Positions 1 through 64,000 of a DNA stretch of 64,000 nt are shown one piece after another (the first letter of the stretch is position 1; each line of letters opens with the position of its first letter). This stretch comes from Verrucomicrobiota bacterium (lineage in GTDB: Bacteria; Verrucomicrobiota; Verrucomicrobiia; Opitutales; Opitutaceae), in assembly GCA_028293545.1 (NCBI GenBank), contig JAQGOP010000042.1:1-64000 (forward strand). Reading direction: 5' to 3'. The position numbers were made by a program, and so were the translations under genes. The notes under the pieces were generated by a model, which made no database searches, had not been told where the DNA came from, and saw only the letters and a list, made by a program, of their open reading frames with translations.

Positions 1-147
1 CTCCGCCGTTGGCCCGTGACACGCGATGCACTTCTCGACGAGGATCGGCCGGATCGATTTCTCGAAGAAGGCGTCGCCGGGCGGCTCCTCGGCGCGTGTG
101 GTCGATGCGAATAGCGCGACGATGAGAATGGGGAGGGATCGTGTCAT
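1..147 (-). CDS. PSCyt1-type cytochrome protein, N-terminal fragment
   Basis: Only the first 49 codons lie in the window; the gene continues beyond the left edge. The start is the ATG at 147. The fragment has a short Sec-type signal peptide (a hydrophobic PILIVALFA stretch ending near TTRA), followed by FFEKSIRPILVEKCIACHG. That places a CxxCH c-type haem motif behind the FEKxIRPIL lead typical of the PSCyt1 domain of planctomycete and verrucomicrobial proteins, which usually continue into DUF1549/DUF1553. It is divergent from the enolase-superfamily gene, whose start is 75 bp away. The domain assignment is from motif recognition; the function of the whole protein cannot be told from this fragment. 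Confidence 0.75.
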   Translation of the reverse strand, partial: MTRSLPILIVALFASTTRAEEPPGDAFFEKSIRPILVEKCIACHGPTAE

Positions 148-222
148 AGAGAAATGATAGCCGAACGGAAGCGCAAGCGTGTAAGATGTGCCCCGCACCC
201 GAGCCGGGCTGGAACCTACCCC

Positions 223-1344
223 ATGAAAATCGTCGAAGTCGTCTGCCAGATCCTGCGCATCCCCAACGTGCAGGCCAAGACCGCCAGCAGCCAGGATTCG
301 GTGCTCGTGCGCATCCGCACCGACGATGGCCTCGAAGGAATCGGCGAAGCCGATTCGTCGCCCGAGGTCGTGAAGGCGATCATCGATGCCCCCTTCAGCC
401 ATAACATCGCGTGCGGCCTTCGCCAGTTGCTGATCGGGCTCGATCCGCTCGAACACGATTTGATCCGCGAGAAGCTTTATCGCGCCACGATGTACTACGG
501 ACGCCGCGCGGTCGGCGTCGCGGCGATGGCCGGCGTCGACATGGCGCTCTGGGATATCAAAGGGAAATATTTCCACCAGCCGATCCACCGCCTGCTCGGC
601 GGGAAGCGCCACAACTCCATCCCGGCCTACGCCTCGATCCTCTTCGGCAAGGATGGCCAGCAGACCAAGGCGATCGCCCAGCGGTGGCGCGCCGTGGGCT
701 ACCGCGCGATCAAGATGGGTTGGGAGCCAATGGGTCAGAATGAAGCCCTGGACATCGAACTGGTGGCAGCGGCACGCGAGGGTTTCGGCGACGACGGCAC
801 CGTCCTGATCGATGCCGGCTGCGTGTGGGACGCCCGCACCGCGCTCCAGCGCGCGATACGTTTCCATGAGTACAAGATCGGCTGGCTCGAGGAGCCGCTC
901 GACCAGGACGACATCGACGGCTACGTCTGGCTGCGCGACCGCTCGCCGGTGCCGATCGCGGCCGGCGAAGGTGAATGCGGCCGGGCGGCATTCCGCCCCT
1001 GGATCGATCGCCATGCCCTCGATATCTACCAAGTCGATCTCGCGCGCAATGGCTTCACCGACTCGCTCTATATCCGCGAGCGCGTCGAGGAAATCGGCGC
1101 GCGCCTCTGCAATCACTGCTACAAGACCCCGATCAGCGTCGCGGCCTGCCTGCACTGGCTCAGCACGCATAAGAATGCGTTCCTCTTTGAGGACTGCGTC
1201 GAGGACTCGCCGCTGCGCCATGAACTCACGCACGAGCGCCTGCAGGCGGTCGACGGCACCATCACGGTCCCGGACGGCGACGGCTTGGGCATCACCCTGA
1301 ACGAGGATTTCGTCCGCGCCCACCTCGTGTCCGAATCGCGCTGA
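223..1344 (+). CDS. Enolase-superfamily (mandelate racemase/muconate lactonizing type) protein
   Basis: A 373-residue enolase-superfamily protein, probably a sugar-acid dehydratase or racemase acting in the cytoplasm. The ATG at 223 gives the normal N-terminus MKIVEVVCQI; the in-frame upstream start at 154 would add an unrelated basic leader. Visible superfamily features are an N-terminal capping domain, a KMG strand end near residue 168, the metal-ligand positions in VLIDAG, WLEEPL and AAGEGE, and a C-terminal NHCYKTP segment whose His fits the mandelate-racemase-type His-Asp dyad. It heads a co-directional set with an SDR (10-bp gap), a PIG-L deacetylase and a mutarotase-like gene, suggesting a carbohydrate catabolic operon. 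The substrate cannot be deduced. Confidence 0.85.
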   Translation: MKIVEVVCQILRIPNVQAKTASSQDSVLVRIRTDDGLEGIGEADSSPEVVKAIIDAPFSHNIACGLRQLLIGLDPLEHDLIREKLYRATMYYGRRAVGVAAMAGVDMALWDIKGKYFHQPIHRLLGGKRHNSIPAYASILFGKDGQQTKAIAQRWRAVGYRAIKMGWEPMGQNEALDIELVAAAREGFGDDGTVLIDAGCVWDARTALQRAIRFHEYKIGWLEEPLDQDDIDGYVWLRDRSPVPIAAGEGECGRAAFRPWIDRHALDIYQVDLARNGFTDSLYIRERVEEIGARLCNHCYKTPISVAACLHWLSTHKNAFLFEDCVEDSPLRHELTHERLQAVDGTITVPDGDGLGITLNEDFVRAHLVSESR

Positions 1345-1354
1345 ATTAAACTTC

Positions 1355-2113
1355 ATGAGCCTCTCTCGCTTCGACGGACAAAACGCCTTGGTCACCGGCG
1401 GCGGCAGCGGAATCGGCCGCGCTATCGCTCTCGCCCTCGCCGAGCGCGGCGCCTCGGTCCGCATCGTCGGGCGGGATGAAAAGAAACTCGCCGAAGTCGC
1501 CGCGCATGCACCGGGCAAGATCACGTCCGTCCCCTGCGATCTTCACGACGCCGTGCGCTGGGAGCAGCTGATCAATGATGGACCCCTGACGGACATCCTG
1601 ATCAACAACGCGGCGATCAGCATCCCGACGAACCTGGCCGACCCGCAGGACAAATCGCTCGCCGAGGTCATGGCCGTGAATTTTGGCAGCGCCTGGACCG
1701 GCTGCCGCGCCGCGGCCCGAAGCATGGCAGCGAGCGGCGGCGGACGGATCGTCAACATCACCTCGGTGCACGGACGCATGGCCGAGCGCGGCAGCACGGC
1801 GTATGGCGTGGGCAAAGCGGCGCTCGAGCAATTGACGCGCTGCCTCGCCGTTGAATGGGCGAAACACGGCATCCTCGTCAACGCGGTCGCGCCCGGTTTC
1901 GTCGATACGCCGATGAGTCGGGCGACCGGCGTCAATGAATTGGAAACGGATTGGTTCCGCACCCAGTACCTCGCTTCCGGTCGGATTCCCCTCGCGCGCG
2001 CGGCGCAGCCGAGCGAAATGGTTTCGCCCGTGCTGTTCTTCGCGAGCAAGGACAACACCTATGTCACCGGCCAGGTCCTCCTCGCGGACGGCGGCCTTTC
2101 GTTAACCCTCTGA
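1355..2113 (+). CDS. Short-chain dehydrogenase/reductase (SDR)
   Basis: A 252-residue classical SDR, NAD(P)-dependent. The Rossmann motif TGGGSGIGR lies near residue 14, NNAA near residue 87, the catalytic Ser in NITSVHG and the Tyr/Lys pair in YGVGK. The C-terminus has the usual GQVLLADGG segment. The start ATG at 1355 follows the enolase-family gene by 10 bp and its stop is 8 bp from the next start, so co-transcription is likely. With its neighbours it probably oxidises or reduces a sugar acid intermediate. It resembles FabG-like sugar dehydrogenases; it could supply reductase activity elsewhere, but nothing links it to the distant polyketide locus. Confidence 0.88.
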   Translation: MSLSRFDGQNALVTGGGSGIGRAIALALAERGASVRIVGRDEKKLAEVAAHAPGKITSVPCDLHDAVRWEQLINDGPLTDILINNAAISIPTNLADPQDKSLAEVMAVNFGSAWTGCRAAARSMAASGGGRIVNITSVHGRMAERGSTAYGVGKAALEQLTRCLAVEWAKHGILVNAVAPGFVDTPMSRATGVNELETDWFRTQYLASGRIPLARAAQPSEMVSPVLFFASKDNTYVTGQVLLADGGLSLTL

Positions 2114-2121
2114 CCGGTCCC

Positions 2122-2832
2122 ATGAACATAATTTTTTTCGGCGCCCATCCGGACGACCTCGAGATCCTCTGCGGCGGCACCATCGCGGCCTGCGTGGCCC
2201 AGGGTCACAAGGCCTGGATGGCGGTCGCAACCAATGGCAACGTGGGGAGCCCCACCCTCACCAACGCGGAGATCGCGGCGGTGCGAAAATCCGAAGCCGA
2301 GGCCGCGGCGCGTTGCCTCGGTGCGACGGGACTGATCTGGATGGATGAGAACGACGAGTTCCTTTTTGACGACGAGCGCACGCGCCTGAAATTCGTGGAT
2401 GCCGTTCGTCAGGCGCAGGCCGACGTGATCGTCACCCACAACCCGAATGATTATCATCCGGATCACGTCGCGTGTTCCAAGCTGGCGTCGGACGCGCGCA
2501 TCCTTTCCGCCGTGCGCCTGATCAAAACCGCCCATCCCCAAACGCCGACGTCACCGGAGCTTTTCCACATGGATTCGATCGCGGGCCTGCGTTTCGAGCC
2601 GCAGTTCTTCGTGGATATTTCCGAGCATTTCGAACTGAAGCAAAGAGCGCTGCAGTCGCACCAGAGCCAAAACCTCTGGCTCAAAAGTATCTTCAACACC
2701 GACCTGACGAGCTACGTGCAGATCCAGTCCGCCTTTCGCGGCCTGCAGACCGGCGTGCGTTATGCCGAGGCGTTTGTTCAACCCGTGTATTGGCCGAGAA
2801 AGCCGGTGTCGCTGCCGTTTCTCCAACGCTGA
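2122..2832 (+). CDS. PIG-L family zinc-dependent deacetylase
   Basis: A 236-residue PIG-L (LmbE-like) deacetylase, a family that hydrolyses N-acetyl groups from amino-sugar conjugates. The hallmark GAHPDDLEIL at residues 7-16 provides the zinc-binding His-Pro-Asp-Asp, and HNPNDYHPDH near residue 113 supplies the second His cluster. The ATG at 2122 is preferred because the HPDD motif then sits at the usual distance from the N-terminus; the longer in-frame extension overlaps the SDR and looks non-coding. The start is 8 bp after the SDR stop and the gene is followed 13 bp later by the mutarotase-like gene. The context suggests acetylated sugar metabolism; the substrate is unknown. Confidence 0.88.
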   Translation: MNIIFFGAHPDDLEILCGGTIAACVAQGHKAWMAVATNGNVGSPTLTNAEIAAVRKSEAEAAARCLGATGLIWMDENDEFLFDDERTRLKFVDAVRQAQADVIVTHNPNDYHPDHVACSKLASDARILSAVRLIKTAHPQTPTSPELFHMDSIAGLRFEPQFFVDISEHFELKQRALQSHQSQNLWLKSIFNTDLTSYVQIQSAFRGLQTGVRYAEAFVQPVYWPRKPVSLPFLQR

Positions 2833-2845
2833 TTTAAACCGGGCC

Positions 2846-3781
2846 ATGGACGATCCATCGTTGCACCACCACGCGATCGATGGTTTCGCGGCGATCACGC
2901 TGAGCACGGCAAACGTGTCGGTGACAGTCGTGCCCGCCCTCGGCGCACGCATCGTTTCGCTGCGCCGCAACTCCGCCGGGCGCGAATGGATGTGGCGCCC
3001 AGCAAAGGGACGGGGTCTTTTCGCCTGCGAGCCCGGGACCGTATTCGAGCACAGCCCCCTCATCGGCGCGGATGAATGCATCCCGAGCGTACTACCCTGC
3101 ACCATCGATGGCGTTGAGATCCCCGACCACGGGGAAGTCTGGAGCCGCCGCTGGGAGGTCAATTCGGCGGCGGCGGCCCAAGGTGTCATCGAAACTTCGA
3201 TCGCGCTTAAGACCCTGCCCCTAACCATTACCCGCCGGCTGAGCGCCAAGGGAAACGCCGTGCGCCTCGAGTACCGCCTGGAGAACACCGGCGCTCGATC
3301 GGTGCGTTACCTTTGGGCTTTCCACCCGATGTTCACCTGGGACGCCGGCGATGAAATCGACCTCGGCGGCACGTCGAACGTTACGATTACCGGAGTGAAA
3401 AACGCGGCGATCCCGGTGGGACTCGCGGGTCCGTGGCCTGGTTTGGGAAAAGGATTGAGCCTCAATCGAGGCGACTACGGCGGAACCGACGATTCGTTCT
3501 GCAAGGGATTCCTGGCCACCAGGAACGCGCCCACCCTTTCCCTCGTGAATCGTGGGCGAACCGAACGGCTTACGCTCGAGGTTGACCCGCTGGAGGTTCC
3601 CGCCTGGGGCTATTGGGTCAGCCGCGGCGGGTGGGACGGCCACACGCATTGGGCCATGGAACCGACGAATGCCCCCGTCGACGCTCCCGACCAAATTTCC
3701 TCCGATTCCCCCGCGACCGTAATCCAGCGCGGGGAAACCCGGACGTGGTCGGTCACGCTGAGCCTCTCGCGAAAAACGTAG
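2846..3781 (+). CDS. Galactose mutarotase-like (aldose 1-epimerase superfamily) protein
   Basis: A 311-residue beta-sandwich protein resembling aldose 1-epimerases. Early on it has VVPALGARIVSLRR, then DECIPSV and HGEVWSRRW in the region where mutarotases carry their catalytic His, WAFHPMF with a second His near residue 155, and a C-terminal WAMEPTNAP segment where mutarotases place the catalytic Glu. The start ATG at 2846 is chosen because the upstream extension overlaps the PIG-L gene in another frame. It is last in the four-gene block. It may interconvert anomers or simply bind sugars; I assign the fold with more confidence than the activity. Confidence 0.7.
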   Translation: MDDPSLHHHAIDGFAAITLSTANVSVTVVPALGARIVSLRRNSAGREWMWRPAKGRGLFACEPGTVFEHSPLIGADECIPSVLPCTIDGVEIPDHGEVWSRRWEVNSAAAAQGVIETSIALKTLPLTITRRLSAKGNAVRLEYRLENTGARSVRYLWAFHPMFTWDAGDEIDLGGTSNVTITGVKNAAIPVGLAGPWPGLGKGLSLNRGDYGGTDDSFCKGFLATRNAPTLSLVNRGRTERLTLEVDPLEVPAWGYWVSRGGWDGHTHWAMEPTNAPVDAPDQISSDSPATVIQRGETRTWSVTLSLSRKT

Positions 3782-3936
3782 TGCGGTTTCCGCGAAGGGG
3801 TGCGACCCCTGGCGGCCTCCGGAGATGGGTCGTTGCGCAACAGCCCACGAGCTAACCGGAGCTTTGCCATTGCCCGCCGTCAGCGTTCGCACGAAAACCG
3901 TGCCGCAACGCTGCTTCCCGCTTCGCGTCGCCACCC

Positions 3937-4881
3937 ATGATTACCTCCGCGTTCCTTGGCCTCATCCTCGGCGTCGGCCTCGCCGCCCTCATCACGCTGC
4001 TGTTCGGCGTGTACTCAATTGGGCCCACCGAGCGTGGCGTCCTGACCACTTTTGGCCGCGTCCAGCGCACGCCCGGCAACACCGCCGACGACCCCCAGCT
4101 TGGATCGCTCCTCACTGATGAGGAAAAGCTCCGGTATAATTACCCGAACGTACGCGTGATCGCGCAGGGCGGCCCTTATTTCAAGTGGCCGTGGCAGCGC
4201 CTCTACAAAGTCGACATGACGATCCAGACCGTCGACATCACGTGGGACCCGGACATCACGCAGGATTCCATCGAGGCCGTCACGAAGGACAATCTCACCG
4301 TCCAGATCACCGGCCAGATCCGCTGGCGACCGTGCGAGCGGAACCTTTACGCTTATCTTTTCGGCGTCGCGCATCCGGCGGCGCACGTCGTCGGTTATTT
4401 TATTTCCGTGCTGCGGGATCGCATCGCGACCTTTCACGGCGAAGCGCATGAAGGCGCGGTCGAGGGCGTTTCCATCAATGACCTCCGTCGAAACCTTTCG
4501 CTGATCAACAGCTTCATGGAGGAGAGCTGCCGGAAAACCGCCGCACGCTACGGCGTCGACCTCGATGCCGCGCTGATCACGAACATCGACCCACCGAGCG
4601 ACGTCGACGAAGCCCTCGCTTCGATCAACACCACGCAAAACCAAGTGGCCGCGTCGATCAGCCAAGCGAAGGCCGACGCCGACCAGAGGTTGAAAATGGC
4701 CGAGCAGGCCGTGCAGATCGCGCTCAACCGCGCCCAGGCCGAAGCGGCCCCGCTGCTCGAACTCGGGAAGACGATGCAGGCGATGCACGACCAGGGCGGC
4801 AAGGCCGCGCTCGACAGTTACCTCCGCAACGCGTCGCTGCCGCTGCGGGAAAAAGCCGCGCAGACCATTCTCAAAATTTAA
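3937..4881 (+). CDS. SPFH/Band 7 (prohibitin-like) membrane protein
   Basis: A 314-residue SPFH-domain protein with one N-terminal membrane anchor (about residues 5-25, LGLILGVGLAALITLLFGVY). The SPFH core follows (IGPTERGVLTTFG, then FKWPWQ and the KVDMTIQTVDI strand), then a coiled-coil region near residues 225-275 rich in Ala, Gln, Lys and Glu. Such proteins scaffold membrane microdomains or regulate membrane proteases. It is followed after 12 bp by a second, diverged SPFH gene, so the two are probably co-expressed and may hetero-oligomerise like HflK/HflC; no ftsH is adjacent. A 155-bp non-coding stretch upstream (3782-3936) shows no feature I can name. Confidence 0.82.
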   Translation: MITSAFLGLILGVGLAALITLLFGVYSIGPTERGVLTTFGRVQRTPGNTADDPQLGSLLTDEEKLRYNYPNVRVIAQGGPYFKWPWQRLYKVDMTIQTVDITWDPDITQDSIEAVTKDNLTVQITGQIRWRPCERNLYAYLFGVAHPAAHVVGYFISVLRDRIATFHGEAHEGAVEGVSINDLRRNLSLINSFMEESCRKTAARYGVDLDAALITNIDPPSDVDEALASINTTQNQVAASISQAKADADQRLKMAEQAVQIALNRAQAEAAPLLELGKTMQAMHDQGGKAALDSYLRNASLPLREKAAQTILKI

Positions 4882-4893
4882 CCCGAAACTCCC

Positions 4894-5766
4894 ATGACCT
4901 TCTTCGTCGCCCTCGTCATCGCATTCTTCGGCACCTTCATCTTCACCGGCATCCTCACCGCGCTCGGCCGAACCTTCCAATTGTGGCGCGTGCTGCCCGA
5001 GCGCACCGTCCTCGTCTATACGTTCTTCGGCAAGGTGGTCGGACAAGTGGAGGAGCCGGGCCTGTTTTTTCCCATCGCTCACTTCGGTCCCCGCGCGCTG
5101 CTTTTCCCGTTTTTCGGGAAAGCTTATAAAGTCCAGACCCCGATCCAGCAGGCCTACCTCCGCAACCAGCTCGTCAATTCCGAGGAAGGCGCGCCGATGG
5201 GCGTCGGCATCTGGTTCGAGATGTACGTGAACGATCCCAAGGCATTCCTCTTCCAGAATTCTTCGCCGATGGGTTCGCTGAAGGCCAACGTCGCAACCGC
5301 GGTCGTGAAACAACTTTCGAACCTCAAGCTCGACGTGCTGCTCGAAAACCGCGATGCGCTCTCGCGGAAGGTCCGCGAGGAGGTTTCGCCGACCTCGACG
5401 CAGTGGGGCTTCAACCTCGGCTCGACGTATATTCGCAAGGTGGCGTTTCGCGACCGCGGCATGATCGTCGAAATCCAACGCAAGGTGGTGAATCGCCTCC
5501 GCCAGGTGACCGCCGCAATGCGGCAGGCCGGCGAAAACGAAGTCGCGATCATCCACTCCGAAGCTGACAAGAAAGCCTCGCAGCGCCTTGGCCAGGCCCA
5601 GGCGGTGCGTCCACAAATTATCGGTGAAGCCCTCGCCGCCATCCAACGCGTGCCGGAAGTTGCCGCCGCGCTCTTCTCGCTGCTCGACATCCAGGCCACC
5701 CTGCGCAGCCCCGGCAAAGTCATCCTTAACGGCGGCGAGAACTCGGGGATCCTTCTTAACAGTTGA
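4894..5766 (+). CDS. SPFH-domain-like membrane protein, partner of the preceding gene
   Basis: A 290-residue protein with an N-terminal transmembrane helix (about residues 3-24) followed by RTVLVYTFFGKVVGQVEEPG, the same fold start as SPFH proteins. The beta-rich core ends around residue 190 and a helical stretch near residues 205-250 (AMRQAGENEVAIIHSEAD onward) resembles the coiled coil of Band 7 proteins. It starts 12 bp after the first SPFH gene and ends 4 bp before the sialidase-like gene. It is clearly diverged from its neighbour, suggesting an old pair rather than a fresh duplication. Its role is inferred: membrane-scaffold complex with the 3937-4881 product. Confidence 0.72.
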   Translation: MTFFVALVIAFFGTFIFTGILTALGRTFQLWRVLPERTVLVYTFFGKVVGQVEEPGLFFPIAHFGPRALLFPFFGKAYKVQTPIQQAYLRNQLVNSEEGAPMGVGIWFEMYVNDPKAFLFQNSSPMGSLKANVATAVVKQLSNLKLDVLLENRDALSRKVREEVSPTSTQWGFNLGSTYIRKVAFRDRGMIVEIQRKVVNRLRQVTAAMRQAGENEVAIIHSEADKKASQRLGQAQAVRPQIIGEALAAIQRVPEVAAALFSLLDIQATLRSPGKVILNGGENSGILLNS

Positions 5767-5770
5767 ACGC

Positions 5771-6964
5771 GTGAATTCCCTCGCGCGTTTTCTCGCCGCC
5801 GCGGCCCTCGCCGTCGGTTTCCTCCCCGTCGCCCGCGCCCTGCCCGGCGCGCGTTTGCCCGGGCAGTATTTGAGCCCGCCGGGCGCCGCGACGCTGTTTC
5901 CGTTTGTTGACCTGGCCAACGACGCGCAACGCCAGATCGTCGTCGATCGCGATCCGGCCCAATACCTGGGTCACCCGAGCACCGTGCTGCTCGAAGACGG
6001 CCACACGCTGCTCTGCGTTTATCCCAAGGGCCACGGCCGCGGTGGCATTGTGCTCAAGCGGAGCGACGACGGCGGCGTCACCTGGTCCGCTCGATTGGCG
6101 GTGCCGGGAAATTGGTCAACGTCACTGGAGACTCCGACGATCCACCGCGTGATCGACGCCGCGGGAAAGAAACGCCTGATCGTCTGGTCCGGGCTCTATC
6201 CCGCGCGTTTGTCGGTTTCCGAGGACGATGGGGTGAATTGGACGCCCCTCGCTCCCGTCGGCGACTGGGGCGGCACGGTCGTAATGGGAAGCGTGGCCGC
6301 CGTGCGCGGGGCACCGGGCCACTATCTCGCGTGGTTCAACGACGACGGCGTTTATTTTCAGGCCGCTCCCAAACCTTCCGCGCAATACCGCGTGTGCCAG
6401 GTCGAATCCGCCGACGGCGGCCTGACGTGGGGCGCCCCGCATCCGATTGCGTCGTCGACGGAGATGATGCTCTGTGAACCGGGTTTCGTGCGTTCGCCGG
6501 ATGGACGGCAGATCGCGTTGCTGCTACGCGAGGAGTCGCGAAAACATTTCTCCCAGGTGATTTTCTCCGACGACGAAGGCCGGACCTGGTCGGCGCCGCG
6601 TCCGCTCAGCATCGGGCTGATCGGCGACCGGCACACGGTCGCCTACGCACCGGACGGACGCGTGGTCGTGGTTTTCCGCGACACCAACCGCGCTTCGCCG
6701 ACGAACGGTGACTGGTGCGCGTGGGTCGGCACCTACGACGACATCGCGAAGGGCCAGCTTGGCCAGTATCGCGTGCGCCTCGCGCACAACACCTTTGGCT
6801 GGGACTGCGGATACTCCGGCCTTCACGCCCTGTCCGACGGGACATTCGTCGCGACGTCGTATGGTCATTGGACTGAGGCAGAACAGCCCTACGTCATCTC
6901 GATCCGTTTCAAGCTCGCCGAACTGGACCGGCGACTCGGCAGCACGGAGAAGCCGCCAAAGTAG
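5771..6964 (+). CDS. Exported sialidase/BNR-repeat family protein
   Basis: A 397-residue protein. The GTG at 5771 is the best start: it follows the SPFH stop by 4 bp and gives a signal peptide (VNSLARFLAAAALAVGFLP, cleavage near ARALPG). The mature part is a six-bladed propeller of sialidase type, with repeated Asp-box segments such as SDDGGVTWS, SEDDGVNWT, SADGGLTWG and SDDEGRTWS. Sialidase-superfamily proteins in Verrucomicrobia commonly hydrolyse or bind glycosides outside the cytoplasm. A complete arginine triad was not verified, so sialic-acid hydrolysis is not claimed. It ends in a region with a GC hairpin and a large palindrome. Confidence 0.82.
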   Translation: MNSLARFLAAAALAVGFLPVARALPGARLPGQYLSPPGAATLFPFVDLANDAQRQIVVDRDPAQYLGHPSTVLLEDGHTLLCVYPKGHGRGGIVLKRSDDGGVTWSARLAVPGNWSTSLETPTIHRVIDAAGKKRLIVWSGLYPARLSVSEDDGVNWTPLAPVGDWGGTVVMGSVAAVRGAPGHYLAWFNDDGVYFQAAPKPSAQYRVCQVESADGGLTWGAPHPIASSTEMMLCEPGFVRSPDGRQIALLLREESRKHFSQVIFSDDEGRTWSAPRPLSIGLIGDRHTVAYAPDGRVVVVFRDTNRASPTNGDWCAWVGTYDDIAKGQLGQYRVRLAHNTFGWDCGYSGLHALSDGTFVATSYGHWTEAEQPYVISIRFKLAELDRRLGSTEKPPK

Positions 6965-6990
6965 GTCGCGGTCTCCGGGACCGACGTAGC

Positions 6991-7007
6991 GCAGGCATCC
7001 TGCCTGC
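6991..7007 (+). terminator. Short GC hairpin downstream of the sialidase-like gene
   Basis: A perfect 7-bp stem with a 3-nt loop (GCAGGCA-tcc-TGCCTGC) lies 27 bp after the sialidase stop. It has no T-tract, so it is at best a weak or factor-assisted terminator, and it may instead be a small interspersed hairpin. It is listed because it is the only terminator-like structure between this gene and the convergent priA. Confidence 0.35.
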
Positions 7008-7020
7008 TTCGCTCCGCCTG

Positions 7021-7258
7021 CGTTAAAGTTTTAACCGCGAAACGACGCCAATTCCGACCGGGAACCATTACCTCGGAGAATTGGCCGCAAAAAAGCGCAA
7101 ATTTCCGGGGCTTCGAACAGAAATTTCTGCGCGCTTATAAGCGCTCTCAAAACTCCTTCACAGCCCCAGGCAACTTGCGCTTTTTTGCGGCCAACACTCT
7201 GAAGCATCACTCCGGATCCCTTCCGGATTCGCGTCCATTCGCGGTTAAAACTTAAACG
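7021..7258. repeat. Large nested palindromic intergenic element (about 238 bp)
   Basis: This fills nearly all of the 307-bp gap between the sialidase-like gene and priA. Three inverted repeats share one centre near 7138: outer arms 7021-7041 and 7238-7258 (21 bp, one mismatch), middle arms 7081-7100 and 7175-7194 (20 bp, perfect), and a perfect 14-bp palindrome at 7131-7144 (GCGCTTATAAGCGC). Visible base composition is more AT-rich than the flanking genes. No ORF is plausible inside. Its symmetry suggests a MITE-like or cruciform-forming element, sitting between convergent genes; no target-site duplication was identified with certainty. Confidence 0.75.
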
Positions 7259-7271
7259 CCGCCCGGCCCTG

Positions 7272-9509
7272 CTACATCAAATTCACCGGATCGACGTCGA
7301 TCACCTGCGTGATGTCATCCGGCCACGCGAAGTCCGCGCGCAGGCGGGCAATTTCGGGCACGACCTTGGTCACGGAATTCGTGAAATACCAAAGCTGCCA
7401 CCGGTACTCGTCCTTGATTTTTTCGATCGGCGATGCCGACGGCCCGCGGAGTTCGACGCGATCACCCAATTCTTTTTCGATCAGCTTCGCCCATTGCTCG
7501 GCGAAAAACTTCAGTTTCTCCGGATTCGGGCCGCGGAAAAGATGGTGGATCAGATGCCGATACGGCGGGTAGTTGAAATCCTTCCGGATTTTCAGTTCCG
7601 CCGCGGCAAATCCCCCGTAATCAGCATGCCGCGAAAACTGGATCGCCTCCGCCTGCGGCGTGAATGTCTGGACGACGACCTCCCCCGCGCGGTCACCCCG
7701 CCCGGCCCGGCCCGCCACCTGCACCAGCAGCTGGAAGGTGCGCTCGTTCGCGCGAAAGTCCGGGATGTGCATGGAAATATCCGCATCGATCAGGCCCACC
7801 AGCGTGACGTTGGGGAAATCGAGCCCCTTCCCAATCATTTGCGTGCCGATCAGGATATCGATTTTCCCCGCGCGGAACTGCGAGAGCACTTCCCGAAAAC
7901 GGTTCTTCTTCGACATCGTGTCCGTGTCCATCCGCTCGATGCGCGCCTTGGGCAACATCCGGCGGACGGTTTCCTCGACGCGTTGCGTGCCCAGCCCTTT
8001 CCAGCGGATTTCAGGGGCGCCGCATTTCGGACAGCGCAGCGGCGCCGGTTTCTGGTCGCCGCACAAATGGCAGCGCAGCATTTCGTCCGCGCGATGGTAG
8101 GTCATCGCGATGCTGCAATGCGCGCACTCCTCCGTGTGCCCGCACTTGGTGCAAAGCATCGCCGAGGAATACCCGCGACGATTGATGAACAGGATCGTCT
8201 GCTCGCGTCGCTCCAGGCGTGCGTGCATCGCATCGAGCAATTTCCGGGACAGCGACGGCATCGTCCGTTGCTTCAGCGCCTCGATGCGCAGGTCGACAAT
8301 GTCGATGTGCGGCAACTTCCTCGAGTCCACCCGCTGCCGCAGCTCGATCAGCTGGTATTTTCCCGCCTGGGCATTGGCAAAACTTTCAAGTGACGGCGTG
8401 GCCGACCCGAGCAGGCAGATCGCCTGGCTGAGCTTCGCGCGCATCACGGCGACATCGCGCCCGTGATAACGCGGCGTCTCGTCCTGCTTGTAGGCCGGCT
8501 CGTGCTCCTCATCGACGACGATCAGCCGCAGGTTCCGCACCGGCGCGAATATCGCCGAGCGCGCGCCCACCACGACCCTCGCCTCGCCGGTCGCCAGCGC
8601 GAGCCAGCCATCGAGCCGTTCGCCTTCGCTCAGGTGACTATGCCAGACGACACAGCGATGCCCGGGCGCGATCGCTTCCAGCCGCGACCGCAGCCGCGCC
8701 ACCGTCTGCGGCGTCAAGGCCACCTCCGGCACCAGGAAAACCACCCCACCCCCGGATTTCAGCGCGGTGTCGATCGCGCGCAGGTAAACCTCCGTCTTTC
8801 CGGACCCGGTGATGCCGTGGAGCAGGGACACGCCGAATTTCTCGCGCGCCAGCTCCGCGGTCACCGTTGCGACCGCCGCCGCCTGCTCCGCATTGAGCAC
8901 ATGCGGCTGCGAAGCCACCAGCTCGCCCGACTCGACGTCGTCGTCATAGGCAATCCGCTCGACCCGTCGCAACTCCTCGTGGACGAGGCCGCGTTTCACC
9001 AGCGCTGAGGACACGGCTGCAGTCAGGCCCAGCCGGGCAAGCACCAGCGATTTCTTCTGCGGCCGGAATTGCTGCTCCAGGAAACGGAGCAGCTTCACCT
9101 GCTGCGGCGCGCGCTTCTCCAGCGCGGCGTACTCCTCGGGTGAAGGTCGCTTCACGACGGAGAGATACTTATCCTGCTTCAGCCCGATGCCATTTCTCAC
9201 CGCGGCGGGAAGCATCGTCTCGATGATGCTGTCCAATCCCGCCGCATAGTAACTCGACATCCACCGCGCGAGCTCCAGCAGGTCCGGCGGCAGCGCGGGA
9301 AAAGGATAAAGCACCTGCGCGATCGGTTTCAGCTTATCGAGCGGGAAGTTTTTCGGCGCGCCGATTTCGCCGACAATCCCGAGGTGGAACGAGTTCATGA
9401 TCGGCACCCGCACGAGCGAACCGACCACGATGGGATCGCTCACCGACTCCGGCACTTTGTAGTGGAGAAGCTTATCGAAACCCGCGAGAGGATGCACGCC
9501 GACCATCAT
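7272..9509 (-). CDS. priA: Primosomal protein N' (replication restart helicase PriA)
   Basis: A 745-residue PriA, the superfamily 2 helicase that reloads the replisome at stalled forks. It has an N-terminal 3'-DNA-end-binding domain, Walker A in GITGSGKTEVY near residue 234, the Walker B-like DEEHEP, and two zinc-binding cysteine sets (CTKCGHTEECAHC, then CHLCGDQ and CPKCG) between the helicase lobes. LIGTQMIGKGLDFP and QVAGRAGRGDR are the expected later helicase motifs. Length is normal for the family. The start is the ATG at 9509. It is convergent with the sialidase-like gene and separated from it by the palindromic element. Confidence 0.97.
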   Translation of the reverse strand: MMVGVHPLAGFDKLLHYKVPESVSDPIVVGSLVRVPIMNSFHLGIVGEIGAPKNFPLDKLKPIAQVLYPFPALPPDLLELARWMSSYYAAGLDSIIETMLPAAVRNGIGLKQDKYLSVVKRPSPEEYAALEKRAPQQVKLLRFLEQQFRPQKKSLVLARLGLTAAVSSALVKRGLVHEELRRVERIAYDDDVESGELVASQPHVLNAEQAAAVATVTAELAREKFGVSLLHGITGSGKTEVYLRAIDTALKSGGGVVFLVPEVALTPQTVARLRSRLEAIAPGHRCVVWHSHLSEGERLDGWLALATGEARVVVGARSAIFAPVRNLRLIVVDEEHEPAYKQDETPRYHGRDVAVMRAKLSQAICLLGSATPSLESFANAQAGKYQLIELRQRVDSRKLPHIDIVDLRIEALKQRTMPSLSRKLLDAMHARLERREQTILFINRRGYSSAMLCTKCGHTEECAHCSIAMTYHRADEMLRCHLCGDQKPAPLRCPKCGAPEIRWKGLGTQRVEETVRRMLPKARIERMDTDTMSKKNRFREVLSQFRAGKIDILIGTQMIGKGLDFPNVTLVGLIDADISMHIPDFRANERTFQLLVQVAGRAGRGDRAGEVVVQTFTPQAEAIQFSRHADYGGFAAAELKIRKDFNYPPYRHLIHHLFRGPNPEKLKFFAEQWAKLIEKELGDRVELRGPSASPIEKIKDEYRWQLWYFTNSVTKVVPEIARLRADFAWPDDITQVIDVDPVNLM

Positions 9510-9759
9510 TCCGCGTGGTCATGAAGGAGCCGCTGGGCCCGCGCAAGCGCGAGGGTTGGGAATTGCGGGTTGCGGATTTCAAATTGCGGATCGTCGCGAA
9601 GCCGGCGCATTTATCGAAGCGGGTTGGTGGAATTCTCACTGGCGCGGACGGCCCTCATCTAGCCGCTCGTTTCCCCAACAGCGGTCCGAGTTTATTTTAT
9701 TTTCCGTGGATTCCGGCGCTTGACATATGTCATGTCCGACATACCTCGTTTCCGCGCAC

Positions 9760-9951
9760 ACCACTGAAAAATTGTTATTGTGGCTCAAAGTGAAATCAAG
9801 ACCCCGCCTCTTTCGACCGGAGCAAGAATAGAAACAGGAATGCTCCTTCGCGGATTACAACAAGGTGAATCAATCGGCTTACCGAATCTCGTCCCATGCC
9901 CATCATCGGCTCTCGCTGCCACGAACTGAGCGTCCGCGACGAGAATTGAAA
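9760..9951 (+). pseudogene. Decayed HigB/Gp49-like toxin remnant
   Basis: In the 459-bp gap between priA and the XRE gene, three frame segments join into one recognisable toxin N-terminus. One frame reads LLLWLK (about 9766-9790), another reads SEIKTPPLSTGAR and then LLRGLQQGESIGLPN (about 9790-9890), and a third reads PMPIIGSRCHELSVRDEN followed by a stop (about 9894-9951). This matches the order in Gp49/DUF891-type HigB toxins: WLHGEVKTPP, then LLRRLQxGE, then PMPSIGxRCHEL. At least two frameshifts and loss of the roughly 45-residue C-terminal part mean no toxin can be made. The rest of the gap (9510-9759) holds nothing I can name. Confidence 0.7.
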
Positions 9952-9968
9952 TTATATCGCTCCAACCT

Positions 9969-10283
9969 ATGAAAACCGAACGCAAACAACGCCTCGAAGC
10001 CGCTGGCTTCAAAGTCGGCACCACCGATGAGTTCCTCAAACTCACCGCTGATGAGAAAGCAATGATCGACATTCGCCTGGCCCTCGCGCGAGCGGTGCGT
10101 GAACGGCGGGTCGCGCAGAAATATTCCCAGGTTGAGCTGGCTCGCCGGCTCAAGTCCAGCCAGTCGCGCGTCGCCAAACTCGAAGCCGCCGAAACCAACG
10201 TCTCGTTTGATTTACTCGTGCGAGCGCTGCTCTCGACAGGCGCAAAGGCACGCGAGATCGGACGCGTAATTGCAGCGGCTTGA
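9969..10283 (+). CDS. XRE-family HTH protein, HigA-like antitoxin (orphan)
   Basis: A 104-residue protein with a Cro/C1-type helix-turn-helix at about residues 40-90 (LARAVRERRVAQKYSQVELA, then KSSQSRVAKLEA). Size and architecture fit HigA-type antitoxins that follow Gp49-like HigB toxins. The 192 bp in front contain only a frameshifted, truncated higB, so the antitoxin appears to have outlived its toxin. The ATG at 9969 gives a conventional start. It could repress its own promoter or protect against related toxins elsewhere; both are inference. The next gene, a Fur-family regulator, starts 85 bp downstream. Confidence 0.78.
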   Translation: MKTERKQRLEAAGFKVGTTDEFLKLTADEKAMIDIRLALARAVRERRVAQKYSQVELARRLKSSQSRVAKLEAAETNVSFDLLVRALLSTGAKAREIGRVIAAA

Positions 10284-10368
10284 GCGGAAAAATTGAAACT
10301 GATTGTCGAGAACAGCGTGCTAGCAGCGGACGACTGGCTACGAACGCATTGACACCCTGCACCGGCCT

Positions 10369-10851
10369 TTGAACATTCGCGACGTGAGTATCCCTGCGGC
10401 GCGCGACAAATTCCGAAAATTCCTGACCCAAAAGGGTCTGCGCGTGACGAACCAGCGGCTCGCGATTTTTGACGCGGCCTTCGCCCAGAAAAACCATTTC
10501 ACGGCGGAGCAACTGCTCGATTACGCGCGGGTAATCGATGATTCCGTGTCCCGGGCGACGGTTTATCGGACCCTGCCGATCATGACCGAGAGCGTGCTGC
10601 TCCGGGAAGTCGATATCGGGACCGGGGAGAAATTCTATCATCCGAACCAGGAAGGCGGGAGTTCGCAGGTCGCGCAGGTAGTATGCCTCGACTGCGATCG
10701 CATTTTCGAAATCAGCGCCCCTTTCATGGAATGGTACGGGAACACGGTTTCGTCGAAGCTTGGCCTGACGCCCGTCACCCAGCGCCTGCAGGTGAGCGCG
10801 CGCTGCGACACCCTGCGCATGACCGGCACCTGCCCGCGTCGCGCCTCCTGA
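10369..10851 (+). CDS. Fur-family metalloregulator
   Basis: A 160-residue winged-helix regulator of the Fur family. Visible parts are the [15 protein letters not shown] lead, HFTAEQLL, the recognition helix [12 protein letters not shown], and the dimerisation/zinc part with [12 protein letters not shown] second cysteine pair is present only as [10 protein letters not shown], spaced much wider than the classical CxxC, so structural zinc binding may differ. The track start is a TTG at 10369; GTG at 10384 is an alternative. The exact metal or peroxide specificity (Fur, Zur, PerR) cannot be decided. The TPR protein begins 6 bp downstream and is probably co-transcribed. Confidence 0.87.
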
Positions 10852-10857
10852 GTCGCC

Positions 10858-11226
10858 ATGGCAAAAAACAGCGATCCGGAATTTGAGATGCGGTTTTTCG
10901 AGTCGGTGCTGAAACGCGACCCCGCGTACACCGAAGTCGTGGAAATTCTCGGGGGGCTCTATACGAAGCATGGCCGGATCGCGGATGGCCTGAGGATGGA
11001 TCGGAAGCTCGTGAAGCTCCTCCCGCAAAACCCGACGGCGCATTACAACCTCGCGTGCAGCCTCGCGCTGTCGAAGCGGAAGAGCGACGCCCTGCGCTCG
11101 CTGCGCCATGCGGTCCAACTTGGTTACACGGATTTCGACTGGATGCAGCAGGACCCTGATCTTGACGGCTTGAAGAAGGATCCCGCCTTCAACGCGCTGC
11201 TCAACCAGCTCAAGCCCCAGAGCTGA
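10858..11226 (+). CDS. Small TPR-repeat protein
   Basis: A 122-residue protein built of tetratricopeptide-like helical repeats. The clearest are around residues 27-60 (VVEILGGLYTKHGRIADGLR) and 62-95 (PTAHYNLACSLALSKRKSDA), ending with a KDPAFNALLNQL segment common in TPR proteins. There is no signal peptide. It starts 6 bp after the Fur-family gene and likely shares its mRNA. TPR modules mediate protein-protein contact; no partner can be named. It ends 6 bp before the convergent M23 peptidase gene, with no terminator visible between them. Confidence 0.75.
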   Translation: MAKNSDPEFEMRFFESVLKRDPAYTEVVEILGGLYTKHGRIADGLRMDRKLVKLLPQNPTAHYNLACSLALSKRKSDALRSLRHAVQLGYTDFDWMQQDPDLDGLKKDPAFNALLNQLKPQS

Positions 11227-11232
11227 CCCGGT

Positions 11233-12276
11233 TCACCTGATCCCGAACAGCTGCTGCACCAGCGTTTCGAGATCTTTGCCCATGGTCCATTGGCCACGGC
11301 GGAAAAGCGCGAGCGTCTTGCTGCGCTCGCGACGTTCGAGCTTCGCGTCGACGTCGAGGATGCGAGGTTGGTCGATGGGCAGCCCTAAAACATCGAGCCC
11401 GGAAAGCGGCGTCCAACGAAACGGCAGGCCGGTCCAGTCACAGGTGATCTCCCACCCTGCTGGGACCAGCGGGACGGGTTTGGTCAGCAGCGCGGGATAG
11501 CGTTGGATAAAGTCCGGCACGCGACGCGTGGCGATGCGGAGTTTCACCGCCGGGTTCATCTGCGCGAAATAGTCCGCGAAACTGTTCACTTCCTTCGCGC
11601 GCCACTTGGCCAGGAACTCGAGTGGATCAAATCCCATGAGGTTCATGCCGTTCCACCAGCCGTGCTCGTTGGGACTGCCGAATTTTCGCGAGAGGTACCA
11701 CAGCGGAAAATCCCGCGTCATCATAACGCCCATTTCAAAATGCAGGTGCGCGCGATCCCGGGGGATATTGCCACTCGAGCTGTGCCCCATGAGACCGATC
11801 ACTTGGCCACGCGAAACCTTCGCGCCGACGTTCAGCCCCGGCGCAATCCGGGCGAGATGGGCGTAGAGCGTGTAGATCGCGGGCGCCTCGTCGGGATGCT
11901 CAAGGACGATATAGCGTCCATAATTACTATCGCCGGCGACGCTGCTGATGTGGCGGACCACGCCGTCCATCGCGGCGAAAATATCATCGGCCGGCTCGCC
12001 ACGCCGGTCCCGCTTGACCGGCTTGATATCGATTCCCTCGTGAAACTGCGACCCGGAGCTGCGCACCCCGCCGAACCCCCCGGACTCGGGATCGCCGGAA
12101 CCCGCATGCTGCAGGAAGTCGCGACTCGGGCGTCCTTCCGCCCACGCCTTGTTGGGAGTCGGCCACGTAAATTCAACGCGCTGGGCCGCGGCCAATCCGC
12201 GCACGCCGATGCTCGCCACAAAGGCCAGCAACACGATTCGGCGCAGCACTCCGGCCGCTTTGTCCGCACCCCTCAC
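11233..12276 (-). CDS. Exported M23-family (LytM-like) metallopeptidase domain protein
   Basis: A 347-residue protein if it starts at the GTG at 12276, which overlaps the stop of the upstream gene as GTGA and suggests translational coupling; an ATG at 12306 is possible. A hydrophobic signal segment (IVLLAFVASIGVRGLAAA) is followed by an M23 domain. HEGIDI carries the first zinc His, HPDEAPAIYTLYAHL lies mid-domain, and RAHLHFEMG carries the HLH. Such enzymes cleave peptidoglycan cross-links or act as LytM-type activators. The C-terminal 130 residues are not recognised. It is the last gene of a minus-strand set with hemW and the SAM-hydroxide adenosyltransferase-like gene. Confidence 0.85.
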   Translation of the reverse strand: MRGADKAAGVLRRIVLLAFVASIGVRGLAAAQRVEFTWPTPNKAWAEGRPSRDFLQHAGSGDPESGGFGGVRSSGSQFHEGIDIKPVKRDRRGEPADDIFAAMDGVVRHISSVAGDSNYGRYIVLEHPDEAPAIYTLYAHLARIAPGLNVGAKVSRGQVIGLMGHSSSGNIPRDRAHLHFEMGVMMTRDFPLWYLSRKFGSPNEHGWWNGMNLMGFDPLEFLAKWRAKEVNSFADYFAQMNPAVKLRIATRRVPDFIQRYPALLTKPVPLVPAGWEITCDWTGLPFRWTPLSGLDVLGLPIDQPRILDVDAKLERRERSKTLALFRRGQWTMGKDLETLVQQLFGIR

Positions 12277-13163
12277 GGCTGAACTTTCTCCACCTTTAGG
12301 CTCCACGCCGCGCCGCTCGCGACCCGGTGCGTCTTCGCAAAGTCCCCCTGGTTCAGTGCGACCGATACATTCATCAAGCTGTTGAGATAGAGCAGCGGCT
12401 CTCCTTCCGCCACGTCACCAAAGGTTCGCACGTACGGCATCTCCCCGCGGTAGACCTCCCGGCCTTCGTGGAGAATCGTGACCCGAAAGCGTTCACCCAC
12501 TTTTGGTGCCAATCGTTGAAACAGTGCGTCGTCGATGTTGGTCCACACATTGCCGTATTGGTAATCCAGCACCGGGATGGTGCCCGTCAGTCGCGAACCT
12601 TCGCTGCGGGCACGCTCGTAAGCGATCGCCACCACTTTCGGTTCCAGCAGCGGGCCGACGTCGTCGAACGCGATCACTCCCGCCGCGAGCTGGGCGCCGA
12701 CGTAAGCGAAAATATCCCGGCCGTGAAACGTGTAGGATTTCTCGGAGCCGCGACGTCGGTGACGGGTTTCATCGATCAGCCGCACGGCGTCGACGCCCAG
12801 GTCTTCCGCCACTAATGTCCAAGTTCCGTTGTCCGGTCCCACAAAAAAATGCCCGCTCTTGGTCTTGAGCACGACGGCTTTCCGATCGGTGCCGACCCCG
12901 GGATCGATCACCGAAACAAACACCGTTCCCGCCGGCCAGAACATCGCGGTCTGTTTCAGCCGATAGGCTCCCTCCCAAATATCGTAAGGCGTGTTTTCGT
13001 GGCTGAGGTCGTAGATCGCGAGCTTCGGGCTCACCCCGACCGCCACGCCCTTCATCGCCGCCACGGCTCCGTCCTTCGTGCCGAAGTCGGTTTGGAGCAC
13101 AAGCGGATCCACGGCGTGCGCCAGGGAAGCGCTTAGAACGCAGAGTAAGATGATAAATTTCAT
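12273..13163 (-). CDS. SAM hydroxide adenosyltransferase (DUF62-type) with signal peptide
   Basis: A 296-residue protein of the DUF62 / chlorinase-fluorinase fold family, whose characterised cytoplasmic members hydrolyse S-adenosylmethionine to adenosine and methionine using a conserved Asp-Arg-His set. The hallmarks are visible: LQTDFGTKDG, VIDPGVGTDRKAVV, FVGPDNGTW, FHGRDIFA, and a C-terminal beta domain. The start ATG at 13163 gives a clean Sec signal peptide (MKFIILLCVLSASLAHA) directly before the catalytic core, so the product should be exported, which is odd for a SAM-using enzyme. It overlaps hemW by ATGA upstream and the M23 peptidase downstream. Confidence 0.85.
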   Translation of the reverse strand: MKFIILLCVLSASLAHAVDPLVLQTDFGTKDGAVAAMKGVAVGVSPKLAIYDLSHENTPYDIWEGAYRLKQTAMFWPAGTVFVSVIDPGVGTDRKAVVLKTKSGHFFVGPDNGTWTLVAEDLGVDAVRLIDETRHRRRGSEKSYTFHGRDIFAYVGAQLAAGVIAFDDVGPLLEPKVVAIAYERARSEGSRLTGTIPVLDYQYGNVWTNIDDALFQRLAPKVGERFRVTILHEGREVYRGEMPYVRTFGDVAEGEPLLYLNSLMNVSVALNQGDFAKTHRVASGAAWSLKVEKVQP

Positions 13164-14347
13164 TTCAGGGCGGGACTGGCATCAAATGCTTCCATGATTT
13201 CGGCGCCCACCGAATCCGCCAGGAGCCGCCCGCGATCGGTCAGGCGAACATGGGTGCCTGCCCGGATGGCGAGCGCGTTGTCGGTCAGACGATCGATCAA
13301 CTCGAGCACCGTCGTCCATGGCGCCTCCGGGCAGCGTTCGCGCCACGGCTTCAGGTCCACGCCGGCATTCATGCGCAGGCCGAAAACCAACGCGTCTTCT
13401 GCGAGCAGGCTCGGCGTCACCTCCGTGCGATCCTCGGTCATGCGCTTCCCGTTTTTCAGGTGAACCAGCCACTGGTCCAGGTCGGCGACATTTGCTCCGC
13501 GCCAACCGCCATGTTGGGACGCCGCTGACGGCCCCAAGCCGATCCATTCGTGCATTCGCCAGGTGTTGAGGTTGTGCTGGCAGGCGTGCCCGGGACGCGA
13601 AAAATTCGAAACCTCGTACTGTGCATAACCCGCCTCGCCGAGTTGAGCCCAAGTGGCCTCATATAATTTCGCCTCGAGATCGGCGTCCAGTTTCACGCGG
13701 CCCTGCGAAAGCTTCACCCAGAGCGCCGTGTCCTCCTCGAAGGTGAGGCAGTAAGTGGAGATGTGATCGGGCGCCAGGCGCTCCGCCTCGCGCAGGTCGG
13801 CCATCCATTCGGCTTCCGTCTGGCCGGGCAGCGCGAACATGAGGTCGAGATTCACGCTCGGGAATCCGGCCGAACGGACGCGGTCATACGCCCGGTAAAT
13901 TTGCTCCCGCGAATGCTGGCGACCCAAACCGTCGAGCAAAGCCGGTTGAAAACTCTGCACGCCCATCGAAACCCGTGTGACCCCGGCTTCACGCAACGCC
14001 GAAAGGCGTTCGTCCGTCACCGAGGCCGGCGCCAATTCCACGGTCCATTCCACTGGCGCGCCGTTGAAACGCTGGCGAAGGGTCGACGCCAGCCGGCCCA
14101 AATCCGCCGGAGCCAGGAGCCCCGGGGTCCCGCCGCCCCAGAAAACCGTGGTCACCGGGCGCGGCCACGCGACCTGGTTCGCCTCATCGGCGATGCCTTG
14201 GAGGAAACATTCCACCGCCGCAGCGGTCGGCTTGGTTTGGTAGAACGCGCAGAAGTCACAGGTCGACGCGCAGAACGGAACATGCACGTACACCCCCAAC
14301 GGGTTGACCGTCGCAGCTTTGTCTTGCTCTGATCGAAGGTCACTCAT
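13160..14347 (-). CDS. hemW: Radical SAM protein HemW-like (coproporphyrinogen III oxidase-like)
   Basis: A 395-residue radical-SAM enzyme of the HemN/HemW family. The N-terminal VYVHVPFCASTCDFCAFYQ contains the CxxxCxxC cluster motif, followed by the usual WGGGTPGLL motif and GVQSFQPALLDGLGR. The C-terminal HemN-type domain is present (HNLNTWRMHEWIGLGPSAAS). HemW proteins are haem chaperones rather than oxidases; HemN-specific N-terminal residues are absent, which favours HemW. The ATG at 14347 is preferred; ATG 14356 is 9 bp upstream. Its stop overlaps the start of the SAM-hydroxide adenosyltransferase gene. Confidence 0.85.
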   Translation of the reverse strand: MSDLRSEQDKAATVNPLGVYVHVPFCASTCDFCAFYQTKPTAAAVECFLQGIADEANQVAWPRPVTTVFWGGGTPGLLAPADLGRLASTLRQRFNGAPVEWTVELAPASVTDERLSALREAGVTRVSMGVQSFQPALLDGLGRQHSREQIYRAYDRVRSAGFPSVNLDLMFALPGQTEAEWMADLREAERLAPDHISTYCLTFEEDTALWVKLSQGRVKLDADLEAKLYEATWAQLGEAGYAQYEVSNFSRPGHACQHNLNTWRMHEWIGLGPSAASQHGGWRGANVADLDQWLVHLKNGKRMTEDRTEVTPSLLAEDALVFGLRMNAGVDLKPWRERCPEAPWTTVLELIDRLTDNALAIRAGTHVRLTDRGRLLADSVGAEIMEAFDASPALK

Positions 14348-14392
14348 TACTAACACATTTTAATCCGACCGGGTTTCACTCTTAAAAAGCCA

Positions 14393-15316
14393 ATGCATAC
14401 CAACCGAATTTCCCTCGCGAGAAAAATCATCCTGAGCCTCAGCGCCGTGGTCACCCTCGCGTTGTTTAGCGGCTGCGAAACGGTCGTCCTGACGAACCTG
14501 ACTCCGGCCTCGCTGCCGGAAAATCCGTCCCAGATCTATACGATCACCCTCCGCGTCACGCCCAAGGTCAACACGATCATTCCCGGCAGCCTCAAGGCCC
14601 GCATCGTCATCGACGCCCAGAATTACGCGATGACGAAAAGCCCGCTCGCCGACGGCCTGTACGAGTTCGACTACCAGCTGCCCGCCGGTCGCGAGGATAT
14701 CGCGTACTATTTCCTGGTGAATTACGACGTCGAGCTCAGCGGCGGCAGCACCCCGCGTGAATCCTACACCGAGATCACGCACGGCCGGATCGTTCACCGC
14801 TACGTGCTCTCGCTCGAAGTTAACCGCGGCCCGGTCGGCGCCCGCATCAGCGTCCTCGGCCGCGGATTCACCCCGCAGGATATTCTCTACTTCGACGGCA
14901 CTCCCGCTCGCACCGTTTACGAATCTCCCAACGCGCTGAGCCTCTTCGTCCCCGCGCTCGAGGCGAACCACAACTACCGCGTCACCCTCGGCAGCTCCGC
15001 GGGCAATTCCCCGGTCGGAACTTTCCGCATCGATGGAAGCACCGTTTCGGTTTCGCCAGGATCGCTCGCCCTCCGCACCGGCGAACGCCAGCCCGTCACT
15101 TTCACGATTCCGAACGCGGCCCCGATGGGCGGGCTCCTGCTCGACATCACCACCGACGTCCCGGAGAGCGTGATCATGCCTGAAGTCATGGTGCCGCAGG
15201 GCCAGAACACCGTCACGGTGACGATCGAGGGCGGCAAGCCCGGCTCCGGCAGCCTCTTCCTCAAGGGCTACGGCACCGGCGAAGTTAACGTGCCCGTCAG
15301 CGTCACCGCGAAATAA
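14393..15316 (+). CDS. Lipoprotein with Ig-like/IPT-TIG-type domains
   Basis: A 307-residue predicted lipoprotein. The signal peptide ends in LALFSGC, placing the lipidated Cys near residue 28. The mature part is beta-rich. Residues about 145-215 (ISVLGRGFTPQDILYFDGTP, ending in the YRVTLGSSAG strand) look like an IPT/TIG Ig-like fold, and the last 90 residues form another Ig-like module. I know no enzymatic function for this arrangement; an envelope structural or binding role is likely. It is divergent from hemW (45-bp gap) and convergent with the EEP-domain gene. Confidence 0.72.
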   Translation: MHTNRISLARKIILSLSAVVTLALFSGCETVVLTNLTPASLPENPSQIYTITLRVTPKVNTIIPGSLKARIVIDAQNYAMTKSPLADGLYEFDYQLPAGREDIAYYFLVNYDVELSGGSTPRESYTEITHGRIVHRYVLSLEVNRGPVGARISVLGRGFTPQDILYFDGTPARTVYESPNALSLFVPALEANHNYRVTLGSSAGNSPVGTFRIDGSTVSVSPGSLALRTGERQPVTFTIPNAAPMGGLLLDITTDVPESVIMPEVMVPQGQNTVTVTIEGGKPGSGSLFLKGYGTGEVNVPVSVTAK

Positions 15317-15325
15317 CCAAGGGAG

Positions 15326-15346
15326 GGCGCGCCGGCCGGGCGCGCC
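15326..15346. terminator. GC-rich hairpin between convergent genes
   Basis: An 8-bp perfect stem made from two copies of the self-complementary GGCGCGCC, with a 5-nt loop, lies 9 bp after the lipoprotein stop and about 40 bp from the stop of the convergent EEP gene. It has no T-tract in either direction, so its role as a bidirectional terminator is only suggestive. Confidence 0.4.
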
Positions 15347-15385
15347 GCCAACTCCGTCCTTCGCGCGGCGCCGTTGCCTGATTCC

Positions 15386-16339
15386 CTAGGGCGACGCTTC
15401 CAAATCCAGCGTCACGATCACCGGCCGGTGATCGCTCGCCTCCAGCACATTCGCCGCATCGCAGATTCGCGCGGACCGACCGCGGACCGCAGCGCTCAAT
15501 CCCGGCGAAACAAGGATGTGGTCCACATGGGAATAGGTTCCTTCCTTCCGATACGAGTGGGTCCACGTTTCGCCGCGGCTGTCGACCGCCGCGACCAGGC
15601 GGGCCACTTCGGTTTTCCCGCGTCGCAACAGCCGCTGCACTGCCTTGCCCGATTTGCCGTCGTTGCAGTCGCCCACGATGAGGAACCGCGAAGCCGCCGG
15701 ATCGGGAAATCGCGCTAGGACCGCATCCCGGATCACCGCCGCCTCTCCGATTCGGCGCTGCGACGACATCGGATCGTCCACCCGATCGGTAAAGCGGCTT
15801 TTCAAATGCACGCCGAAGAGCGTCAGGTCGCCGGACGCCGTGGCGAACGTCGCTTCCACCATGCCGCGTTTGACGCGTTCCAGGCCGGAGAAATAGGGAA
15901 ACTCCAAATCGACGTGCGGCACCACTTCCTTGAACGGGCGCCGCGACAGCAGCGCCACGTGCCGATCCGGGTCGTTGCCCTCGAGCACATAGGCATGCGG
16001 ATAATTCGCTCCCTCGGCCTTGAGGTCGCGCCGCAGTTCCTCGAGGTATGATTTTCCGCCAACTTCCTGGAGCACGAGGATGTCCGCGTTCATGCCGCAG
16101 ATCACGCTTCGCAGCGCGGCCTTCTCGGTTTCGGGCTTGGGATATTCCTTCCGATAACCTTCATCGGTCATCCGGTCGGCGACGCCGTAATTCTCCACGT
16201 TATAGGTCGCGATCGTGAGCGTTTCCGCGCGAAGCACGTCCGTCCCGCCCAACGCGAGCAGGCCGGCGAAGATAAGGATGCTTCGCCGCACCCAAGGCGA
16301 AAACGCCGGCTGAACCGAGATATCCGCGTTCATCGGCAC
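15386..16339 (-). CDS. Exported endonuclease/exonuclease/phosphatase-family protein
   Basis: A 317-residue EEP-fold hydrolase. A signal segment at about residues 18-40 (SILIFAGLLALGGTDVLRA) precedes the catalytic domain. EEP signature positions are present: TYNVENYG, LQEVGGKS with the metal-binding Glu, LFGVHLKSRF, VGDCND, and C-terminal ASDHRPV with the Asp-His pair. The family includes nucleases and phosphodiesterases; export suggests extracytoplasmic nucleic acid or phosphoester hydrolysis. The start is at 16339 or the in-frame ATG two codons on (16333). It lies 41 bp downstream of the M48 gene on the same strand. Confidence 0.84.
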   Translation of the reverse strand: MPMNADISVQPAFSPWVRRSILIFAGLLALGGTDVLRAETLTIATYNVENYGVADRMTDEGYRKEYPKPETEKAALRSVICGMNADILVLQEVGGKSYLEELRRDLKAEGANYPHAYVLEGNDPDRHVALLSRRPFKEVVPHVDLEFPYFSGLERVKRGMVEATFATASGDLTLFGVHLKSRFTDRVDDPMSSQRRIGEAAVIRDAVLARFPDPAASRFLIVGDCNDGKSGKAVQRLLRRGKTEVARLVAAVDSRGETWTHSYRKEGTYSHVDHILVSPGLSAAVRGRSARICDAANVLEASDHRPVIVTLDLEASP

Positions 16340-16380
16340 AAATCCGCGGGAGGCTTCGAGCGGTGGGCGAAGTGACCGGC

Positions 16381-17631
16381 TTAGTTGGTCCCGGCCACAA
16401 GGGCGCGCTCACGTTCCACGAGGGTCGGATGCGAATAGAAAAACGCGCTGTACCAGGGATGGGGCGTGAGGTTGCTCAGGTTTTTCTGCGCCAGTTTGTG
16501 CAGCGCTCCCAGCATCGGCGTCGATGCGCCCATCGCGTTCCGCGCAAACGCATCGGCCTCGTACTCATGCTTGCGCGAGAAAAGATTCATCAACGGGGTG
16601 AACCAGAACGTCACGAGCCCGCTCAACAGTCCGAACAGCAGAAATGCGGGCGCGAGTTCGCCGGCGGGAAATCCAAACGCCTCGTTGAACCACGGGCTCC
16701 GGGCCAGCCAGGCGATGACCGCGAACCCTGCGAACAACATGACCGCCGACAATCCAATCATCTTGGGAATGTGCCCGCGGCGATAGTGGCCGATCTCGTG
16801 CGCGAGCACGGCCTCGAGTTCCTCGCTGCTCAGCTGGTTGATCAAGGTGTCGAACAGCACGATCCGCCGGAATCGGCCGAAGCCGGTGAAAAAAGCATTC
16901 GAATGCCCCGACCGTTTGCTGCCGTCCATGACCTCGATGGTCTTGGCCTGGAAGCCGGTGCGATCACCCAGCGCGAGGAGCCGGGTGCGGAGATCCCCTT
17001 CGGGCAGCGGCGTCAGCTTGTTGAACATCGGCAGGATGAGCTTCGGGTAGAGCACGAGCATCAACAGCTGAAACCCGAAAAGCAGCGCGAAGCCCCAGAT
17101 CCACCAGGTGTGGCCCGCCCATTTCACGAGCGACAGCAGCGCCCACAGCAGCGGGAACCCGATCGCGAGCCCGAGCGCCATGCCCTTCAATTTGTCCGTC
17201 ACCCAGAGTCCCGGCGTGCTCTTGTTGAACCCGAATTTCTGCTCGAGGCGAAACTGCTCCCACCAGTCGAAAGGCAGCGCGGGGATGGAGAGCAGGATCG
17301 TGACCACGATGATGAAAACCACATGGCTCCAAACCGCCTGCGGACCGCCCCAGGCCGCGATGCGCGCGAACATCCAGGGCAGCACTCCCCCAAAAATCAC
17401 GAGGGCGAGGACCAGCGCATCAAAGATCCCGCTGATGACCCCGAACCGGGATTTTTCCAAGGTGTAGGCGACGGACTTCGCATACGTGGCGGAATCCATG
17501 ATCGCCGCCGCCGCTGGCGGCGGTGGGGCCGCGTTTCGGCGCACTTCGGCGCGGTTCAGGGCCGACAGGATTAATTCGCCGGCGAGTCGGAGCACCATCA
17601 GCCCGGCCGTGATCAAAAGCACGAAACTCAT
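16381..17631 (-). CDS. M48-family (Ste24-like) membrane metalloprotease
   Basis: A 416-residue integral membrane protease of the CAAX-prenyl-protease/Ste24 group. Several transmembrane segments precede the zinc motif AVLAHEIGHYRRGH (about residues 270-283), and EYEADAFARN downstream provides the third zinc-ligand Glu. WWEQFRLEQKFGFNKS in the N-terminal half is typical of Ste24-like bacterial homologues. Length fits the family. Bacterial members act on membrane proteins or in envelope quality control; there is no evidence for prenyl processing here. The start is the ATG at 17631, divergent from xseB by 150 bp. Confidence 0.9.
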   Translation of the reverse strand: MSFVLLITAGLMVLRLAGELILSALNRAEVRRNAAPPPPAAAAIMDSATYAKSVAYTLEKSRFGVISGIFDALVLALVIFGGVLPWMFARIAAWGGPQAVWSHVVFIIVVTILLSIPALPFDWWEQFRLEQKFGFNKSTPGLWVTDKLKGMALGLAIGFPLLWALLSLVKWAGHTWWIWGFALLFGFQLLMLVLYPKLILPMFNKLTPLPEGDLRTRLLALGDRTGFQAKTIEVMDGSKRSGHSNAFFTGFGRFRRIVLFDTLINQLSSEELEAVLAHEIGHYRRGHIPKMIGLSAVMLFAGFAVIAWLARSPWFNEAFGFPAGELAPAFLLFGLLSGLVTFWFTPLMNLFSRKHEYEADAFARNAMGASTPMLGALHKLAQKNLSNLTPHPWYSAFFYSHPTLVERERALVAGTN

Positions 17632-17781
17632 GCCTTCAATCCACCGGCTCGGAGGGTTCGAAGCAATTGCGGATTAGGCCTTTCAACCGCGCAGGCACGC
17701 GGGTGGCGGGCGGGGAAATCCGACCGGGCGGACACTGCCCGCTACGCGAAATCCGCAATTGAAAAGCCCGCCTGCCCTCGC

Positions 17782-18036
17782 ATGGTGTCGCTCGTGGAAG
17801 CCAAAGATGCCAAAATCTCGTTTGAGGCCGCACTGGCCAAGCTCGAAACGATCGTCGAATCGATGGAATCGGGCGAGGTCCCGCTGGCTGAGCTGCTGGC
17901 GAAATTTGAAGAAGGAAACCGGCTTCTCAAGGTCTGCGAAGCCCGTCTCAAGGATGCCGAGCTCAAGATCGAACAGCTGAAAAAATCCAAGGACGGCGTC
18001 ACTTTCACGAAATTCGAAGCCGTGCGCGAGAGCTGA
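17782..18036 (+). CDS. xseB: Exodeoxyribonuclease VII small subunit
   Basis: An 84-residue XseB, the small helical subunit of exonuclease VII that degrades single-stranded DNA with XseA. The family signature SFEAALAKLETIVESMESGE is followed by LAELLAKFEEGNRLLKVCEA, forming the helical hairpin. The ATG at 17782 gives a normal length; the longer plus-strand alternatives are in other frames. dxs starts 18 bp downstream, a linkage also known from proteobacterial xseB-ispA-dxs operons, though ispA is missing here. Confidence 0.92.
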   Translation: MVSLVEAKDAKISFEAALAKLETIVESMESGEVPLAELLAKFEEGNRLLKVCEARLKDAELKIEQLKKSKDGVTFTKFEAVRES

Positions 18037-18054
18037 TCTCGCCAGTTTCCGCTG

Positions 18055-19992
18055 ATGAACGAATCCGTTTCCGCCCCGCTCCCGCGTCTGCTCGACGGGA
18101 TCTACAACCCCAACGACGTCAAATCGCTCCTTCCCACCCAGCTGCCCCAGCTGGCGCAGGAAATCCGCGACGAGCTCATTGCGGTCACCGCCAGGAACGG
18201 CGGCCACATCGGCCCGAACCTCGGCGTCGTCGAGCTCACCATCGCCCTCCACCGCGTGTTCAGCACGCCGGAAGACCAGTTTGTCTTCGACGTGGCGCAC
18301 CAGGGCTACGTGCACAAATTGCTGACCGGCCGCGGTGGTGAATTCTTCCGCAAGCTGCGCCAGACCGGCGGCGCCAGCGGATTCCTCTACCGCGCGGAAA
18401 GCCGCCATGATTCCTTCGGCGCCGGACACGCGGGCACCGCCCTCTCCGCCGCGCTCGGCATGGCCACCGCCCGCGACCTGCGCGGCACTTCCGAACACGT
18501 TGTCGCGCTCTGCGGCGACGCCGCGTTCACTTGCGGCATCACGCTCGAGGCGCTGAACAACGTCGTCACTTCGACCAAGCGCCTCGTCGTCATCCTCAAC
18601 GATAACGAGTGGTCGATCGCCAAGAACGTCGGCGCGATCTCGAGCTATCTCAATCGCCTCAGCACCAACCCGACCTACAACAAGCTTCACCACGACGTGG
18701 AGGCGTTCTTCAAAAGCTTTCCGACCGGCGTCGAGATGAACCGGGTTTATCACAAGTGGAAACGCGAGACGAAGGACTTCTTCGTCGAGTCGTCGCTTTT
18801 CGAAAAATTCGGCCTGCGCTACCTCGGTCCGGTCGACGGCCACAACATCGACGCCCTCATCAAGAACCTGGAATTTGCGAAGCACTGCGATGTCCCGGTT
18901 CTCATCCACGTCCTGACGAAAAAGGGCCGGGGCCTCGACGCCGCCGTCAATTCCCCGGAGAAATTCCACGGCGCGAGCCCGTACGATCCGGTCACCGGCG
19001 AGAGCAAGAAGTCCGCGCCCGGCACGCCGCCCAATTACCAGGATGTGTTTGGCCACGCGCTGGTGCGGTTCGCGAAGGCCGATCCCACAATCGTCGGCAT
19101 CACCGGCGCAATGCCGAGCGGGACCGGCCTCACCCATCTCGCCGCCGAGGTGCCGGGGCAATTCTTCGATGTCGGGATCGCCGAGGAACACGCCGTGCTT
19201 TTCGCCGCGGGTATGGCGACGAAGGGCATCAAGCCGGTGTGCGCGATTTACTCGACGTTTCTCCAGCGCGCGTACGACCAGATCATCCACGACGTCGCGC
19301 TGCAGAACCTGCCGGTCACGTTCTGCATGGATCGCGCCGGGCTTTCGCCGAACGACGGGCCCACGCACCACGGACTCTTCGACCTCGCATACCTGCGTTG
19401 CGTGCCGAATGCGACGGTCATGCAGCCCAAGGACGAGGACGAACTCGTCGACATGCTCCACACGAGCCTGCATCTCGGCAGCCCCGCGTTCGTGCGTTAC
19501 CCGCGCGGCGCCGGCCTCGGAGTCAAAATCAAGGACCAGCCCGCCACCTTGGCGATCGGCCACGCCGAGATTCTCCGCGAAGGCTCCAATGTGATGATCT
19601 GGGCGCTCGGTCCGATGATCCAGGACGCGCTCAAACTCGCCGCCCGGCTCGAGGTGGAGGAAAACATTTCGGTTGGCGTCGTGAACGCCCGCTTCGTGAA
19701 GCCGCTCGATCGCACCCTCCTGCTGAGCCAGGCCGCGTGCATTCCCCTCCTGGTCACGATGGAGGACCACGTCGTCACCGGCGGATTCGGCAGCGCGGTC
19801 CTTGAAGCATTGCAGGAAGCGGATTGCCCGGTCGCCCTCGAACGCATCGGCTGGCCCGACAAATTCATTGAGCACGGCAGCAACGTGGAGACGCTCCGCG
19901 CCGCCTACGGCCTCGCGCCCGATGATATCTACCGCCGCGTCCTGAACCGCTGGCGCAACCTCAGCGCCGAGCACGTCGAGGCCGACGTTTGA
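18055..19992 (+). CDS. dxs: 1-deoxy-D-xylulose-5-phosphate synthase
   Basis: A 645-residue Dxs catalysing the first step of the MEP isoprenoid pathway (pyruvate + glyceraldehyde 3-phosphate to DXP), thiamine-diphosphate dependent. Visible are RNGGHIGPNLGVVELT with an active-site His, FGAGHAGTALSAALG, the ThDP-binding GDAAFTCGITLEALNN ending in LNDNEWSI, and the transketolase pyrimidine-binding part with DVGIAEEHAVLFAAGMA. The C-terminal domain is complete. The ATG at 18055 fits the expected N-terminus. A very long antisense ORF over this gene is a composition artefact. Confidence 0.97.
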   Translation: MNESVSAPLPRLLDGIYNPNDVKSLLPTQLPQLAQEIRDELIAVTARNGGHIGPNLGVVELTIALHRVFSTPEDQFVFDVAHQGYVHKLLTGRGGEFFRKLRQTGGASGFLYRAESRHDSFGAGHAGTALSAALGMATARDLRGTSEHVVALCGDAAFTCGITLEALNNVVTSTKRLVVILNDNEWSIAKNVGAISSYLNRLSTNPTYNKLHHDVEAFFKSFPTGVEMNRVYHKWKRETKDFFVESSLFEKFGLRYLGPVDGHNIDALIKNLEFAKHCDVPVLIHVLTKKGRGLDAAVNSPEKFHGASPYDPVTGESKKSAPGTPPNYQDVFGHALVRFAKADPTIVGITGAMPSGTGLTHLAAEVPGQFFDVGIAEEHAVLFAAGMATKGIKPVCAIYSTFLQRAYDQIIHDVALQNLPVTFCMDRAGLSPNDGPTHHGLFDLAYLRCVPNATVMQPKDEDELVDMLHTSLHLGSPAFVRYPRGAGLGVKIKDQPATLAIGHAEILREGSNVMIWALGPMIQDALKLAARLEVEENISVGVVNARFVKPLDRTLLLSQAACIPLLVTMEDHVVTGGFGSAVLEALQEADCPVALERIGWPDKFIEHGSNVETLRAAYGLAPDDIYRRVLNRWRNLSAEHVEADV

Positions 19993-20104
19993 GCAAATTC
20001 GGCTTTACGATGGACGAATTTCGATTTGTCCAAGCCCGGCCCGCCCCAACCGGCGCGCGCGCGGCATGCACCTCGTCGTCTCTTCGTCGTAACGCACCGC
20101 TTCC

Positions 20105-20863
20105 ATGCATCGGCCCACGCTCGTCATCCTGCTGACGCTCAAGGCCGTCGCCTTCAGCCTGGCCGCCTGCGGATATTGGAAAATCGCCGCCGCGGTTTTC
20201 TTCGGCCCGGACCTGTGGGTTTTTTATAATCTCTTCGTCCCTTCCGCCCAGGGACTTTGCCGCAACTTCACCCGCTTCGAAACGACCGAACGGGAAATCT
20301 GGCTGACCATCGACGATGGCCCCGATCCTCAAGACACCCCGCGGCTCCTCGACCTGCTTGATCGCCACCGCGCCCGGGCCACTTTTTTCCTGGTCGGCGA
20401 ACGCGTCGCGCGCTGGCCGGAGCTCGCCCGGGAAATTGTGCGGCGCGGGCATGAGATCGGCCACCACACCCATACGCACCCATCGGGGAGCCTTTGGTGC
20501 GCGAGCCGGCGCCGCCTCGAAACCGAGCTCGATTCCGCCATCGCCGTCTTGGCCCCGATCACGTCGCTGCGTTGGTTTCGCCCCCCGGTCGGCATCAAAC
20601 ATTTCCTGCTGCCCCGCGCCCTCGCCGCCCGAAAACTCGAGTACGTCGGCTGGAGTTTGCGGAGTGGCGACTGCCTGGCCCGATCTTCGATCGCGGTAGA
20701 AAATAATGTGAGGCGTCACCTGCGCCCGGGCGTGATCCTCCTGATGCACGAAGGCCCCAGCGTCCCTCCCACCCTGCGCGTGACTGCGCTCTCGCGAGTG
20801 ATGGACGCGCTCGCCGCCCAGAACTACCGCTGCGTGATACCCGATCGCGCGAAGTTGCGGTGA
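20105..20863 (+). CDS. Polysaccharide deacetylase (NodB-type)
   Basis: A 252-residue protein with an N-terminal hydrophobic segment (about residues 5-35) that could anchor it in the membrane, then a NodB homology domain. LTIDDGPDPQDTP carries the metal-binding Asp, GHHTHTHPSG the two His ligands, and RWFRPPVGIK and ILLMHEGP the later motifs. Family members remove N- or O-acetyl groups from cell-wall or capsular glycans. The ATG at 20105 is preferred. It lies 112 bp after dxs and converges with the ABC permease gene with a 3-bp gap. Confidence 0.87.
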   Translation: MHRPTLVILLTLKAVAFSLAACGYWKIAAAVFFGPDLWVFYNLFVPSAQGLCRNFTRFETTEREIWLTIDDGPDPQDTPRLLDLLDRHRARATFFLVGERVARWPELAREIVRRGHEIGHHTHTHPSGSLWCASRRRLETELDSAIAVLAPITSLRWFRPPVGIKHFLLPRALAARKLEYVGWSLRSGDCLARSSIAVENNVRRHLRPGVILLMHEGPSVPPTLRVTALSRVMDALAAQNYRCVIPDRAKLR

Positions 20864-20866
20864 CGC

Positions 20867-22348
20867 TCACGCCTCGCGCGGACGAAGCTCGGCCCGTGCG
20901 TAATAATTTCGCGCGTAAGCATAGTAAGCCCAATATATCGCGCCCGTACCGACCAGCAGTCCTCCGCCGCGCAACGCTACGGAAAGCGAATCAACCGCGG
21001 CGACTGCGGGCCAATGCGTCACCCAGTAAATTGCCGCAAGACTTAGCAGTCCGCCGAGCAAGCCCGCCAGCAGCTGCATCAGCGGGTTCACTTTCCGGCG
21101 AAATTTTTCCGCCCCGTTCGGAAATATCGCCTGAGGAATTGGCATGAAGAAAAAGGTGACGAGGGTCGGCATGATGAACACCAAAAGCACCGAGGCACTG
21201 AAGGGAACGTGCTGGGTTTGGCCAATGAAGAGGACCCCTCCGGCGACAACGACGAGGTGAATCAACGCGAAGAAAACGTTCTGGCGAAGATGCGACCGAA
21301 ACGCCGCGCGACCCCGCTGATCGCGTGAGATTGGATGCCACAGGTTCGGCAGCAGCGACGTGTCGTGCATCACCGCGCAAACGTAGCCGACCCCCGCCGT
21401 CAGCGCCGCTAACAATCCCCGCGCCACTTTCCCGAACTGCGGTTGATCCGGATTGGGATCGATCAGCTGCCCAAGGAATGAGCCAAAAGTCATCGCTTCG
21501 TGCCGGCCGGATTTCCAGGCCCAGAAAATTATCAGTCCATAAAGGCCGTAAACCAGAGCCACCGAAACCAACACGCTGGCGAGCAAGCCGCCGCGTTTCT
21601 GTCCGAGCCGCTCGTAAGCGCCAGCCTTCACCCAGGTCGAGAGCGAGGAATGTTCCCTCGGATTATTCCAATGCGCTCGATCCTGCGCGGCCACCAAAGT
21701 CGTCCGGCGTGCTCGTTGGGCGCCCGCATGAACCGGAAAAAACCACGCCAGTTTTGTCATGAGCGTCCCGGGTAAATCTGGCGGCGCGAGGAAGCGATGG
21801 TACCGGAGCGCCAGCAATCCGGCCGCGCCCAGCAAAAGAACCAGCGTGCCGGTCAGCGGGGCGCGCGACAGCAGCGACACCGCCGGGAGCGCTTTCGCGA
21901 CCAGCATGACCTCGATGATGAACGTCAGCCACGAACGGCCAAACCCAAGGCCCAGGCTAAACAGGAAAAAGCAGAGGGCCCAGAGAGTGAATCCGTCCAA
22001 CGGGAGAAATGAGCGCGGCACGGTCTTTGACCAAAACACCGCCGTTCCCGCTGCAACGATCAGGGCGGTCACCAGGACATTGAGGTTGATCGCTCGACGC
22101 AGGCCAGGAATGACGCGCGCCAGCCGGACTCCAGCCAGCTCGGCCATCGCGTTGCCGAGAAAACTGCCCAGCGAAACCAACCAGCCCACCGCCACTGCAC
22201 TATTGATCACCGCAAAGAAAACCGGGGGAATTTCGCTGCCCACGAGATGCCGGATGATCGCGGGAATTGCCGCCAGCAGGACCAACACTGCCACAGTCGC
22301 CATGAATGCCGGCCTCGCGATCAGGCGAAAAAGGACTTTCGGGTTCAT
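20867..22348 (-). CDS. ABC transporter membrane protein (permease-like)
   Basis: A 493-residue protein with about ten hydrophobic segments spread along its length, consistent with an ABC-2-type or related permease. The start ATG at 22348 overlaps the ATPase stop by ATGA; longer in-frame extensions run into the ATPase gene and are rejected. It is co-transcribed with the ATPase and the GntR repressor. I recognise no substrate motif; GntR-ABC units of the YtrA kind often handle peptides, antibiotics or envelope stress. Two soluble loops (around residues 220-260 and 290-350) interrupt the hydrophobic blocks. Confidence 0.75.
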   Translation of the reverse strand: MNPKVLFRLIARPAFMATVAVLVLLAAIPAIIRHLVGSEIPPVFFAVINSAVAVGWLVSLGSFLGNAMAELAGVRLARVIPGLRRAINLNVLVTALIVAAGTAVFWSKTVPRSFLPLDGFTLWALCFFLFSLGLGFGRSWLTFIIEVMLVAKALPAVSLLSRAPLTGTLVLLLGAAGLLALRYHRFLAPPDLPGTLMTKLAWFFPVHAGAQRARRTTLVAAQDRAHWNNPREHSSLSTWVKAGAYERLGQKRGGLLASVLVSVALVYGLYGLIIFWAWKSGRHEAMTFGSFLGQLIDPNPDQPQFGKVARGLLAALTAGVGYVCAVMHDTSLLPNLWHPISRDQRGRAAFRSHLRQNVFFALIHLVVVAGGVLFIGQTQHVPFSASVLLVFIMPTLVTFFFMPIPQAIFPNGAEKFRRKVNPLMQLLAGLLGGLLSLAAIYWVTHWPAVAAVDSLSVALRGGGLLVGTGAIYWAYYAYARNYYARAELRPREA

Positions 22349-23229
22349 GGGCGGGATTTCAGCAGGAGTGGATAGATTCGCTCCAGGTTCAGGCGGCCGA
22401 TCGTCACGTCGACGTGGTATTTTTCTCGAAACATCGCCAGCTGATGGTCCGCGTTTTCGACGATCAGGTTTGCCTGCCGTCCCGAAGACATTTGCTGCCG
22501 GATGTATCCCTCGCGAAAAGTTTCCGGCAGCACGCCGTTCGTCGACGTGAGCCGCCATTCGGCGAACCGTTCCTGCAGCACATCGAGCGGCGAGTTCGCT
22601 TTCAAATTTCCCTGGTCCAGGCAAATCACCCAATCCACCAAGCGCTCGATATCCATGAGCGCGTGCGAGCTGACGATGATCGTCACGTCATCCTCGTCGA
22701 GCAGTCGCATAATGAATTTCAGCAGCGACTCGCGCGCGATGGGGTCGAGCGAACTCACCGGTTCGTCGAGCAACAGCAATTTGGGGTGATGGCAAACCGC
22801 GGTGATGATCCCGAGCTTCTGGACGTCGCCGCCCGAGAGATGGCCCACCTTCGCCTTCGGATCCAAATCGAGATCCTCGAGCAGGCTCGCCTGCCGAGCC
22901 ACGTCCCAGTTTTTATAAAACGACCCGAAGTAAGCGAGGTGCTCGTCGACGCGCATCCAGTCGAGAAAGCGGTTCTCCTGGAAGACAACGCCGATGCGGG
23001 AAAGCGCGTCGTCCTCGAGACGCGCGCTGTCGGTCCCGAGGGTCCGGCACATCCCTTCGCTCGCGATCGCCGTGCCGGCGACGAGGGCCAGCAAAGTTGT
23101 TTTGCCGCTGCCGTTCTGGCCGATCAACCCCACCACCCTTTGCCGGTCGATGGTGAGGTCCAATTCGTTCAGCGCGATTTTTGGCCCGTAGGTTTTCGTC
23201 AGGCGTTTGGTTTCAACGATAGGATTCAT
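22345..23229 (-). CDS. ABC transporter ATP-binding protein
   Basis: A 294-residue ABC ATPase. Walker A is GQNGSGKTT near residue 38, the signature is HLSGGDVQKLG, Walker B is LLLLDEPVSSLD, and the switch His lies in IIVSSHAL. About 70 extra C-terminal residues resemble those of drug/lantibiotic-type exporters. The ATG at 23229 is used; the gene overlaps the GntR gene by 17 bp and the permease by 4 bp, so all three should be expressed together. The start 12 codons upstream is less likely. Confidence 0.92.
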   Translation of the reverse strand: MNPIVETKRLTKTYGPKIALNELDLTIDRQRVVGLIGQNGSGKTTLLALVAGTAIASEGMCRTLGTDSARLEDDALSRIGVVFQENRFLDWMRVDEHLAYFGSFYKNWDVARQASLLEDLDLDPKAKVGHLSGGDVQKLGIITAVCHHPKLLLLDEPVSSLDPIARESLLKFIMRLLDEDDVTIIVSSHALMDIERLVDWVICLDQGNLKANSPLDVLQERFAEWRLTSTNGVLPETFREGYIRQQMSSGRQANLIVENADHQLAMFREKYHVDVTIGRLNLERIYPLLLKSRP

Positions 23230-23623
23230 GGGAGTTTTCTTCGATTTCTTCCCCGAGCATTTCACGGAAAATCCCGAGCGCGTGTTCCGGCGGCATGTTC
23301 AGCTGGCGCACGATCGTGATCGCCGCCGCGAGCGCCTCGCGCACATGCGCGTCCCGCGACATTTCCTGTTTCGTATAACTCGCAGCCGCCACCACGAGCT
23401 GCTGGCCGCGCCGCCGCTCAATCACGCGCTCCTTCTCCAGCATCGAGTACGCTTTGCTCACCGTCATGCTGTTGATCCCCAGGGTCGCCGCCAAGCTCCG
23501 CACCGAATCCAGCGGATCACCCGGCTGCAGGATGCCCGCAGTGATCTGGAACCGAACCTGATCCAGAATCTGCCGGTAAACCGGAACTCCATTGTGCGGA
23601 TCAATGTTGATAATCATCGGCAC
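23213..23623 (-). CDS. GntR-family (YtrA-type) transcriptional regulator
   Basis: A 136-residue regulator with an N-terminal winged helix (VPVYRQILDQVRFQITAG, DSVRSLAATLGINSMTVSKA, ERVIERRRGQ) and only a short C-terminal helical tail, which defines the YtrA subfamily associated with ABC transporters. The start is GTG 23623, or ATG 23617 two codons later. A 22-bp inverted repeat sits 7 bp upstream of the GTG, consistent with autorepression of the regulator-ATPase-permease operon. Confidence 0.9.
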   Translation of the reverse strand: MPMIINIDPHNGVPVYRQILDQVRFQITAGILQPGDPLDSVRSLAATLGINSMTVSKAYSMLEKERVIERRRGQQLVVAAASYTKQEMSRDAHVREALAAAITIVRQLNMPPEHALGIFREMLGEEIEENSHESYR

Positions 23624-23630
23624 ACCCGAG

Positions 23631-23652
23631 CTGTATTAGTGTCGTAATACAG
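23631..23652 (-). promoter_or_regulatory. Probable GntR operator
   Basis: A perfect 8-bp inverted repeat with 6-bp spacer (CTGTATTA-gtgtcg-TAATACAG) lies immediately upstream of the GntR gene. On the minus strand it overlaps a TTGACT hexamer (23651-23656) that could be a -35 element. Binding here would block transcription of the regulator-ABC operon. The site fits YtrA-type operators; the regulator-site link is inferred from position. Confidence 0.7.
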
Positions 23653-23692
23653 TCAAATAAAATTCAGCTTTTCTTCTGAACCCTCAGCGGGC

Positions 23693-24376
23693 CTACACCA
23701 TCGGTTTCGTTTTCACCTGGAGCTTTCGGGCTTTGAACCGACGTCGCAGCTGGTGCAGCACGGCGCCCGCGACCAGGAAAAACACCCCGGCGCCAATCAT
23801 GGCTGAACGATCCCCGCGCATCAGCGCATCCCCAAACAGGATCATCGCCACGAGATAGGCGGCGGGCACGACCGTCGATACGAGCATATAGGGACCAAAC
23901 GGAGCTCGCGCCAAACCGAGCACGTAACTCTGGAGGGGAAAAGGCGGCCCGGGCACAATGCGAACGAGGAGAATGATCGTCCACGCCGTCCCCGGCTCGA
24001 TGACCGGCAATTCGTAGCCGAGGCGTTTGATGAGCCGGCTGATCAGCGGGCGCAGCGCGCGCGAGGCGACCCAATAGGAAATGGCCACATTGATCGTCAC
24101 TGCGACGATCGAGCACAAAATCACCATCCCCACTCCCATCACCGGCCCGAACACCGGGCCGGCGACGACGGTGAAAGGGGAAAGCGGAAATCCGATGATC
24201 GGCAGGCAGGTCATCGCAATGAAAAACGGCAGCGGTCCCGCTTCGCGAAAAAACGCCACGCTCCGGTCGATGTAAACTCCCGGATGCGCCTGCCGCTCCA
24301 ATAGCCACAGCCCGATTCCCAGCAGGGTCACCGCCAGGACAATCTTGACGACGCTCGACGCTCGAATCCGCTTCAT
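23693..24376 (-). CDS. VTT/TVP38-TMEM64 family (DedA-like) membrane protein
   Basis: A 227-residue membrane protein with five to six hydrophobic segments. The central FPLSPFTVVAGPVFGPVMG and RIVPGPPFPLQSYVLGL stretches match the VTT (SNARE-associated/DedA-like) domain, now linked to lipid scrambling or flipping. The start ATG at 24376 overlaps the antiporter stop by ATGA, so it is translationally coupled to it. A longer in-frame extension lies antisense to nothing useful and within the antiporter gene; it is rejected. Confidence 0.82.
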   Translation of the reverse strand: MKRIRASSVVKIVLAVTLLGIGLWLLERQAHPGVYIDRSVAFFREAGPLPFFIAMTCLPIIGFPLSPFTVVAGPVFGPVMGVGMVILCSIVAVTINVAISYWVASRALRPLISRLIKRLGYELPVIEPGTAWTIILLVRIVPGPPFPLQSYVLGLARAPFGPYMLVSTVVPAAYLVAMILFGDALMRGDRSAMIGAGVFFLVAGAVLHQLRRRFKARKLQVKTKPMV

Positions 24377-25626
24377 GCCGCCGCCTTGAACCGGGTGCCG
24401 TCGTTCGCGCGATAAAACCGGTTGAACATCGGGGTGGCCATCAGCGTCGTCACGATCGCCATGAACACGAGGATCGAGAAAAGCGTCGGGGTGATGATCC
24501 CGCGCTCCAACCCGATGTTGAGGATGATCAATTCCATCAGTCCGCGCGCATTCATCAGCGAACCCACGCCCATCGCCTCGCGATGCGTTTCCCCGCACGC
24601 CCGCGCCGCCGCGTAACACGCTCCCGCTTTACCCACGACCGCCGCAGCCAGCACCGCGAGCGCCACCAGCCACAACCTCGGGTCGTTCACCAAGTCGAAG
24701 CGCGTGTTGAGGCCGGAATAAATAAAGAACAACGGAAGCAGCAGCGCGGTCGTCAGCGGCTCGATCAGCCCATGGAGTTTCGTCACGAAGGGCCCCCGCG
24801 GCATCGCCGCTCCCAGGAAAAATGCGCCGAACACGGCGTACAGCCGGATCGTATCGGTGTACCATGCGGCCAGCATCAGCAGCACCATCACCCAGCCCAT
24901 CGCCACGCGTTCCGCCGCTTCTCCGCGTTCGGCGTAGCGCGAGATGGCGCGCAGGAGCGGCTGCCCGACGGTGAAGAGCACGGAGACAAACAGCGCGGAG
25001 CCGCCCACCGCCACCACCGCTATCCACGGGTCTCGCCCGAAACTCGCCAGCACCAGTGCGAGCACGCCCCACGCCGCCGCGTCATCGATCGCGCCCGCGG
25101 CCAGCGCCAAGGCTCCCACGGTCGTACCGGTCAGCCCGCGCTCAAAGATAATCCGTGCAAGCATCGGGAACGCGGTGATCGCCATCGCGGCCCCCATGAA
25201 GGGCACCGCCTGGATTGCGGTCACATCCGCCCCGAAAAACCCGCCGCGCCCAAGAAGGTACCACGCCAGCCCGCACCCGAGCACAAAAGGCACCAGGATC
25301 CCGGAGGCGGAAATCGCGATCGCGCTTTTCAGGCGCGTGCGGATCAGGTCCATCCGAAAGTCGAGGCCCACCGTAAACATGTAAAGGGCCAGGCCCAGCT
25401 GGGCGCCCGAGAAAAGGATCGGACGCGACGCCGCGGGAAAAAACGCCTGCTGCACGTGGGGGCAGAAATATCCGAACAACGACGGGCCGAGCAAAACTCC
25501 GGCGATCATTTCCCCCACCACCGGGGGCTGGCCCAGCCGCACCGCCGCCATCGACACGAGCCGGCACACCACCAGCACCGCCGCCAGCTGCAGGAAAAAT
25601 CTCACCGAAAGCTCAAAGGTCGTCAT
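24373..25626 (-). CDS. CPA2-type cation/proton antiporter (KefB-like membrane domain)
   Basis: A 417-residue protein with about twelve transmembrane segments and no cytoplasmic TrkA-N domain. Near the N-terminus GQPPVVGEMIAGVLLGPS is the CPA2 hallmark, and AAGAIDDAAAWGVLAL holds the conserved acidic pair used for ion/proton exchange. VGSLMNARGLMELIILNIGL is the late motif. It likely exchanges Na+ or K+ for protons across the inner membrane. The ATG at 25626 is used; the 96-codon in-frame extension is unrelated, G+C-biased sequence. Confidence 0.9.
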   Translation of the reverse strand: MTTFELSVRFFLQLAAVLVVCRLVSMAAVRLGQPPVVGEMIAGVLLGPSLFGYFCPHVQQAFFPAASRPILFSGAQLGLALYMFTVGLDFRMDLIRTRLKSAIAISASGILVPFVLGCGLAWYLLGRGGFFGADVTAIQAVPFMGAAMAITAFPMLARIIFERGLTGTTVGALALAAGAIDDAAAWGVLALVLASFGRDPWIAVVAVGGSALFVSVLFTVGQPLLRAISRYAERGEAAERVAMGWVMVLLMLAAWYTDTIRLYAVFGAFFLGAAMPRGPFVTKLHGLIEPLTTALLLPLFFIYSGLNTRFDLVNDPRLWLVALAVLAAAVVGKAGACYAAARACGETHREAMGVGSLMNARGLMELIILNIGLERGIITPTLFSILVFMAIVTTLMATPMFNRFYRANDGTRFKAAA

Positions 25627-25904
25627 GGGGCTCCGCAATCTCGCCAAGCCCCCCGAATCGTCACAAGTCGAATCGCTGTAACCCTTGGCGGATACAGCGC
25701 AGGCCAACAGGCACGGTCCTCCCGGCCTGCCCGTGCGCGCGCCCAAAATGGGCTTGCCGCATGCCGCGGTCAGATTTCCCTCAGTCATGGTTTTCCGCGT
25801 CGCTCCTCGGCCTGCAAAGATTTCCGTCAACCTCGTCCGCTTTTGCCGGTCTATCGGCCGCTGAACCCGTCGCCCGCCGCGAATCCCTCCCGACTTTACC
25901 ACGC

Positions 25905-26840
25905 ATGCCCGCAACCGTCGAAGCTCCTCCCATCCTGCCCTTTCGCGTCGAATTTGGACGCCCGGCGACGACGCCGGCGCAGCGGGTCGGCGGTTTGGAA
26001 CTGAGCATCCCGCTGCTTGCCGGCGACAGCCACGAGAGCCTGTTTTCCCCGGTCACCCCGATCCAGGGCCGTTCGGGAATCACCCTCTTTGAAACGGGTG
26101 ACCTCACCGTCGGCTACGTCACCGAGCCGGTCCTCGACGAACGGATGCTCCCGCAGCAAAGCCAGGCTCTCTACAGCCGCCTGCTCGTCGCCGCGCGCGG
26201 CCGCCACCTTTACCGGATTTGGAACTATGTGCCGCGGATCAATGCCGTGACCGGCAGCCAGGAAAATTACCGCGCGTTCTGCCAGGGTCGTTCCCTCGCC
26301 TTCGAGATGGAAGTCGGCGCAGGCTTTCCGCACGTCCTCCCGTCGGCGTCAGGGGTCGGCACCCACGACGGCTGCCTCACGCTGGTCTTTGTCGCCGGCA
26401 AGGCCATGCCCCGCCATTTCGAAAATCCCGAGCAGATGCCTGCCTACCTTTATCCGCCCGAGCACGGCCCGCGTTCGCCGAGTTTTTCGCGCGCGACGGT
26501 CGCCGCGCTGCCGGGGCGGCAGCTCACGTTTATTTCCGGCACCGCCGCGATCAAGGGTCACCTCACGGTCGCGCCCAACGAGCTCGACGCCCAGCTCGAC
26601 TGCACCCTCGATAATCTCCGGCTGATCTCGCGCGCCACGGGCCTCGGCGATGACCTCGGCGCCACGCGCAAACTCGAGCGCCACTTCAAGGTTTACCTGC
26701 GGCACCCCGAAGACCTGGCGGCCACGAAGGGCCGCTTGGAAAAATCCCTGCTTCGTCCGAACGATCGCGTAATTTATCTCCACTCCGATATCTGCCGCGC
26801 GGCGCTCAACGTCGAGATCGAGGCCTCGATCGTTTCGTAA
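25905..26840 (+). CDS. Chorismatase-family protein (FkbO/Hyg5/XanB2-like)
   Basis: A 311-residue RidA-fold-like protein matching the chorismatase family, which converts chorismate to 3-/4-hydroxybenzoate or dihydroxycyclohexadiene carboxylate. Family blocks are visible: YRIWNYVPRIN (103-113), ENYRAFCQGRS (120-130), ENPEQMPAYLYPPEHGPRSP (173-192) and FISGTAAIKGH (209-219). XanB2 of this family supplies hydroxybenzoate starter units for xanthomonadin. It is convergent with the 13-gene polyene operon, 94 bp from the acyl-AMP ligase stop. Oddly, where I expect E-T-L-x-N near the active site, it reads C-T-L-D-N (233-237). The 278 bp upstream hold no recognisable feature beyond its promoter region. 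Confidence 0.8.
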   Translation: MPATVEAPPILPFRVEFGRPATTPAQRVGGLELSIPLLAGDSHESLFSPVTPIQGRSGITLFETGDLTVGYVTEPVLDERMLPQQSQALYSRLLVAARGRHLYRIWNYVPRINAVTGSQENYRAFCQGRSLAFEMEVGAGFPHVLPSASGVGTHDGCLTLVFVAGKAMPRHFENPEQMPAYLYPPEHGPRSPSFSRATVAALPGRQLTFISGTAAIKGHLTVAPNELDAQLDCTLDNLRLISRATGLGDDLGATRKLERHFKVYLRHPEDLAATKGRLEKSLLRPNDRVIYLHSDICRAALNVEIEASIVS

Positions 26841-26934
26841 GCGAGCGCCGGCCTCCGCGGGCTCCGACCGGTGTTTCAATCACTACGTCGCAGGTTTGGA
26901 GTTTGACCGCAACGAGCCGGTCGAAGACGCAGCG

Positions 26935-28251
26935 CTACGCCACTAGAAAAGCGCGCAGCTTTCGGCGGTCCACCTTTCCCCGCGCCGTGAGCGGGAACTC
27001 GGGCAGCGTCACGAATTTCCGGGGGATCTTCCACGCCGCCAGCCGCTCGCGCAGCTCCGCGCGGTAATCGACCGATGTGCGTCGCGTGGCAATGACCGCG
27101 GCCAACGAATCCGCCCGCTGCGCATGCGGCTCGACAAATACGTCGTCGATGCCCGGAAGTTCGCGCAACGCCCGCTCCACTTCCGACGGATCGAGTCGCC
27201 GGCCACCGATCTTCAACATCCGGCCCGCGCGCCCCAGCAGCACGAGTTCCCCGCGTTCGTTTAATTCCCCGCGATCAGCCGGGCGAAATCGTCCGCGACC
27301 GCCCACCGCTGCGCTCTCGACCTCGAAGCGGCCGGCATTCCCAAACTTCAATTTGACCCCGGCCAGCGGGCGGCCCGCGCTCCGGCCCGAGAGCGCCGCC
27401 TCGCCCGTGCGATCATAGGTGATCCCGCCGGTTTCGCTCGATCCGTAGAAATTATGCACGCCCAAGCCGAACCGCTGGAAAATTGCCTGCGCCGTTTCAG
27501 GCGGCAGCGGCGCCCCGGCGGAAATCACGGTGCGCAAGCTGTCCAAACGATCGCGCTCGATGCCTGCCGCGGCCAGCCCGCGCAAAAGCGCCGGCACCGC
27601 CGGGAAAACGCTCGGGCGCCAGCGATGAATGATTTCGGCCAGCGCGTGCGGGAGAACACCGGCGCCCACGATGACCGCCGTACCCTGGAGCAGGAGCGGC
27701 ATGACCAGGTTGCCCAATCCGTAGGAGTGCCCGAATGGAATGCACCCGAGATTAACATCGGCGCCGCCGATCTTCATCGTTCGGCAAATCTGGCGGCCAT
27801 CCGCGATCATCTGCGCATCGGTAAACGGGAGCGCCTTCGGCGTCCCGGTCGAACCGGAGGTCACTTTCCAAAGCCGCGTGCCACCGGCCTTGGCTCGACG
27901 CCGCCGGGCGGTCACGATTGCCAGTTGCGATCCCGCCCACACGAACTGCGCGCCCGTCTTCTCCGCGACTGAACGTTGCGCATCGAACGGTTCACCGGGA
28001 TCGAGCGCCACCGCGATCGCATCAACCGCCAGCAGGCCGAGGAAGATCGCGAACCATTGCGCCCCGTTCGGCTCCGCAAAAACCACCGCTTGGTTCGCGG
28101 CGAGCTTGCCGTGCGCCGCGGCCCACTCGCGACTGAGCAAGTCGAGTTCGATCCGCGTCCACGACCGACCGGATACCGAATCGACCAACGCCGTCGCGTC
28201 CGGCTGCGCTTTGACCGTCTTCAACCACAATCCATGCAAGGTGGCCGGCAT
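26935..28251 (-). CDS. Acyl/aryl-AMP ligase of the aryl polyene locus
   Basis: A 438-residue member of the AMP-forming acyl-CoA/acyl-ACP synthetase superfamily. The P-loop is KVTSGSTGTPKAL, the A5-like motif is NFYGSSETGGITYD, GRAGRMLKIGGRRLDP follows, and the C-terminal LTARGKVDRRKL contains the catalytic Lys. It is shorter than typical ligases (about 500), as is common in aryl polyene clusters. It likely activates the hydroxybenzoate starter for loading onto an ACP. The start at 28251 lies 4 bp after the exporter stop; it is the last gene of the operon. Confidence 0.85.
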   Translation of the reverse strand: MPATLHGLWLKTVKAQPDATALVDSVSGRSWTRIELDLLSREWAAAHGKLAANQAVVFAEPNGAQWFAIFLGLLAVDAIAVALDPGEPFDAQRSVAEKTGAQFVWAGSQLAIVTARRRRAKAGGTRLWKVTSGSTGTPKALPFTDAQMIADGRQICRTMKIGGADVNLGCIPFGHSYGLGNLVMPLLLQGTAVIVGAGVLPHALAEIIHRWRPSVFPAVPALLRGLAAAGIERDRLDSLRTVISAGAPLPPETAQAIFQRFGLGVHNFYGSSETGGITYDRTGEAALSGRSAGRPLAGVKLKFGNAGRFEVESAAVGGRGRFRPADRGELNERGELVLLGRAGRMLKIGGRRLDPSEVERALRELPGIDDVFVEPHAQRADSLAAVIATRRTSVDYRAELRERLAAWKIPRKFVTLPEFPLTARGKVDRRKLRAFLVA

Positions 28252-28255
28252 GGGT

Positions 28256-30592
28256 TCAGCGCCGCCGGCGGGCCAGCGGTTCGAGTTCCACCGCCAAAAG
28301 CGCCGTCACGACGATCAGCGCCACCGTCATGCCCAGCGCGTGAATGACCGGGATCCGGCTGAAACCCAGCACGCCGAACGAAGCCGCGGTGCAGAGCGCC
28401 GACAACCGGATCGAAACCGGCGGCGCCGTGTGCGCCGTCGCATTGTCCGAGGAGAAAATCGCGTAATTGTGCGACAGGCACACGCCGAGGAATGCCCCGA
28501 GCAGATTGAACAGGTTCAGCGTTTGCCCCGCCAGGCCGAGCAAGCCAAACACGAAGAAACACGATCCCGCCGGGATGAGCGCAATCCGGATCCCGCGGCG
28601 CGGCGGGTAAATCGCGAACACGCTCGCGATGACCAATCCCAAACCAATCAGGCTCAGGCGGAGCGCCGACCAGCGGTAGCGCGTGAAGAGCCCGTTGAGC
28701 GACTCCAGCTGGCTGACTTCCACCGTGTGGAATTCCGCCGGCACCGGCGCACCCGCCGGTTGCTCCACGACCGTCAAAAACCAAAACGCCGGCCCGTGAA
28801 AATTCCCCAGCAGCGCGAGCGGCCCGGCCAGCATGCCTTCGAGCATTTTCGCCACGCCGGAGTATTCGCCCCCGGAGGGATGTGACCGAAGTTTTTCGAA
28901 GGCCGTGAAAAATGGGAGGAACGAATCGGCGACGAACCCATGGTTTTCCAACGCCGCGCGAAAATCATGGTCGAACGACCCCAACTCCCGAAGGCGCGCG
29001 GGCATCGCCTGCCAGTCCGATTCCGTCGGGAGCAGCAAGCCCAGGCTCGCGGTGGATCCCTTGGGATTCAGCTTCGCTTGGTAAGCCGTGAAATCCTCGA
29101 GATGCTCGCGCGCCTCGCCGACCGACTTTCCCTGGGTCAGGTAAATCGCGCCGTTCGAACCCTCGCCAAACAATGCGCGCACCGCGGCTTCGTTGGCCCG
29201 CAGGTCCGCGGAGGGAACATCGAGCTGGCGGATGTCATCGCGCCAATGGAGCAACCAGGGGCCGATCAACGCGACCAGCAGCGCCACGACAAACAAGCCG
29301 CGCAGGGCCTTTCGCACCGAAGGATGATTTCGTCCCGCATCGAGGCGGCCGAACTGACGGCCCTCGAGCATCGGCCGCTCCAGCTGCGCGAAGTACAGCA
29401 TCGCCGCGCCCAAGGCGCAGAGCAGTCCCGCGCCGACAAAAAGCCCGATCTGCCGAATCAGCGGCAGCTCGGAAAAAAGCAGGAGGGAAAACCCGATCAC
29501 CGTCGTCAGGCAGCTCGCCAGCAGCGGCTTCAACAGCCGCCGGAGCTTGTGCGCATAGGGCTCGTCGGGACGCTCCGAGGGCTGCATGTAAATATAAAAC
29601 CCGTAGTCGATCGCGACGCCGGCAAGCAACGAGCCGATGACGAACACCAGGATGTGCAGCCGCTCAAATACCAGCGTCGAAAGGGTCCACGCGCCCAGCA
29701 GCGACAGCCCGATGACAGGCACGAGGTGCAGGATCTTATAAATCCGCCGGACAAAAATGCAGCTGACCCCGAGCACCGCCACCAGCGACGCGAGGTTGAG
29801 CAGACGTAATTCCGACTCGATGCGGGCCCGGCTCGCGGCGGCGAACCGGTTGATCCCGGTCCAACGCACGTGAACCCCGGGAAAGGCCGCGCGGACCGTC
29901 GCGAAGGCGGCGTCGACTGCGGCAAAAACCGGCCCCTGCCCTTCCTCGGACAAAGGCGAAACCGTGATCCGCGCCCACACGAGGGCGTTTCCGCCCGCCG
30001 TTGCGCCCGGGGCCGTCAAGCCCTGCGATCGCAAGGCGAGGCCGGGCACGAGCAGCAAGGGATCGCGCTCCGCCAAACCCTGCATCGCCGCCGCTTCGGG
30101 ACGCGAGAGAAACGCTTCCAGTTCCGCGGCGCTCCGCTCGGCCAGCCACGCGGGAAATTTTTCACGCGCCTGCCCGGTCGCCGCGAATTCGCGCTCATGT
30201 TTTCCCAGCCACGAAGGCAGCAACAGCTCAAAGCGATGTTCGTAGATCTGCCGGCCCAGCGCATCCTGCGCCGCCGTGTCGCCCATCACCACGGCTTCGG
30301 CAAACGCGGGCGATTTCCTCAGCTCCTCCACGAGGCGCTTCGCCGCCGCCGCGGGTGGAACGTTCGGTGCCGAAGGATCATCCAACGCGAAGAGCATGAC
30401 CTTCGCCTGGACGTCGTTCGCAAATCCGCGGATCAGCGCCAGCTCCGGCGCCTGCTCGCCCGCGGGAATCAAATCGAGGACGTTCGTCGAAATTTTCTGC
30501 CGGAAATCCAATCGCCCGAGCCAGATCGCGCAGCCCGCGGCAAACGCGAGCAATCCCACGCGGGCAAGTATTTTTTGGCGGCGGGGCTCCAC
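28256..30592 (-). CDS. MMPL/RND-type exporter
   Basis: A 778-residue membrane protein with the two-fold MMPL/RND layout: an N-terminal helix, a large periplasmic domain (about residues 40-240), a block of TM helices (about 250-390 with GVAIDYGFYIYM), a second periplasmic domain and a second TM block with GAFLGVCLSHNYAIF. Such exporters occur in aryl polyene clusters and are thought to move the lipid-linked pigment across the inner membrane, working with LolA-like carriers. It starts 11 bp after the LolA-like gene stop and ends 4 bp before the ligase. Confidence 0.87.
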   Translation of the reverse strand: MEPRRQKILARVGLLAFAAGCAIWLGRLDFRQKISTNVLDLIPAGEQAPELALIRGFANDVQAKVMLFALDDPSAPNVPPAAAAKRLVEELRKSPAFAEAVVMGDTAAQDALGRQIYEHRFELLLPSWLGKHEREFAATGQAREKFPAWLAERSAAELEAFLSRPEAAAMQGLAERDPLLLVPGLALRSQGLTAPGATAGGNALVWARITVSPLSEEGQGPVFAAVDAAFATVRAAFPGVHVRWTGINRFAAASRARIESELRLLNLASLVAVLGVSCIFVRRIYKILHLVPVIGLSLLGAWTLSTLVFERLHILVFVIGSLLAGVAIDYGFYIYMQPSERPDEPYAHKLRRLLKPLLASCLTTVIGFSLLLFSELPLIRQIGLFVGAGLLCALGAAMLYFAQLERPMLEGRQFGRLDAGRNHPSVRKALRGLFVVALLVALIGPWLLHWRDDIRQLDVPSADLRANEAAVRALFGEGSNGAIYLTQGKSVGEAREHLEDFTAYQAKLNPKGSTASLGLLLPTESDWQAMPARLRELGSFDHDFRAALENHGFVADSFLPFFTAFEKLRSHPSGGEYSGVAKMLEGMLAGPLALLGNFHGPAFWFLTVVEQPAGAPVPAEFHTVEVSQLESLNGLFTRYRWSALRLSLIGLGLVIASVFAIYPPRRGIRIALIPAGSCFFVFGLLGLAGQTLNLFNLLGAFLGVCLSHNYAIFSSDNATAHTAPPVSIRLSALCTAASFGVLGFSRIPVIHALGMTVALIVVTALLAVELEPLARRRR

Positions 30593-30603
30593 AAAAAATC
30601 GGC

Positions 30604-31257
30604 TCAGCGGAAGAATCGCTCCAGCACATCGCCGGGGAAAATCACATTCTCCCGCGTCCCGGTGATCGTGATCTCGATCCGCTGCGTGGGACTTTTGACC
30701 ATCTCGATCCGGTCAAGCCGGCCGTTTTGGCCGCTGACCGCGAGTACGCCGACAAACTCCGAGAGCGTCGGCTCGAGCGGGACAAACGCCAGGGTCCACG
30801 CCGCGCCGTCGCGACGCCCATGCACGGCAAACGATTTTTCCAGCGCCGGAAGGTCAAAGCGCAGCACGCTCACCAATGCCGAGGTGATCGCCTGCGCGCG
30901 GCTGTCCGCGGGAGCCGCCCGTTCGCGGCCTTCGTCGTCGCGCATCAGCAGGCCCCGGGCGTCCACGATCAGGATGCGATGTTCGGGCTCGAGATAACGC
31001 AGGCTCAAACCGCGAGCCGGCACGATCCGGATTTCTCCTTTCAGGACGACCGGCGTCTTCCGGAATGGAAAATAGCGCCGCTCCTCGAATTGCGATTGCC
31101 GCGCCCGGTTTGGCGCCAGCTGTGCAAAGAGGTCGGCCCAAGCCGGATCGTGCGCCGGGTCTTTCAGCAAATACTCCGGTCCCGTGGGCAAGTCCTGCGC
31201 CCGGGCACACCCCAGCGTGGCCAGGAAGAGCAATAGAACCCGGGTAAAAACGCGCAT
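30604..31257 (-). CDS. LolA-like outer-membrane lipoprotein carrier homologue
   Basis: A 217-residue exported protein. From the ATG at 31257 it has a signal peptide (MRVFTRVLLLFLATLGCARA). The mature part looks LolA-fold: QSQFEERRYFPFRKTPVVLK near residue 55 is the typical start of an unclosed beta-barrel, with GEIRIVPARGLSLRY and LDRIEMVKSPTQRI as later strands. In aryl polyene clusters LolA-like proteins are believed to shuttle the product through the periplasm. A palindromic repeat (31322-31416) separates it from the glycosyltransferase gene, breaking the otherwise tight operon spacing. Confidence 0.8.
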   Translation of the reverse strand: MRVFTRVLLLFLATLGCARAQDLPTGPEYLLKDPAHDPAWADLFAQLAPNRARQSQFEERRYFPFRKTPVVLKGEIRIVPARGLSLRYLEPEHRILIVDARGLLMRDDEGRERAAPADSRAQAITSALVSVLRFDLPALEKSFAVHGRRDGAAWTLAFVPLEPTLSEFVGVLAVSGQNGRLDRIEMVKSPTQRIEITITGTRENVIFPGDVLERFFR

Positions 31258-31321
31258 GTTCAGCACAAAGAAGGCAGGAAATCGGCAATGTTCCATTCCC
31301 GAGTTGCGTTGGCTTCACGCG

Positions 31322-31416
31322 CGGTGGAGCGCGTTGTCCCTAACGCGCTGAGCGGCTCGGCCCGCAATTAAACGTCGACGGAGCCGAAAGCGCGTTAGGG
31401 ACAACGCGCTCCACCG
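31322..31416. repeat. 95-bp palindromic repeat, copy A
   Basis: Perfect 28-bp inverted arms (31322-31349 and 31389-31416) enclose a 39-bp middle with a further CGGCTC/GAGCCG pairing. It is homologous to copy B at 49801-49893: both contain GTTGTCCC-type arms and an AAACGTC centre. The right arm encodes the last six residues (GGARCP) and TAA stop of the minus-strand glycosyltransferase. The hairpin could also act as an attenuator or terminator inside the operon. No transposase is nearby. Confidence 0.85.
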
Positions 31417-32174
31417 GCTGCTGCGCGCCGCGCGCGCAAAACCGGCAGCCATCGCCACAGCAGCAATTGGCTCAGCAGGCGCGTATGCAGCCAGACCAGC
31501 TTCAGGTTGTCGCGCAGGTAACGGAAGTGCGACACTCCGCCTTCGCTCGGGGCGAGATATCGACAAGGTGCGGGCAGGTTCAACGTCGGCACTCCCGCCC
31601 ACACCAGGCGCACCGCAATCTCGGGATCGAAATCGAATCCCCGCGCGCGTCGCGTCGAGCGGAGCGCACGTCGGAGCGGCTCCGCCGGATAGACCCGAAA
31701 GCCAAAAAGCGGATCGTCGATCCCGTTTCCCATGATTTCTAAATGCGCCAGGCCCACGCTGATCTTCCGCCCATGCAATCGTTCCAATGGCACCTCGGGC
31801 CCGAATACGGGCCGACCCAGCACGAGGGCGGCAGGATACGCCAGCGATGACGCCATGAATGAAGGAATGTGCCCGGCGGGATGCTGGCCGTCGGAGTCCA
31901 TCGTCAAGACATGCGTGAACCCCGCCGCCAGCGCCGCCTCGACCCCCGTCGCAACCGCGGCGCCCTTGCCACCATTGGTTTCACGGCGGATCACGCGAAC
32001 GCGCGGATCGCGTGCCGCGAGCGCTTCCACCGGAGCCGCACTGTCGTCGGTGCTGCCGTCAATCACCACCCACACCGGGCTCCATTGCGCCAGTGCCTCG
32101 TCGACCGTCGACGCAAGGCGCGCGCCCGTGTTGTAGCTCGGGATCAGCACCAGGTGCGTGGCGGAGGAAGTCAT
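31395..32174 (-). CDS. Family 2 glycosyltransferase
   Basis: A 259-residue GT-A-fold enzyme. LIPSYNTGARLASTV starts the nucleotide-sugar fold, VIDGSTDDS and TMDSDGQHPAG carry the Asp motifs, and NGIDDPLFGFRVYP is a later family block. GT2-like enzymes accompany acyltransferases in aryl polyene loci and probably build the lipid/sugar head group. The start ATG at 32174 overlaps the acyltransferase stop by ATGA; larger in-frame extensions are rejected. The C-terminal tail (AAGGARCP) is encoded by a palindromic repeat arm, so its last residues differ from any ancestral end. Confidence 0.88.
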   Translation of the reverse strand: MTSSATHLVLIPSYNTGARLASTVDEALAQWSPVWVVIDGSTDDSAAPVEALAARDPRVRVIRRETNGGKGAAVATGVEAALAAGFTHVLTMDSDGQHPAGHIPSFMASSLAYPAALVLGRPVFGPEVPLERLHGRKISVGLAHLEIMGNGIDDPLFGFRVYPAEPLRRALRSTRRARGFDFDPEIAVRLVWAGVPTLNLPAPCRYLAPSEGGVSHFRYLRDNLKLVWLHTRLLSQLLLWRWLPVLRARRAAAGGARCP

Positions 32175-32923
32175 CGCTTGATGATCTCGGTCCGCAGCCT
32201 CTGCTCCGCACGCGCGGCAAACTCCGTCGCCGTCTCCCCGATGGCCGGCGCCAATTCGCCCACGAGTTCGACTTCCACCTGCGCGGGAAAGTTCGGCGGA
32301 CGCCACCACGGCCACCATTTGGGAACGAGATCCGCCGGCGCGCGGATCACCACCAGCCTGACCGGTACGCCCGCGCGCGCAGCGATCACGGCGAAACCGG
32401 GCTTCAGGGGATTCAACACGGTGCCGGTGACCGTTCGCGTGCCTTCCGGGAAAATCAGGAGCGACCGGCCGTCCTTGATCCGATCCGCGACCGCGCGGAC
32501 CAAATCGATGCCGGTGTTTCCCGAAACATATCCACCCATCAACGCCGCCGGGCCCAGCGCCGGGTTTCTCATCACGGCCGGCTTGAAAATGCAGATCGCG
32601 TCGGGCAACCGTGCGAGCACGAAGGTCGCGTCCAGCAGTCCCGGATGGTTTGCGACGTAGACCGCCGCGCCTTCGAGCGCATCGGGCGTGAAACCGGTCC
32701 AGGAAACATAGATCAACCGCGTCGCATGGAGCCACGCGCACCAGGCGCCGAAGAGTCGCTGGATGGTCGCACGCACCGCCGGCCCGCGACGCTCGCGATG
32801 CGGAAACAGCAGCAGCACCGCGCAGACGGCGTTCAGCGCGACCCCGACGGCGCCAAACACAAACCAGGATATCCAGTTGGCGACGTGGTGATAGGCGCTC
32901 AGAGACATGCGTCGCAGCATCAT
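32171..32923 (-). CDS. PlsC-type 1-acyl-sn-glycerol-3-phosphate acyltransferase family protein
   Basis: A 250-residue membrane-associated acyltransferase. An N-terminal hydrophobic helix (about residues 18-42) precedes the catalytic ANHPGLLDAT motif (NHx4D) near residue 93 and the downstream FPEGTR motif near residue 160. In aryl polyene loci, PlsC-like enzymes attach the pigment chain to a lipid or sugar-lipid. It overlaps the neighbouring genes on both sides by 4 bp (ATGA), so it is tightly coupled. Confidence 0.9.
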   Translation of the reverse strand: MMLRRMSLSAYHHVANWISWFVFGAVGVALNAVCAVLLLFPHRERRGPAVRATIQRLFGAWCAWLHATRLIYVSWTGFTPDALEGAAVYVANHPGLLDATFVLARLPDAICIFKPAVMRNPALGPAALMGGYVSGNTGIDLVRAVADRIKDGRSLLIFPEGTRTVTGTVLNPLKPGFAVIAARAGVPVRLVVIRAPADLVPKWWPWWRPPNFPAQVEVELVGELAPAIGETATEFAARAEQRLRTEIIKR

Positions 32924-33804
32924 GGCGCGGGCGGATTGAGCGGCGTGAAATTAAACCAAAGCGACGGGTCCTCGCGCAGGAATCCCTCGATCCGCGAAAG
33001 GAACGCCTGGAAATGCGCTTTCGCGCGCAACAGGTTCTCCGCCTTGCTGCCCGCATCCGGCACGAACATCGGTGAACTGTGGACGGTGGAGTGGCCGGGT
33101 GCAGCGGGCAGTCCCACGCTCAGGACCACCGGTCGCCGGAAGATCAAGGCGAGGTGGTAGATCGTGAACGGAAAGACCCGGCGCGCGCCGAGGAAGTCGA
33201 AGACCTCGGTTTTCGCCGAGAACTCGAGCCGGTCGCATTTCAGCGCCACGCTGCCCCCGCTGTTCACGGCCTCCTTGAGGGCGAACAGGAGGTTCCCGGC
33301 TTCGTTGACCCAGATAAACGTGACCCAGGCGCCAAATTTTTTTCCCAGGATTTCGGTGTCATGGGAATTCCCCACGCGCTGCCGCACCATGAACACCCGG
33401 CGATGCTCCTGCGGGCCGAGCAGGAATCCGGTCAAGTCCGAGTGCCCGAGGTGAAACGTACCCAGCAAGGCGGGCTCGCCGGTCGCGAGCAGGCGATGGA
33501 AGCCCTCCGCATCGGGCGCCAAATCGCCGCGGTGCGGCTGGCCATTCGCGACCCGCAGCCGCAGCATCAGGAATTCCGTGAAGGCGAAAAAATGCCGCAC
33601 CACGTCCCGGTGCTTCGGCTCGCGACCCAGGGCCGCACGCAGGTAAGCGCGTGAATTCGCGCGCTGGCCCGGCATGTTGAGCACGGCGATCCACGTGCCG
33701 CACCAGCGCAGCGGTCGAAAGATGAATTCCGGGAGCACCCGGTCGCAGCCGCGGAGAAATTGAAAGCCCCAGCTCGGGCCCGGATTGCGCGCAGCCCTCG
33801 TCAT
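32920..33804 (-). CDS. Lysophospholipid acyltransferase (LpxL/HtrB-like) family protein
   Basis: A 294-residue acyltransferase resembling lipid A acyltransferases. GTFHLGHSDLTGFLL (about residues 105-119) contains an Hx4D motif. No export signal is seen apart from a hydrophobic N-terminal part. A second acyltransferase next to the PlsC-like one is usual in aryl polyene clusters. The ATG at 33804 shares one base with the stop of the chain-length-factor gene; longer in-frame extensions run through that gene and are rejected. Confidence 0.83.
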   Translation of the reverse strand: MTRAARNPGPSWGFQFLRGCDRVLPEFIFRPLRWCGTWIAVLNMPGQRANSRAYLRAALGREPKHRDVVRHFFAFTEFLMLRLRVANGQPHRGDLAPDAEGFHRLLATGEPALLGTFHLGHSDLTGFLLGPQEHRRVFMVRQRVGNSHDTEILGKKFGAWVTFIWVNEAGNLLFALKEAVNSGGSVALKCDRLEFSAKTEVFDFLGARRVFPFTIYHLALIFRRPVVLSVGLPAAPGHSTVHSSPMFVPDAGSKAENLLRAKAHFQAFLSRIEGFLREDPSLWFNFTPLNPPAP

Positions 33805-34457
33805 CACAGCCACGCGAGGTTTAACCGCATTCCCGGCGCCGCGACGAGATCGAGCGGCTGCCGCGCCGCGAGCGCCGCGAAAAACGTTTCCAACGGGAGC
33901 GCGGCCGGTTGGTCCGCGGAGCGCGCCAGCGCGATTTTGCCGATCGCCTCTCCGGGGCCTGACGTCAGGGCCAGCGCGAACGCAAAGCTCCGCGCGCTCG
34001 CGTAGCCCTGCGCGAGGAGCCAGGTCCCGCGCTCCTCTCCGCCGCACACCAGCACGCGCGGCGCCGGCGACAGCATCGCGGCCTGCATCGCCTGCGCGAC
34101 GAGGTGCGCGCGACCTGTCAGCGGAAAAAATTCCCGCACCGGGTGCTGCCGCCCGATCATGGCCTGCTGCACCGCGCTCGGATGGATCGAGGTCTGGAAC
34201 ATCGTCGGGCTCGCGGTGGGAAAACTCTCCAGGTACGCCTCGAGGGCGCGACTTTCCGCGTACGACGAGGCGTACACCACCGCGTCGTCGCTTCGCGGCG
34301 CGAGTTCGTCCAGCGCGGCGCCGACGAGCATCCCCAACTGCGTCATGCGCCGCGTGGCGCCGCGGGGAAATTTATCCTTCAGGCGTTCGCGCGTCGCCGC
34401 CGGTTCCTCGGCGCCGGGATCGGCCACGCTGATCGCCTGGATGAATCGCTCAAGCAT
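33804..34457 (-). CDS. Ketosynthase-like protein without catalytic Cys (chain-length-factor type)
   Basis: A 217-residue protein resembling the N-terminal half of beta-ketoacyl synthases (Ketoacyl-synt_2 type of aryl polyene clusters). VVYASSYAESRALEAYLESF and PTMFQTSIHPSAVQQAM occupy the usual KS positions, but the nucleophilic Cys and the two His of KS enzymes are absent. It likely partners an active KS as a chain-length factor. The ATG at 34457 overlaps the KS stop by 8 bp. Confidence 0.72.
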   Translation of the reverse strand: MLERFIQAISVADPGAEEPAATRERLKDKFPRGATRRMTQLGMLVGAALDELAPRSDDAVVYASSYAESRALEAYLESFPTASPTMFQTSIHPSAVQQAMIGRQHPVREFFPLTGRAHLVAQAMQAAMLSPAPRVLVCGGEERGTWLLAQGYASARSFAFALALTSGPGEAIGKIALARSADQPAALPLETFFAALAARQPLDLVAAPGMRLNLAWL

Positions 34458-35556
34458 GGGAAAGAAGGAACGCGGCATGGGCGCCGCCGAATGCATTGCT
34501 GGCGCACAGGACTGCGTCGAACCCCGCGGTGGAAAAGGGCTCGAGCGCAACCTGGGGCACAAAACTCGGCGCGGCGCCCCCCACCGTCCCCGGGGCGTTT
34601 CCCGCCCGAATGGCCGCGGCCGCGATCGCCAGTTCCACCAAGCCGCAGCTGCCGAGGGTATGGCCGATGCTGCCTTTCCAGGAGACAAGCGGCGCAGCGG
34701 GAAATACCGCGCCCAACGCCGCGCTTTCCAGCTTTCCCGCCTCGAGGGTGCCGGTGCCGTGGCCCTTGAGCCAGAGTTTCCGGCCCGCCGCCGCTTCACG
34801 CGTCGGTGCCAGGCAGGCCGCAAAGCCCGTGCCGTCGGCGCGATTCGCGGTGAAGTGATGCATTTCGTTGAAAACGCTCTGGCCCTCGATGACGAAATCG
34901 CCGCGATCACGGCTCAGCACGGCAAAGGCCGCGCCGTCGCCCAACCCGATCGAGCCCGCCGGCCGATCCGCGTACGGCGCGGGAAACCCCGCGTTGAGGA
35001 TTTTCAACGCGTGAAAGCCACCGGTCACAAACGGGCTGATAAAATCGAAGGAAAAAACCAGCGCGCGATCGGCGACGCGGTGTTCCAGCGTACGCGAGGC
35101 GAGCAGCAGCCCGAGGTGCGCCGACACACAGGCATGCGAAACGGTGGTGACGTTCGGCCCCCACCCCAGCTGGCCCGCCAGCCAGTCGACGCACCCCGCC
35201 GGCGTGCCAAACGGCAGGTGCGCCGCGTCGCCATGGCGCCGATACGCGTAAAGGCTGCCGACGCCAAAATTGCTGCTCGTGACAAACACCGGGCGGGCGG
35301 CGGAGCCCCAAGCATCCGCGGGGATCTGCGTGAGCATCGTCTTTAGAACGCGCAGCCAGTTGGGTGGCGCCGTTTCGTCGAGCGAGCGCCCGGCCACCAA
35401 CGCAAGCGGCACCGGCTCGCCTCCGTCGGCGCCCAGCACCGGGCGCGATTGCAGTGCGCGTTCTCCTCGCCGCAAGGCGCCCAGCGTCGTGTCGGCGTCG
35501 CCGAGGCCGGTGACGCATCCCGCGGCTTCGAGGCGGACGGCGGCAAGGGAGGGCAT
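34450..35556 (-). CDS. Beta-ketoacyl-ACP synthase (aryl polyene type)
   Basis: A 368-residue ketosynthase, shorter than FabF. The Cys-His-His triad is visible: Cys143 in SHACVSAHLGL, His266 in KGHGTGTLEAGK and His299 in GSIGHTLGS. It likely performs decarboxylative condensation during polyene chain growth or starter condensation. The start ATG at 35556 lies 26 bp after the ACP stop; the C-terminal end overlaps the chain-length-factor gene. Confidence 0.88.
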   Translation of the reverse strand: MPSLAAVRLEAAGCVTGLGDADTTLGALRRGERALQSRPVLGADGGEPVPLALVAGRSLDETAPPNWLRVLKTMLTQIPADAWGSAARPVFVTSSNFGVGSLYAYRRHGDAAHLPFGTPAGCVDWLAGQLGWGPNVTTVSHACVSAHLGLLLASRTLEHRVADRALVFSFDFISPFVTGGFHALKILNAGFPAPYADRPAGSIGLGDGAAFAVLSRDRGDFVIEGQSVFNEMHHFTANRADGTGFAACLAPTREAAAGRKLWLKGHGTGTLEAGKLESAALGAVFPAAPLVSWKGSIGHTLGSCGLVELAIAAAAIRAGNAPGTVGGAAPSFVPQVALEPFSTAGFDAVLCASNAFGGAHAAFLLSHA

Positions 35557-35582
35557 GGCGCGGGAAATGGGTCCGCGGCGGC

Positions 35583-35858
35583 TCAGGCGGGCAGGCGGGC
35601 GGGATCGGCGCGCGCGCGAATAAACTCCGCGAGGTGCGAGATGCTGCCGAGCGCCTGGCGCGATTCCTCGCTGCTCGAGATCTTGATGCCGTATTGTTTT
35701 TCCAGCGTGACGACGAGTTCGAGGGCGTCGATGGAATCGAGGTTCAAGCCCGAACCAATGAGCGGCTCGTCGTCAGCCAGGTCAGCCGCGGCCACACCTT
35801 CGAGCTTGAGGGTGTTTACGATCAATTCCTTCAGGTCTCTTTTGAGCGAGTCAGGCAT
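35583..35858 (-). CDS. Acyl carrier protein
   Basis: A 91-residue ACP. The phosphopantetheine Ser is in GSGLNLDSIDALELV, and the helical framework (LIVNTLKLEG, TLEKQYGIKI) is normal. It carries the growing chain in the polyene locus. The ATG at 35858 is preferred over the track start at 35933, whose extra 25 residues look unrelated. A 147-bp gap (35859-36005) to the FabF-like gene upstream shows no clear signal. Confidence 0.9.
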   Translation of the reverse strand: MPDSLKRDLKELIVNTLKLEGVAAADLADDEPLIGSGLNLDSIDALELVVTLEKQYGIKISSSEESRQALGSISHLAEFIRARADPARLPA

Positions 35859-36005
35859 GCGTAAGGCGAATGTGGATGGAGTCGCGGGGACCCGGCAAGC
35901 ACCGAGAACCAGCGAGGACAGGAGGCGGGGCAAAACCGGCGGGCCCTTTACCGACCGCGAAATTTCCCACCGGTGCGGGCCAATCTTGCGTCCCTCGTGC
36001 GACCT

Positions 36006-37274
36006 TCAAACCTTCGCCGCCCGCAGCACGTGACAGACGTTGCTGCCCCCGAAACCGCTGCTGTTGTTCAGCACGCAGCCGGGCGAAGCGTCGCGCGTGG
36101 CCACCGGGAGATTCAGGTCAGCGCACGCCTCGTCGGGAGCCGTGAGGTTGGCGTTGCCCGGGATAAAACCATCGCGAATCGCGAGGGAGCAAAACGCCGC
36201 TTCCATCACGCCGGACATGGACAGGGGATGGCCCGTCAGGCCTTTGGTGCTACTCACCGGGGGACGGGCCCCCGCGGCCGAAAAAACGGCCCGGAGCGCC
36301 AGCGCCTCGGAACGGTCGCCGGCGGGCGTGGAGGTCGCGTGGGCATTGACGTAGTCGATATCAGCCGGGGTCACGCCGGCATCGCCCAGCGCCCGCCGAA
36401 TCGCTTCGGCCAAGCCGGCGCCTTCCGGGTGCGAAACCGCGACATTGAATCCGTCGGCCGCCTGGCCCCAGCCGGCGAACTCCGCGTAAATCGGGGCGCC
36501 ACGCCGGCGGGCGGTGTCGGCGTCCTCAAGAATCAGGCACACCGCCCCACCCGCGCCGACGAATCCATCGCGCTGCCGGTCGAACGGCCGCGACGCCGTC
36601 AACGGATCTGGATTGGTGGAGAGCGCGCGCATTGCCGCGAATGGCAGGATGGTCTCGGCATTCACCTCCTCCGCGCCGACCACGAGCATCCGCGCCTGGC
36701 GTCCCAGCCGGATGTCGTCGAGCGCGCAGCCCAGCGCATGGCTCGACGACGCGCACGCCGCGACAAATCCACCCACCGCGCCGCGAATGCCGTAATGCGC
36801 CGCGAGGTTGAAATTCAGGGTGCCGGCGATGGAAGCCACGACGCCCATCGGGTTGCCGCGCTCGCCGCGGACCGCGTGCATGTGCGCGAGATGATGGTGC
36901 AGCATGAACGCCGAGCCGGCGGACGCGCAGTAAAGCCCGGTCGCGCCGTCGCGGAGATCCGCCGGCTTGAGCCCGGCGTCGGCCAGCGCCTGCTCCACCG
37001 CGCACAACGCATAAAGCCCGTGCGCGGAAACCCCGCGCAAGGTTTCGCGGGGCAGGTCGTAATCCGGGGGATAGCGCCAGTCGCGCCAGCTCGGGGAATC
37101 GACGCTGAAGCCTTTCACCGTGCCGGCGACCTTGGTGGGGAGCGACGGGTTGTGGAGAAACTCGACGCGTTCCAATCCCGGTTTGAGTTCGCGCAGGTGG
37201 CGCGTGACCGCCGCGCGGTCGTTGCCGATGCTGGTGATGAAGCCGAGGCCGGTGACGAGCGCGGAGCGGCTCAT
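36006..37274 (-). CDS. FabF-like beta-ketoacyl-ACP synthase
   Basis: A 422-residue KAS-II-type condensing enzyme. Cys174 lies in AACASSSHA, His312 in NAHATSTPAGD and His349 in STKGLTGHPL, so the triad is intact. NNSSGFGGSNVCHVL is the C-terminal signature. In aryl polyene clusters a FabF-like enzyme performs chain elongation with a chain-length-factor-type partner. The start ATG at 37274 overlaps the upstream ACP stop by ATGA. Confidence 0.93.
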   Translation of the reverse strand: MSRSALVTGLGFITSIGNDRAAVTRHLRELKPGLERVEFLHNPSLPTKVAGTVKGFSVDSPSWRDWRYPPDYDLPRETLRGVSAHGLYALCAVEQALADAGLKPADLRDGATGLYCASAGSAFMLHHHLAHMHAVRGERGNPMGVVASIAGTLNFNLAAHYGIRGAVGGFVAACASSSHALGCALDDIRLGRQARMLVVGAEEVNAETILPFAAMRALSTNPDPLTASRPFDRQRDGFVGAGGAVCLILEDADTARRRGAPIYAEFAGWGQAADGFNVAVSHPEGAGLAEAIRRALGDAGVTPADIDYVNAHATSTPAGDRSEALALRAVFSAAGARPPVSSTKGLTGHPLSMSGVMEAAFCSLAIRDGFIPGNANLTAPDEACADLNLPVATRDASPGCVLNNSSGFGGSNVCHVLRAAKV

Positions 37275-37675
37275 GCGCGCGGAACGGAGTTATCCACGCT
37301 GGCTGTGAGTTTCTGCCGCACGAAGGAACGCAGGTCGCCCACGGTCTTTACGCGGAGGATCTCCTCGTTGGTGATGCGGACCTGGAAGAGATCCTCGAGG
37401 AAAAACACCATCTCGGTGATCGCGACGGAATCGAAACCGAGGTCGTTGACCAATCCCAGCGCGTCGGCGGGCGTGCCGGCGGGACGAAGCTTTTTGTCGG
37501 GCAGGTGATCCAGCATGATCGCAAGCACGACGAGGTCGGCATCCGCCGGAACCTTGGTCGTCAGGAATCTCTCGTAGGCCGCACACACCTCCGTGGGAAA
37601 ATGCTGGCCAAGGGTCCGGGCGGCGTGGTTCGGCGCGGCAACGGGGATCGCGGGTGAAGTGGGCTGCGAGGGCAT
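37271..37675 (-). CDS. Acyl carrier protein with N-terminal extension
   Basis: A 134-residue protein whose last ~90 residues are an ACP: DLGFDSVAITEMVFFLEDLF contains the phosphopantetheine Ser, followed by VRITNEEILRVKTVGDL. The first ~40 residues are a Pro/Ala-rich extension not seen in the other ACP of the locus. It lies 9 bp after the first flavoprotein gene and overlaps the FabF-like gene by 4 bp. Two ACPs per cluster are normal for aryl polyenes. Confidence 0.85.
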   Translation of the reverse strand: MPSQPTSPAIPVAAPNHAARTLGQHFPTEVCAAYERFLTTKVPADADLVVLAIMLDHLPDKKLRPAGTPADALGLVNDLGFDSVAITEMVFFLEDLFQVRITNEEILRVKTVGDLRSFVRQKLTASVDNSVPRA

Positions 37676-37684
37676 GAAGAATTC

Positions 37685-39241
37685 TTAGCTTGGTGCGTTG
37701 GCCGGCTTGGGCACAAGCACGGCCGGAGCGGGATTCGCGGCAAACCAGGTTCGCCAGCCTTCGCGCAACTCGAGGCCGAGCCAGAGGCAGAGCAGGCCCG
37801 CAATGCGCACCGGCAGGCGGCGATTGAACTCGTAGCTGATGAAGCCGAAGTAACCCAGGTGGTTGCGCCGGCCCCAGGTGCCGCGGCGATGGCGGCTCCG
37901 CGCGATCGCGACCAAGCGCCGATTGTACAGCTGCATCAATCGGAAAGGCCCGCGCGATTTCGGATGCGCGAATGGCGGCGTCTCCAGGATGCGGTTGCCG
38001 TGCTTGAACGGCTGCGTGACAATCCCGAGGTAATACAGGCCGAGATCGAGGCGGAACGCCAAGGTCATGAGCTCGAAGTCGCCCATGTAATAATATTTAT
38101 CGAGATAGAGCGCGCGGAACCAGCGATCGTAGCTCAGCACGAAATTCTCGTTGTGACGCGCCACGCGCGGAGCGACGGGTTTACCCCGGAAGCTGTCCGC
38201 AATGAGCGCCGATGCGGCGCTCGTCGAAAACGAAATCCAATCCATGCCCGGCGAATAAAAGGGGTCGATGAAACCCGCGGCATCGCCGACCAGCACCGCG
38301 CCGTCGGTCGCATACGTCGTGCTCGAGTAAGCGAGGTTTCGCCGGAAGTGCATGTCGCTTTCCTGGTACGAGGCGTTCGCCAGCAGTTCCTTCGCGACCG
38401 GGTGCAGCAGCAGGAAAGCCTTCAGCCGTTCGCCCAGGCTCGGCCCGGGCGGAAGCTCCATGATGCGCTGGTCGTAAACGACGCCGATGCTCACATCCCC
38501 GCCCTTGAGCGGAATGATCCAGGCCCACCAGCCGTATCCCGTCAGGTGATTCGTCGCCGTCGAACGCACGGCTTTCGCCCGATTCGCCCAGCCGGGATAT
38601 TTATCCGAAAGCGAGCGATCATCGAGTGAGCAGACGTTGGACCAGCGGCTCCAGCAGGTCGCGGTCGGATGCGCCGTGTTGGGTACCTGCCAGCCCTCCT
38701 GGCGGGCGAGCAGCGCGGCCACGCCCGAGGCGTCGACCACCCAGCGCGCCGTGGCCGCCTGCCGCGCGCCGGCGGCATCATCCCATTCCACGACCTGTGC
38801 GCCACCGGGCACGAGCGTGACTTTGCGCACCCGAACCAGGCGCTGCAGGACCGCGCCATCCTTCACCGCGTTCGCGAGCACATGCTCGTCCAGGACCGCG
38901 CGATCAACCTGGTATCCCGGCAGGCGGACATTGTAGCGCGGGCCGGTTTCGCTGCACTCGTTGAGCGCGCGCGCCGAGGGGTTCGTGAACCAGAAACGCA
39001 TGCCCTGTTTCGGCAGGTGTTTCTCCAGGAGATGCTCCGTCAAACCGAGAACGCGCCCCAGGAAATACGCGCTGATCTCGACGGTGGATTCCCCCACGCG
39101 GCGCTTGAGGTGCTCCGTGCGTTCGAGGATGAGGATCCGCAATTTCGGATTCCGGCGCAGCAACAAGCAGGTGGTAGCGGAGCCCGAAAGCGCACCGCCC
39201 ACGACGATTACATCCCAGTCTGTTCGCAGCGTTTCTTCCAT
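37685..39241 (-). CDS. FAD-dependent oxidoreductase, flavin halogenase-like (WxWxIP)
   Basis: A 518-residue FAD protein. VIVVGGALSGSATT is the Rossmann dinucleotide motif, RRVGESTVEIS the next block, GYGWWAWIIPL contains WxWxIP, and VLVGDAAGFIDPFYSPG is the second FAD motif. WxWxIP is the signature of flavin-dependent halogenases, though related monooxygenases/dehydrogenases in the same superfamily also carry it. In a xanthomonadin-like pathway it could halogenate or hydroxylate the aryl head group. The ATG at 39241 is preferred over 39319 because the Rossmann motif then begins near residue 11. Confidence 0.8.
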   Translation of the reverse strand: MEETLRTDWDVIVVGGALSGSATTCLLLRRNPKLRILILERTEHLKRRVGESTVEISAYFLGRVLGLTEHLLEKHLPKQGMRFWFTNPSARALNECSETGPRYNVRLPGYQVDRAVLDEHVLANAVKDGAVLQRLVRVRKVTLVPGGAQVVEWDDAAGARQAATARWVVDASGVAALLARQEGWQVPNTAHPTATCWSRWSNVCSLDDRSLSDKYPGWANRAKAVRSTATNHLTGYGWWAWIIPLKGGDVSIGVVYDQRIMELPPGPSLGERLKAFLLLHPVAKELLANASYQESDMHFRRNLAYSSTTYATDGAVLVGDAAGFIDPFYSPGMDWISFSTSAASALIADSFRGKPVAPRVARHNENFVLSYDRWFRALYLDKYYYMGDFELMTLAFRLDLGLYYLGIVTQPFKHGNRILETPPFAHPKSRGPFRLMQLYNRRLVAIARSRHRRGTWGRRNHLGYFGFISYEFNRRLPVRIAGLLCLWLGLELREGWRTWFAANPAPAVLVPKPANAPS

Positions 39242-39340
39242 CGGGATGGCGGAATCAAGGTTTTCGCCCCCCGTCTTCGCAATGGCAAAGATACCGGTAG
39301 AAATGCTGAATTGTGGCACAGGCGGTTTGCCTCCGCGGAG

Positions 39341-40627
39341 TCAAACGACCGGCCGGGGTTTCGGCCTGGCGGCGTAATCCAACGGAGGCACCGTTCGAAA
39401 CCGACGCTGCAGGCGGCACACCAGGAGGAAGATTTTGAAACGCCACCACAGCGGCCAAGTCAGCTTCGCGTGGCCCGCGACGATCGACGTCAGGCCGGGC
39501 GCCAAATTCCACGGCACCTGCTCGCACATGAAGACCGCGAAGCTGCGGTTGTCGTAAAACATCTCGATCAACCGGCAGAATACCTCCGCGTGCCGTTTGA
39601 TCCCGCGCGTGTAATCGCGTCGCTCCCGCTCGCTCAGGCCGCGATCCTTCGCGTCCGCCCGGACGACCAGGTTCACCGCGCGCTGCGCCGACCACAGCGA
39701 CATATACACGCCCGAGGAAAAAATCGGGTCGAAGAATCCCGCGGCGTCCCCGACCAGCAGCAAACGTTCGCGCGCGAGTTCGCGCCGGAAATAAGTGTAA
39801 TCGCTCGTGACGTGAAACGACATGGTCGCCTCCGACCCGGCCATGAGCTCGCGCAGCCGCGATGAACTTTCGACCGCCTGGCGAAACAACTCCTCTGGCT
39901 CAACCTTTGCGCGCCGCATGGCCTCGATCGTGGTCACCAGCCCGACGGACGTGCGTTCCTCGTCGATCGGGATGATCCAAAACCAGCCATCCTCCAGCCG
40001 GACCACGATCGTATGCCCGGCGCGACGACCGGATGGCCGCGCGACGTGGCGGAAATGGCTGTAGACCGCCATCTTCCTCTCGAGCCGCGGTGGATCCAGC
40101 GCGCGCTTTTGATCGGTGACAAAAAAATTATCCCGTCCGCTCGCGTCGAGCACCCAGCGCGCCGTGACCCTTTCGCATCCATCGGCGGTTTCGATTTCGA
40201 CATGGTTCACCGTGCCATCGGTTTCCACGGATTTGACGGTCGCGGGCGTCCGAATGTCCGCGCCCAGTTCGAGCGCGTGATTGAGCAGGATGGCGTCGAA
40301 CTTTGCGCGCTCCACCTGGAAGGTGCTCTCGAGCCCGGGCACGAGGCTGTTGCGAAAATCGATCTCCTTTTCCTCGGGAGAATTGGCGAGGTAGAACATT
40401 GCGCCGTATTTCGGAATAAATCCCGCGCCCTCGATCTTCGGCCACACCCCGATGTCGCGCAGGATCGCATTGCTGGTCGGCAGCATCGATTCGCCGATCC
40501 GAAACCGGGGGAACGCGCATTTTTCGACGACGAGCGTGCGGTAGTTATTCTTGCGCGCATACGCCGCCGCACAACTGCCGCCGGGACCGCCCCCAATCAC
40601 GAGCACATCATAATCAGCTTTCGTCAT
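39341..40627 (-). CDS. Second FAD-dependent oxidoreductase, flavin halogenase-like (WxWxIP)
   Basis: A 428-residue relative of the previous flavoprotein. VLVIGGGPGGSCAAAYA near the N-terminus, FRIGESMLP, EDGWFWIIPID (WxWxIP) and LLLVGDAAGFFDPIFSSG are all present. It is the first gene of the polyene operon; the ATG at 40627 is preferred over 40756, whose leader is not FAD-like. The 99-bp gap to the next gene is the widest among the first three genes. Halogenation, epoxidation or ring hydroxylation are all possible; the presence of two such enzymes is the notable point. Confidence 0.8.
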   Translation of the reverse strand: MTKADYDVLVIGGGPGGSCAAAYARKNNYRTLVVEKCAFPRFRIGESMLPTSNAILRDIGVWPKIEGAGFIPKYGAMFYLANSPEEKEIDFRNSLVPGLESTFQVERAKFDAILLNHALELGADIRTPATVKSVETDGTVNHVEIETADGCERVTARWVLDASGRDNFFVTDQKRALDPPRLERKMAVYSHFRHVARPSGRRAGHTIVVRLEDGWFWIIPIDEERTSVGLVTTIEAMRRAKVEPEELFRQAVESSSRLRELMAGSEATMSFHVTSDYTYFRRELARERLLLVGDAAGFFDPIFSSGVYMSLWSAQRAVNLVVRADAKDRGLSERERRDYTRGIKRHAEVFCRLIEMFYDNRSFAVFMCEQVPWNLAPGLTSIVAGHAKLTWPLWWRFKIFLLVCRLQRRFRTVPPLDYAARPKPRPVV

Positions 40628-40818
40628 GGTCGAGCACCGACACCTCAGCAGTCCTGGGCGCGGGTGGTCAAGCTGCACGCCGAAGGAAATCCCACGACGA
40701 TCACACCTCATCGCGCTCTTCTTTTCGCCAGTCGCTAGAATGTGATCATAAATCAAAATCAGGCTTGAGCGAGTTACGAATGATATCGTTATTTCCGCTT
40801 AATCTAACGGCTCAATCG

Positions 40819-40995
40819 ATGAAAAATAAATCAATGCCATACGTTAAGGGACGCGTGCCGAAAATCATACTCAGTCCCGGGACTGCGACCATAGAGGAAA
40901 TAATGACAGCGTGGAATCTCACCCCGAAGGACATTAAACGGACGAGAGAAATAGTCGCAAAACTCTTAAAGAAACATCCGATCCATGCTCGGTAA
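40819..40995 (+). CDS. Small protein of unknown function (first gene of AT-richer island)
   Basis: A 58-residue protein, basic, with an N-terminal VPKIILSPGTATIEEIM and a C-terminal helical NLTPKDIKRTREIVAKLLKK. I do not recognise a family; it could be a small DNA- or protein-binding helical partner. The ATG at 40819 is preferred over a start at 40765 because the upstream part looks non-coding. Its end overlaps the next gene by 11 bp, so the two are translationally linked. Codon use is clearly less G+C-biased than in flanking genes, which suggests recent transfer. Confidence 0.6.
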   Translation: MKNKSMPYVKGRVPKIILSPGTATIEEIMTAWNLTPKDIKRTREIVAKLLKKHPIHAR

Positions 40996-41704
40996 GAGCC
41001 AGTTTGCATCTATTCCGGAAAAAGCGGTTTTCCTTAATATCCCTTACGGCCCAGCTCGCGAAAAGTGTTTAGTCGCACTGACAGCGGCCCTGATTGCGAC
41101 CGGGCGGATTCCTTGTTTGACCTTTCAAGTCCCCGACGGCGGACAAGGTCGGCTCCAAAGAATCTTTACCCTGCTCAAATCGTGCAGCGTCTCGGTTCAT
41201 GACCTTAGCGCGGTCGGGATACCTGTTCGTTTTAACATGCCTTTCGAACTCGGACTCGCCTGCGCGATTCGAGAGCAATCGGGAAAGCACGAATTCCTTT
41301 TATTGGAAAGGATACCTCACCGCCTTCAGCGTAATTTGAGCGACCTCGGCGGGATTGATCCAATCATTCACGGTGGAAGCGTCCGGGGAACAATCTGTGC
41401 CGTTCTAGAATCCCTGAGCCATCCCGCGGGCAATCCCTCTACCACCGAAGTATATAAGCTATACCGGAGTATGATCCAGATATTGCCGGCGATCAAAAAC
41501 GAACATGGAAACCAATCCTTATTCAGCAGCCGAGTGTACACTATTTTGTTTTTAGTTGGCTGTGAAACAGGACGAAAGATGGGCCTTAATTCATCGTTAA
41601 TCTTTCCGCAAATTCCAGAAATACGGGCTAAGTTTTGCTCTCTCGTTTCTCCCGTTCCTGTTTTCTCTTCAGGTAACCCGGCACAATCACGAACTCGTAT
41701 TTGA
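40985..41704 (+). CDS. Rossmann-like protein, TIR/nucleoside-deoxyribosyltransferase-like candidate effector
   Basis: A 239-residue protein. Its first ~145 residues look like a flavodoxin/TIR/NDT-type fold: VFLNIPYG (15-22), VHDLS (71-75), RFNMPFELGLACAI (82-95) and LLLERIPHRLQRNLSDLGG (105-123). I recall a family with the pattern INCPFD, IHDLSR, PRFNMPFELGL, of unassigned role. Glu88 in the FELGLA motif sits where NDT/TIR enzymes place the catalytic Glu. The C-terminal 90 residues are unknown, and the last ~25 codons are antisense to the glyoxalase gene, so the native end may be altered. It may cleave a nucleotide such as NAD; this is inference. Confidence 0.6.
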   Translation: MLGKSQFASIPEKAVFLNIPYGPAREKCLVALTAALIATGRIPCLTFQVPDGGQGRLQRIFTLLKSCSVSVHDLSAVGIPVRFNMPFELGLACAIREQSGKHEFLLLERIPHRLQRNLSDLGGIDPIIHGGSVRGTICAVLESLSHPAGNPSTTEVYKLYRSMIQILPAIKNEHGNQSLFSSRVYTILFLVGCETGRKMGLNSSLIFPQIPEIRAKFCSLVSPVPVFSSGNPAQSRTRI

Positions 41705-42122
41705 TGCCGTCTGGATCGAAAAAGAACGTCGCGTAATAACCTTCGCCATATTCCGGGCAATCCACAGGCGCATCCTCAATTTCGCACAAACCCTCCTTCG
41801 CCAGCGGAACCAACACTTCGGCATGAAATCGATCCACATCCGCCCGATCAGCCGCCGCAAACGCCATGTGGTTGAATCTCCCGACTGACTGCCGCGCTTC
41901 CCTTGCAAACGGCTGCGATATATCCGCCGAACTCAGGCTGATCATGTGTGGCGTGTCCAATTCCCACCGGGTCCAATCCTCATACGGCCATCCACCGTCG
42001 TGCTTCGCTTCAACCAGTTCATAGCCGAAATAACGCAACATCGGCCCGTAGAACTTCGACGAATGAATCACGTTCGAGACGTTGATGTTAATGTGATGCA
42101 ACAGTCCGCGATGAGATGACAT
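41628..42122 (-). CDS. Glyoxalase/VOC-family protein
   Basis: A 164-residue vicinal-oxygen-chelate protein. LLHHININVSNVIHSSKFYG near the N-terminus, HMAFAAADRADVDRFH mid-protein and YYATFFFDPDGIKYEFV near the C-terminus are VOC blocks with likely metal ligands His, His and Glu. The ATG at 42122 gives a standard length; larger in-frame extensions run into lexA antisense and are rejected. Its 3' end overlaps the 3' end of the convergent candidate effector by 77 bp, suggesting an insertion junction nearby. Substrate unknown. Confidence 0.85.
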   Translation of the reverse strand: MSSHRGLLHHININVSNVIHSSKFYGPMLRYFGYELVEAKHDGGWPYEDWTRWELDTPHMISLSSADISQPFAREARQSVGRFNHMAFAAADRADVDRFHAEVLVPLAKEGLCEIEDAPVDCPEYGEGYYATFFFDPDGIKYEFVIVPGYLKRKQEREKRESKT

Positions 42123-42231
42123 GGGATTTTTTTTGAATGGAATACCTTCGTTAACAGTCAGCGAGAAAGGTGAGTGGGAAGAAACCGCCAAGGAAAGAGC
42201 TTGAGTCGGTTCACGTAGGGTATCAGGTGAA

Positions 42232-42251
42232 AGGCTATCAACTGATAGCCT
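42232..42251 (+). promoter_or_regulatory. Inverted repeat flush with the lexA start codon (probable LexA operator)
   Basis: Perfect 9-bp arms AGGCTATCA (42232-42240) and TGATAGCCT (42243-42251) with a 2-bp spacer end exactly at the base before the lexA ATG. LexA genes are usually autoregulated, so this is a good operator candidate. It also occupies the Shine-Dalgarno position, and no purine-rich SD is seen just upstream, so leaderless translation or an RNA hairpin covering the start are alternatives. Confidence 0.65.
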
Positions 42252-42857
42252 ATGCTCACCGAACGACAAGAAGAGGTTTTGGATTTTGTGAACGAATACC
42301 AGCGCACTCACGGCGTGGCGCCCTCCACTCGCGAGATCGCGCGCACCTTCGATTGCAGCCAGCCGACCGTCCTCAAGCACCTGCAATCTCTCGCCCGGAA
42401 AAACCAGCTCGATAAAATGGCTGATGGAAAATGGGGCTTCAAAGCCAACCAGGTGCAGGGCCATCTCTTCACCGCCCCTGTCTACGGCGCCATCCCCGCC
42501 GGCCTGCCCGCCATGCAGGAGCAGGATCCGGAGGAAAACATCACGATCGACCCCGCCCTCTTCGGCGTGCGCAACCCCCGCAAGGGGCAGTTCTGGTTCC
42601 TCCGCGTCACCGGCGAATCCATGATCGGCGCCAATATCCTCGACGGTGACCTCGTCGCCCTCGTGCGCCGCGATCCCCGCCCCGGCGAAATCATCGCGGC
42701 GCTGGTCGACGAAACCACCACCACCTTGAAAACCTTCGTCAAGGAACGGGGACGAACCATCCTTCGGGCCGCCAACGCGCGCTTTCCCGACCTCTTTCCC
42801 TCGCGCCTGGAATCGCAGGGCGTGGTCGTCGGGGTCATCCGGCGCAAGCTCGCCTGA
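42252..42857 (+). CDS. lexA: LexA SOS repressor
   Basis: A 201-residue LexA. The N-terminal winged helix is LTERQEEVLDFVNEYQRTHG, then PSTREIARTFDCSQPTVLKHL. The autocleavage site is Ala83-Gly84 in AIPAGLP; the Ser-Lys dyad is Ser123 (GESM) and Lys160 (TTTTLKTF). It represses DNA-damage genes and, by position, the mutagenesis genes that follow. It starts at the ATG at 42252 directly after a palindrome. ImuA starts 14 bp downstream of its stop, so the whole cassette should be one SOS operon. Confidence 0.95.
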   Translation: MLTERQEEVLDFVNEYQRTHGVAPSTREIARTFDCSQPTVLKHLQSLARKNQLDKMADGKWGFKANQVQGHLFTAPVYGAIPAGLPAMQEQDPEENITIDPALFGVRNPRKGQFWFLRVTGESMIGANILDGDLVALVRRDPRPGEIIAALVDETTTTLKTFVKERGRTILRAANARFPDLFPSRLESQGVVVGVIRRKLA

Positions 42858-42871
42858 GTGCATGAGCGCCT

Positions 42872-43525
42872 GTGCCTCCACTCGCCTCCATCGCCCAACT
42901 GCGGTCCCTCGTGGCTGCATGGACTCCCCCGCCGGTTTCACGGAATGGAGCGGGCACGGCGACCGGCGTTCCCGGGATTGACGCCGCGCTCGGCGGTGGC
43001 CTGCCCGCCGGGCGCGTCACGGAACTCGTTGCGCCCGGTCCCAGCTGCGGCGCCGAACTCGTCCTCGCTTCCCTCCTCGCCACCACGCGCACCGCTCGCC
43101 AACGCGTCGCCCTCGTCGACGCCGCCAACGGTTTCGTGCCCGCCAACTATCGCGCCGATCATCTCCGGCACCTTGTTTGGATCCGCGCCCACACGCTCGC
43201 TGAAACATTGAAATGTGCCGACGTCCTCGTGCGCGACGGCAACTACGCGGTGCTCGTGCTGGATCTCCGCGGCGTCACCCCGCGCGCCGTCCGCCAGCAG
43301 CCTTCGAGCGTCTGGCATCGCTGGCGCCTCGCCGTGGAACCCACCCCGTGCGCCGTGCTGGTGTTGACCCCCGCCAGCCTCGTGCCCGCCGTGCCGTGGC
43401 GGCTGGTCCTTCGCACTCCCGCCACGCTCGATGACCTCCGCCGCACGCGTTCGTCGCGGATCGCGGCGCTCACGATTGAAGTCGAACGCGGCCAAACGGA
43501 CCAGCGGGAGGAACTCGCCGGATGA
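42872..43525 (+). CDS. imuA: ImuA (RecA/SulA-like mutagenesis protein)
   Basis: A 217-residue RecA-like protein in the usual imuA place. The start is a GTG at 42872, 14 bp after lexA. GVPGIDAALGGGLPAGRVTELVA has the RecA-core layout, but the P-loop position reads APGPSCGAEL, lacking the Gly-Lys-Thr, so ATP binding is doubtful; this is common in ImuA-type proteins. It is thought to couple RecA with ImuB and DnaE2 in translesion synthesis. Its stop overlaps imuB by ATGA. Confidence 0.85.
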   Translation: MPPLASIAQLRSLVAAWTPPPVSRNGAGTATGVPGIDAALGGGLPAGRVTELVAPGPSCGAELVLASLLATTRTARQRVALVDAANGFVPANYRADHLRHLVWIRAHTLAETLKCADVLVRDGNYAVLVLDLRGVTPRAVRQQPSSVWHRWRLAVEPTPCAVLVLTPASLVPAVPWRLVLRTPATLDDLRRTRSSRIAALTIEVERGQTDQREELAG

Positions 43526-44967
43526 ATTTCGCCGCACTCTGGATTCCGCGTTTTGCCCTGCTCGCCCTGCAGCGACAGGAGTCGGGGCTGGCCGGCCAGC
43601 CGGTCGCGGTCGTCGCCGGCGAAGGCCGCAAGGCCGTCATCGTTGAATCTTCCATCGAGGCCGAAGGCACGCTGGGCCTCGCGGTGCCGCTCGCCACCGC
43701 GCGCTGCCCCGGCCTCCAGCTGCGGGAGCCAAATCCCGCCGCGGAACAGGAAGCCCAGCGCCTGCTCGTCGCCGCGGCCTTCGCCCTTTCCCCCCGCGTC
43801 GAGTCGACCGCCCGCGGTTGCTGCACCGTCGATCTCCAGGGCGCCGATCCCGCGCAAACCCTCGCCGCCATGCATCGCCAGGTCGCGGAGCTCAGCGACG
43901 CCGGACTGCCCGTTCGCATCGGCGCCGGCGAGACGCCCCTGCTCGCGCGTTTCGCGGCGCAGCGGGCGGATCCCATTTTAATCGTGGAAGACCGCGCGGC
44001 ATTCCTGCGCGAACTCCCGCTCAGCCTGGCCCTGCCCACTCCCGGCCAAACCGAAGTGCTCCACGGCTGGGGCATCAAAACCCTCGGCGGGCTGACCGCC
44101 CTCGCGAAGGGTGAAATCGGGCGCCGCCTCGGCCCCGAAGGTGCGCTGTTGTGGGACCGCGCCCACGGGGAATCGCCGCGCGTGCTGCGCCTCATGGAGC
44201 CGTCGCGCACATTTGCCGCGGACTGGGCCTACGATCCGCCGGTGGAATTCATTGAACCGATCCTGTTCAAATTGCGCCGCTTCGCCGAACGCGTCGCCCT
44301 CGAGCTTCGCAGCGCCGGCATGGTCGCGGCCACGCTCGCACTCACCCTCCTGCTCGAGGACGAAACGGAGCATTACCGCGAATTCCGCCTGCCCGAGCCG
44401 GGCGCCAACGTCGATTCGTGGCTGCGCGTCCTCCAGACGCACCTCGACACCCTGCGCCTGGCGGAACGCGTGGCCGGTGTCCGTCTCCTCGCCCTCCCCG
44501 CTCGCCCCGTGCAGCGCCAGGATGGGTTGTTCGAAACCGGGCTCACCGACCCGCACGCATTCTGGGAAAATCTCGCGCGTCTTTCCGCGGTGGTGGGACC
44601 TCATCGCGTCGGCACTCCCGTCAATCTCGACACCCACGCCCCCGACGCCTGCGTGCTCGAGCGGCCCTTTGTCACGGTCTCCGCACCCGAACCTTTGCCG
44701 ATCCACCCGGAGCACGGCGGGCTGTTGCGGCGTTTCCGTCCGCCGTGGCCGATCCGCGTGCTCTGCGTCGAGGCCCTGCCCATGGCGCTCGATGGCGGCG
44801 TGCGCGGGGAAATCCGGGCGCGACGCGGGCCGTTTTTGCTCAGCGGCGAGTGGTGGAAGCCCGGCGCGTGGGCCGTCGAAACGTGGCAGGTGGAACTCGC
44901 GGAGGGCGGGCTCTATCAACTCAGCCGGGATCGCGCGGGCTGGTGGCTGGATGGCACGCTTGATTGA
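43522..44967 (+). CDS. imuB: ImuB (inactive Y-family polymerase-like adaptor)
   Basis: A 481-residue Y-family polymerase homologue. The palm acidic residues are missing: where active enzymes have a D-x-D start it reads ALWIPRFALLAL, and the SxDE position near residue 94 reads STARGCC. Loss of catalysis is established for ImuB, which tethers DnaE2 and the beta clamp. LHGWGIKTLGGLTALAKGEI is the HhH little-finger region, and the long C-terminal part carries partner-binding regions. It overlaps imuA by 4 bp and precedes dnaE2 by 2 bp. Confidence 0.92.
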   Translation: MNFAALWIPRFALLALQRQESGLAGQPVAVVAGEGRKAVIVESSIEAEGTLGLAVPLATARCPGLQLREPNPAAEQEAQRLLVAAAFALSPRVESTARGCCTVDLQGADPAQTLAAMHRQVAELSDAGLPVRIGAGETPLLARFAAQRADPILIVEDRAAFLRELPLSLALPTPGQTEVLHGWGIKTLGGLTALAKGEIGRRLGPEGALLWDRAHGESPRVLRLMEPSRTFAADWAYDPPVEFIEPILFKLRRFAERVALELRSAGMVAATLALTLLLEDETEHYREFRLPEPGANVDSWLRVLQTHLDTLRLAERVAGVRLLALPARPVQRQDGLFETGLTDPHAFWENLARLSAVVGPHRVGTPVNLDTHAPDACVLERPFVTVSAPEPLPIHPEHGGLLRRFRPPWPIRVLCVEALPMALDGGVRGEIRARRGPFLLSGEWWKPGAWAVETWQVELAEGGLYQLSRDRAGWWLDGTLD

Positions 44968-44969
44968 CC

Positions 44970-47900
44970 ATGAGCTACGTCGAGCTGCATGCGCGGAGCG
45001 CGTTTTCATTTTTGCGCGGCGGATCCTCCCCGGAGGATTTGGTCAAGGTTGCCGCGCGCCTCGCGATGCCGGCCCTCGCCCTTTGCGATCGCAACGGCGT
45101 CTATGGCGTCGTGCGCCAGCACACCAGCGCCAAGGGCCTCGGCCTTCGCGCGCTCGTGGGCTGCGAGTTGACGATGGTGGACGACACCGTGGTCCCGGTG
45201 CTCGTCGCAACCCAGGCCGGGTACCGCCAGCTCTGCGCCTTGCTGACCACGGCAAACCTGCGCGCGCCCAAGGGCGAAGGCCGCATCACGTGGGAGGAAC
45301 TCGCCGCCGGGAACCAGGGGTTGCTCGCGTTGACCGGCGATGAAGAGGGTCCGCTCCGCCGCGCCTGGCGCGAACGCGGCGCGGCGGAGGCGGCCCTCGC
45401 GGGCGCGAAACTCCAGGAAATTTTCGGGCCCGACCGGCTCTTCGCGGAACTGCAGCGGCACCTGCTGCCGAACGAGGACGACGAAAACAATTTCATCATC
45501 GACTGGGCGCGCAGCGCGGGCGTGCCCCTGCTCGCCACCAACGGCGTGCGTTACGCGCTCCCGGCCGCCGGCGCAGTCCTGGACGTTTTCACCTGCCTGC
45601 GTCACCACGCCACGTTGGACCAGGCGGGTCGTCTCCTTTCCGCGAATCGCCAGGCGCATTTGAAAAGCCACGCGCAGATGAAGGCGCTGTTCGCCGATCT
45701 GCCCGAGGCGATTGAAAACACGGCGCGCGTTGCGGCCCGCCTGGAATTCACGCTCGCCAATCTCGGCTACCGTTTTCCCGATTACCCCGTTCCGGCGGGA
45801 CAGGATCAGGATGAGTTCCTGCGCAAGGTCACTTACTTCGGCGCGCACCAGCGCTACGGGACCACGGGCGGTGCCGTGCGCCGACAGCTTGATCGCGAAC
45901 TCGACCTGATCGGGACGCTCCGGTTCGCCGGGTATTTCCTGATGATCTGGGACCTCTGCGCCTATTCCCGCGGGCGCGGCATCCTGGTGCAGGGGCGCGG
46001 CAGCGCGGCGAACAGCGCGGTGTGTTATTCGCTGGGCATCACCGCCGTCGACCCGATTGCGTCGAAGCTTCTTTTTGAACGTTTTCTCAGCGAGGGCCGT
46101 TCCGATTGGCCCGACATCGACCTCGATTTTCCCAGCGGCGATCGCCGCGAGGACGTGATCCAGGAAGTTTATCGAAAGTACGGGCGCACCGGAGCCGCGA
46201 TGACCGCCAATGTCATCACCTACCAGGGCCGCATCACCATGCGCGAAGTCGGCAAGGTGTTCGGCTTCCCGGAGGATGTGCTCGATCGGTTCAGCGCGCT
46301 GTATCATCACGGCGACCTGCCGGAAACCCTGGAGCTGAAGGACCAGCTCAAGGCCGCCGGCGTGACCGGTGACGATCCGCGTTACGGCAAGCTGCTCGAA
46401 ACCTGCCGCCTCATGCACGGCCTGCCCCGCCATCTCGGCCAGCACAGCGGCGGCATGGTCCTCAGCCACGGCAACCTCGCGGACTTCGTGCCGATTGAAA
46501 ATGCGCAGATGCCGAACCGCAGCGTGATCCAATGGGACAAGACCGACTGCGAGGAAATGGGCATCGTGAAAGTCGACCTGCTCGGCCTCGGGATGATGGC
46601 GGTGCTGCAGGACACCTTGGAAATCTGCGCCGATCGCGGCCAGCCCGTCGACCTCGGGGCGTTGCCGAAGGACGATCCCGAAACCTTCCGGCTCATCCAG
46701 GAAGCGGACACCATCGGGGTCTTCCAGATCGAGAGTCGCGCCCAGATGGCAACGCTGCCGCGGATGAAGCCTGCGAATTTCTACGATCTTGCGATCGAGG
46801 TCGCGATCATCCGCCCCGGCCCGATCCAAGGCGAGGCCACGAATCCCTATCTCGACCGGCGGCAAGGCAAGGCCCCGGTGCTTTATTCGGACGAACGGCT
46901 GCGCCCGATCTTGGAACGCACGCTCGGCATCGTGCTTTTCCAGGAACAGATCCTGCGCATCGCGATGGAGCTCGGCGGCTTCAGCGCCTCCGAAGCCGAC
47001 GAGCTCCGCCGGGCCATCGGGTTCACGCGTTCGCCCGAGCGACTTAATCGCATGGAGGAAAAACTCGGGGCCGGCCTCCTGCGCAACGGCGTGTCGGAGG
47101 AGGCGTCCGCCAGCATCAGGAAATCCCTCGCGTCGTTCGCGCTCTACGGCTTTCCCGAGAGCCACGCGATTTCGTTCGCCCTCCTCGCGTACGCCAGCGC
47201 GTGGCTGCGCACCCATCGCGCCACGGCGTTTTATGTCGGGCTGATCAACAACCAACCCATGGGCTTCTATTCCGTGGCGACGTTGGTGCAGGACGCGCGA
47301 CGCCGCGGATTGAAAGTCCTGCCCGTCTGCATCCAGCAGTCCGAGGCGGGATCCCAAGTGATCGACGACCATTCGTTTCGCCTCGGCTTCCGCTCGGTGA
47401 AGGGCCTGCGCGCGCCTTCGATTGCGCGGTTGCTCGCGGCGCGGGGGCAGTCGCCGTTTACGTCCGTGCAGGATTTCATGCGCCGCACCGAACTCGGTGC
47501 CCCCGAACGCCGCATGCTCGCACTTGCGGGGGCCCTCAACTCCCTGGCCGAACATCGCCGCTCCGCGCTGTGGCAGGTGGAGGAATCCGGCAGCAGCGAC
47601 CCGCTGTTTCGCATCACGCCCGCCGCGGACGAACCCACGCTCTCCCCGCTCGAGCGGATGACGCACCTGGAACGCCTCCAGTCCGATTACGCCGCTCTCG
47701 GTTTGACGACGGGGCGGCACCCGATGGCGCTCATGCGGCCGCACCTCCCCGACACCGTGCTCGCGGGGGAATTGAAAAACTTCCGCCATGGCACGCGCGT
47801 GAAAGTCGCCGGCAGCGCCATCACGCGCCAGCGGCCCGGCACGGCCAAGGGGTTTTGTTTCATCACGCTCGAGGACGAATCCGGCCACACCAACGTGATC

Positions 47901-48071
47901 GTGCGTCCGCAGATGTTCGAGGACTACCGCCTCATCATCAACCTGGAGACCGCGCTGGTGATCACCGGCCGGCTCCAAAACGAAGACGGCGTGATCCACG
48001 TGATGGCCGAGGAAATTGAAGCCATGCCCGCGCTCGGCCTCCCGGAACAGGAGAGCCACAATTATCACTGA
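44970..48071 (+). CDS. dnaE2: Error-prone DNA polymerase DnaE2 (alpha-subunit type)
   Basis: A 1033-residue C-family polymerase from the ATG at 44970; a TTG at 44964 inside the imuB stop region is less likely. The N-terminal PHP domain begins MSYVELHARSAFSFLRGGSS. The catalytic WPDIDLDFPSGDR lies near residue 380, and the C-terminal OB-fold begins VKVAGSAITRQRPGTAKGFC. With ImuA and ImuB it forms the mutasome for translesion synthesis after DNA damage. A terminator-like hairpin follows. A 1056-codon antisense ORF across it is a composition artefact. Confidence 0.96.
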   Translation: MSYVELHARSAFSFLRGGSSPEDLVKVAARLAMPALALCDRNGVYGVVRQHTSAKGLGLRALVGCELTMVDDTVVPVLVATQAGYRQLCALLTTANLRAPKGEGRITWEELAAGNQGLLALTGDEEGPLRRAWRERGAAEAALAGAKLQEIFGPDRLFAELQRHLLPNEDDENNFIIDWARSAGVPLLATNGVRYALPAAGAVLDVFTCLRHHATLDQAGRLLSANRQAHLKSHAQMKALFADLPEAIENTARVAARLEFTLANLGYRFPDYPVPAGQDQDEFLRKVTYFGAHQRYGTTGGAVRRQLDRELDLIGTLRFAGYFLMIWDLCAYSRGRGILVQGRGSAANSAVCYSLGITAVDPIASKLLFERFLSEGRSDWPDIDLDFPSGDRREDVIQEVYRKYGRTGAAMTANVITYQGRITMREVGKVFGFPEDVLDRFSALYHHGDLPETLELKDQLKAAGVTGDDPRYGKLLETCRLMHGLPRHLGQHSGGMVLSHGNLADFVPIENAQMPNRSVIQWDKTDCEEMGIVKVDLLGLGMMAVLQDTLEICADRGQPVDLGALPKDDPETFRLIQEADTIGVFQIESRAQMATLPRMKPANFYDLAIEVAIIRPGPIQGEATNPYLDRRQGKAPVLYSDERLRPILERTLGIVLFQEQILRIAMELGGFSASEADELRRAIGFTRSPERLNRMEEKLGAGLLRNGVSEEASASIRKSLASFALYGFPESHAISFALLAYASAWLRTHRATAFYVGLINNQPMGFYSVATLVQDARRRGLKVLPVCIQQSEAGSQVIDDHSFRLGFRSVKGLRAPSIARLLAARGQSPFTSVQDFMRRTELGAPERRMLALAGALNSLAEHRRSALWQVEESGSSDPLFRITPAADEPTLSPLERMTHLERLQSDYAALGLTTGRHPMALMRPHLPDTVLAGELKNFRHGTRVKVAGSAITRQRPGTAKGFCFITLEDESGHTNVIVRPQMFEDYRLIINLETALVITGRLQNEDGVIHVMAEEIEAMPALGLPEQESHNYH

Positions 48072-48174
48072 GCGACGGGTCTTGATCACGAACCGACGGT
48101 CGTTCGGGTCTGATTCGGGTTCACTCGTTGCCGGGGTCCTCGAACGCGTCATCTCGTGGGTTTTTGTTTGCCCC

Positions 48175-48219
48175 AACCCCTGCGCTCGGCTCTCTCCTGC
48201 TCTGCAACAGGGGTTTTTT
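48175..48219 (+). terminator. Rho-independent terminator after the SOS operon
   Basis: An 8-bp stem (AACCCCTG at 48175-48182, CAGGGGTT at 48208-48215) with a 25-nt loop is followed by a run of T (to 48219). It lies about 100 bp after the dnaE2 stop and 40 bp before purA, so it would separate the SOS operon from purA. Confidence 0.7.
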
Positions 48220-48259
48220 CTCCCGGACTAGCTTCGGTTGCAGTGTCTCTCCCGCAACC

Positions 48260-49801
48260 ATGTCCCTCATCCCCTTCTCCAGCCAGCTCATCGCCGACGT
48301 GGGCATTTCCCTCGGCGACGAGGGCAAGGGCCGTCTCATTCCCGAGATCGCCAACGAACTCCGCGGCACCAGTGCGCCCGTCTCCGTTGTCCTCAAGGTC
48401 AATGGCGGCGCCAACTCCGGCCACACCGCCGGCGGCATCAAGCTCAACCTGCTTCCCGCCGGCGTCGTGGTCCGCGACGCCGCGCATCTCTGCATCGGCA
48501 GCGGCGTGGTGGCGGACCCGCGAAAAATCTGGTGGGAAACCCGGCCGCTCGAGAAAAAAGGCCACGCGATCCTGTCCCGCCTCGTCATTGACGAACGCGC
48601 CATGGTCGCCGACCTCACCCATCGCCTGCTCGATCTCGCGTGGGAAGACTACCGCACCCATGTCCTCGCCGAGGATCCGCGGGGCTCGACCGGCCGTGGG
48701 ATCACGCCCGCCTATCTCGACGAAGTCGGGCAATGGCAGATCACGTTTTCGGATTTCCAGGCGGGTCCCAATTTCTTCGCGCGCAAACTCGCGCAGCGCG
48801 CCGATCGCGCGCTGCGAACCATCCAGCACGTCTGCCGCGTCAGCGCGGAAACCTTCGCGGGATTCTTCGACAAGCTTTCGGCCGCCGAACTCCGCGCCAA
48901 TGCCGAGGGCCTCGAACTCGGCGTCTTTACGAAGGAGGAATTTGATTTTACGCGCTTCCGCGGCGCTGAGCCCTTCACGCTCAACCTCGACGCCCTGACT
49001 TCCGCCTATTGGGAGGCCGGCACCGCGCTCGCGAAAAATATCGGCGAGGTTCGCGAACTGATCCTCCGTGAGCTGCGCGCCGGCCGCACGATCATCGGCG
49101 AATTCGGCCAGGCCTACTGGCTCGACAAGCGCCACGGCTATTCGCCGAATGTCACGGCGTCGCATACGTTCACCCCCGAGTTTTTCGAGAGCGCCGGCAT
49201 TCCCGTCCAGTCCATCCACACCTTCGGCGTCGCCAAGGCGTACGATACCAAGGTCGGCACGCACACGTTCCTCACGCAGATGGACGACGCGCATCCCCTC
49301 GCGGTGAAATTGAAACTCCTCGAATTCGGCACCAGCACCGGGCGCCAGCGCATGGTGGGTTGGTTCGACGCGGTCGAGAAAGGCGATGCCCTTCGTTACG
49401 GCGGCTACCAGGATGTGATGATCAACAAAGCCGACGCACTCACCTACGCGGGCGATTGGCACGGTGACCTCCAGATTTGCACCGCTTACGAGGATGCCGC
49501 GGGCAAACACTACAGCCACGTGCCGCGCAATGAAGCCGTCCGCAAAACCCTTCGCCCTGTTTACACGCGCCACGCCGGATGGCCCGAGGACATTTCCACG
49601 ATCCGTCGCTTTGCCGACTTGCCGAAAAATGCGCAGCGTTACGTCGCCGCGATGATGAAATCCACCCTCGACGTCGCCTTCGCCGGCGAGCCCTGGCCGG
49701 CCGCGTCGAAGCTTCCCAACCTGCGCTACCTCGGCGTCGGTCCCGAGCCCTCGCAGATCATCAAGGACGTCCCGGCGACACCGGAGCTGATCAAGATGTA
49801 G
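48260..49801 (+). CDS. purA: Adenylosuccinate synthetase, long form
   Basis: A 513-residue PurA homologue, longer than the usual ~430. It makes adenylosuccinate from IMP, aspartate and [18 protein letters not shown] carries the catalytic Asp and phosphate loop, [12 protein letters not shown] the catalytic His, [15 protein letters not shown] the IMP/GTP region, and [18 protein letters not shown] the Arg-containing aspartate loop. The ATG at 48260 is chosen; the 44-residue in-frame upstream part is not PurA-like and crosses the terminator. Extra length lies mostly in the middle (about residues 140-260). Confidence 0.88.
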
Positions 49802-49893
49802 GTGGAACGCGTTGTCCCCAACGCGTTGAACGGCTCCAACTACGCCAAAACGTCAGCCGGGCCGTTCAGCGCGTCGGGACAACCCGCTCCACC
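49801..49893. repeat. 95-bp palindromic repeat family, copy B
   Basis: Imperfect inverted arms (about 49801-49836 and 49859-49893), with the first base shared with the purA stop codon. The sequence matches copy A at 31322-31416 through both arms and the AAACGTC centre, but its arms have drifted from each other. The right arm encodes the last eight residues (VERVVPTR) and TGA stop of the convergent folC. It separates purA from folC and may terminate both transcripts. Confidence 0.8.
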
Positions 49894-51170
49894 CCGTTGA
49901 ACGCAGCGCCCAATCGCGCCATGACTTCGCCGAGCAGGTAAATCGAACCTGTCACCACGACAGTATCGCCAGGTTGGCCGGCCGTGCATTTTGCCGGCGT
50001 TGGAAATAATCCCGCGACCGAAGCGCGCACCACGCGGCCGGTGAAGGTCGGCGGCACCAGTGATTCCAATTCCTCAAACGAACAAGCCCTCGGCTGATTT
50101 GGAACGACCAGGTGAACTTCGCTCGCGTGGCGACACACCGTCGCCATCAACGGCCCCGCCCGCGCCACCCCGAGCGCCGCGGTGATCACCACCGGCGGCT
50201 TGCCCGTTTCGGCCACCAGACGCGCCAAGCTGGTTTCCAACACCTGCGCGCCCTCGGGGTTGTGCGACGCATCCAGGATCACCGGCCGCCCGCCGACGGT
50301 AATGCGCTGCCAGCGACCGGGCCAGTCCACGTGCCGAAGGCCGTGCGAGATCACCTCGTCGGAAAACTTCCATTTCCCCGGTAAAGTTTTCGCCACCAAT
50401 CGCGCGGTCGCCGCGTTCCAGCGCTGGTAATCTCCCTCCAGGTTCGTGACGGGATAATCGTCGAGGTTCTCGCCGAACTCCTCCGTCACCGAAACCAGCG
50501 GAGCATCGCGCTCGACGGCAATGGCCCGGATCACGGCTTCCGCTTCCGCCGGCATCCGGCCGATCACGATCGGGCGCCCAAGTTTGATGATGCCCGCTTT
50601 TTCCCGCGCGATCGCGCTGAGTTCGTTGCCCAGATATTCACAGTGATCCATTCCGATCGACGTGATCACGCTGACTTCGGGATCAATGATATTGGTCGCG
50701 TCGAGCCGCCCGCCCAGGCCCGTCTCCATCACGCCCATGTCGCACCCGGTCCGGGAAAATTGCAGCAGCGCCATCGCGGTCATGAACTCGAAAAAACTCG
50801 GCCGCGCGTTTGCGTCGATCATCGCCACGCGGTCCGCCACGGGCGTCAATTCGCGCGTGTATGCCATCAGTTCATCGTCCCGCAAAATGACGCGCCCGAC
50901 CTGGACGCGTTCCCCGAGGTTGACCAAGTGCGGTGAAGTGAAAAGTCCCACGCGCCAACCTGCCTCACGGAGGATCGCATCGAGCATCGCGGAGACCGAG
51001 CCTTTGCCGTTCGTGCCCGCGACATGGATTAGCGGCAGGAGTTTTTCCGGATGACCGAGAGCCGCGGCAAAAGGCCGCATCCGATCGATGCCGAAGTTCG
51101 CCCCCTGCGGCTTGAGGCCGTAGAGGTAATCCGTCACCGCCGCGTAGTCGGCCGGTTCGCTCGCGAGCAT
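49866..51170 (-). CDS. folC: Folylpolyglutamate synthase / dihydrofolate synthase
   Basis: A 434-residue Mur-ligase-type enzyme that adds glutamate to folates. GTNGKGSVSAM near residue 52 is the ATP loop, METGLGGRLDATN and SIGMDHCEYLG are the folC motifs, and LDASHNPEGA is the later ligase block. The start is the ATG at 51170. It is the last gene of the ruvX-truA-comF-accD-folC run (19 bp after accD). Its C-terminal residues come from a palindromic repeat arm. Confidence 0.93.
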   Translation of the reverse strand: MLASEPADYAAVTDYLYGLKPQGANFGIDRMRPFAAALGHPEKLLPLIHVAGTNGKGSVSAMLDAILREAGWRVGLFTSPHLVNLGERVQVGRVILRDDELMAYTRELTPVADRVAMIDANARPSFFEFMTAMALLQFSRTGCDMGVMETGLGGRLDATNIIDPEVSVITSIGMDHCEYLGNELSAIAREKAGIIKLGRPIVIGRMPAEAEAVIRAIAVERDAPLVSVTEEFGENLDDYPVTNLEGDYQRWNAATARLVAKTLPGKWKFSDEVISHGLRHVDWPGRWQRITVGGRPVILDASHNPEGAQVLETSLARLVAETGKPPVVITAALGVARAGPLMATVCRHASEVHLVVPNQPRACSFEELESLVPPTFTGRVVRASVAGLFPTPAKCTAGQPGDTVVVTGSIYLLGEVMARLGAAFNGVERVVPTR

Positions 51171-51189
51171 GGCAGTGAGCGCCCGCGCG

Positions 51190-52065
51190 TCAGGATTTCG
51201 GCGCCACCGGGGCCGCCACTTTCCTTTTCACGAACAAGGCCTGCAACAGGGCGCCGATGCGGTCGCGTAGTTCCAGTCGGCTCACAATCTGGTCGACCAA
51301 GCCGTGCTTGAGCAAAAACTCCGAAGTCTGAAAACCCGGCGGCAGCGTTTGTTTCGTGGTGTCCTTGATGACGCGCGGGCCGGCGAAGCCGATCAATGCC
51401 CCGGGTTCGGCCAGGATCACGTCGCCGAGCGTCGCATAGCTGGCCGACACTCCGCCCGTGGTCGGATGCGTCAGCACGGAAATATAGGGCAATCCCGCCG
51501 CGGCCAGGCGACCGAGCGCCGCACTGGTTTTCGCCATCTGCATCAGGGAAAGAATTCCCTCCTGCATGCGCGCGCCGCCGGAAGTGCTGAAAATGATACA
51601 GGGGCATTTCTGCTGGAGCGCCGCTTCGATCGCGCGCGTGATTTTTTCACCCGCCGCCGAACCGAGCGTCCCGCCGCAGAAGCGAAAATCCATCACGGCG
51701 AGCGCAACGGGAATTCCGTGGATCTTGCCCGAGCCACAAATCACCGCTTCCGGCAGGCCGCTGTCCTTCTCGTATCTTTTGATGCGCGATGGATAAGGCG
51801 CTGAATCCACGAATTCCAAGGGATCGGCCGAGCGGACATCGTTGTCGTTCTCCTTGAACGCGCCGTCGTCCAGCAGCTTCGCGATGCGTTCGCGCGCGCC
51901 GATCGGGAAATGGTGGCCACTCTTCGGGACGACCATCAGGTTGTCCTCGATTTCCTTGGTGAAGACCGAGTCCCCGGTGAGCGGATCCTTCGTGTAGAGG
52001 CCGTGCGGGATGTCTTTCTTGCGCGTCCGGCGGACAGTGTAGGTCGGTTTATCGAAATGAGACAT
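51190..52065 (-). CDS. accD: Acetyl-CoA carboxylase carboxyltransferase beta subunit, lacking zinc-ribbon Cys
   Basis: A 291-residue AccD, the beta subunit of carboxyltransferase in fatty-acid synthesis. The crotonase-like core is intact: [39 protein letters not shown], and [12 protein letters not shown]. The N-terminal zinc ribbon aligns by surrounding residues ([27 protein letters not shown]) but all four Cys positions are replaced (the second pair reads V-P-K-S). The start ATG at 52065 is standard. Zn-free AccD would be unusual relative to the E. coli enzyme. Confidence 0.93.
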
Positions 52066-52071
52066 GAAGGA

Positions 52072-52818
52072 TCAGCCGTGGCCGAAGGTGACGACGTCCA
52101 GCTTCAGGCAACCCGCGCGGCGAAGAACGACCGCGCAGCTGTTGAGGGTGGAACCAGTGGTAAAAACGTCATCAACCAAGATTAGATGTTGGGAGGGATT
52201 GAAGGCGGCGCCCTCCGCCAGTGCAAAGGCATTTTTGAGATTCGCGCGGCGCGTTTTCCGATCGTGATGAGTCTGGGAATCCGTGTCGACGCGACGCCGC
52301 AGGAAATTTTTCACCCGCGTCCCCTCCCCCGCCACGCGCGCCAGTTCCATCGCGAGCAACGCGCTTTGGTTGAAACCGCGCTCCCGTTCCTTGCGCGGAT
52401 GCAGCGGCACCGGCACCAACACCGCGCCGCGCGCAAACCGCCCCAGCCCGGATCGCCGGAAAACCTCCCCCATGTCGCGCGCGACATGGAGCCCGCGGTG
52501 ATACTTCAATTCGTGCACCAGGGCACGGGCCGGCCCCTTCAGCAGCACCGCCGTGCGGCCCTCCTGGTAAGCGGGAACCAGTCCGACGCAGTGCGGGCAG
52601 ATCCGTTCGCCCACGACCTCGCCGTAAAACGGATGACCGCAAGCGTAGCAGTGCGGTTCACGCACCCAGGAAATTTGCGCGACGCAGCCCGTGCAGAGGT
52701 GCCGGATCGCACCGTCCGACGGACCTTCCGGCTCGACGAGGCTGCGACAATGCACGCACACCGGCGGGAACACAACGTCCGCCAGGCCGCGGGCGCAGGC
52801 GCTGACGGCTTCGGTCAC
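52072..52818 (-). CDS. ComF-family phosphoribosyltransferase-like protein
   Basis: A 248-residue ComF/GntX-type protein. The N-terminal zinc region has CVHCRS, CTGC, CYACG and CPHC pairs. The phosphoribosyltransferase motif is HLILVDDVFTTGSTLNSC. ComF is implicated in DNA uptake or ssDNA handling, but the family is also widespread outside competence. The ATG at 52818 overlaps the truA stop (ATGA); the accD start is 6 bp after its stop. Confidence 0.88.
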   Translation of the reverse strand: MTEAVSACARGLADVVFPPVCVHCRSLVEPEGPSDGAIRHLCTGCVAQISWVREPHCYACGHPFYGEVVGERICPHCVGLVPAYQEGRTAVLLKGPARALVHELKYHRGLHVARDMGEVFRRSGLGRFARGAVLVPVPLHPRKERERGFNQSALLAMELARVAGEGTRVKNFLRRRVDTDSQTHHDRKTRRANLKNAFALAEGAAFNPSQHLILVDDVFTTGSTLNSCAVVLRRAGCLKLDVVTFGHG

Positions 52819-53573
52819 GGGTAATAAACCTTGGTGAGAAACAAACCGCGCGGCGGGGCGGTCAGCACCCGCGCGGTCCTCTCCTTCGAGGCCAGGATTT
52901 CCCGCACGCGCGCGGGAGTGAGCTTGCCTTCGCCTACGCTGACCAGGACGCCTGCAAGGCTCCGCATCATTTTATAAAGGAAGCCGTCGGCCTCCGCGAC
53001 GATGCGCAGCGAACGTCCGCGTTTCACCACATCCAGGCGCCGCAAATCGCGCACCGAGTCTTCGCGTTCCGAGCCATTGAGCGCCGTGAACGCACTGAAA
53101 TCATGGCGGCCGCGCAGGATGCTCGCCGCCGCTTTCATGGCGGCGAGATCGAGGGGGCGAAACACCGACCAGCAATACAAGCGTTCAAACGGATCCGACG
53201 GCCCGAGTTGGATCCTATATTCGTAGCGTTTCCCGGTCGCATTGAACCGCGCATGAAAATCGTCGGCGACCGCCTGCACGGATTTGACCTGGATTTCCGG
53301 AGGCAGCCCGCTGCGGAACGCTGCCAGCATCTTCTTCACGCCGTGAGTCCACGCCGCGTCAAAATGAAACACCTGCGCATGCGCATGCACCCCCGAATCC
53401 GTGCGGCCGCTCCCGTAAATCCGCACGGGTTCCCCGAAGATCTCGGCCAGCCGTTTTTCGATGACGTCCTGGATCGCATTCGCGCGGACCTGGCTCTGCC
53501 AACCCGGGAAATTCGTGCCATCATAGGCGCACACGCATTTCCAACGCCGGGATTTTTTGGCCGTGGTGGTCAC
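52815..53573 (-). CDS. truA: tRNA pseudouridine synthase A
   Basis: A 252-residue TruA that modifies U38-40 in tRNA anticodon stems. The catalytic Asp is in IYGSGRTDSGVHAHAQ; YDGTNFPGWQ, FHARFNATGKRYEY and FLYKMMRSLAG are family blocks. The start is the ATG at 53573, 8 bp after the ruvX stop. The neighbours ruvX and comF suggest a housekeeping operon. Confidence 0.96.
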   Translation of the reverse strand: MTTTAKKSRRWKCVCAYDGTNFPGWQSQVRANAIQDVIEKRLAEIFGEPVRIYGSGRTDSGVHAHAQVFHFDAAWTHGVKKMLAAFRSGLPPEIQVKSVQAVADDFHARFNATGKRYEYRIQLGPSDPFERLYCWSVFRPLDLAAMKAAASILRGRHDFSAFTALNGSEREDSVRDLRRLDVVKRGRSLRIVAEADGFLYKMMRSLAGVLVSVGEGKLTPARVREILASKERTARVLTAPPRGLFLTKVYYP

Positions 53574-53581
53574 AGGTTATA

Positions 53582-54013
53582 TTACAACGGTTCGACCGCG
53601 GGCGGCGGGATCTGCTGGTCGAGGAAATCCTGCAGGATGAGCGTCGCCGCCCGCGAATCGACCAGGCCGCTGGCGCGAACTTCGCGACGCTTCGCCTTCG
53701 CGATGGTCGATTCGGCTTCATAACTCGTGAGTCGTTCGTCGACGAGATGCACCGGCAAGCTGCACTCCACGCGCAGCCGCGCCGCCAAGGCCTCCGCTTC
53801 CTTGGCCTTGGGTCCCACGCTATCGTCCATGTTCAGCGGATAGCCCAGGACCAGGTCGGTCGCGCGGCGCTGTGCGATCTGGGCTTTGAGCGCTGCCCAC
53901 CGCTTGGTGGGATCGGCATCGATGATCGCGGCGAGCGGCGTAGCCACGCCCAATTCGTCGCCGTAGCTCAAGCCAATCCGGCGCGTGCCATAATCAATGC
54001 CAAGACAACGCAT
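53582..54013 (-). CDS. ruvX: Putative Holliday junction resolvase RuvX/YqgF
   Basis: A 143-residue RNase-H-fold protein. MRCLGIDYGTRRIGLSYGD is the first catalytic strand, LVLGYPLNM the next, and LVDERLTSYEAE supplies the later acidic residues, ending in DSRAATLILQDFL. The ATG at 54013 is preferred over 54094. YqgF proteins take part in pre-16S rRNA processing; a resolvase role is less certain. It leads the truA-comF-accD-folC operon. Confidence 0.93.
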   Translation of the reverse strand: MRCLGIDYGTRRIGLSYGDELGVATPLAAIIDADPTKRWAALKAQIAQRRATDLVLGYPLNMDDSVGPKAKEAEALAARLRVECSLPVHLVDERLTSYEAESTIAKAKRREVRASGLVDSRAATLILQDFLDQQIPPPAVEPL

Positions 54014-54117
54014 GCGCCGATTTTCTGCGACCCAACACCGAGGGCGCAATTGGATTTGCGACCACGGCGCAAACCCCTCTGTTTCGCAGCTCACAACCTC
54101 GCCGGAGCCGATTCTTC

Positions 54118-54456
54118 ATGCCGCCAATTAATTTCCCGCTCAATGTCACCGTTTCCGAAGCCGCCGACCTGGTGAAATCCGGGGCCCACTCCGCCCGGGT
54201 CCTCGATGTCCGCGAACCAAACGAGCTCGCCCTTTGCCAGGTCGAGGGCGCCGAGTGCATCCCGATGGGGGAAATTCCGGGCCGCGTGGCCACGCTCTCT
54301 CGCGACCAGCACTTCCTCGTCCTCTGTCACCACGGCTCGCGCAGCCTGCGGGTCACCCAATTTCTCCGCCAGCAGGGATTCACGGCGGTGAGCAACATTG
54401 CGGGCGGTATCGACGCGTGGGCGCTGGAAGTTGATCCGACCCTCGCCCGGTATTGA
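54118..54456 (+). CDS. Single-domain rhodanese-like protein
   Basis: A 112-residue rhodanese. RVLDVREPNELALCQVEGAE and the active-site loop VLCHHGSRSLRV, with catalytic Cys near residue 69, fit the sulfurtransferase family; YxxCxxGxRS-type loops of small rhodaneses are similar. It has no signal peptide and probably moves sulfane sulfur in the cytoplasm. It is divergent from ruvX (104 bp) and convergent with the aminotransferase (12-bp gap). Confidence 0.9.
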   Translation: MPPINFPLNVTVSEAADLVKSGAHSARVLDVREPNELALCQVEGAECIPMGEIPGRVATLSRDQHFLVLCHHGSRSLRVTQFLRQQGFTAVSNIAGGIDAWALEVDPTLARY

Positions 54457-54468
54457 GGGCCCGCCGGA

Positions 54469-55386
54469 CTAACTGACCGCGAGATGCGGGTTTCGACTCG
54501 CGTAGCCGCGCGTGTAGTTCGCAAACGCGTGTTTGAGCCGGGCGGTCACCGACTCCGGCGACACCTCGAACAGAATGTCGTCGATCGACGCCACCGGCGT
54601 GACGTCCTTCGTGGTCGAGAGCAGGAAGCACTCGTCAAAGGTGCCAAATTCCTCGGGCCGGATGGTTTCCTCGCGGACGACGACCCCGGCTGCCGGCGCC
54701 ACGTCGCGCAGCAATATTTCGCGCGTGATTCCCCCGAGGATGCCCGCGGACAGGGGCGGCGTGATCACTTCGCCGTTGCGGACGAATGCAATATTCGAAA
54801 CCGCCGCTTCCGTGACCTCGCCCGCGCGATTGAGGATCAGCACTTCGTCGGCGCCGCGCGCCCGCGCTTCGCGCAGGCAAAGAATATTGTTCAAATAGTT
54901 TCCCGTCTTCCAGGCCGGGTTCAAGGCGTCGGCCGGATTGCGCCGCAGGGTCTGCGCCACCGAAAGCGTGAGGCCTTGCGCCAGCACCTCGGGGGAATGC
55001 TCCTTGTTCGGCTGCACAAAAATCACGTATTCGGCGCGCCCCGCGAGCGCCACATCCAGCCCGATCGGTCCCGTGCCCCGGCTGACCTGCAGCCGAATAT
55101 AAAGCGCATCGTTCGACTTCACCACTTCACGATAAGCGAGGATCGTGCGCTCAATTTCCCGGTGTGCCTCCCGGGCGGTGAGGGGCAGCGAAAAATAAAG
55201 CGCCTCGGCTGATTGCTCCAAGCGGCGCCAGTGCTCCTCCCACGCAAACACCACGCCATGGTAGGTCCGCCAGACTTCATAGATCGCGTCGCCATAGAGG
55301 AAACCGCGGTTCAACGGTGCAATCGACGGCGTCGCCGCATCGTGCAACCGGCCATTCGTGCAGGCTTGGATATAGTGGGACGCCAT
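54469..55386 (-). CDS. Class IV aminotransferase (D-amino acid/branched-chain type)
   Basis: A 305-residue PLP-dependent class IV transaminase. The PLP Lys lies in NPAWKTGNYLNNILCLREA, and GADEVLILNRAGEVTEAAVSNI is the family block before the phosphate-binding region. It could be a D-alanine, branched-chain or aminodeoxychorismate-type enzyme; the sequence alone does not decide. The ATG at 55386 is preferred over the track start at 55467. The upstream terminator at 55424-55457 belongs to the neighbouring HTH gene. Confidence 0.88.
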   Translation of the reverse strand: MASHYIQACTNGRLHDAATPSIAPLNRGFLYGDAIYEVWRTYHGVVFAWEEHWRRLEQSAEALYFSLPLTAREAHREIERTILAYREVVKSNDALYIRLQVSRGTGPIGLDVALAGRAEYVIFVQPNKEHSPEVLAQGLTLSVAQTLRRNPADALNPAWKTGNYLNNILCLREARARGADEVLILNRAGEVTEAAVSNIAFVRNGEVITPPLSAGILGGITREILLRDVAPAAGVVVREETIRPEEFGTFDECFLLSTTKDVTPVASIDDILFEVSPESVTARLKHAFANYTRGYASRNPHLAVS

Positions 55387-55423
55387 GAATGAAGCGAAGC
55401 GAACGCCATCCCCGCCAACAGAC

Positions 55424-55457
55424 AAATAAAAAGCCCCCGGCATTGCGCGCGGGGGCC
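55424..55457 (-). terminator. Rho-independent terminator of the HTH-protein gene
   Basis: On the minus strand a 7-bp GC stem (GCCCCCG pairing with CGGGGGC) with a ~10-nt loop is followed by a T-rich tract (TTTTTATTT). It sits 22 bp after the HTH gene stop and just before the aminotransferase start, giving a clean boundary. Confidence 0.8.
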
Positions 55458-55479
55458 GTAAGTCCAAAAGAGGTTCCGC

Positions 55480-55863
55480 TTACTTGCGGGCTTTGACGAG
55501 CCCGAGGGCCTTCTTGATGTTCTGAACGCTGGGGAGCGAGATTCCCGCCGCCTTCGCGATTTCCGCGCCGGTCTTGCCGGCCTGCGTCAGCGATTTCACC
55601 TGCGCCTTGATCTCCGGCGTGATGATGGCGCGCTTGCGGCGCTTGCCTCCCGCCTTCTTTGCGGCCGGGGCGGCCTTCCGTCGGCCGGGGCCGCGGGTTC
55701 CGCCGCTGGCCTTGAGGGCCGCGATGAATTCTTCAGTGGTGGAAAAGCCGTACTTGCCGGGCAGCGCGATCAGTTCCTTGGCCAGCTGCGTCGCGATGGA
55801 TTTCTCCAACTCCGCCATGCGGGCCTGTGTTGCTTTTAATTCCTTGATTTTTTCGGTGACCAT
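55480..55863 (-). CDS. Basic DNA-binding protein with coiled-coil N-terminus and HTH C-terminus
   Basis: A 127-residue protein, very basic in the middle. The N-terminal ~40 residues (EKIKELKATQARMAELEKSI) can form a coiled coil. A GPGRRKAAPAAKKAGGKRRK linker resembles AT-hook or H-NS-type basic hinges, and the C-terminal GKTGAEIAKAAGISLPSVQN is a resolvase-type helix-turn-helix. The layout suggests a nucleoid-associated or global regulator, but I do not recognise the family. It has its own terminator and is probably monocistronic. Confidence 0.72.
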   Translation of the reverse strand: MVTEKIKELKATQARMAELEKSIATQLAKELIALPGKYGFSTTEEFIAALKASGGTRGPGRRKAAPAAKKAGGKRRKRAIITPEIKAQVKSLTQAGKTGAEIAKAAGISLPSVQNIKKALGLVKARK

Positions 55864-55920
55864 AGGGCTTTAGTTACGGATCAGCGGCTATATAGCAAGC
55901 TGTGATATAAAGGGACGAGC

Positions 55921-56808
55921 CTATCGGCCTTGCACTTTCGGTATATGTTTTTCCGGGCTTTTTCCCTCCCGTCCGCGGTCGCGGCGGAATTTCGCCGGTC
56001 CACAGCCGGCGTAGGTTTTGAAGACCCGGCTGAAATGGTGGCGGTTGGCAAAGCCGACTGACTCCGCGACTTGCTCGATCGACTCGTCCGAAAACGTCAG
56101 GCGCCGGCAGGCCTCACGCACGCGGCGTTCCGCCACGAATACGGCGGGCGTTCGCCCGGTGCTCGCCTTGAACCACCGGATGAATGCCTCGACGCTCAAC
56201 CCCGCCTGCGCGGCCAGCATTTCGTTGGTAATCCCGCCGGCGAGCGAATGTTGGATCCAGCCAAACAACTTTCGCAGCCGAAGCGGGACGGTTTCAAAAC
56301 CCTCCGGGCCGACCTCGGCAAAAACCAGGTGAAGCAACCCCGCGCTAAAGTGCGCCGCATGCGCCGTCTCGCGCCGCTCAATCATGCGATGCAGCTGCCG
56401 CGCCACCGACCGCACGGTTCGGTTCGCCGGAACCTCGATCACGCCGGCCGTGGCCGCGGTCAGGGATAGATATAAGGAAAAGTGCACCCAAAGGTGATCC
56501 GCCCCCGCGCGGCTGCCGCAGTCGAAACTCACGCCGTCGGGCACCAGGACAATCCGTTCCGGACCCAGGTCGTGGCGCTTCCGCTGGGACACGATCCAGG
56601 CGCCGGGCGTGAGATCGTAATACAGGCGCCAAAAGGGACTGCGCACGCCGCGAAAGTTCCAGTTCGGGTCGAGTCGAAGCACCCCGCATTCATGGATCTG
56701 GAAACCGTCGCCGACCTCCCCGGCCGGAGGCTTCAGCCCGTGGGCGGTAAATGGGTCATGCCAGAGTTGATAGTCACTTTTAGGCACAAATGATCCGGTT
56801 GCAGACAT
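55921..56808 (-). CDS. AraC-family transcriptional regulator
   Basis: A 295-residue regulator with an N-terminal ligand-sensing cupin-like domain and a C-terminal double HTH. AAQAGLSVEAFIRWFKASTG is the first HTH, VAESVGFANRHHFSRVFKTY the second; RRVREACRRLTFSDESIEQV is the linking helix. The ATG at 56808 is preferred over 56868. It is divergent from the ferritin-like gene, only 35 bp between starts, so it likely controls that gene. Confidence 0.92.
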   Translation of the reverse strand: MSATGSFVPKSDYQLWHDPFTAHGLKPPAGEVGDGFQIHECGVLRLDPNWNFRGVRSPFWRLYYDLTPGAWIVSQRKRHDLGPERIVLVPDGVSFDCGSRAGADHLWVHFSLYLSLTAATAGVIEVPANRTVRSVARQLHRMIERRETAHAAHFSAGLLHLVFAEVGPEGFETVPLRLRKLFGWIQHSLAGGITNEMLAAQAGLSVEAFIRWFKASTGRTPAVFVAERRVREACRRLTFSDESIEQVAESVGFANRHHFSRVFKTYAGCGPAKFRRDRGREGKSPEKHIPKVQGR

Positions 56809-56843
56809 TGCCCCGAAGCAAGTCCAAATGCTATAGTGTCGGC

Positions 56844-58328
56844 ATGAGTTCCCTCGTTGCCGAACCACCCGCTGTCTCGCCCCCCCGCCGGCTCCTGATC
56901 ACCCCGGAGTCCAAGCAGAAACCGCTGATCGTGGACTTGTTGAACGACTGGCAGTACATGGAGAAGGCGACGCACCGGTTGATCTGCGCCTGGGGCCGCG
57001 AGGTCGCGCCGTGGTACGACAAGAGCGCGATCCATCGCCATGTCTGGGACCAGGCGGAATGCGTGCGGCGACTGCGCGAACGCGTTTCCCAGTTTCCCGG
57101 CGGCAAACCCGACGCCCCGGTTTCGAGCCGGCTGGAGAAGCTGGCCAACACCGTCCTGCTCGCTCCCAATCACGACGACGCGCTCGATGGAATCTACGAA
57201 ATTCTCCTGAAGGCGATGCTCACCGCCTATGGTGAATATTCCGCCCAGGCCCACCCCGTGCACGATGCCCCCACCGTCGCCCTCCTGCACGAGATCAACC
57301 AGATCAAGAGCCAGGAATTTCTCTGGTATCGTGATTATCGCCGGCGTCATCCGCACTCCACGACCGCCGCCTACCGCGCCGCCGTCGAAACCGAGATCGC
57401 GGCCTGCGGCGGGTTTCACGCGGCGGTGCCAGTGGCGCCCGGCGACACCGGGGCCCGGCCCGCGGGTGCGGGCACCGATTTCAGGTACGCCAAGTTCAGC
57501 GCGCGCGACGTGCCGATCCGCCCGAAGCACGATTTCATGGAATACGTGCGCGTCGATTTTCCCACGAGCATCGAGGCGCGGCGCCTCTTCTGGGGCTTCG
57601 GCTACATGATGGAAAAAAACCTGCCGGATGACCAGCTGTGCTGGATCTACGACGGCCATTACCTGCCGTGGGAATGGCACCACGACATCTCGCGCCATCT
57701 CTGGGATGAGTCCCGCCACGGCGATTCCGGCTATTCCCGCCTGAAGGATTTCGGGATCGATTTCGACGACGTCGGGTTTCCCGGATACGATCAGGGCGAA
57801 CGGATCAAGGTGCTCGAAGCCGCCGCCAAGGAGGAAGGCATCACGCTGGATGAAGCCTACCGCAATTACGCCAAGTATCTCGACCCCGTTCGCGGCGATC
57901 ACATCTCCCGCCCGCAGATGTATGAAAATGTGTTCATGATCGGCATGGTCGCCGAAACCGGGCACTTCATCGTCAAACAGGAAGGCTACCAGGATTTCAA
58001 GGAAGGCCAGGATCTCGAGTCCGCGGAAATGATGCTCTTCGACATCATCGACGAAACCGCCCACGTCCAATACGCGCACAAGTGGCTGCCCTTCCTCGGT
58101 GAAATCTGCGGCGTCGACAACAGCAACTACCGCGAACGCGGCGCGACGATCCGCGCCGACTACCAGAAGCGCCACGACGATATTTCCGCCGACCTGGCCA
58201 AGAAGCTCCCGCGAACCCCGGGGCATCCCGCCTACGATTTCTACCTGGATTTGCTCGCGCGCATCCGCCGCGTGAAACCGTTGGCCAACGCCGCCAGCTG
58301 CCCGCCCCGCTCGCCCAAGCCCATGTGA
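56844..58328 (+). CDS. Ferritin-like (probable diiron) protein of unknown function
   Basis: A 494-residue protein. The N-terminal ~190 residues resemble DUF455-type ferritin-like proteins (AECVRRLRERV, then LLHEINQIKSQEFLWYRDYR). The second half has three ExxH motifs: E288/H291 in DESRHGDSG, E370/H373 in AETGHFIV and E403/H406 in DETAHVQY, which suggest a four-helix diiron or dimetal site. No signal peptide. It is paired with a divergent AraC regulator. I do not know the reaction; oxidase, oxygenase or deformylase-type chemistry are possible. The ATG at 56844 fits. Confidence 0.7.
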   Translation: MSSLVAEPPAVSPPRRLLITPESKQKPLIVDLLNDWQYMEKATHRLICAWGREVAPWYDKSAIHRHVWDQAECVRRLRERVSQFPGGKPDAPVSSRLEKLANTVLLAPNHDDALDGIYEILLKAMLTAYGEYSAQAHPVHDAPTVALLHEINQIKSQEFLWYRDYRRRHPHSTTAAYRAAVETEIAACGGFHAAVPVAPGDTGARPAGAGTDFRYAKFSARDVPIRPKHDFMEYVRVDFPTSIEARRLFWGFGYMMEKNLPDDQLCWIYDGHYLPWEWHHDISRHLWDESRHGDSGYSRLKDFGIDFDDVGFPGYDQGERIKVLEAAAKEEGITLDEAYRNYAKYLDPVRGDHISRPQMYENVFMIGMVAETGHFIVKQEGYQDFKEGQDLESAEMMLFDIIDETAHVQYAHKWLPFLGEICGVDNSNYRERGATIRADYQKRHDDISADLAKKLPRTPGHPAYDFYLDLLARIRRVKPLANAASCPPRSPKPM

Positions 58329-58330
58329 GG

Positions 58331-59215
58331 CTAGGCGGCGCCGGCGTCGAGTTTCGCGAGCTCTTCGGCGACGCGGAAATTCATCGGCACGTCCGGGTCC
58401 GGCGACGGGACGGCGGAGAGCAGGATCCGGGTGTAGGGATGCGCCGGCGACGCGAAAATCTGCGCGGTCGGCGCCAGCTCGACAATCCGCCCGCGCCGCA
58501 TCACCGCGACGCGGTCACAGAAATTGCGGACCACGTCCAGGTTGTGCGCTACGAACAAATATGTGAGGCGATACTCGGCCTGCAGTTCCTTCAGCAGGTC
58601 CAGCACCTGCGCCTGGACCGAAACGTCGAGGGCGGAAGTCGCCTCGTCACACACGATCAGCGACGGCCGCATGATCAACGCACGCGCGATCCCGATCCGC
58701 TGGCGCTGGCCACCGCTGAAGGCGTGCGGGTAACGGTTGCGGTGCTCCGGCTTCAAGCCGACGCGTCGCAGAACCTCCGCGATGCGGTCGTCGAGTTCCG
58801 CGCCGGTTGCCATGCCGTGGATCACGAGCGGCTCGCCGACGATGCCGCCCACGGTCATGCGCGGGTTCAGCGAGGAAAACGGATCCTGGAAGACCATCTG
58901 CACGTGTTGGCGCACCGGCTTCAGCGCGCGGTCGGAAAGTTTCGCGAGATCCACGACCTGGCCATCGGGCAGCCGGAAAAACACCTCGCCCGAAGTCGGC
59001 TCCAACGCCCGGAGAATACAACGCGCCGTGGTGGTTTTACCCGAGCCGCTCTCCCCCACCAACCCGAGGGTCTCGCCCGCGGCCAGGTCGAAGCTGACGT
59101 CGTCCACCGCCTTGATCACCTTCGCGACCTTTGTCCGGAGGCCGCGCGTCGCGATTGAAAAATATTTCGAGAGTCCCCGGACCGACAACTGCGAGGCTGG
59201 CACGGAAGGAGTCAT
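58331..59215 (-). CDS. Oligopeptide/dipeptide-type ABC transporter ATP-binding protein (DppF-like)
   Basis: A 294-residue ABC ATPase. Walker A is GESGSGKTT, the signature is AFSGGQRQR, Walker B is LIVCDEATSALDVS, and YPHAFSGG and the short C-terminal HPYTRILLSAVPSP tail are typical of Opp/Dpp ATPases. The ATG at 59215 overlaps the first ATPase stop (ATGA); the in-frame extension upstream is antisense-like and rejected. No permease or binding protein follows; the diiron gene ends 2 bp away on the other strand. Confidence 0.92.
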   Translation of the reverse strand: MTPSVPASQLSVRGLSKYFSIATRGLRTKVAKVIKAVDDVSFDLAAGETLGLVGESGSGKTTTARCILRALEPTSGEVFFRLPDGQVVDLAKLSDRALKPVRQHVQMVFQDPFSSLNPRMTVGGIVGEPLVIHGMATGAELDDRIAEVLRRVGLKPEHRNRYPHAFSGGQRQRIGIARALIMRPSLIVCDEATSALDVSVQAQVLDLLKELQAEYRLTYLFVAHNLDVVRNFCDRVAVMRRGRIVELAPTAQIFASPAHPYTRILLSAVPSPDPDVPMNFRVAEELAKLDAGAA

Positions 59216-60048
59216 GCGACGCGTGCGCGGCGGCTGGGCAGCGCGTCGAGCAGCGCGCGCGTGTAGGCGTGCTGCGGGTTCTTGAGCACGGCCCGCACCG
59301 TGCCCTGCTCCACGATTTTTCCGCGATACATCACCGCGACGTCGTCCGCCACCTGTGCCACCACCCCAAAATCGTGGGTGATGAGCAGGACCGAGCACCC
59401 AATCTCGCGTTGCAGCGTTTTGATCAGCCCGAGGATCTGCGCCTGGATCGTGACATCGAGCGCGGTGGTGGGTTCGTCGGCGATGAGCAGTTCCGGCCGG
59501 CAAACCAGCGCCATCGCGATCACGACCCGCTGACGCATGCCGCCCGAGAGTTCGTGGGGATATTGGTCAAAGCGTTCTTCCGGCTGCGCGATCCCCACCT
59601 TCGTCAGCATTTCCACCGTGAGGCGACGGGCCTCCGCCCGGTTCGTGCGTTGATGAAGCAGGATGGCTTCCGCGATTTGGCTTCCGACGGAATGCACGGG
59701 CGACAGCGCGGTCATCGGCTCTTGAAAAATCATGCTGATCAACCCGCCGCGCACTTTATACAACGTTCCCGAACGCTCATCGAGCTGCGCAATATCGATC
59801 TCACCCGCGCGGGAGGAATGAAGGAGGATTTTCCCGCCGACGATTTTCCCCGGGGGCTGGATCAACCGCAGCATCGAGTAAGCCGTGACGCTCTTGCCCG
59901 AGCCGCTTTCGCCGACCAAGGCCAGCGTGCGTCCGCGCGCGATCGAGAAAGTCACGCCATCGACCGCCGGCACCACGCCGTCGGAGGTGATGAAACTGGT
60001 GCGCAGGTCCAGAACCTCGAGCAGCGGCCGTTGATCAATTTCCTCCAT
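59212..60048 (-). CDS. Oligopeptide/dipeptide-type ABC transporter ATP-binding protein (DppD-like)
   Basis: A 278-residue ABC ATPase. Walker A is GESGSGKSV, the signature is LSGGMRQR, Walker B is [13 protein letters not shown], and the C-terminal [14 protein letters not shown] segment fits the OppD/DppD group. It starts at the ATG at 60048. The paired DppF-like gene overlaps it by 4 bp. Upstream, a 185-bp divergent region separates it from a glycosyltransferase gene, so any permeases must be encoded elsewhere. Confidence 0.93.
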
Positions 60049-60233
60049 TCGCTCCAGAGCAAAGGAAGCGTTTCCTCGCGCAGCAAGTGCGATGTGTCCT
60101 TGGCCAGCACTCGTCGGTGACTTTTCACGAGGCAGGTTTCGAGATCCCTAGGTGTCTTGCCGCAACGTGACATGATATTTGCCACGCGTTCCGCCATTGC
60201 TACGGCGGGTGCCGGCTGGTTCGACGATGTCGC

Positions 60234-61292
60234 ATGCAAGCTTTGGTTTTTTGGGAACCTGCGGGACTCTCGCTCGATCGGGCCAATCCTTATGCCGGAC
60301 TCCTGGCCCGCGCGATGGAAGCACAAGGCGTGCGTTCGGTGGCTGGTTTCCGCGAAAACCTCACCCCGGAATGGCTGCGCGCGCATCGCGACACGTTCGA
60401 TGTGCTGCACCTCCACTGGCCTTGGGCGCTGTATAACGGGGCCACCCCCGAGGAAACCACGACACGCTGCGCCACCCTGATCGACGCACTCTTCCTCGCA
60501 CGTTCGCTCGGTTACAAAGTGGTCTGGACGATGCACAATCTCTACCCGCACGACAGCACTACGCGCGACCTCGATCACCTCGCCCGCCTCGCGATCGCCG
60601 CCTGCGCCACCGCGGTGATCGTCCACTGCGAACATGCCCGCGGATTGCTGGCGGAAAAATTCTGCCGGAGGGAGGATGTGTTCCTCGCGCCCCATGGACA
60701 CTTCTGTGACGCCTATCCCAACGTCGTGAGCCGGCGGGAAGCGCGCGCGCATTTCGGATTCAATGAGGCTGATTTCGTTTACCTCTTCTTCGGCAACGTC
60801 CGTGCAAACAAAGGCGTCGAGCAGCTGCTCGAAAGCTTCCTCGCCCTGCCCGGTGAAAACCTCCGCTTCCTTTTCGCCGCCCGGATCTGCAGCGATTACG
60901 GCGCGCAGGTGGTGGAACGCGCGCGGCAAGCGGATTCCCGCATCGTGCTTCGCGAGTCCAAATTTTACGCGAACGAGGATTTCCAGTGGTTCTTCAATGC
61001 GGCCGACGTCGCCGTGTTCCCGTTTACCGACATCCTCACTTCGGGTTCCGCCGTCACCGCGCTCTCCTTCCACTGCCCGGTGCTGGTGCCGGCGATCGGA
61101 TGCCTCCCGGAGCTGATCGATGAAACGGTCGGCGCGGTCTACCAACCCGGTTCCGCCGGCGGGCTCCGACGCGCGCTCGACGAGGCGCGGGCGATCCGTC
61201 GCGATGCCCTGCGGCCCGGGATCGAGCAACGGCTGCGGGAGCTTTCCTGGGACGGAATCGCCCGCACCACCCTGGAGGCCTATCGTGCCTAG
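60234..61292 (+). CDS. Glycosyltransferase (GT-B fold, family 4-like)
   Basis: A 352-residue GT-B-type glycosyltransferase. The N-terminal half (VLHLHWPWALYNG, VVWTMHNLYPHD) and the C-terminal donor half (VYLFFGNVRANKGVEQLLESF, ADVAVFPFTDILTSGSAVTA, VGAVYQPG) are typical. The start ATG at 60234 is used. Its end overlaps the heparinase-like gene by 8 bp, so both are co-translated; the MFS transporter follows. Together they suggest glycan handling. Confidence 0.88.
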   Translation: MQALVFWEPAGLSLDRANPYAGLLARAMEAQGVRSVAGFRENLTPEWLRAHRDTFDVLHLHWPWALYNGATPEETTTRCATLIDALFLARSLGYKVVWTMHNLYPHDSTTRDLDHLARLAIAACATAVIVHCEHARGLLAEKFCRREDVFLAPHGHFCDAYPNVVSRREARAHFGFNEADFVYLFFGNVRANKGVEQLLESFLALPGENLRFLFAARICSDYGAQVVERARQADSRIVLRESKFYANEDFQWFFNAADVAVFPFTDILTSGSAVTALSFHCPVLVPAIGCLPELIDETVGAVYQPGSAGGLRRALDEARAIRRDALRPGIEQRLRELSWDGIARTTLEAYRA

Positions 61293-63234
61293 GGCCGTGT
61301 TCACGCCGGCGGAACTCGGGAACCTCCGAACCCGTGCCGGCCGCGCGGCCTTTCAACCCGCGCTCGACCGCCTCCGGCAGGAAGCGAAGGAATTCCACGA
61401 AATGCGCCTGGTGGTGCCCGAACTTCCGGGCGGCTATTATCACGACTACATTTGCCCGGAACACGGCGTGGAGCTGCGCTTCGATCCGCACTGTCCCACG
61501 GAACATCGCTGTCCCGTCGACGCCGCGCGCTTCGTGGGCGAAAAATTCGACGCGGCCTGGCGCTGGTTCGCCAATCACCGCCTGGCGGAATCCGCGCTCC
61601 GATTGGGCGCGCTCTGGCAGGCCGAAAACAACGCGGCTCATCGCGAAGCCGTGCGACGTATCCTCCTCGGTTACGCCGCGCGTTATGACTTCTATCGCAC
61701 CTGCGCTCACAACGTGAACAATCCCGGCGTTGCGACGTACACCACGCTGGACGAGTCGGTCTGGAGCATTTCCCTCGCGTGGGCTTATTCACTCATTGCC
61801 GAAACCCTGAGCGAGGCCGAGTCCCACGAGATCGTTTCCCGCCTGCTGTTGCCGACCGCGGAACACCTGATGCGGCATCGCTATGGCGCCATCCATAATT
61901 TCACGTGCTGGCACAACGCGGCCATCGCGACGATCGGCCGCGTGGCCGGTCGCGACGACCTCATCCAATTCGCGCTCGAAGGCGACGTCGGCCAACGCAG
62001 GCAATTGCGAGGCGGCCTGCGGGCGGACGGCCTCTGGTTCGAAGGGTCGATGAGCTATCATTTCTATTCGGTTTGGGCGCTGCTGATGTCGGCGCTCGCG
62101 TTCCGTCACGATGAGCGCACGGAGATCACGAGCGACGCCGCGCTGCCGAAGAGCCTGCTCGCGCCCATCGCGTGCGCCTATCCGGACGGCACGCTGCCGG
62201 CCACGAACGATTGCTGGTATTCGACGGGCATCCTCGGCGCTTGCTGCCACGGCGTTCCGCCCGCACCGGATTTCTACGAGATCGCATTCGCGATTTACGG
62301 CGAGCGCGCGTTCGCCGCGACGCTGCAACGCGCCTATCGCACGGCGCCGCGCGACAGCGTGTTCGCGCTGCTCTTCGGCGTCGGGTCGCTGCCGGACGAA
62401 CCCATGCCGAGCCGGGGAAGCGTCAATCTGCCCGAATCCGGTTTGGCGTTTCTTCGCTCCGGCGAAAACCTGGACCTGATGCTTAAATATGGTCCGCACG
62501 GCGGTCACCACGGGCATCCGGACAAGCTGAGCCTGACCGGTTGGGCGCACGGCTGGCGCTTCTCTCCCGACCTCGGCACTCCCGGCTACGGGGTGGCGTC
62601 GCTCGAGACTTGGTATCGACAGACCCTGAGCCACAACACCGTGCTGATCGACGGCGAATCCCAGCCTTGGGCGGAGGGAAAACTGGAATACTTCAACCCG
62701 AACTCGGCGGCGGTCGGCGTGGATTGGGAAGGCGTGAAGCTTCGTCGCATCGTGCACCTCAAACCCGAATATTTCATCGATGTGTTCGAAGTGAAATGCG
62801 CCGCGCCGCGGTCCATCGATTGGGTTTACCACAACGCCGGCGCACTCACGAGCGAGTCCCCGGCTCGGCCGACGGAAGCCATCCCCGGCGGAATCGCGTA
62901 CCAGCACCTAAGCGCGGTGGGCGAGCACAGCGCGCCAGGACCCAAGCAGTTCCAGTGGAGCGAAGCGCCCCACGGCATGCGGCTTTGGGTGCCCGAATCC
63001 GCGGGCGAACGCATTTTCACGGGCACCTCCCCGGCGAATCCACCCGCGACGCGCTATGGTTTCGTGCTGCGCCGACGAAACGAAATTCGGACGATGTTCG
63101 TGTCGGTGTTTCATCCCTTTCATGGGACGCCGCTGGTCCGCGACGTGGAATTCCACCGGGATGGCGCCGTGTCGATTCATCTCTCCATGCGGACGGATGC
63201 TTGGCACGGGACCGAACTTCGCGGAGACATCTAA
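61285..63234 (+). CDS. Heparinase II/III-like polysaccharide lyase
   Basis: A 649-residue protein. The GTG at 61285 (overlapping the glycosyltransferase stop) gives MPRAVFTPAELGN; the longer track start at 61120 lies inside that gene. The first half is an alpha/alpha-toroid (NFTCWHNAAIATIGRVAG, RADGLWFEGSMSYHFYS) and the second a heparinase II/III-type beta-sandwich (GPHGGHHGHPDKLSL and WYRQTLSHNTVLIDG). It may cleave uronate-containing polysaccharide such as alginate or glycosaminoglycan; no signal peptide is clear. Confidence 0.85.
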   Translation: MPRAVFTPAELGNLRTRAGRAAFQPALDRLRQEAKEFHEMRLVVPELPGGYYHDYICPEHGVELRFDPHCPTEHRCPVDAARFVGEKFDAAWRWFANHRLAESALRLGALWQAENNAAHREAVRRILLGYAARYDFYRTCAHNVNNPGVATYTTLDESVWSISLAWAYSLIAETLSEAESHEIVSRLLLPTAEHLMRHRYGAIHNFTCWHNAAIATIGRVAGRDDLIQFALEGDVGQRRQLRGGLRADGLWFEGSMSYHFYSVWALLMSALAFRHDERTEITSDAALPKSLLAPIACAYPDGTLPATNDCWYSTGILGACCHGVPPAPDFYEIAFAIYGERAFAATLQRAYRTAPRDSVFALLFGVGSLPDEPMPSRGSVNLPESGLAFLRSGENLDLMLKYGPHGGHHGHPDKLSLTGWAHGWRFSPDLGTPGYGVASLETWYRQTLSHNTVLIDGESQPWAEGKLEYFNPNSAAVGVDWEGVKLRRIVHLKPEYFIDVFEVKCAAPRSIDWVYHNAGALTSESPARPTEAIPGGIAYQHLSAVGEHSAPGPKQFQWSEAPHGMRLWVPESAGERIFTGTSPANPPATRYGFVLRRRNEIRTMFVSVFHPFHGTPLVRDVEFHRDGAVSIHLSMRTDAWHGTELRGDI

Positions 63235-63280
63235 TTGCCCGGCACACCATCCGCTCACGTCCCGTATCCTCGTCACCACC

Positions 63281-64000
63281 TTGTCCGTTATAAAAACACT
63301 TCGCTCGAATGGTTGGCTGGTCGTCGGCCTGCTCTGGGTCACGGCGTGCCTGAATTACCTGGACCGCCTAATGATCACGACCATGCGGGGGTCGATCAAG
63401 GAGGTGATCCCGATGACTGAAGCGCAGTTCGGGCTGCTCACTTCGGTCGTCCTCCTGATCTACGGATTCTGCAGTCCTTTCGCGGGGTATTTTGCCGACC
63501 GATTCAACCGGAGCTACGTGATCATGGGCAGTTTGTTCACGTGGTCGCTGGTCACCTGGCTGACCGCCTTCGCGAAAACCTACGACCAGCTGCTCGCGAT
63601 GCGCGCGGTCCTGGCGCTGAGCCAGGTGATCGCCGTGCCGGCTTCGGTCGCGCTCGTGGTGGAATATCACCGCGGGTCCACCCGCTCGCTGGCGTCGGGC
63701 CTGCTGCTGAGCGGCGCGATGGCCGGCGCCGCGTTGTGCGGGCTCGGGGGATGGATTGCGGAGGGCCTGGGCTGGGCGTCGTCTTACAAGACCTTTGGCC
63801 TGATCGGCATCGGCTTCTCGTTCGTGTTGTTCCTGCTGCTGCGAGATCCGCCCGTCACCGAAAGTGTCGCGGTCAACGGCGGCAGCGAGACGCCGCCCGT
63901 GCGCCTCGGCGACGCGTTTCGAAGCCTTTGCTCGAATCCCAGTTTCCTGGTGATGCTGGGTTTCGCGTGCGTGCTCGGCGTGGTGGGCTGGTCGGTGATC
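63281..64000 (+). CDS. MFS transporter, N-terminal part (runs off the window)
   Basis: The first 240 codons of a major-facilitator transporter; the gene continues past the right edge. Visible are NYLDRLMIT in the first helix, FAGYFADRFNRSYVI with the loop 2-3 motif, then five or six hydrophobic helices. It resembles the anion/sugar-acid (ACS-type) group. A TTG at 63281 is the likely start; no ATG or GTG exists in frame nearby. It lies 46 bp after the lyase and may import its products. Confidence 0.75.
   Translation, partial: MSVIKTLRSNGWLVVGLLWVTACLNYLDRLMITTMRGSIKEVIPMTEAQFGLLTSVVLLIYGFCSPFAGYFADRFNRSYVIMGSLFTWSLVTWLTAFAKTYDQLLAMRAVLALSQVIAVPASVALVVEYHRGSTRSLASGLLLSGAMAGAALCGLGGWIAEGLGWASSYKTFGLIGIGFSFVLFLLLRDPPVTESVAVNGGSETPPVRLGDAFRSLCSNPSFLVMLGFACVLGVVGWSVI

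Follow-up and report, generated by a model that had tools for sequence, protein, structure and literature searches.

Gene content of the locus

Within the window (the whole 64,000-nucleotide stretch of DNA that was analysed), ORF maps and family scans placed 13 contiguous genes on the minus strand at 26935–40627, convergent with a plus-strand chorismatase gene at 25905–26840, in agreement with the first-pass annotation, which had described a 13-gene minus-strand operon facing a chorismatase-family gene. The operon order is flavA, flavB, ACP1, KS1, ACP2, KS2, KS partner, AT1, AT2, GT2, LolA-like, MMPL and AMP-ligase, with neighbouring genes separated by no more than about 150 bp. Each of the 14 genes is an open frame, ends overlap, and no damage to active-site motifs was apparent by eye; as lone window proteins, the KS partner, AT1 and the LolA-like protein fell below their Pfam cut-offs. 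Beyond the chorismatase, and divergent from it, lies a Na+/H+ antiporter gene (24373–25626, minus strand; Pfam PF00999, 172 bits), followed by a gene for a VTT-domain membrane protein (23693–24619, minus strand; Pfam PF09335, 42.9 bits) whose actual start is probably at about 24379.

Aryl-polyene-type core and lipid attachment genes

Aryl polyenes (APEs) have been described as some of the most widely distributed secondary metabolites of bacteria, and genes of this type underlie the yellow, protective pigments of Xanthomonas and E. coli. KS2 (34450–35556) is a ketosynthase of the ApeO/ArcK type, with 7f28_B as best match in a PDB search, 27% identity to E. coli ApeO, PRK09185 as top NCBIfam model (score under the cut-off), and Cys and His motifs identified by eye. 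Its partner (33804–34457) is a half-size chain-length factor of the ApeC/Lysobacter ORF16/ArcJ type; alone it reached 21.7 bits against Ketoacyl-synt_2 (cut-off 25), and its family profile matched 6qsp_B (2.5e-5) and 7f28_A (8.8e-5) in the PDB, with no other match below E 0.9, and E. coli ApeC by hhalign (E 1.2e-5). The earlier description of this partner as Cys-less was correct for the active site and not for the protein overall, in which one Cys sits elsewhere. ACP2 (35583–35858; Pfam, 34 bits) is an ApeE-type acyl carrier protein (E. coli ApeE, 46%; top NCBIfam model PRK09184, 65.5 bits, cut-off 70), and would serve as the dedicated carrier of an aryl starter for the ApeH/ArcT-like acyl-AMP ligase (26935–28251; AMP-binding, 147 bits; E. 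coli ApeH, 23% identity, E 8e-10), whose family is too broad to assign it inside or outside the APE families and whose substrate is predicted.

For attachment and export, GT2 (31395–32174; Pfam, 81 bits) is a family 2 glycosyltransferase resembling the N-terminal half of ApeJ (36%, 154 bits), and AT1 (32920–33804), a lipid A-type acyltransferase-like protein, resembles the C-terminal half (23%, E 7e-8; 15.6 bits alone against Lip_A_acyltrans, cut-off 22.3), so that the single E. coli protein is split in two here. AT2 (32171–32923) is 1-acylglycerol-phosphate acyltransferase-like and ApeD-like (Pfam Acyltransferase, 47.2 bits; ApeD, 34%), and the MMPL/RND exporter (28256–30592) is ApeM-like (Pfam, 45 bits; ApeM, 23%, 90 bits). 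The set of acyltransferase, glycosyltransferase, LolA and MMPL genes is present, with AT1 and LolA weak as single sequences: the LolA-like lipid carrier (30604–31257) scored 21.4 bits alone (cut-off 23), its sole NCBIfam match was flexirubin LolA2 (21.3 bits, far under the cut-off of 125), and it gave no pairwise match to E. coli ApeL, its likeness being by family only, in which 20 of 25 members matched LolA_3 at E ≤ 0.001.

Nine of the 13 operon genes matched E. coli APE-cluster proteins at E ≤ 1e-4, comprising eight expected counterparts and KS1 (to ApeR), although the matches of AT1, the chain-length factor, MMPL and the ligase were weak (23–31% identity). With ape gene names assigned by gene order from Table 1 of PMC8253772, counterparts of ApeC, D, E, H, J, M and O were matched, ApeL by family only, and no match to ApeB, G, I, K, N, P or Q was found in the window locus. 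The ApeO/ApeC type of KS2 and its partner, with the eight counterparts, bears out the aryl-polyene-type machinery that had been proposed. The earlier proposal was to be doubted if the best homologues lay outside APE families; KS2, the KS partner, ACP2 and GT2 lie inside them, and KS1 and, on weaker evidence, ACP1 lie outside.

Chorismatase and starter unit

The FkbO/Hyg5-family chorismatase (Pfam, 67.1 bits, cut-off 27) has equivalents of Gly173, Gly240, Cys327 and the catalytic Glu334 (Hyg5 numbering), the full residue set of the CH-II enzyme Hyg5, in an alignment that covered FkbO (CH-I) and Hyg5. Residue roles were taken from PMC7170507, which lists Gly173, Gly240 and Cys327 among the CH-II residues. 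Equivalents of Gly240, Cys327 and Glu334 are kept in 19/19 aligned relatives; position 173 is Gly in the window protein and Ala in 16 of the 19, and since FkbO likewise has Gly there, this position cannot tell CH-I from CH-II. The argument for a 3-hydroxybenzoate (3-HBA) primer is carried by the other three residues and is therefore unaffected by this variation, which does leave more doubt over the precise product (only 3-HBA, or 3- and 4-HBA mixed) in the family than in the window protein. From these residues, reported for 3-HBA formers, the chorismatase noted earlier beside the operon is predicted to form 3-HBA. The E. coli APE cluster, in contrast, uses a 4-HBA primer and has no cluster chorismatase.

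Distribution and neighbourhood

The same gene set was found in dozens of species, so the grouping is more than chance; relatives are named Opitutaceae, in support of the Verrucomicrobiota origin judged likely in the first-pass annotation. Seventeen sampled genomes carry the KS partner, counting the source genome of the window and leaving out the weak match G286. A strong chorismatase is encoded in 16 of them; in 15 it lies no further than 2 kb from a cluster gene, and in the other it is 9 kb away. A wider scan gave, among its best 80, 67 chorismatase loci of Verrucomicrobiota type, and in 60 of these a cluster gene is no more than 2.5 kb distant. Between genera, identity among Opitutaceae-type loci is 65–85% for KS1 and 54–79% for GT2. 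In several genomes, the flavoproteins and the KS1/ACP1 pair are separated from the remaining cluster genes or were unseen.

The conserved neighbourhood extends to about 23693. The antiporter adjoins or is close to the chorismatase at 70–87% identity in many relatives, the VTT protein adjoins it in many relatives, and both belong to the cluster neighbourhood. A VTT-type gene also adjoins ACP2 in two loci, above the cut-off in L063 and just below it in L066 (32.5 bits, cut-off 33.9). By eye, a similar gene was read in L057.

Absent ketoreductase and dehydratases

KR queries matched an SDR at 1388–2098 of the window, outside the cluster, and found no ketoreductase (KR) in the cluster; no reductase was found in the intergenic gaps. 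Using custom ApeI and ApeP profiles, neither dehydratase was found in the window or in any of 49 Opitutaceae-type loci, whereas both are present in 5/8 loci from other Opitutales families. These profiles recovered dehydratases on which they had not been trained (ApeI and ApeP in L152 and L168, ApeI in L049 and L066); the Pfam ApeP model alone was too weak, missing the ApeP genes of G119 and G172. Of the 49 loci, 34 show both of the junctions at which other clusters have their dehydratases, and these junctions are tight; in the window AT2 and GT2 overlap by 4 bp at the spot holding ApeI in other families. Since ApeI and ApeP are encoded by relatives of the cluster in other Opitutales families, dehydration belonged to the pathway in its older form; KR was found in none of the clusters examined, even those retaining dehydratases, so its supply in trans seems to be the earlier condition.

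The xanthomonadin-like reading first annotated overlooked the absence of KR and both dehydratases, which the described clusters encode: a KR and two dehydratases in the Lysobacter enzymogenes 'yellow' cluster (PMC3691225), a ketoreductase and a dehydratase recorded for xanthomonadin and reductase arcH with dehydratases arcI and arcS for arcuflavin (PMC3949708), and both functions in E. coli. As reported there, KR deletion in Lysobacter abolishes pigment (PMC3691225), as do most core-gene deletions in the E. coli cluster (PMC8253772); this weighs against a pigment from a locus with neither KR nor dehydratase.

With the dehydratases lost, the Opitutaceae product could perhaps no longer be a polyene: KS2 and its partner would yield either a short aryl chain with its beta-keto groups unreduced or an aromatic polyketide formed by cyclisation, modified by the flavoproteins and placed in the envelope by the acyltransferases and exporter. 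The uniform dehydratase loss speaks for this, as do the two halogenase/monooxygenase-like flavoproteins and the finding of no extra FabA/FabZ gene in cluster-bearing genomes (FabA-family genes number three in 10/11 cluster-bearing family members and two in the own draft genome, and among 14 cluster-less members three in 10, four in two and two in two). We nevertheless judge it unlikely, given that a borrowed reductive step looks normal in a lineage whose dehydratase-keeping clusters also have no KR, that family scans found no cyclase or aromatase families among the 13 genes, and that the KS2/partner pair remains of the polyene ApeO/ApeC type.

That the cluster is decaying or silent, its core functions going and nothing produced, would also fit the missing KR and dehydratases and the detached or unseen flavoproteins and KS1/ACP1, but 14 open, overlapping genes with apparently intact motifs and the high identity kept between genera make this the least credible of the readings, and a very improbable one.

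Origin of KS1 and ACP1

KS1 (36006–37274) is FabF-like. By tree, it is not part of the E. coli ApeR clade, which rules out its being ApeR despite the pairwise match, and the cluster therefore has no second KS of ApeR type; KS1 groups instead with a KS from a distinct Opitutales lipid operon, which encodes an ACP-FabA fusion, that KS and a reductase. ACP1 (37271–37675; N-terminally extended; Pfam PP-binding, 24.4 bits) resembles the ACP half of that fusion (33% across 100 residues). A second KS/ACP pair of other origin sets the locus apart from the xanthomonadin and Lysobacter clusters.

The ACP-FabA fusion, or its adjacent unfused halves, was found in 15/17 cluster genomes and in 12/14 cluster-less genomes of the same family. 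The own-genome ACP-FabA/KS/SDR locus was considered as a dedicated second half of the cluster, like the unlinked arc loci, and these counts did not support it. In a more elaborate scheme, the cluster would be a mosaic of two type II systems, an ApeO/ApeC half from APE clusters and a KS1/ACP1 pair duplicated from the lipid operon, its own dehydratases having been lost because the sister operon supplies a FabA domain and a reductase that work on its intermediates in trans, two loci building one chain; we consider this scheme possible but rather improbable.

Flavoproteins and comparison with described clusters

The two WxWxIP flavoproteins reported as first in the operon were recovered as flavA (39341–40627; Trp_halogenase, 92.6 bits, cut-off 21; nearest solved proteins ChlB4, PltA and 3e1t) and the more divergent flavB (37685–39241; Trp_halogenase, 59.3 bits; WWAWIIP), and their halogenase-like character was upheld by the Trp_halogenase matches and by retention of the halogenase-type Lys and WxWxIP motifs in both. 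The related monooxygenases QhpG and LodB belong to the same family, and to our knowledge fold alone cannot tell halogenase from monooxygenase; halogenation of the product is possible from these motifs. Counted in the cluster stretches taken from the 17 genomes, window included, flavA occurs in 9 and flavB in 8, and their presence in about half of the stretches makes them look accessory.

The comparison with xanthomonadin was made on published descriptions rather than on Xanthomonas sequence. The xanthomonadin and Lysobacter clusters (xanB2, ORF16-17), as described in PMC3691225, share with the window a chorismatase (for 3-HBA there, and predicted to be so here), a KS with half-size partner, ACP, acyltransferase, LolA-like carrier and exporters, and Xanthomonas clusters have a halogenase gene where the window has two halogenase-like genes. 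The arcuflavin (arc) clusters of Azoarcus BH72 share chorismatase ArcB, AMP-ligase ArcT, KS ArcK with the N-terminal KS-domain partner ArcJ, acyltransferases, glycosyltransferase, LolA, exporter, a Na+/H+ antiporter (arcG, Table 1) and a halogenase annotation; arc comprises two unlinked loci, unlike the one compact locus here, and is coupled to a dialkylresorcinol cluster (PMC3949708). This co-occurrence, antiporter included, would suit a true xanthomonadin cluster acquired from Proteobacteria, with flavA and flavB as the halogenating enzymes for a brominated aryl octaene ester. Against it stand the absence of the KR and two dehydratase genes of the Xanthomonas-type and Azoarcus clusters, the patchiness of the flavoproteins, and the halogenase-annotated gene of Azoarcus itself, by which the gene alone is no proof of bromine (PMC3949708), and we regard a xanthomonadin cluster as quite improbable.

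Proposed pathway

We propose, as the probable reading, that the Opitutaceae locus encodes a 3-HBA-primed, envelope-attached aryl-polyene-type pathway with ketoreduction and dehydration in trans. The chorismatase, judged by its residues, would convert chorismate to 3-HBA, which the AMP-ligase, by analogy with ApeH/ArcT, would activate and load onto ACP2. KS2 and its short chain-length partner would condense malonyl units, as their types suggest, with KS1/ACP1 as a putative second elongation pair. Beta-keto units would be reduced and dehydrated in trans, most simply by FabG/FabZ of fatty acid synthesis, or alternatively by the related lipid operon's reductase and FabA domain. FlavA and flavB may oxidise or halogenate the ring, probably on a carrier protein; AT1, AT2 and GT2 may join the product to a lipid or glycolipid, as E. 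coli ApeD/J suggest, and the LolA-like protein and MMPL exporter may carry it to the outer membrane, as ApeL/M suggest. A yellow pigment protecting against light and oxidants would be expected.

Such a hydroxybenzoate-primed, possibly halogenated envelope pigment is predicted in Verrucomicrobiota. The compared described APE clusters carry their own reductase and dehydratases, whereas this lineage keeps priming, condensation, lipid attachment and export without KR or dehydratase genes, a natural test of fatty acid synthesis enzymes in aryl-polyene assembly. An automated mining label of 'arylpolyene' would mask the absent half of the chemistry in Opitutaceae-type clusters.

Plasmid-borne relatives

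Plasmid searches returned 11 records for the chorismatase, of which two were examined, both outside pigment clusters, and 112 for KS2, of which the three examined were a flexirubin-type cluster, an E. coli ape cluster and a lone Variovorax gene; the examined E. coli CFT073 stretch had no ape cluster. The flexirubin-type cluster, of a kind found in Bacteroidota (Persicobacter plasmid, L168), has no chorismatase among the genes listed in its stretch; it shares with the window KS pairs, ACP, LolA, glycosyltransferase, acyltransferase, an MMPL-like protein and AMP-ligase, and, unlike the window locus, it carries an aromatic ammonia-lyase, FabG, a methyltransferase and ApeI/ApeP-like dehydratases.

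Organization of the locus

The locus consists of 13 contiguous genes at 26935-40627 (-), several of them overlapping by 1-8 bp, and a chorismatase gene (25905-26840, +) that is convergent with them. In order of transcription, the operon encodes two halogenase-like flavoproteins (flavA, flavB), an acyl carrier protein (ACP1), a FabF-like ketosynthase (KS1, 36006-37274), a second carrier protein (ACP2), an ApeO-type ketosynthase (KS2, 34450-35556), a half-size, ApeC-type KS partner (33804-34457), two acyltransferases (AT1, AT2), GT2, a LolA-like protein, an MMPL exporter and an AMP-ligase. ORF maps and family scans of the window bore out in full the gene list of the first-pass annotation, with the window proteins for the KS partner, AT1 and LolA all scoring under the Pfam cut-off when taken alone. 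The extent proposed there was right for the genes it named and too narrow in its boundaries, as the conserved neighbourhood also takes in a Na+/H+ antiporter (24373-25626), which adjoins the chorismatase, and a nearby VTT protein (23693 to ~24379), one or both of which also lie beside the chorismatase in many fetched relatives. An antiporter gene is common to this neighbourhood and the Azoarcus arc cluster, where arcG is likewise annotated as a Na+/H+ antiporter (PMC3949708). GC content is 54% at 40001-42000, immediately upstream of the operon, versus 60-68% elsewhere in the window, and an ORF within this dip (40985-41704, +, 239 aa) had no Pfam match at E<=0.01 and no relatives in the fetched loci.

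For priming, condensation, attachment and export, the predicted functions resemble those of an aryl-polyene (APE) pathway. Of the tested features of canonical APE and xanthomonadin clusters, the locus lacks an in-cluster ketoreductase (KR) and dehydratase (DH) and an ApeR-type KS, and it was therefore classed as a variant, not a canonical member. Published work already reports antiSMASH 'arylpolyene' regions from Opitutales or Verrucomicrobiota (PMC10927696, PMC8692599), and the colonies of Congregicoccus parvus ASA1, a strain with a region of this label, are whitish-yellow (PMC12193912). The searches, made in open-licence literature, met no earlier description of the linked chorismatase or of the lack of reductive genes.

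Counterparts in the E. coli ape cluster

Nine window proteins matched proteins of the E. coli KE47 ape cluster (L167), an unannotated record in which gene names were given by gene order and Table 1 of PMC8253772: ACP2 to ApeE (46% identity), GT2 to ApeJ (36%), AT2 to ApeD (34%), the KS partner to ApeC (31% over 98 residues), KS1 to ApeR (30%), KS2 to ApeO (27%), and MMPL to ApeM, AT1 to ApeJ and the ligase to ApeH (23% each). The partner aligned with E. coli ApeC by hhalign at E 1.2e-5. In PDB searches, 7f28_B was the closest solved relative of KS2, and 6qsp_B and 7f28_A were the only matches of the partner family profile below E 0.9. 6QSP is the Xenorhabdus ApeO-ApeC complex (PMC8358021), and from the match we read 7f28 as the Acinetobacter complex of the same paper.

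Absence of ketoreductase and dehydratases

The window locus contains no ketoreductase and no dehydratase, and its intergenic gaps are at most ~150 bp. For comparison, 57 fetched loci with KS2 and partner were used, 49 of which were classed as Opitutaceae-type by a KS2 at least 59% identical to that of the window (not every one is named Opitutaceae, and 2 are duplicate genomes also in the sampled set), with the remaining 8 at most 55% identical. Custom profiles were built from 5 Opitutales ApeP and 3 Opitutales ApeI sequences, with E. coli sequences added; training sequences are necessarily recovered, and the detections outside training were L049 and L066 (ApeI) and L152 and the Persicobacter flexirubin-type cluster L168 (both dehydratases). 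With these profiles, neither ApeI nor ApeP was found in the window or in any of the 49 Opitutaceae-type loci, and both were detected in 5 of the 8 other loci (L049, L057, L058, L066, L246), the three misses among the 8 being L247, L063 (genome G134) and L150 (G158, whose assembly is in fragments). Among cultured relatives with the cluster, Opitutaceae bacterium EW11 lacks the dehydratases in the fetched stretch, and Pelagicoccus sp. SDUM812002 has them. Where present, the dehydratase genes lie at the ligase-exporter and AT2-GT2 junctions. Of the 49 Opitutaceae-type loci, 34 retain the two junctions in tight form, with <330 bp from one match to the next, so the absence is firmest for these and the window; in the others, one junction is cut off, rearranged or occupied by another gene. 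The Pfam ApeI model exceeded its cut-off in 0 of 17 cluster genomes, but this test has little power, as ApeI is detected in some of them by the custom profile. Queries with E. coli ApeQ and Persicobacter FabG found no ketoreductase inside any cluster, and matched outside the clusters at an SDR at 1388-2098 of the window, an SDR beside the L180 chorismatase, L204 and the cyanobacterial L235.

In two non-Opitutaceae-type cluster loci, ApeP shares a reading frame with the MMPL exporter, and ApeI shares one with AT2 (L057, 1445-4162 and 5490-6614; L058, 15521-16561 and 11481-12452), which are unusual dehydratase fusions.

Possible in-trans sources in the window's own genome, which is 84% complete, are a run of FabZ, FabI and FabH genes on contig C35 and a second type II locus on contig C20 (L053, 2741-11413, -), which encodes an ACP-FabA fusion, a FabF-like KS, an SDR, and an MGDG-synthase-like and two GT4 glycosyltransferases. 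The product of the C20 locus is probably an unusual glycolipid. Of the family's 25 sampled genomes, 23 have the ACP-FabA fusion, which is equally common in those lacking the pigment-type cluster; it is absent from G172, which has KS1 and both dehydratases. FabA-family genes number three in 10 of 11 cluster-bearing family members (two in the draft studied here), and three in 10, four in 2 and two in 2 of the 14 cluster-less members; given these similar counts, a FabA-type dehydratase was not added along with the cluster.

Origin of KS1 and ACP1

A maximum-likelihood tree was computed from 64 KS rows, some of them long; two KS of the window's genome and E. coli ApeO were unsurely placed. In this tree, the 27 KS1 proteins linked to a chorismatase or a cluster formed one clade (support 100/99). 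Among 28 KS encoded beside ACP-FabA genes, 26 were sister to this clade (97/90), and the remaining 2, from other families, branched below both. These 55 sequences formed a clade with 100/100 support that left out E. coli ApeR, which clustered with KS genes of genomes G116 and G286, both near ApeP-like genes. KS1 shares 57% identity with the C20 KS versus 30% with ApeR, and between ACP1 and the carrier-protein half of the ACP-FabA fusion identity is 33%. From the tree and these identities, we infer that KS1, and probably ACP1, descends from the ACP-FabA lipid-operon lineage. The two may still make use of its FabA domain and reductase, although the fusion is missing from G172 and no rarer where the cluster is absent. 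Orthology of KS1 with ApeR was rejected from its tree position. The genome of G116, a member of the same family (locus L119), has an ApeR-like KS and an ApeP dehydratase (84 bits against a cut-off of 27) and lacks the partner present here; it perhaps carries a separately acquired, classical APE cluster.

Linkage of chorismatase and cluster

Among 288 genomes of the phylum, the present one counted, a chorismatase match at E<=1e-10 was found in 24, of which 19 were strong (E<=1e-40). The KS-partner profile matched 18 genomes, reduced to 17 by dropping the weak G286 (E 1.8e-8). A strong chorismatase was present in 16 of these 17, the exception being G080, with its cluster on an 18.8 kb contig, and in 3 genomes without the partner (G163, G066, G217); relatedness among the genomes makes these counts, and those of the wider scan, non-independent. 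The chorismatase lay <2 kb from a cluster gene in 15 of the 16 genomes, and 9 kb off in G143. A wider scan covered 84,980 species genomes; of the 370 chorismatase relatives that it yielded, the best 80 were kept, 67 of them classed as Verrucomicrobiota-type by name or similarity. Within these best 80 of 370, at least one cluster gene was present in the stretch in 61 of the 67 Verrucomicrobiota-type loci (within 2.5 kb in 60), the ligase was convergent with the chorismatase in 57 of the 59 having a ligase, and the other 13 (12 cyanobacteria, 1 gammaproteobacterium) had no cluster, with an AMP-ligase-like gene nearby in 7. The cyanobacterial chorismatases (~40% identical) of L232-L235, L240, L242 and L245 have an AMP-ligase-like gene close by, with other pigment cluster genes absent.

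Predicted chorismatase product

The nearest solved relatives of the window chorismatase are FkbO (4bps) and 5ag3/5a3k, which we take to be Hyg5. For Nat-hyg5, PMC7170507 names Gly164, Gly231 and Cys318 as residues of the CH-II type and assigns the catalytic role to Glu325. These align with Hyg5 positions 173, 240, 327 and 334, and the window enzyme carries equivalents of all four. All 19 aligned chorismatases (the window and 18 relatives, 3 of which lack the cluster) share Gly240, Cys327 and Glu334, and FkbO has Ala in place of both Gly240 and Cys327. This pattern makes a product of the FkbO type unlikely and favours 3-hydroxybenzoate as the predicted product; the enzyme may also form some 4-hydroxybenzoate, as XanB2 does. 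Hyg5 position 173 is Gly in the window, G060 and G217 only, and Ala in the remaining 16 of 19; FkbO also has Gly. The Gly/Ala difference is possibly a switch of product ratio inside one conserved family. Gly173 of Hyg5 corresponds to position 150 of the window chorismatase.

Flavoproteins and inserted genes

The closest solved relatives of flavA are ChlB4, PltA, 3e1t and similar halogenases, several of which use carrier-bound aromatic substrates; flavB stands further from them (79.9 bits to 3e1t). Across the flavA alignment (n=12), no variation was seen in the Lys, GWxWxIP and DPxFSSG motifs. In that of flavB (n=13), Lys is present in all 12 sequences covering it (one N-terminus is incomplete), WxWxIP in 12, and SPG replaces SSG in 12. 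Halogenation is a plausible, putative role of these proteins. NCBIfam models for QhpG and LodB, relatives that do not halogenate, match too. After cross-matches of <30% identity were dropped, flavA was found in 9 and flavB in 8 of the 17 cluster genomes, window included, within the fetched stretches, a patchy presence which argues that the flavoproteins are accessory here.

Other genes are inserted in relatives' loci. Pfam-confirmed B12-binding radical SAM enzymes, possibly for methylation or other tailoring, lie between ligase and exporter in L188, L228 and L229 and beside the ligase in L207 and L224, and L238 has a gap similar in size to these insertions. The Azoarcus gene arcN is annotated as PS-deacetylase (PMC3949708). 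A PAP2-polysaccharide deacetylase fusion lies between chorismatase and ligase in L179 and L183, and gaps sized like this insertion occur in L176, L189, L222 and L225.
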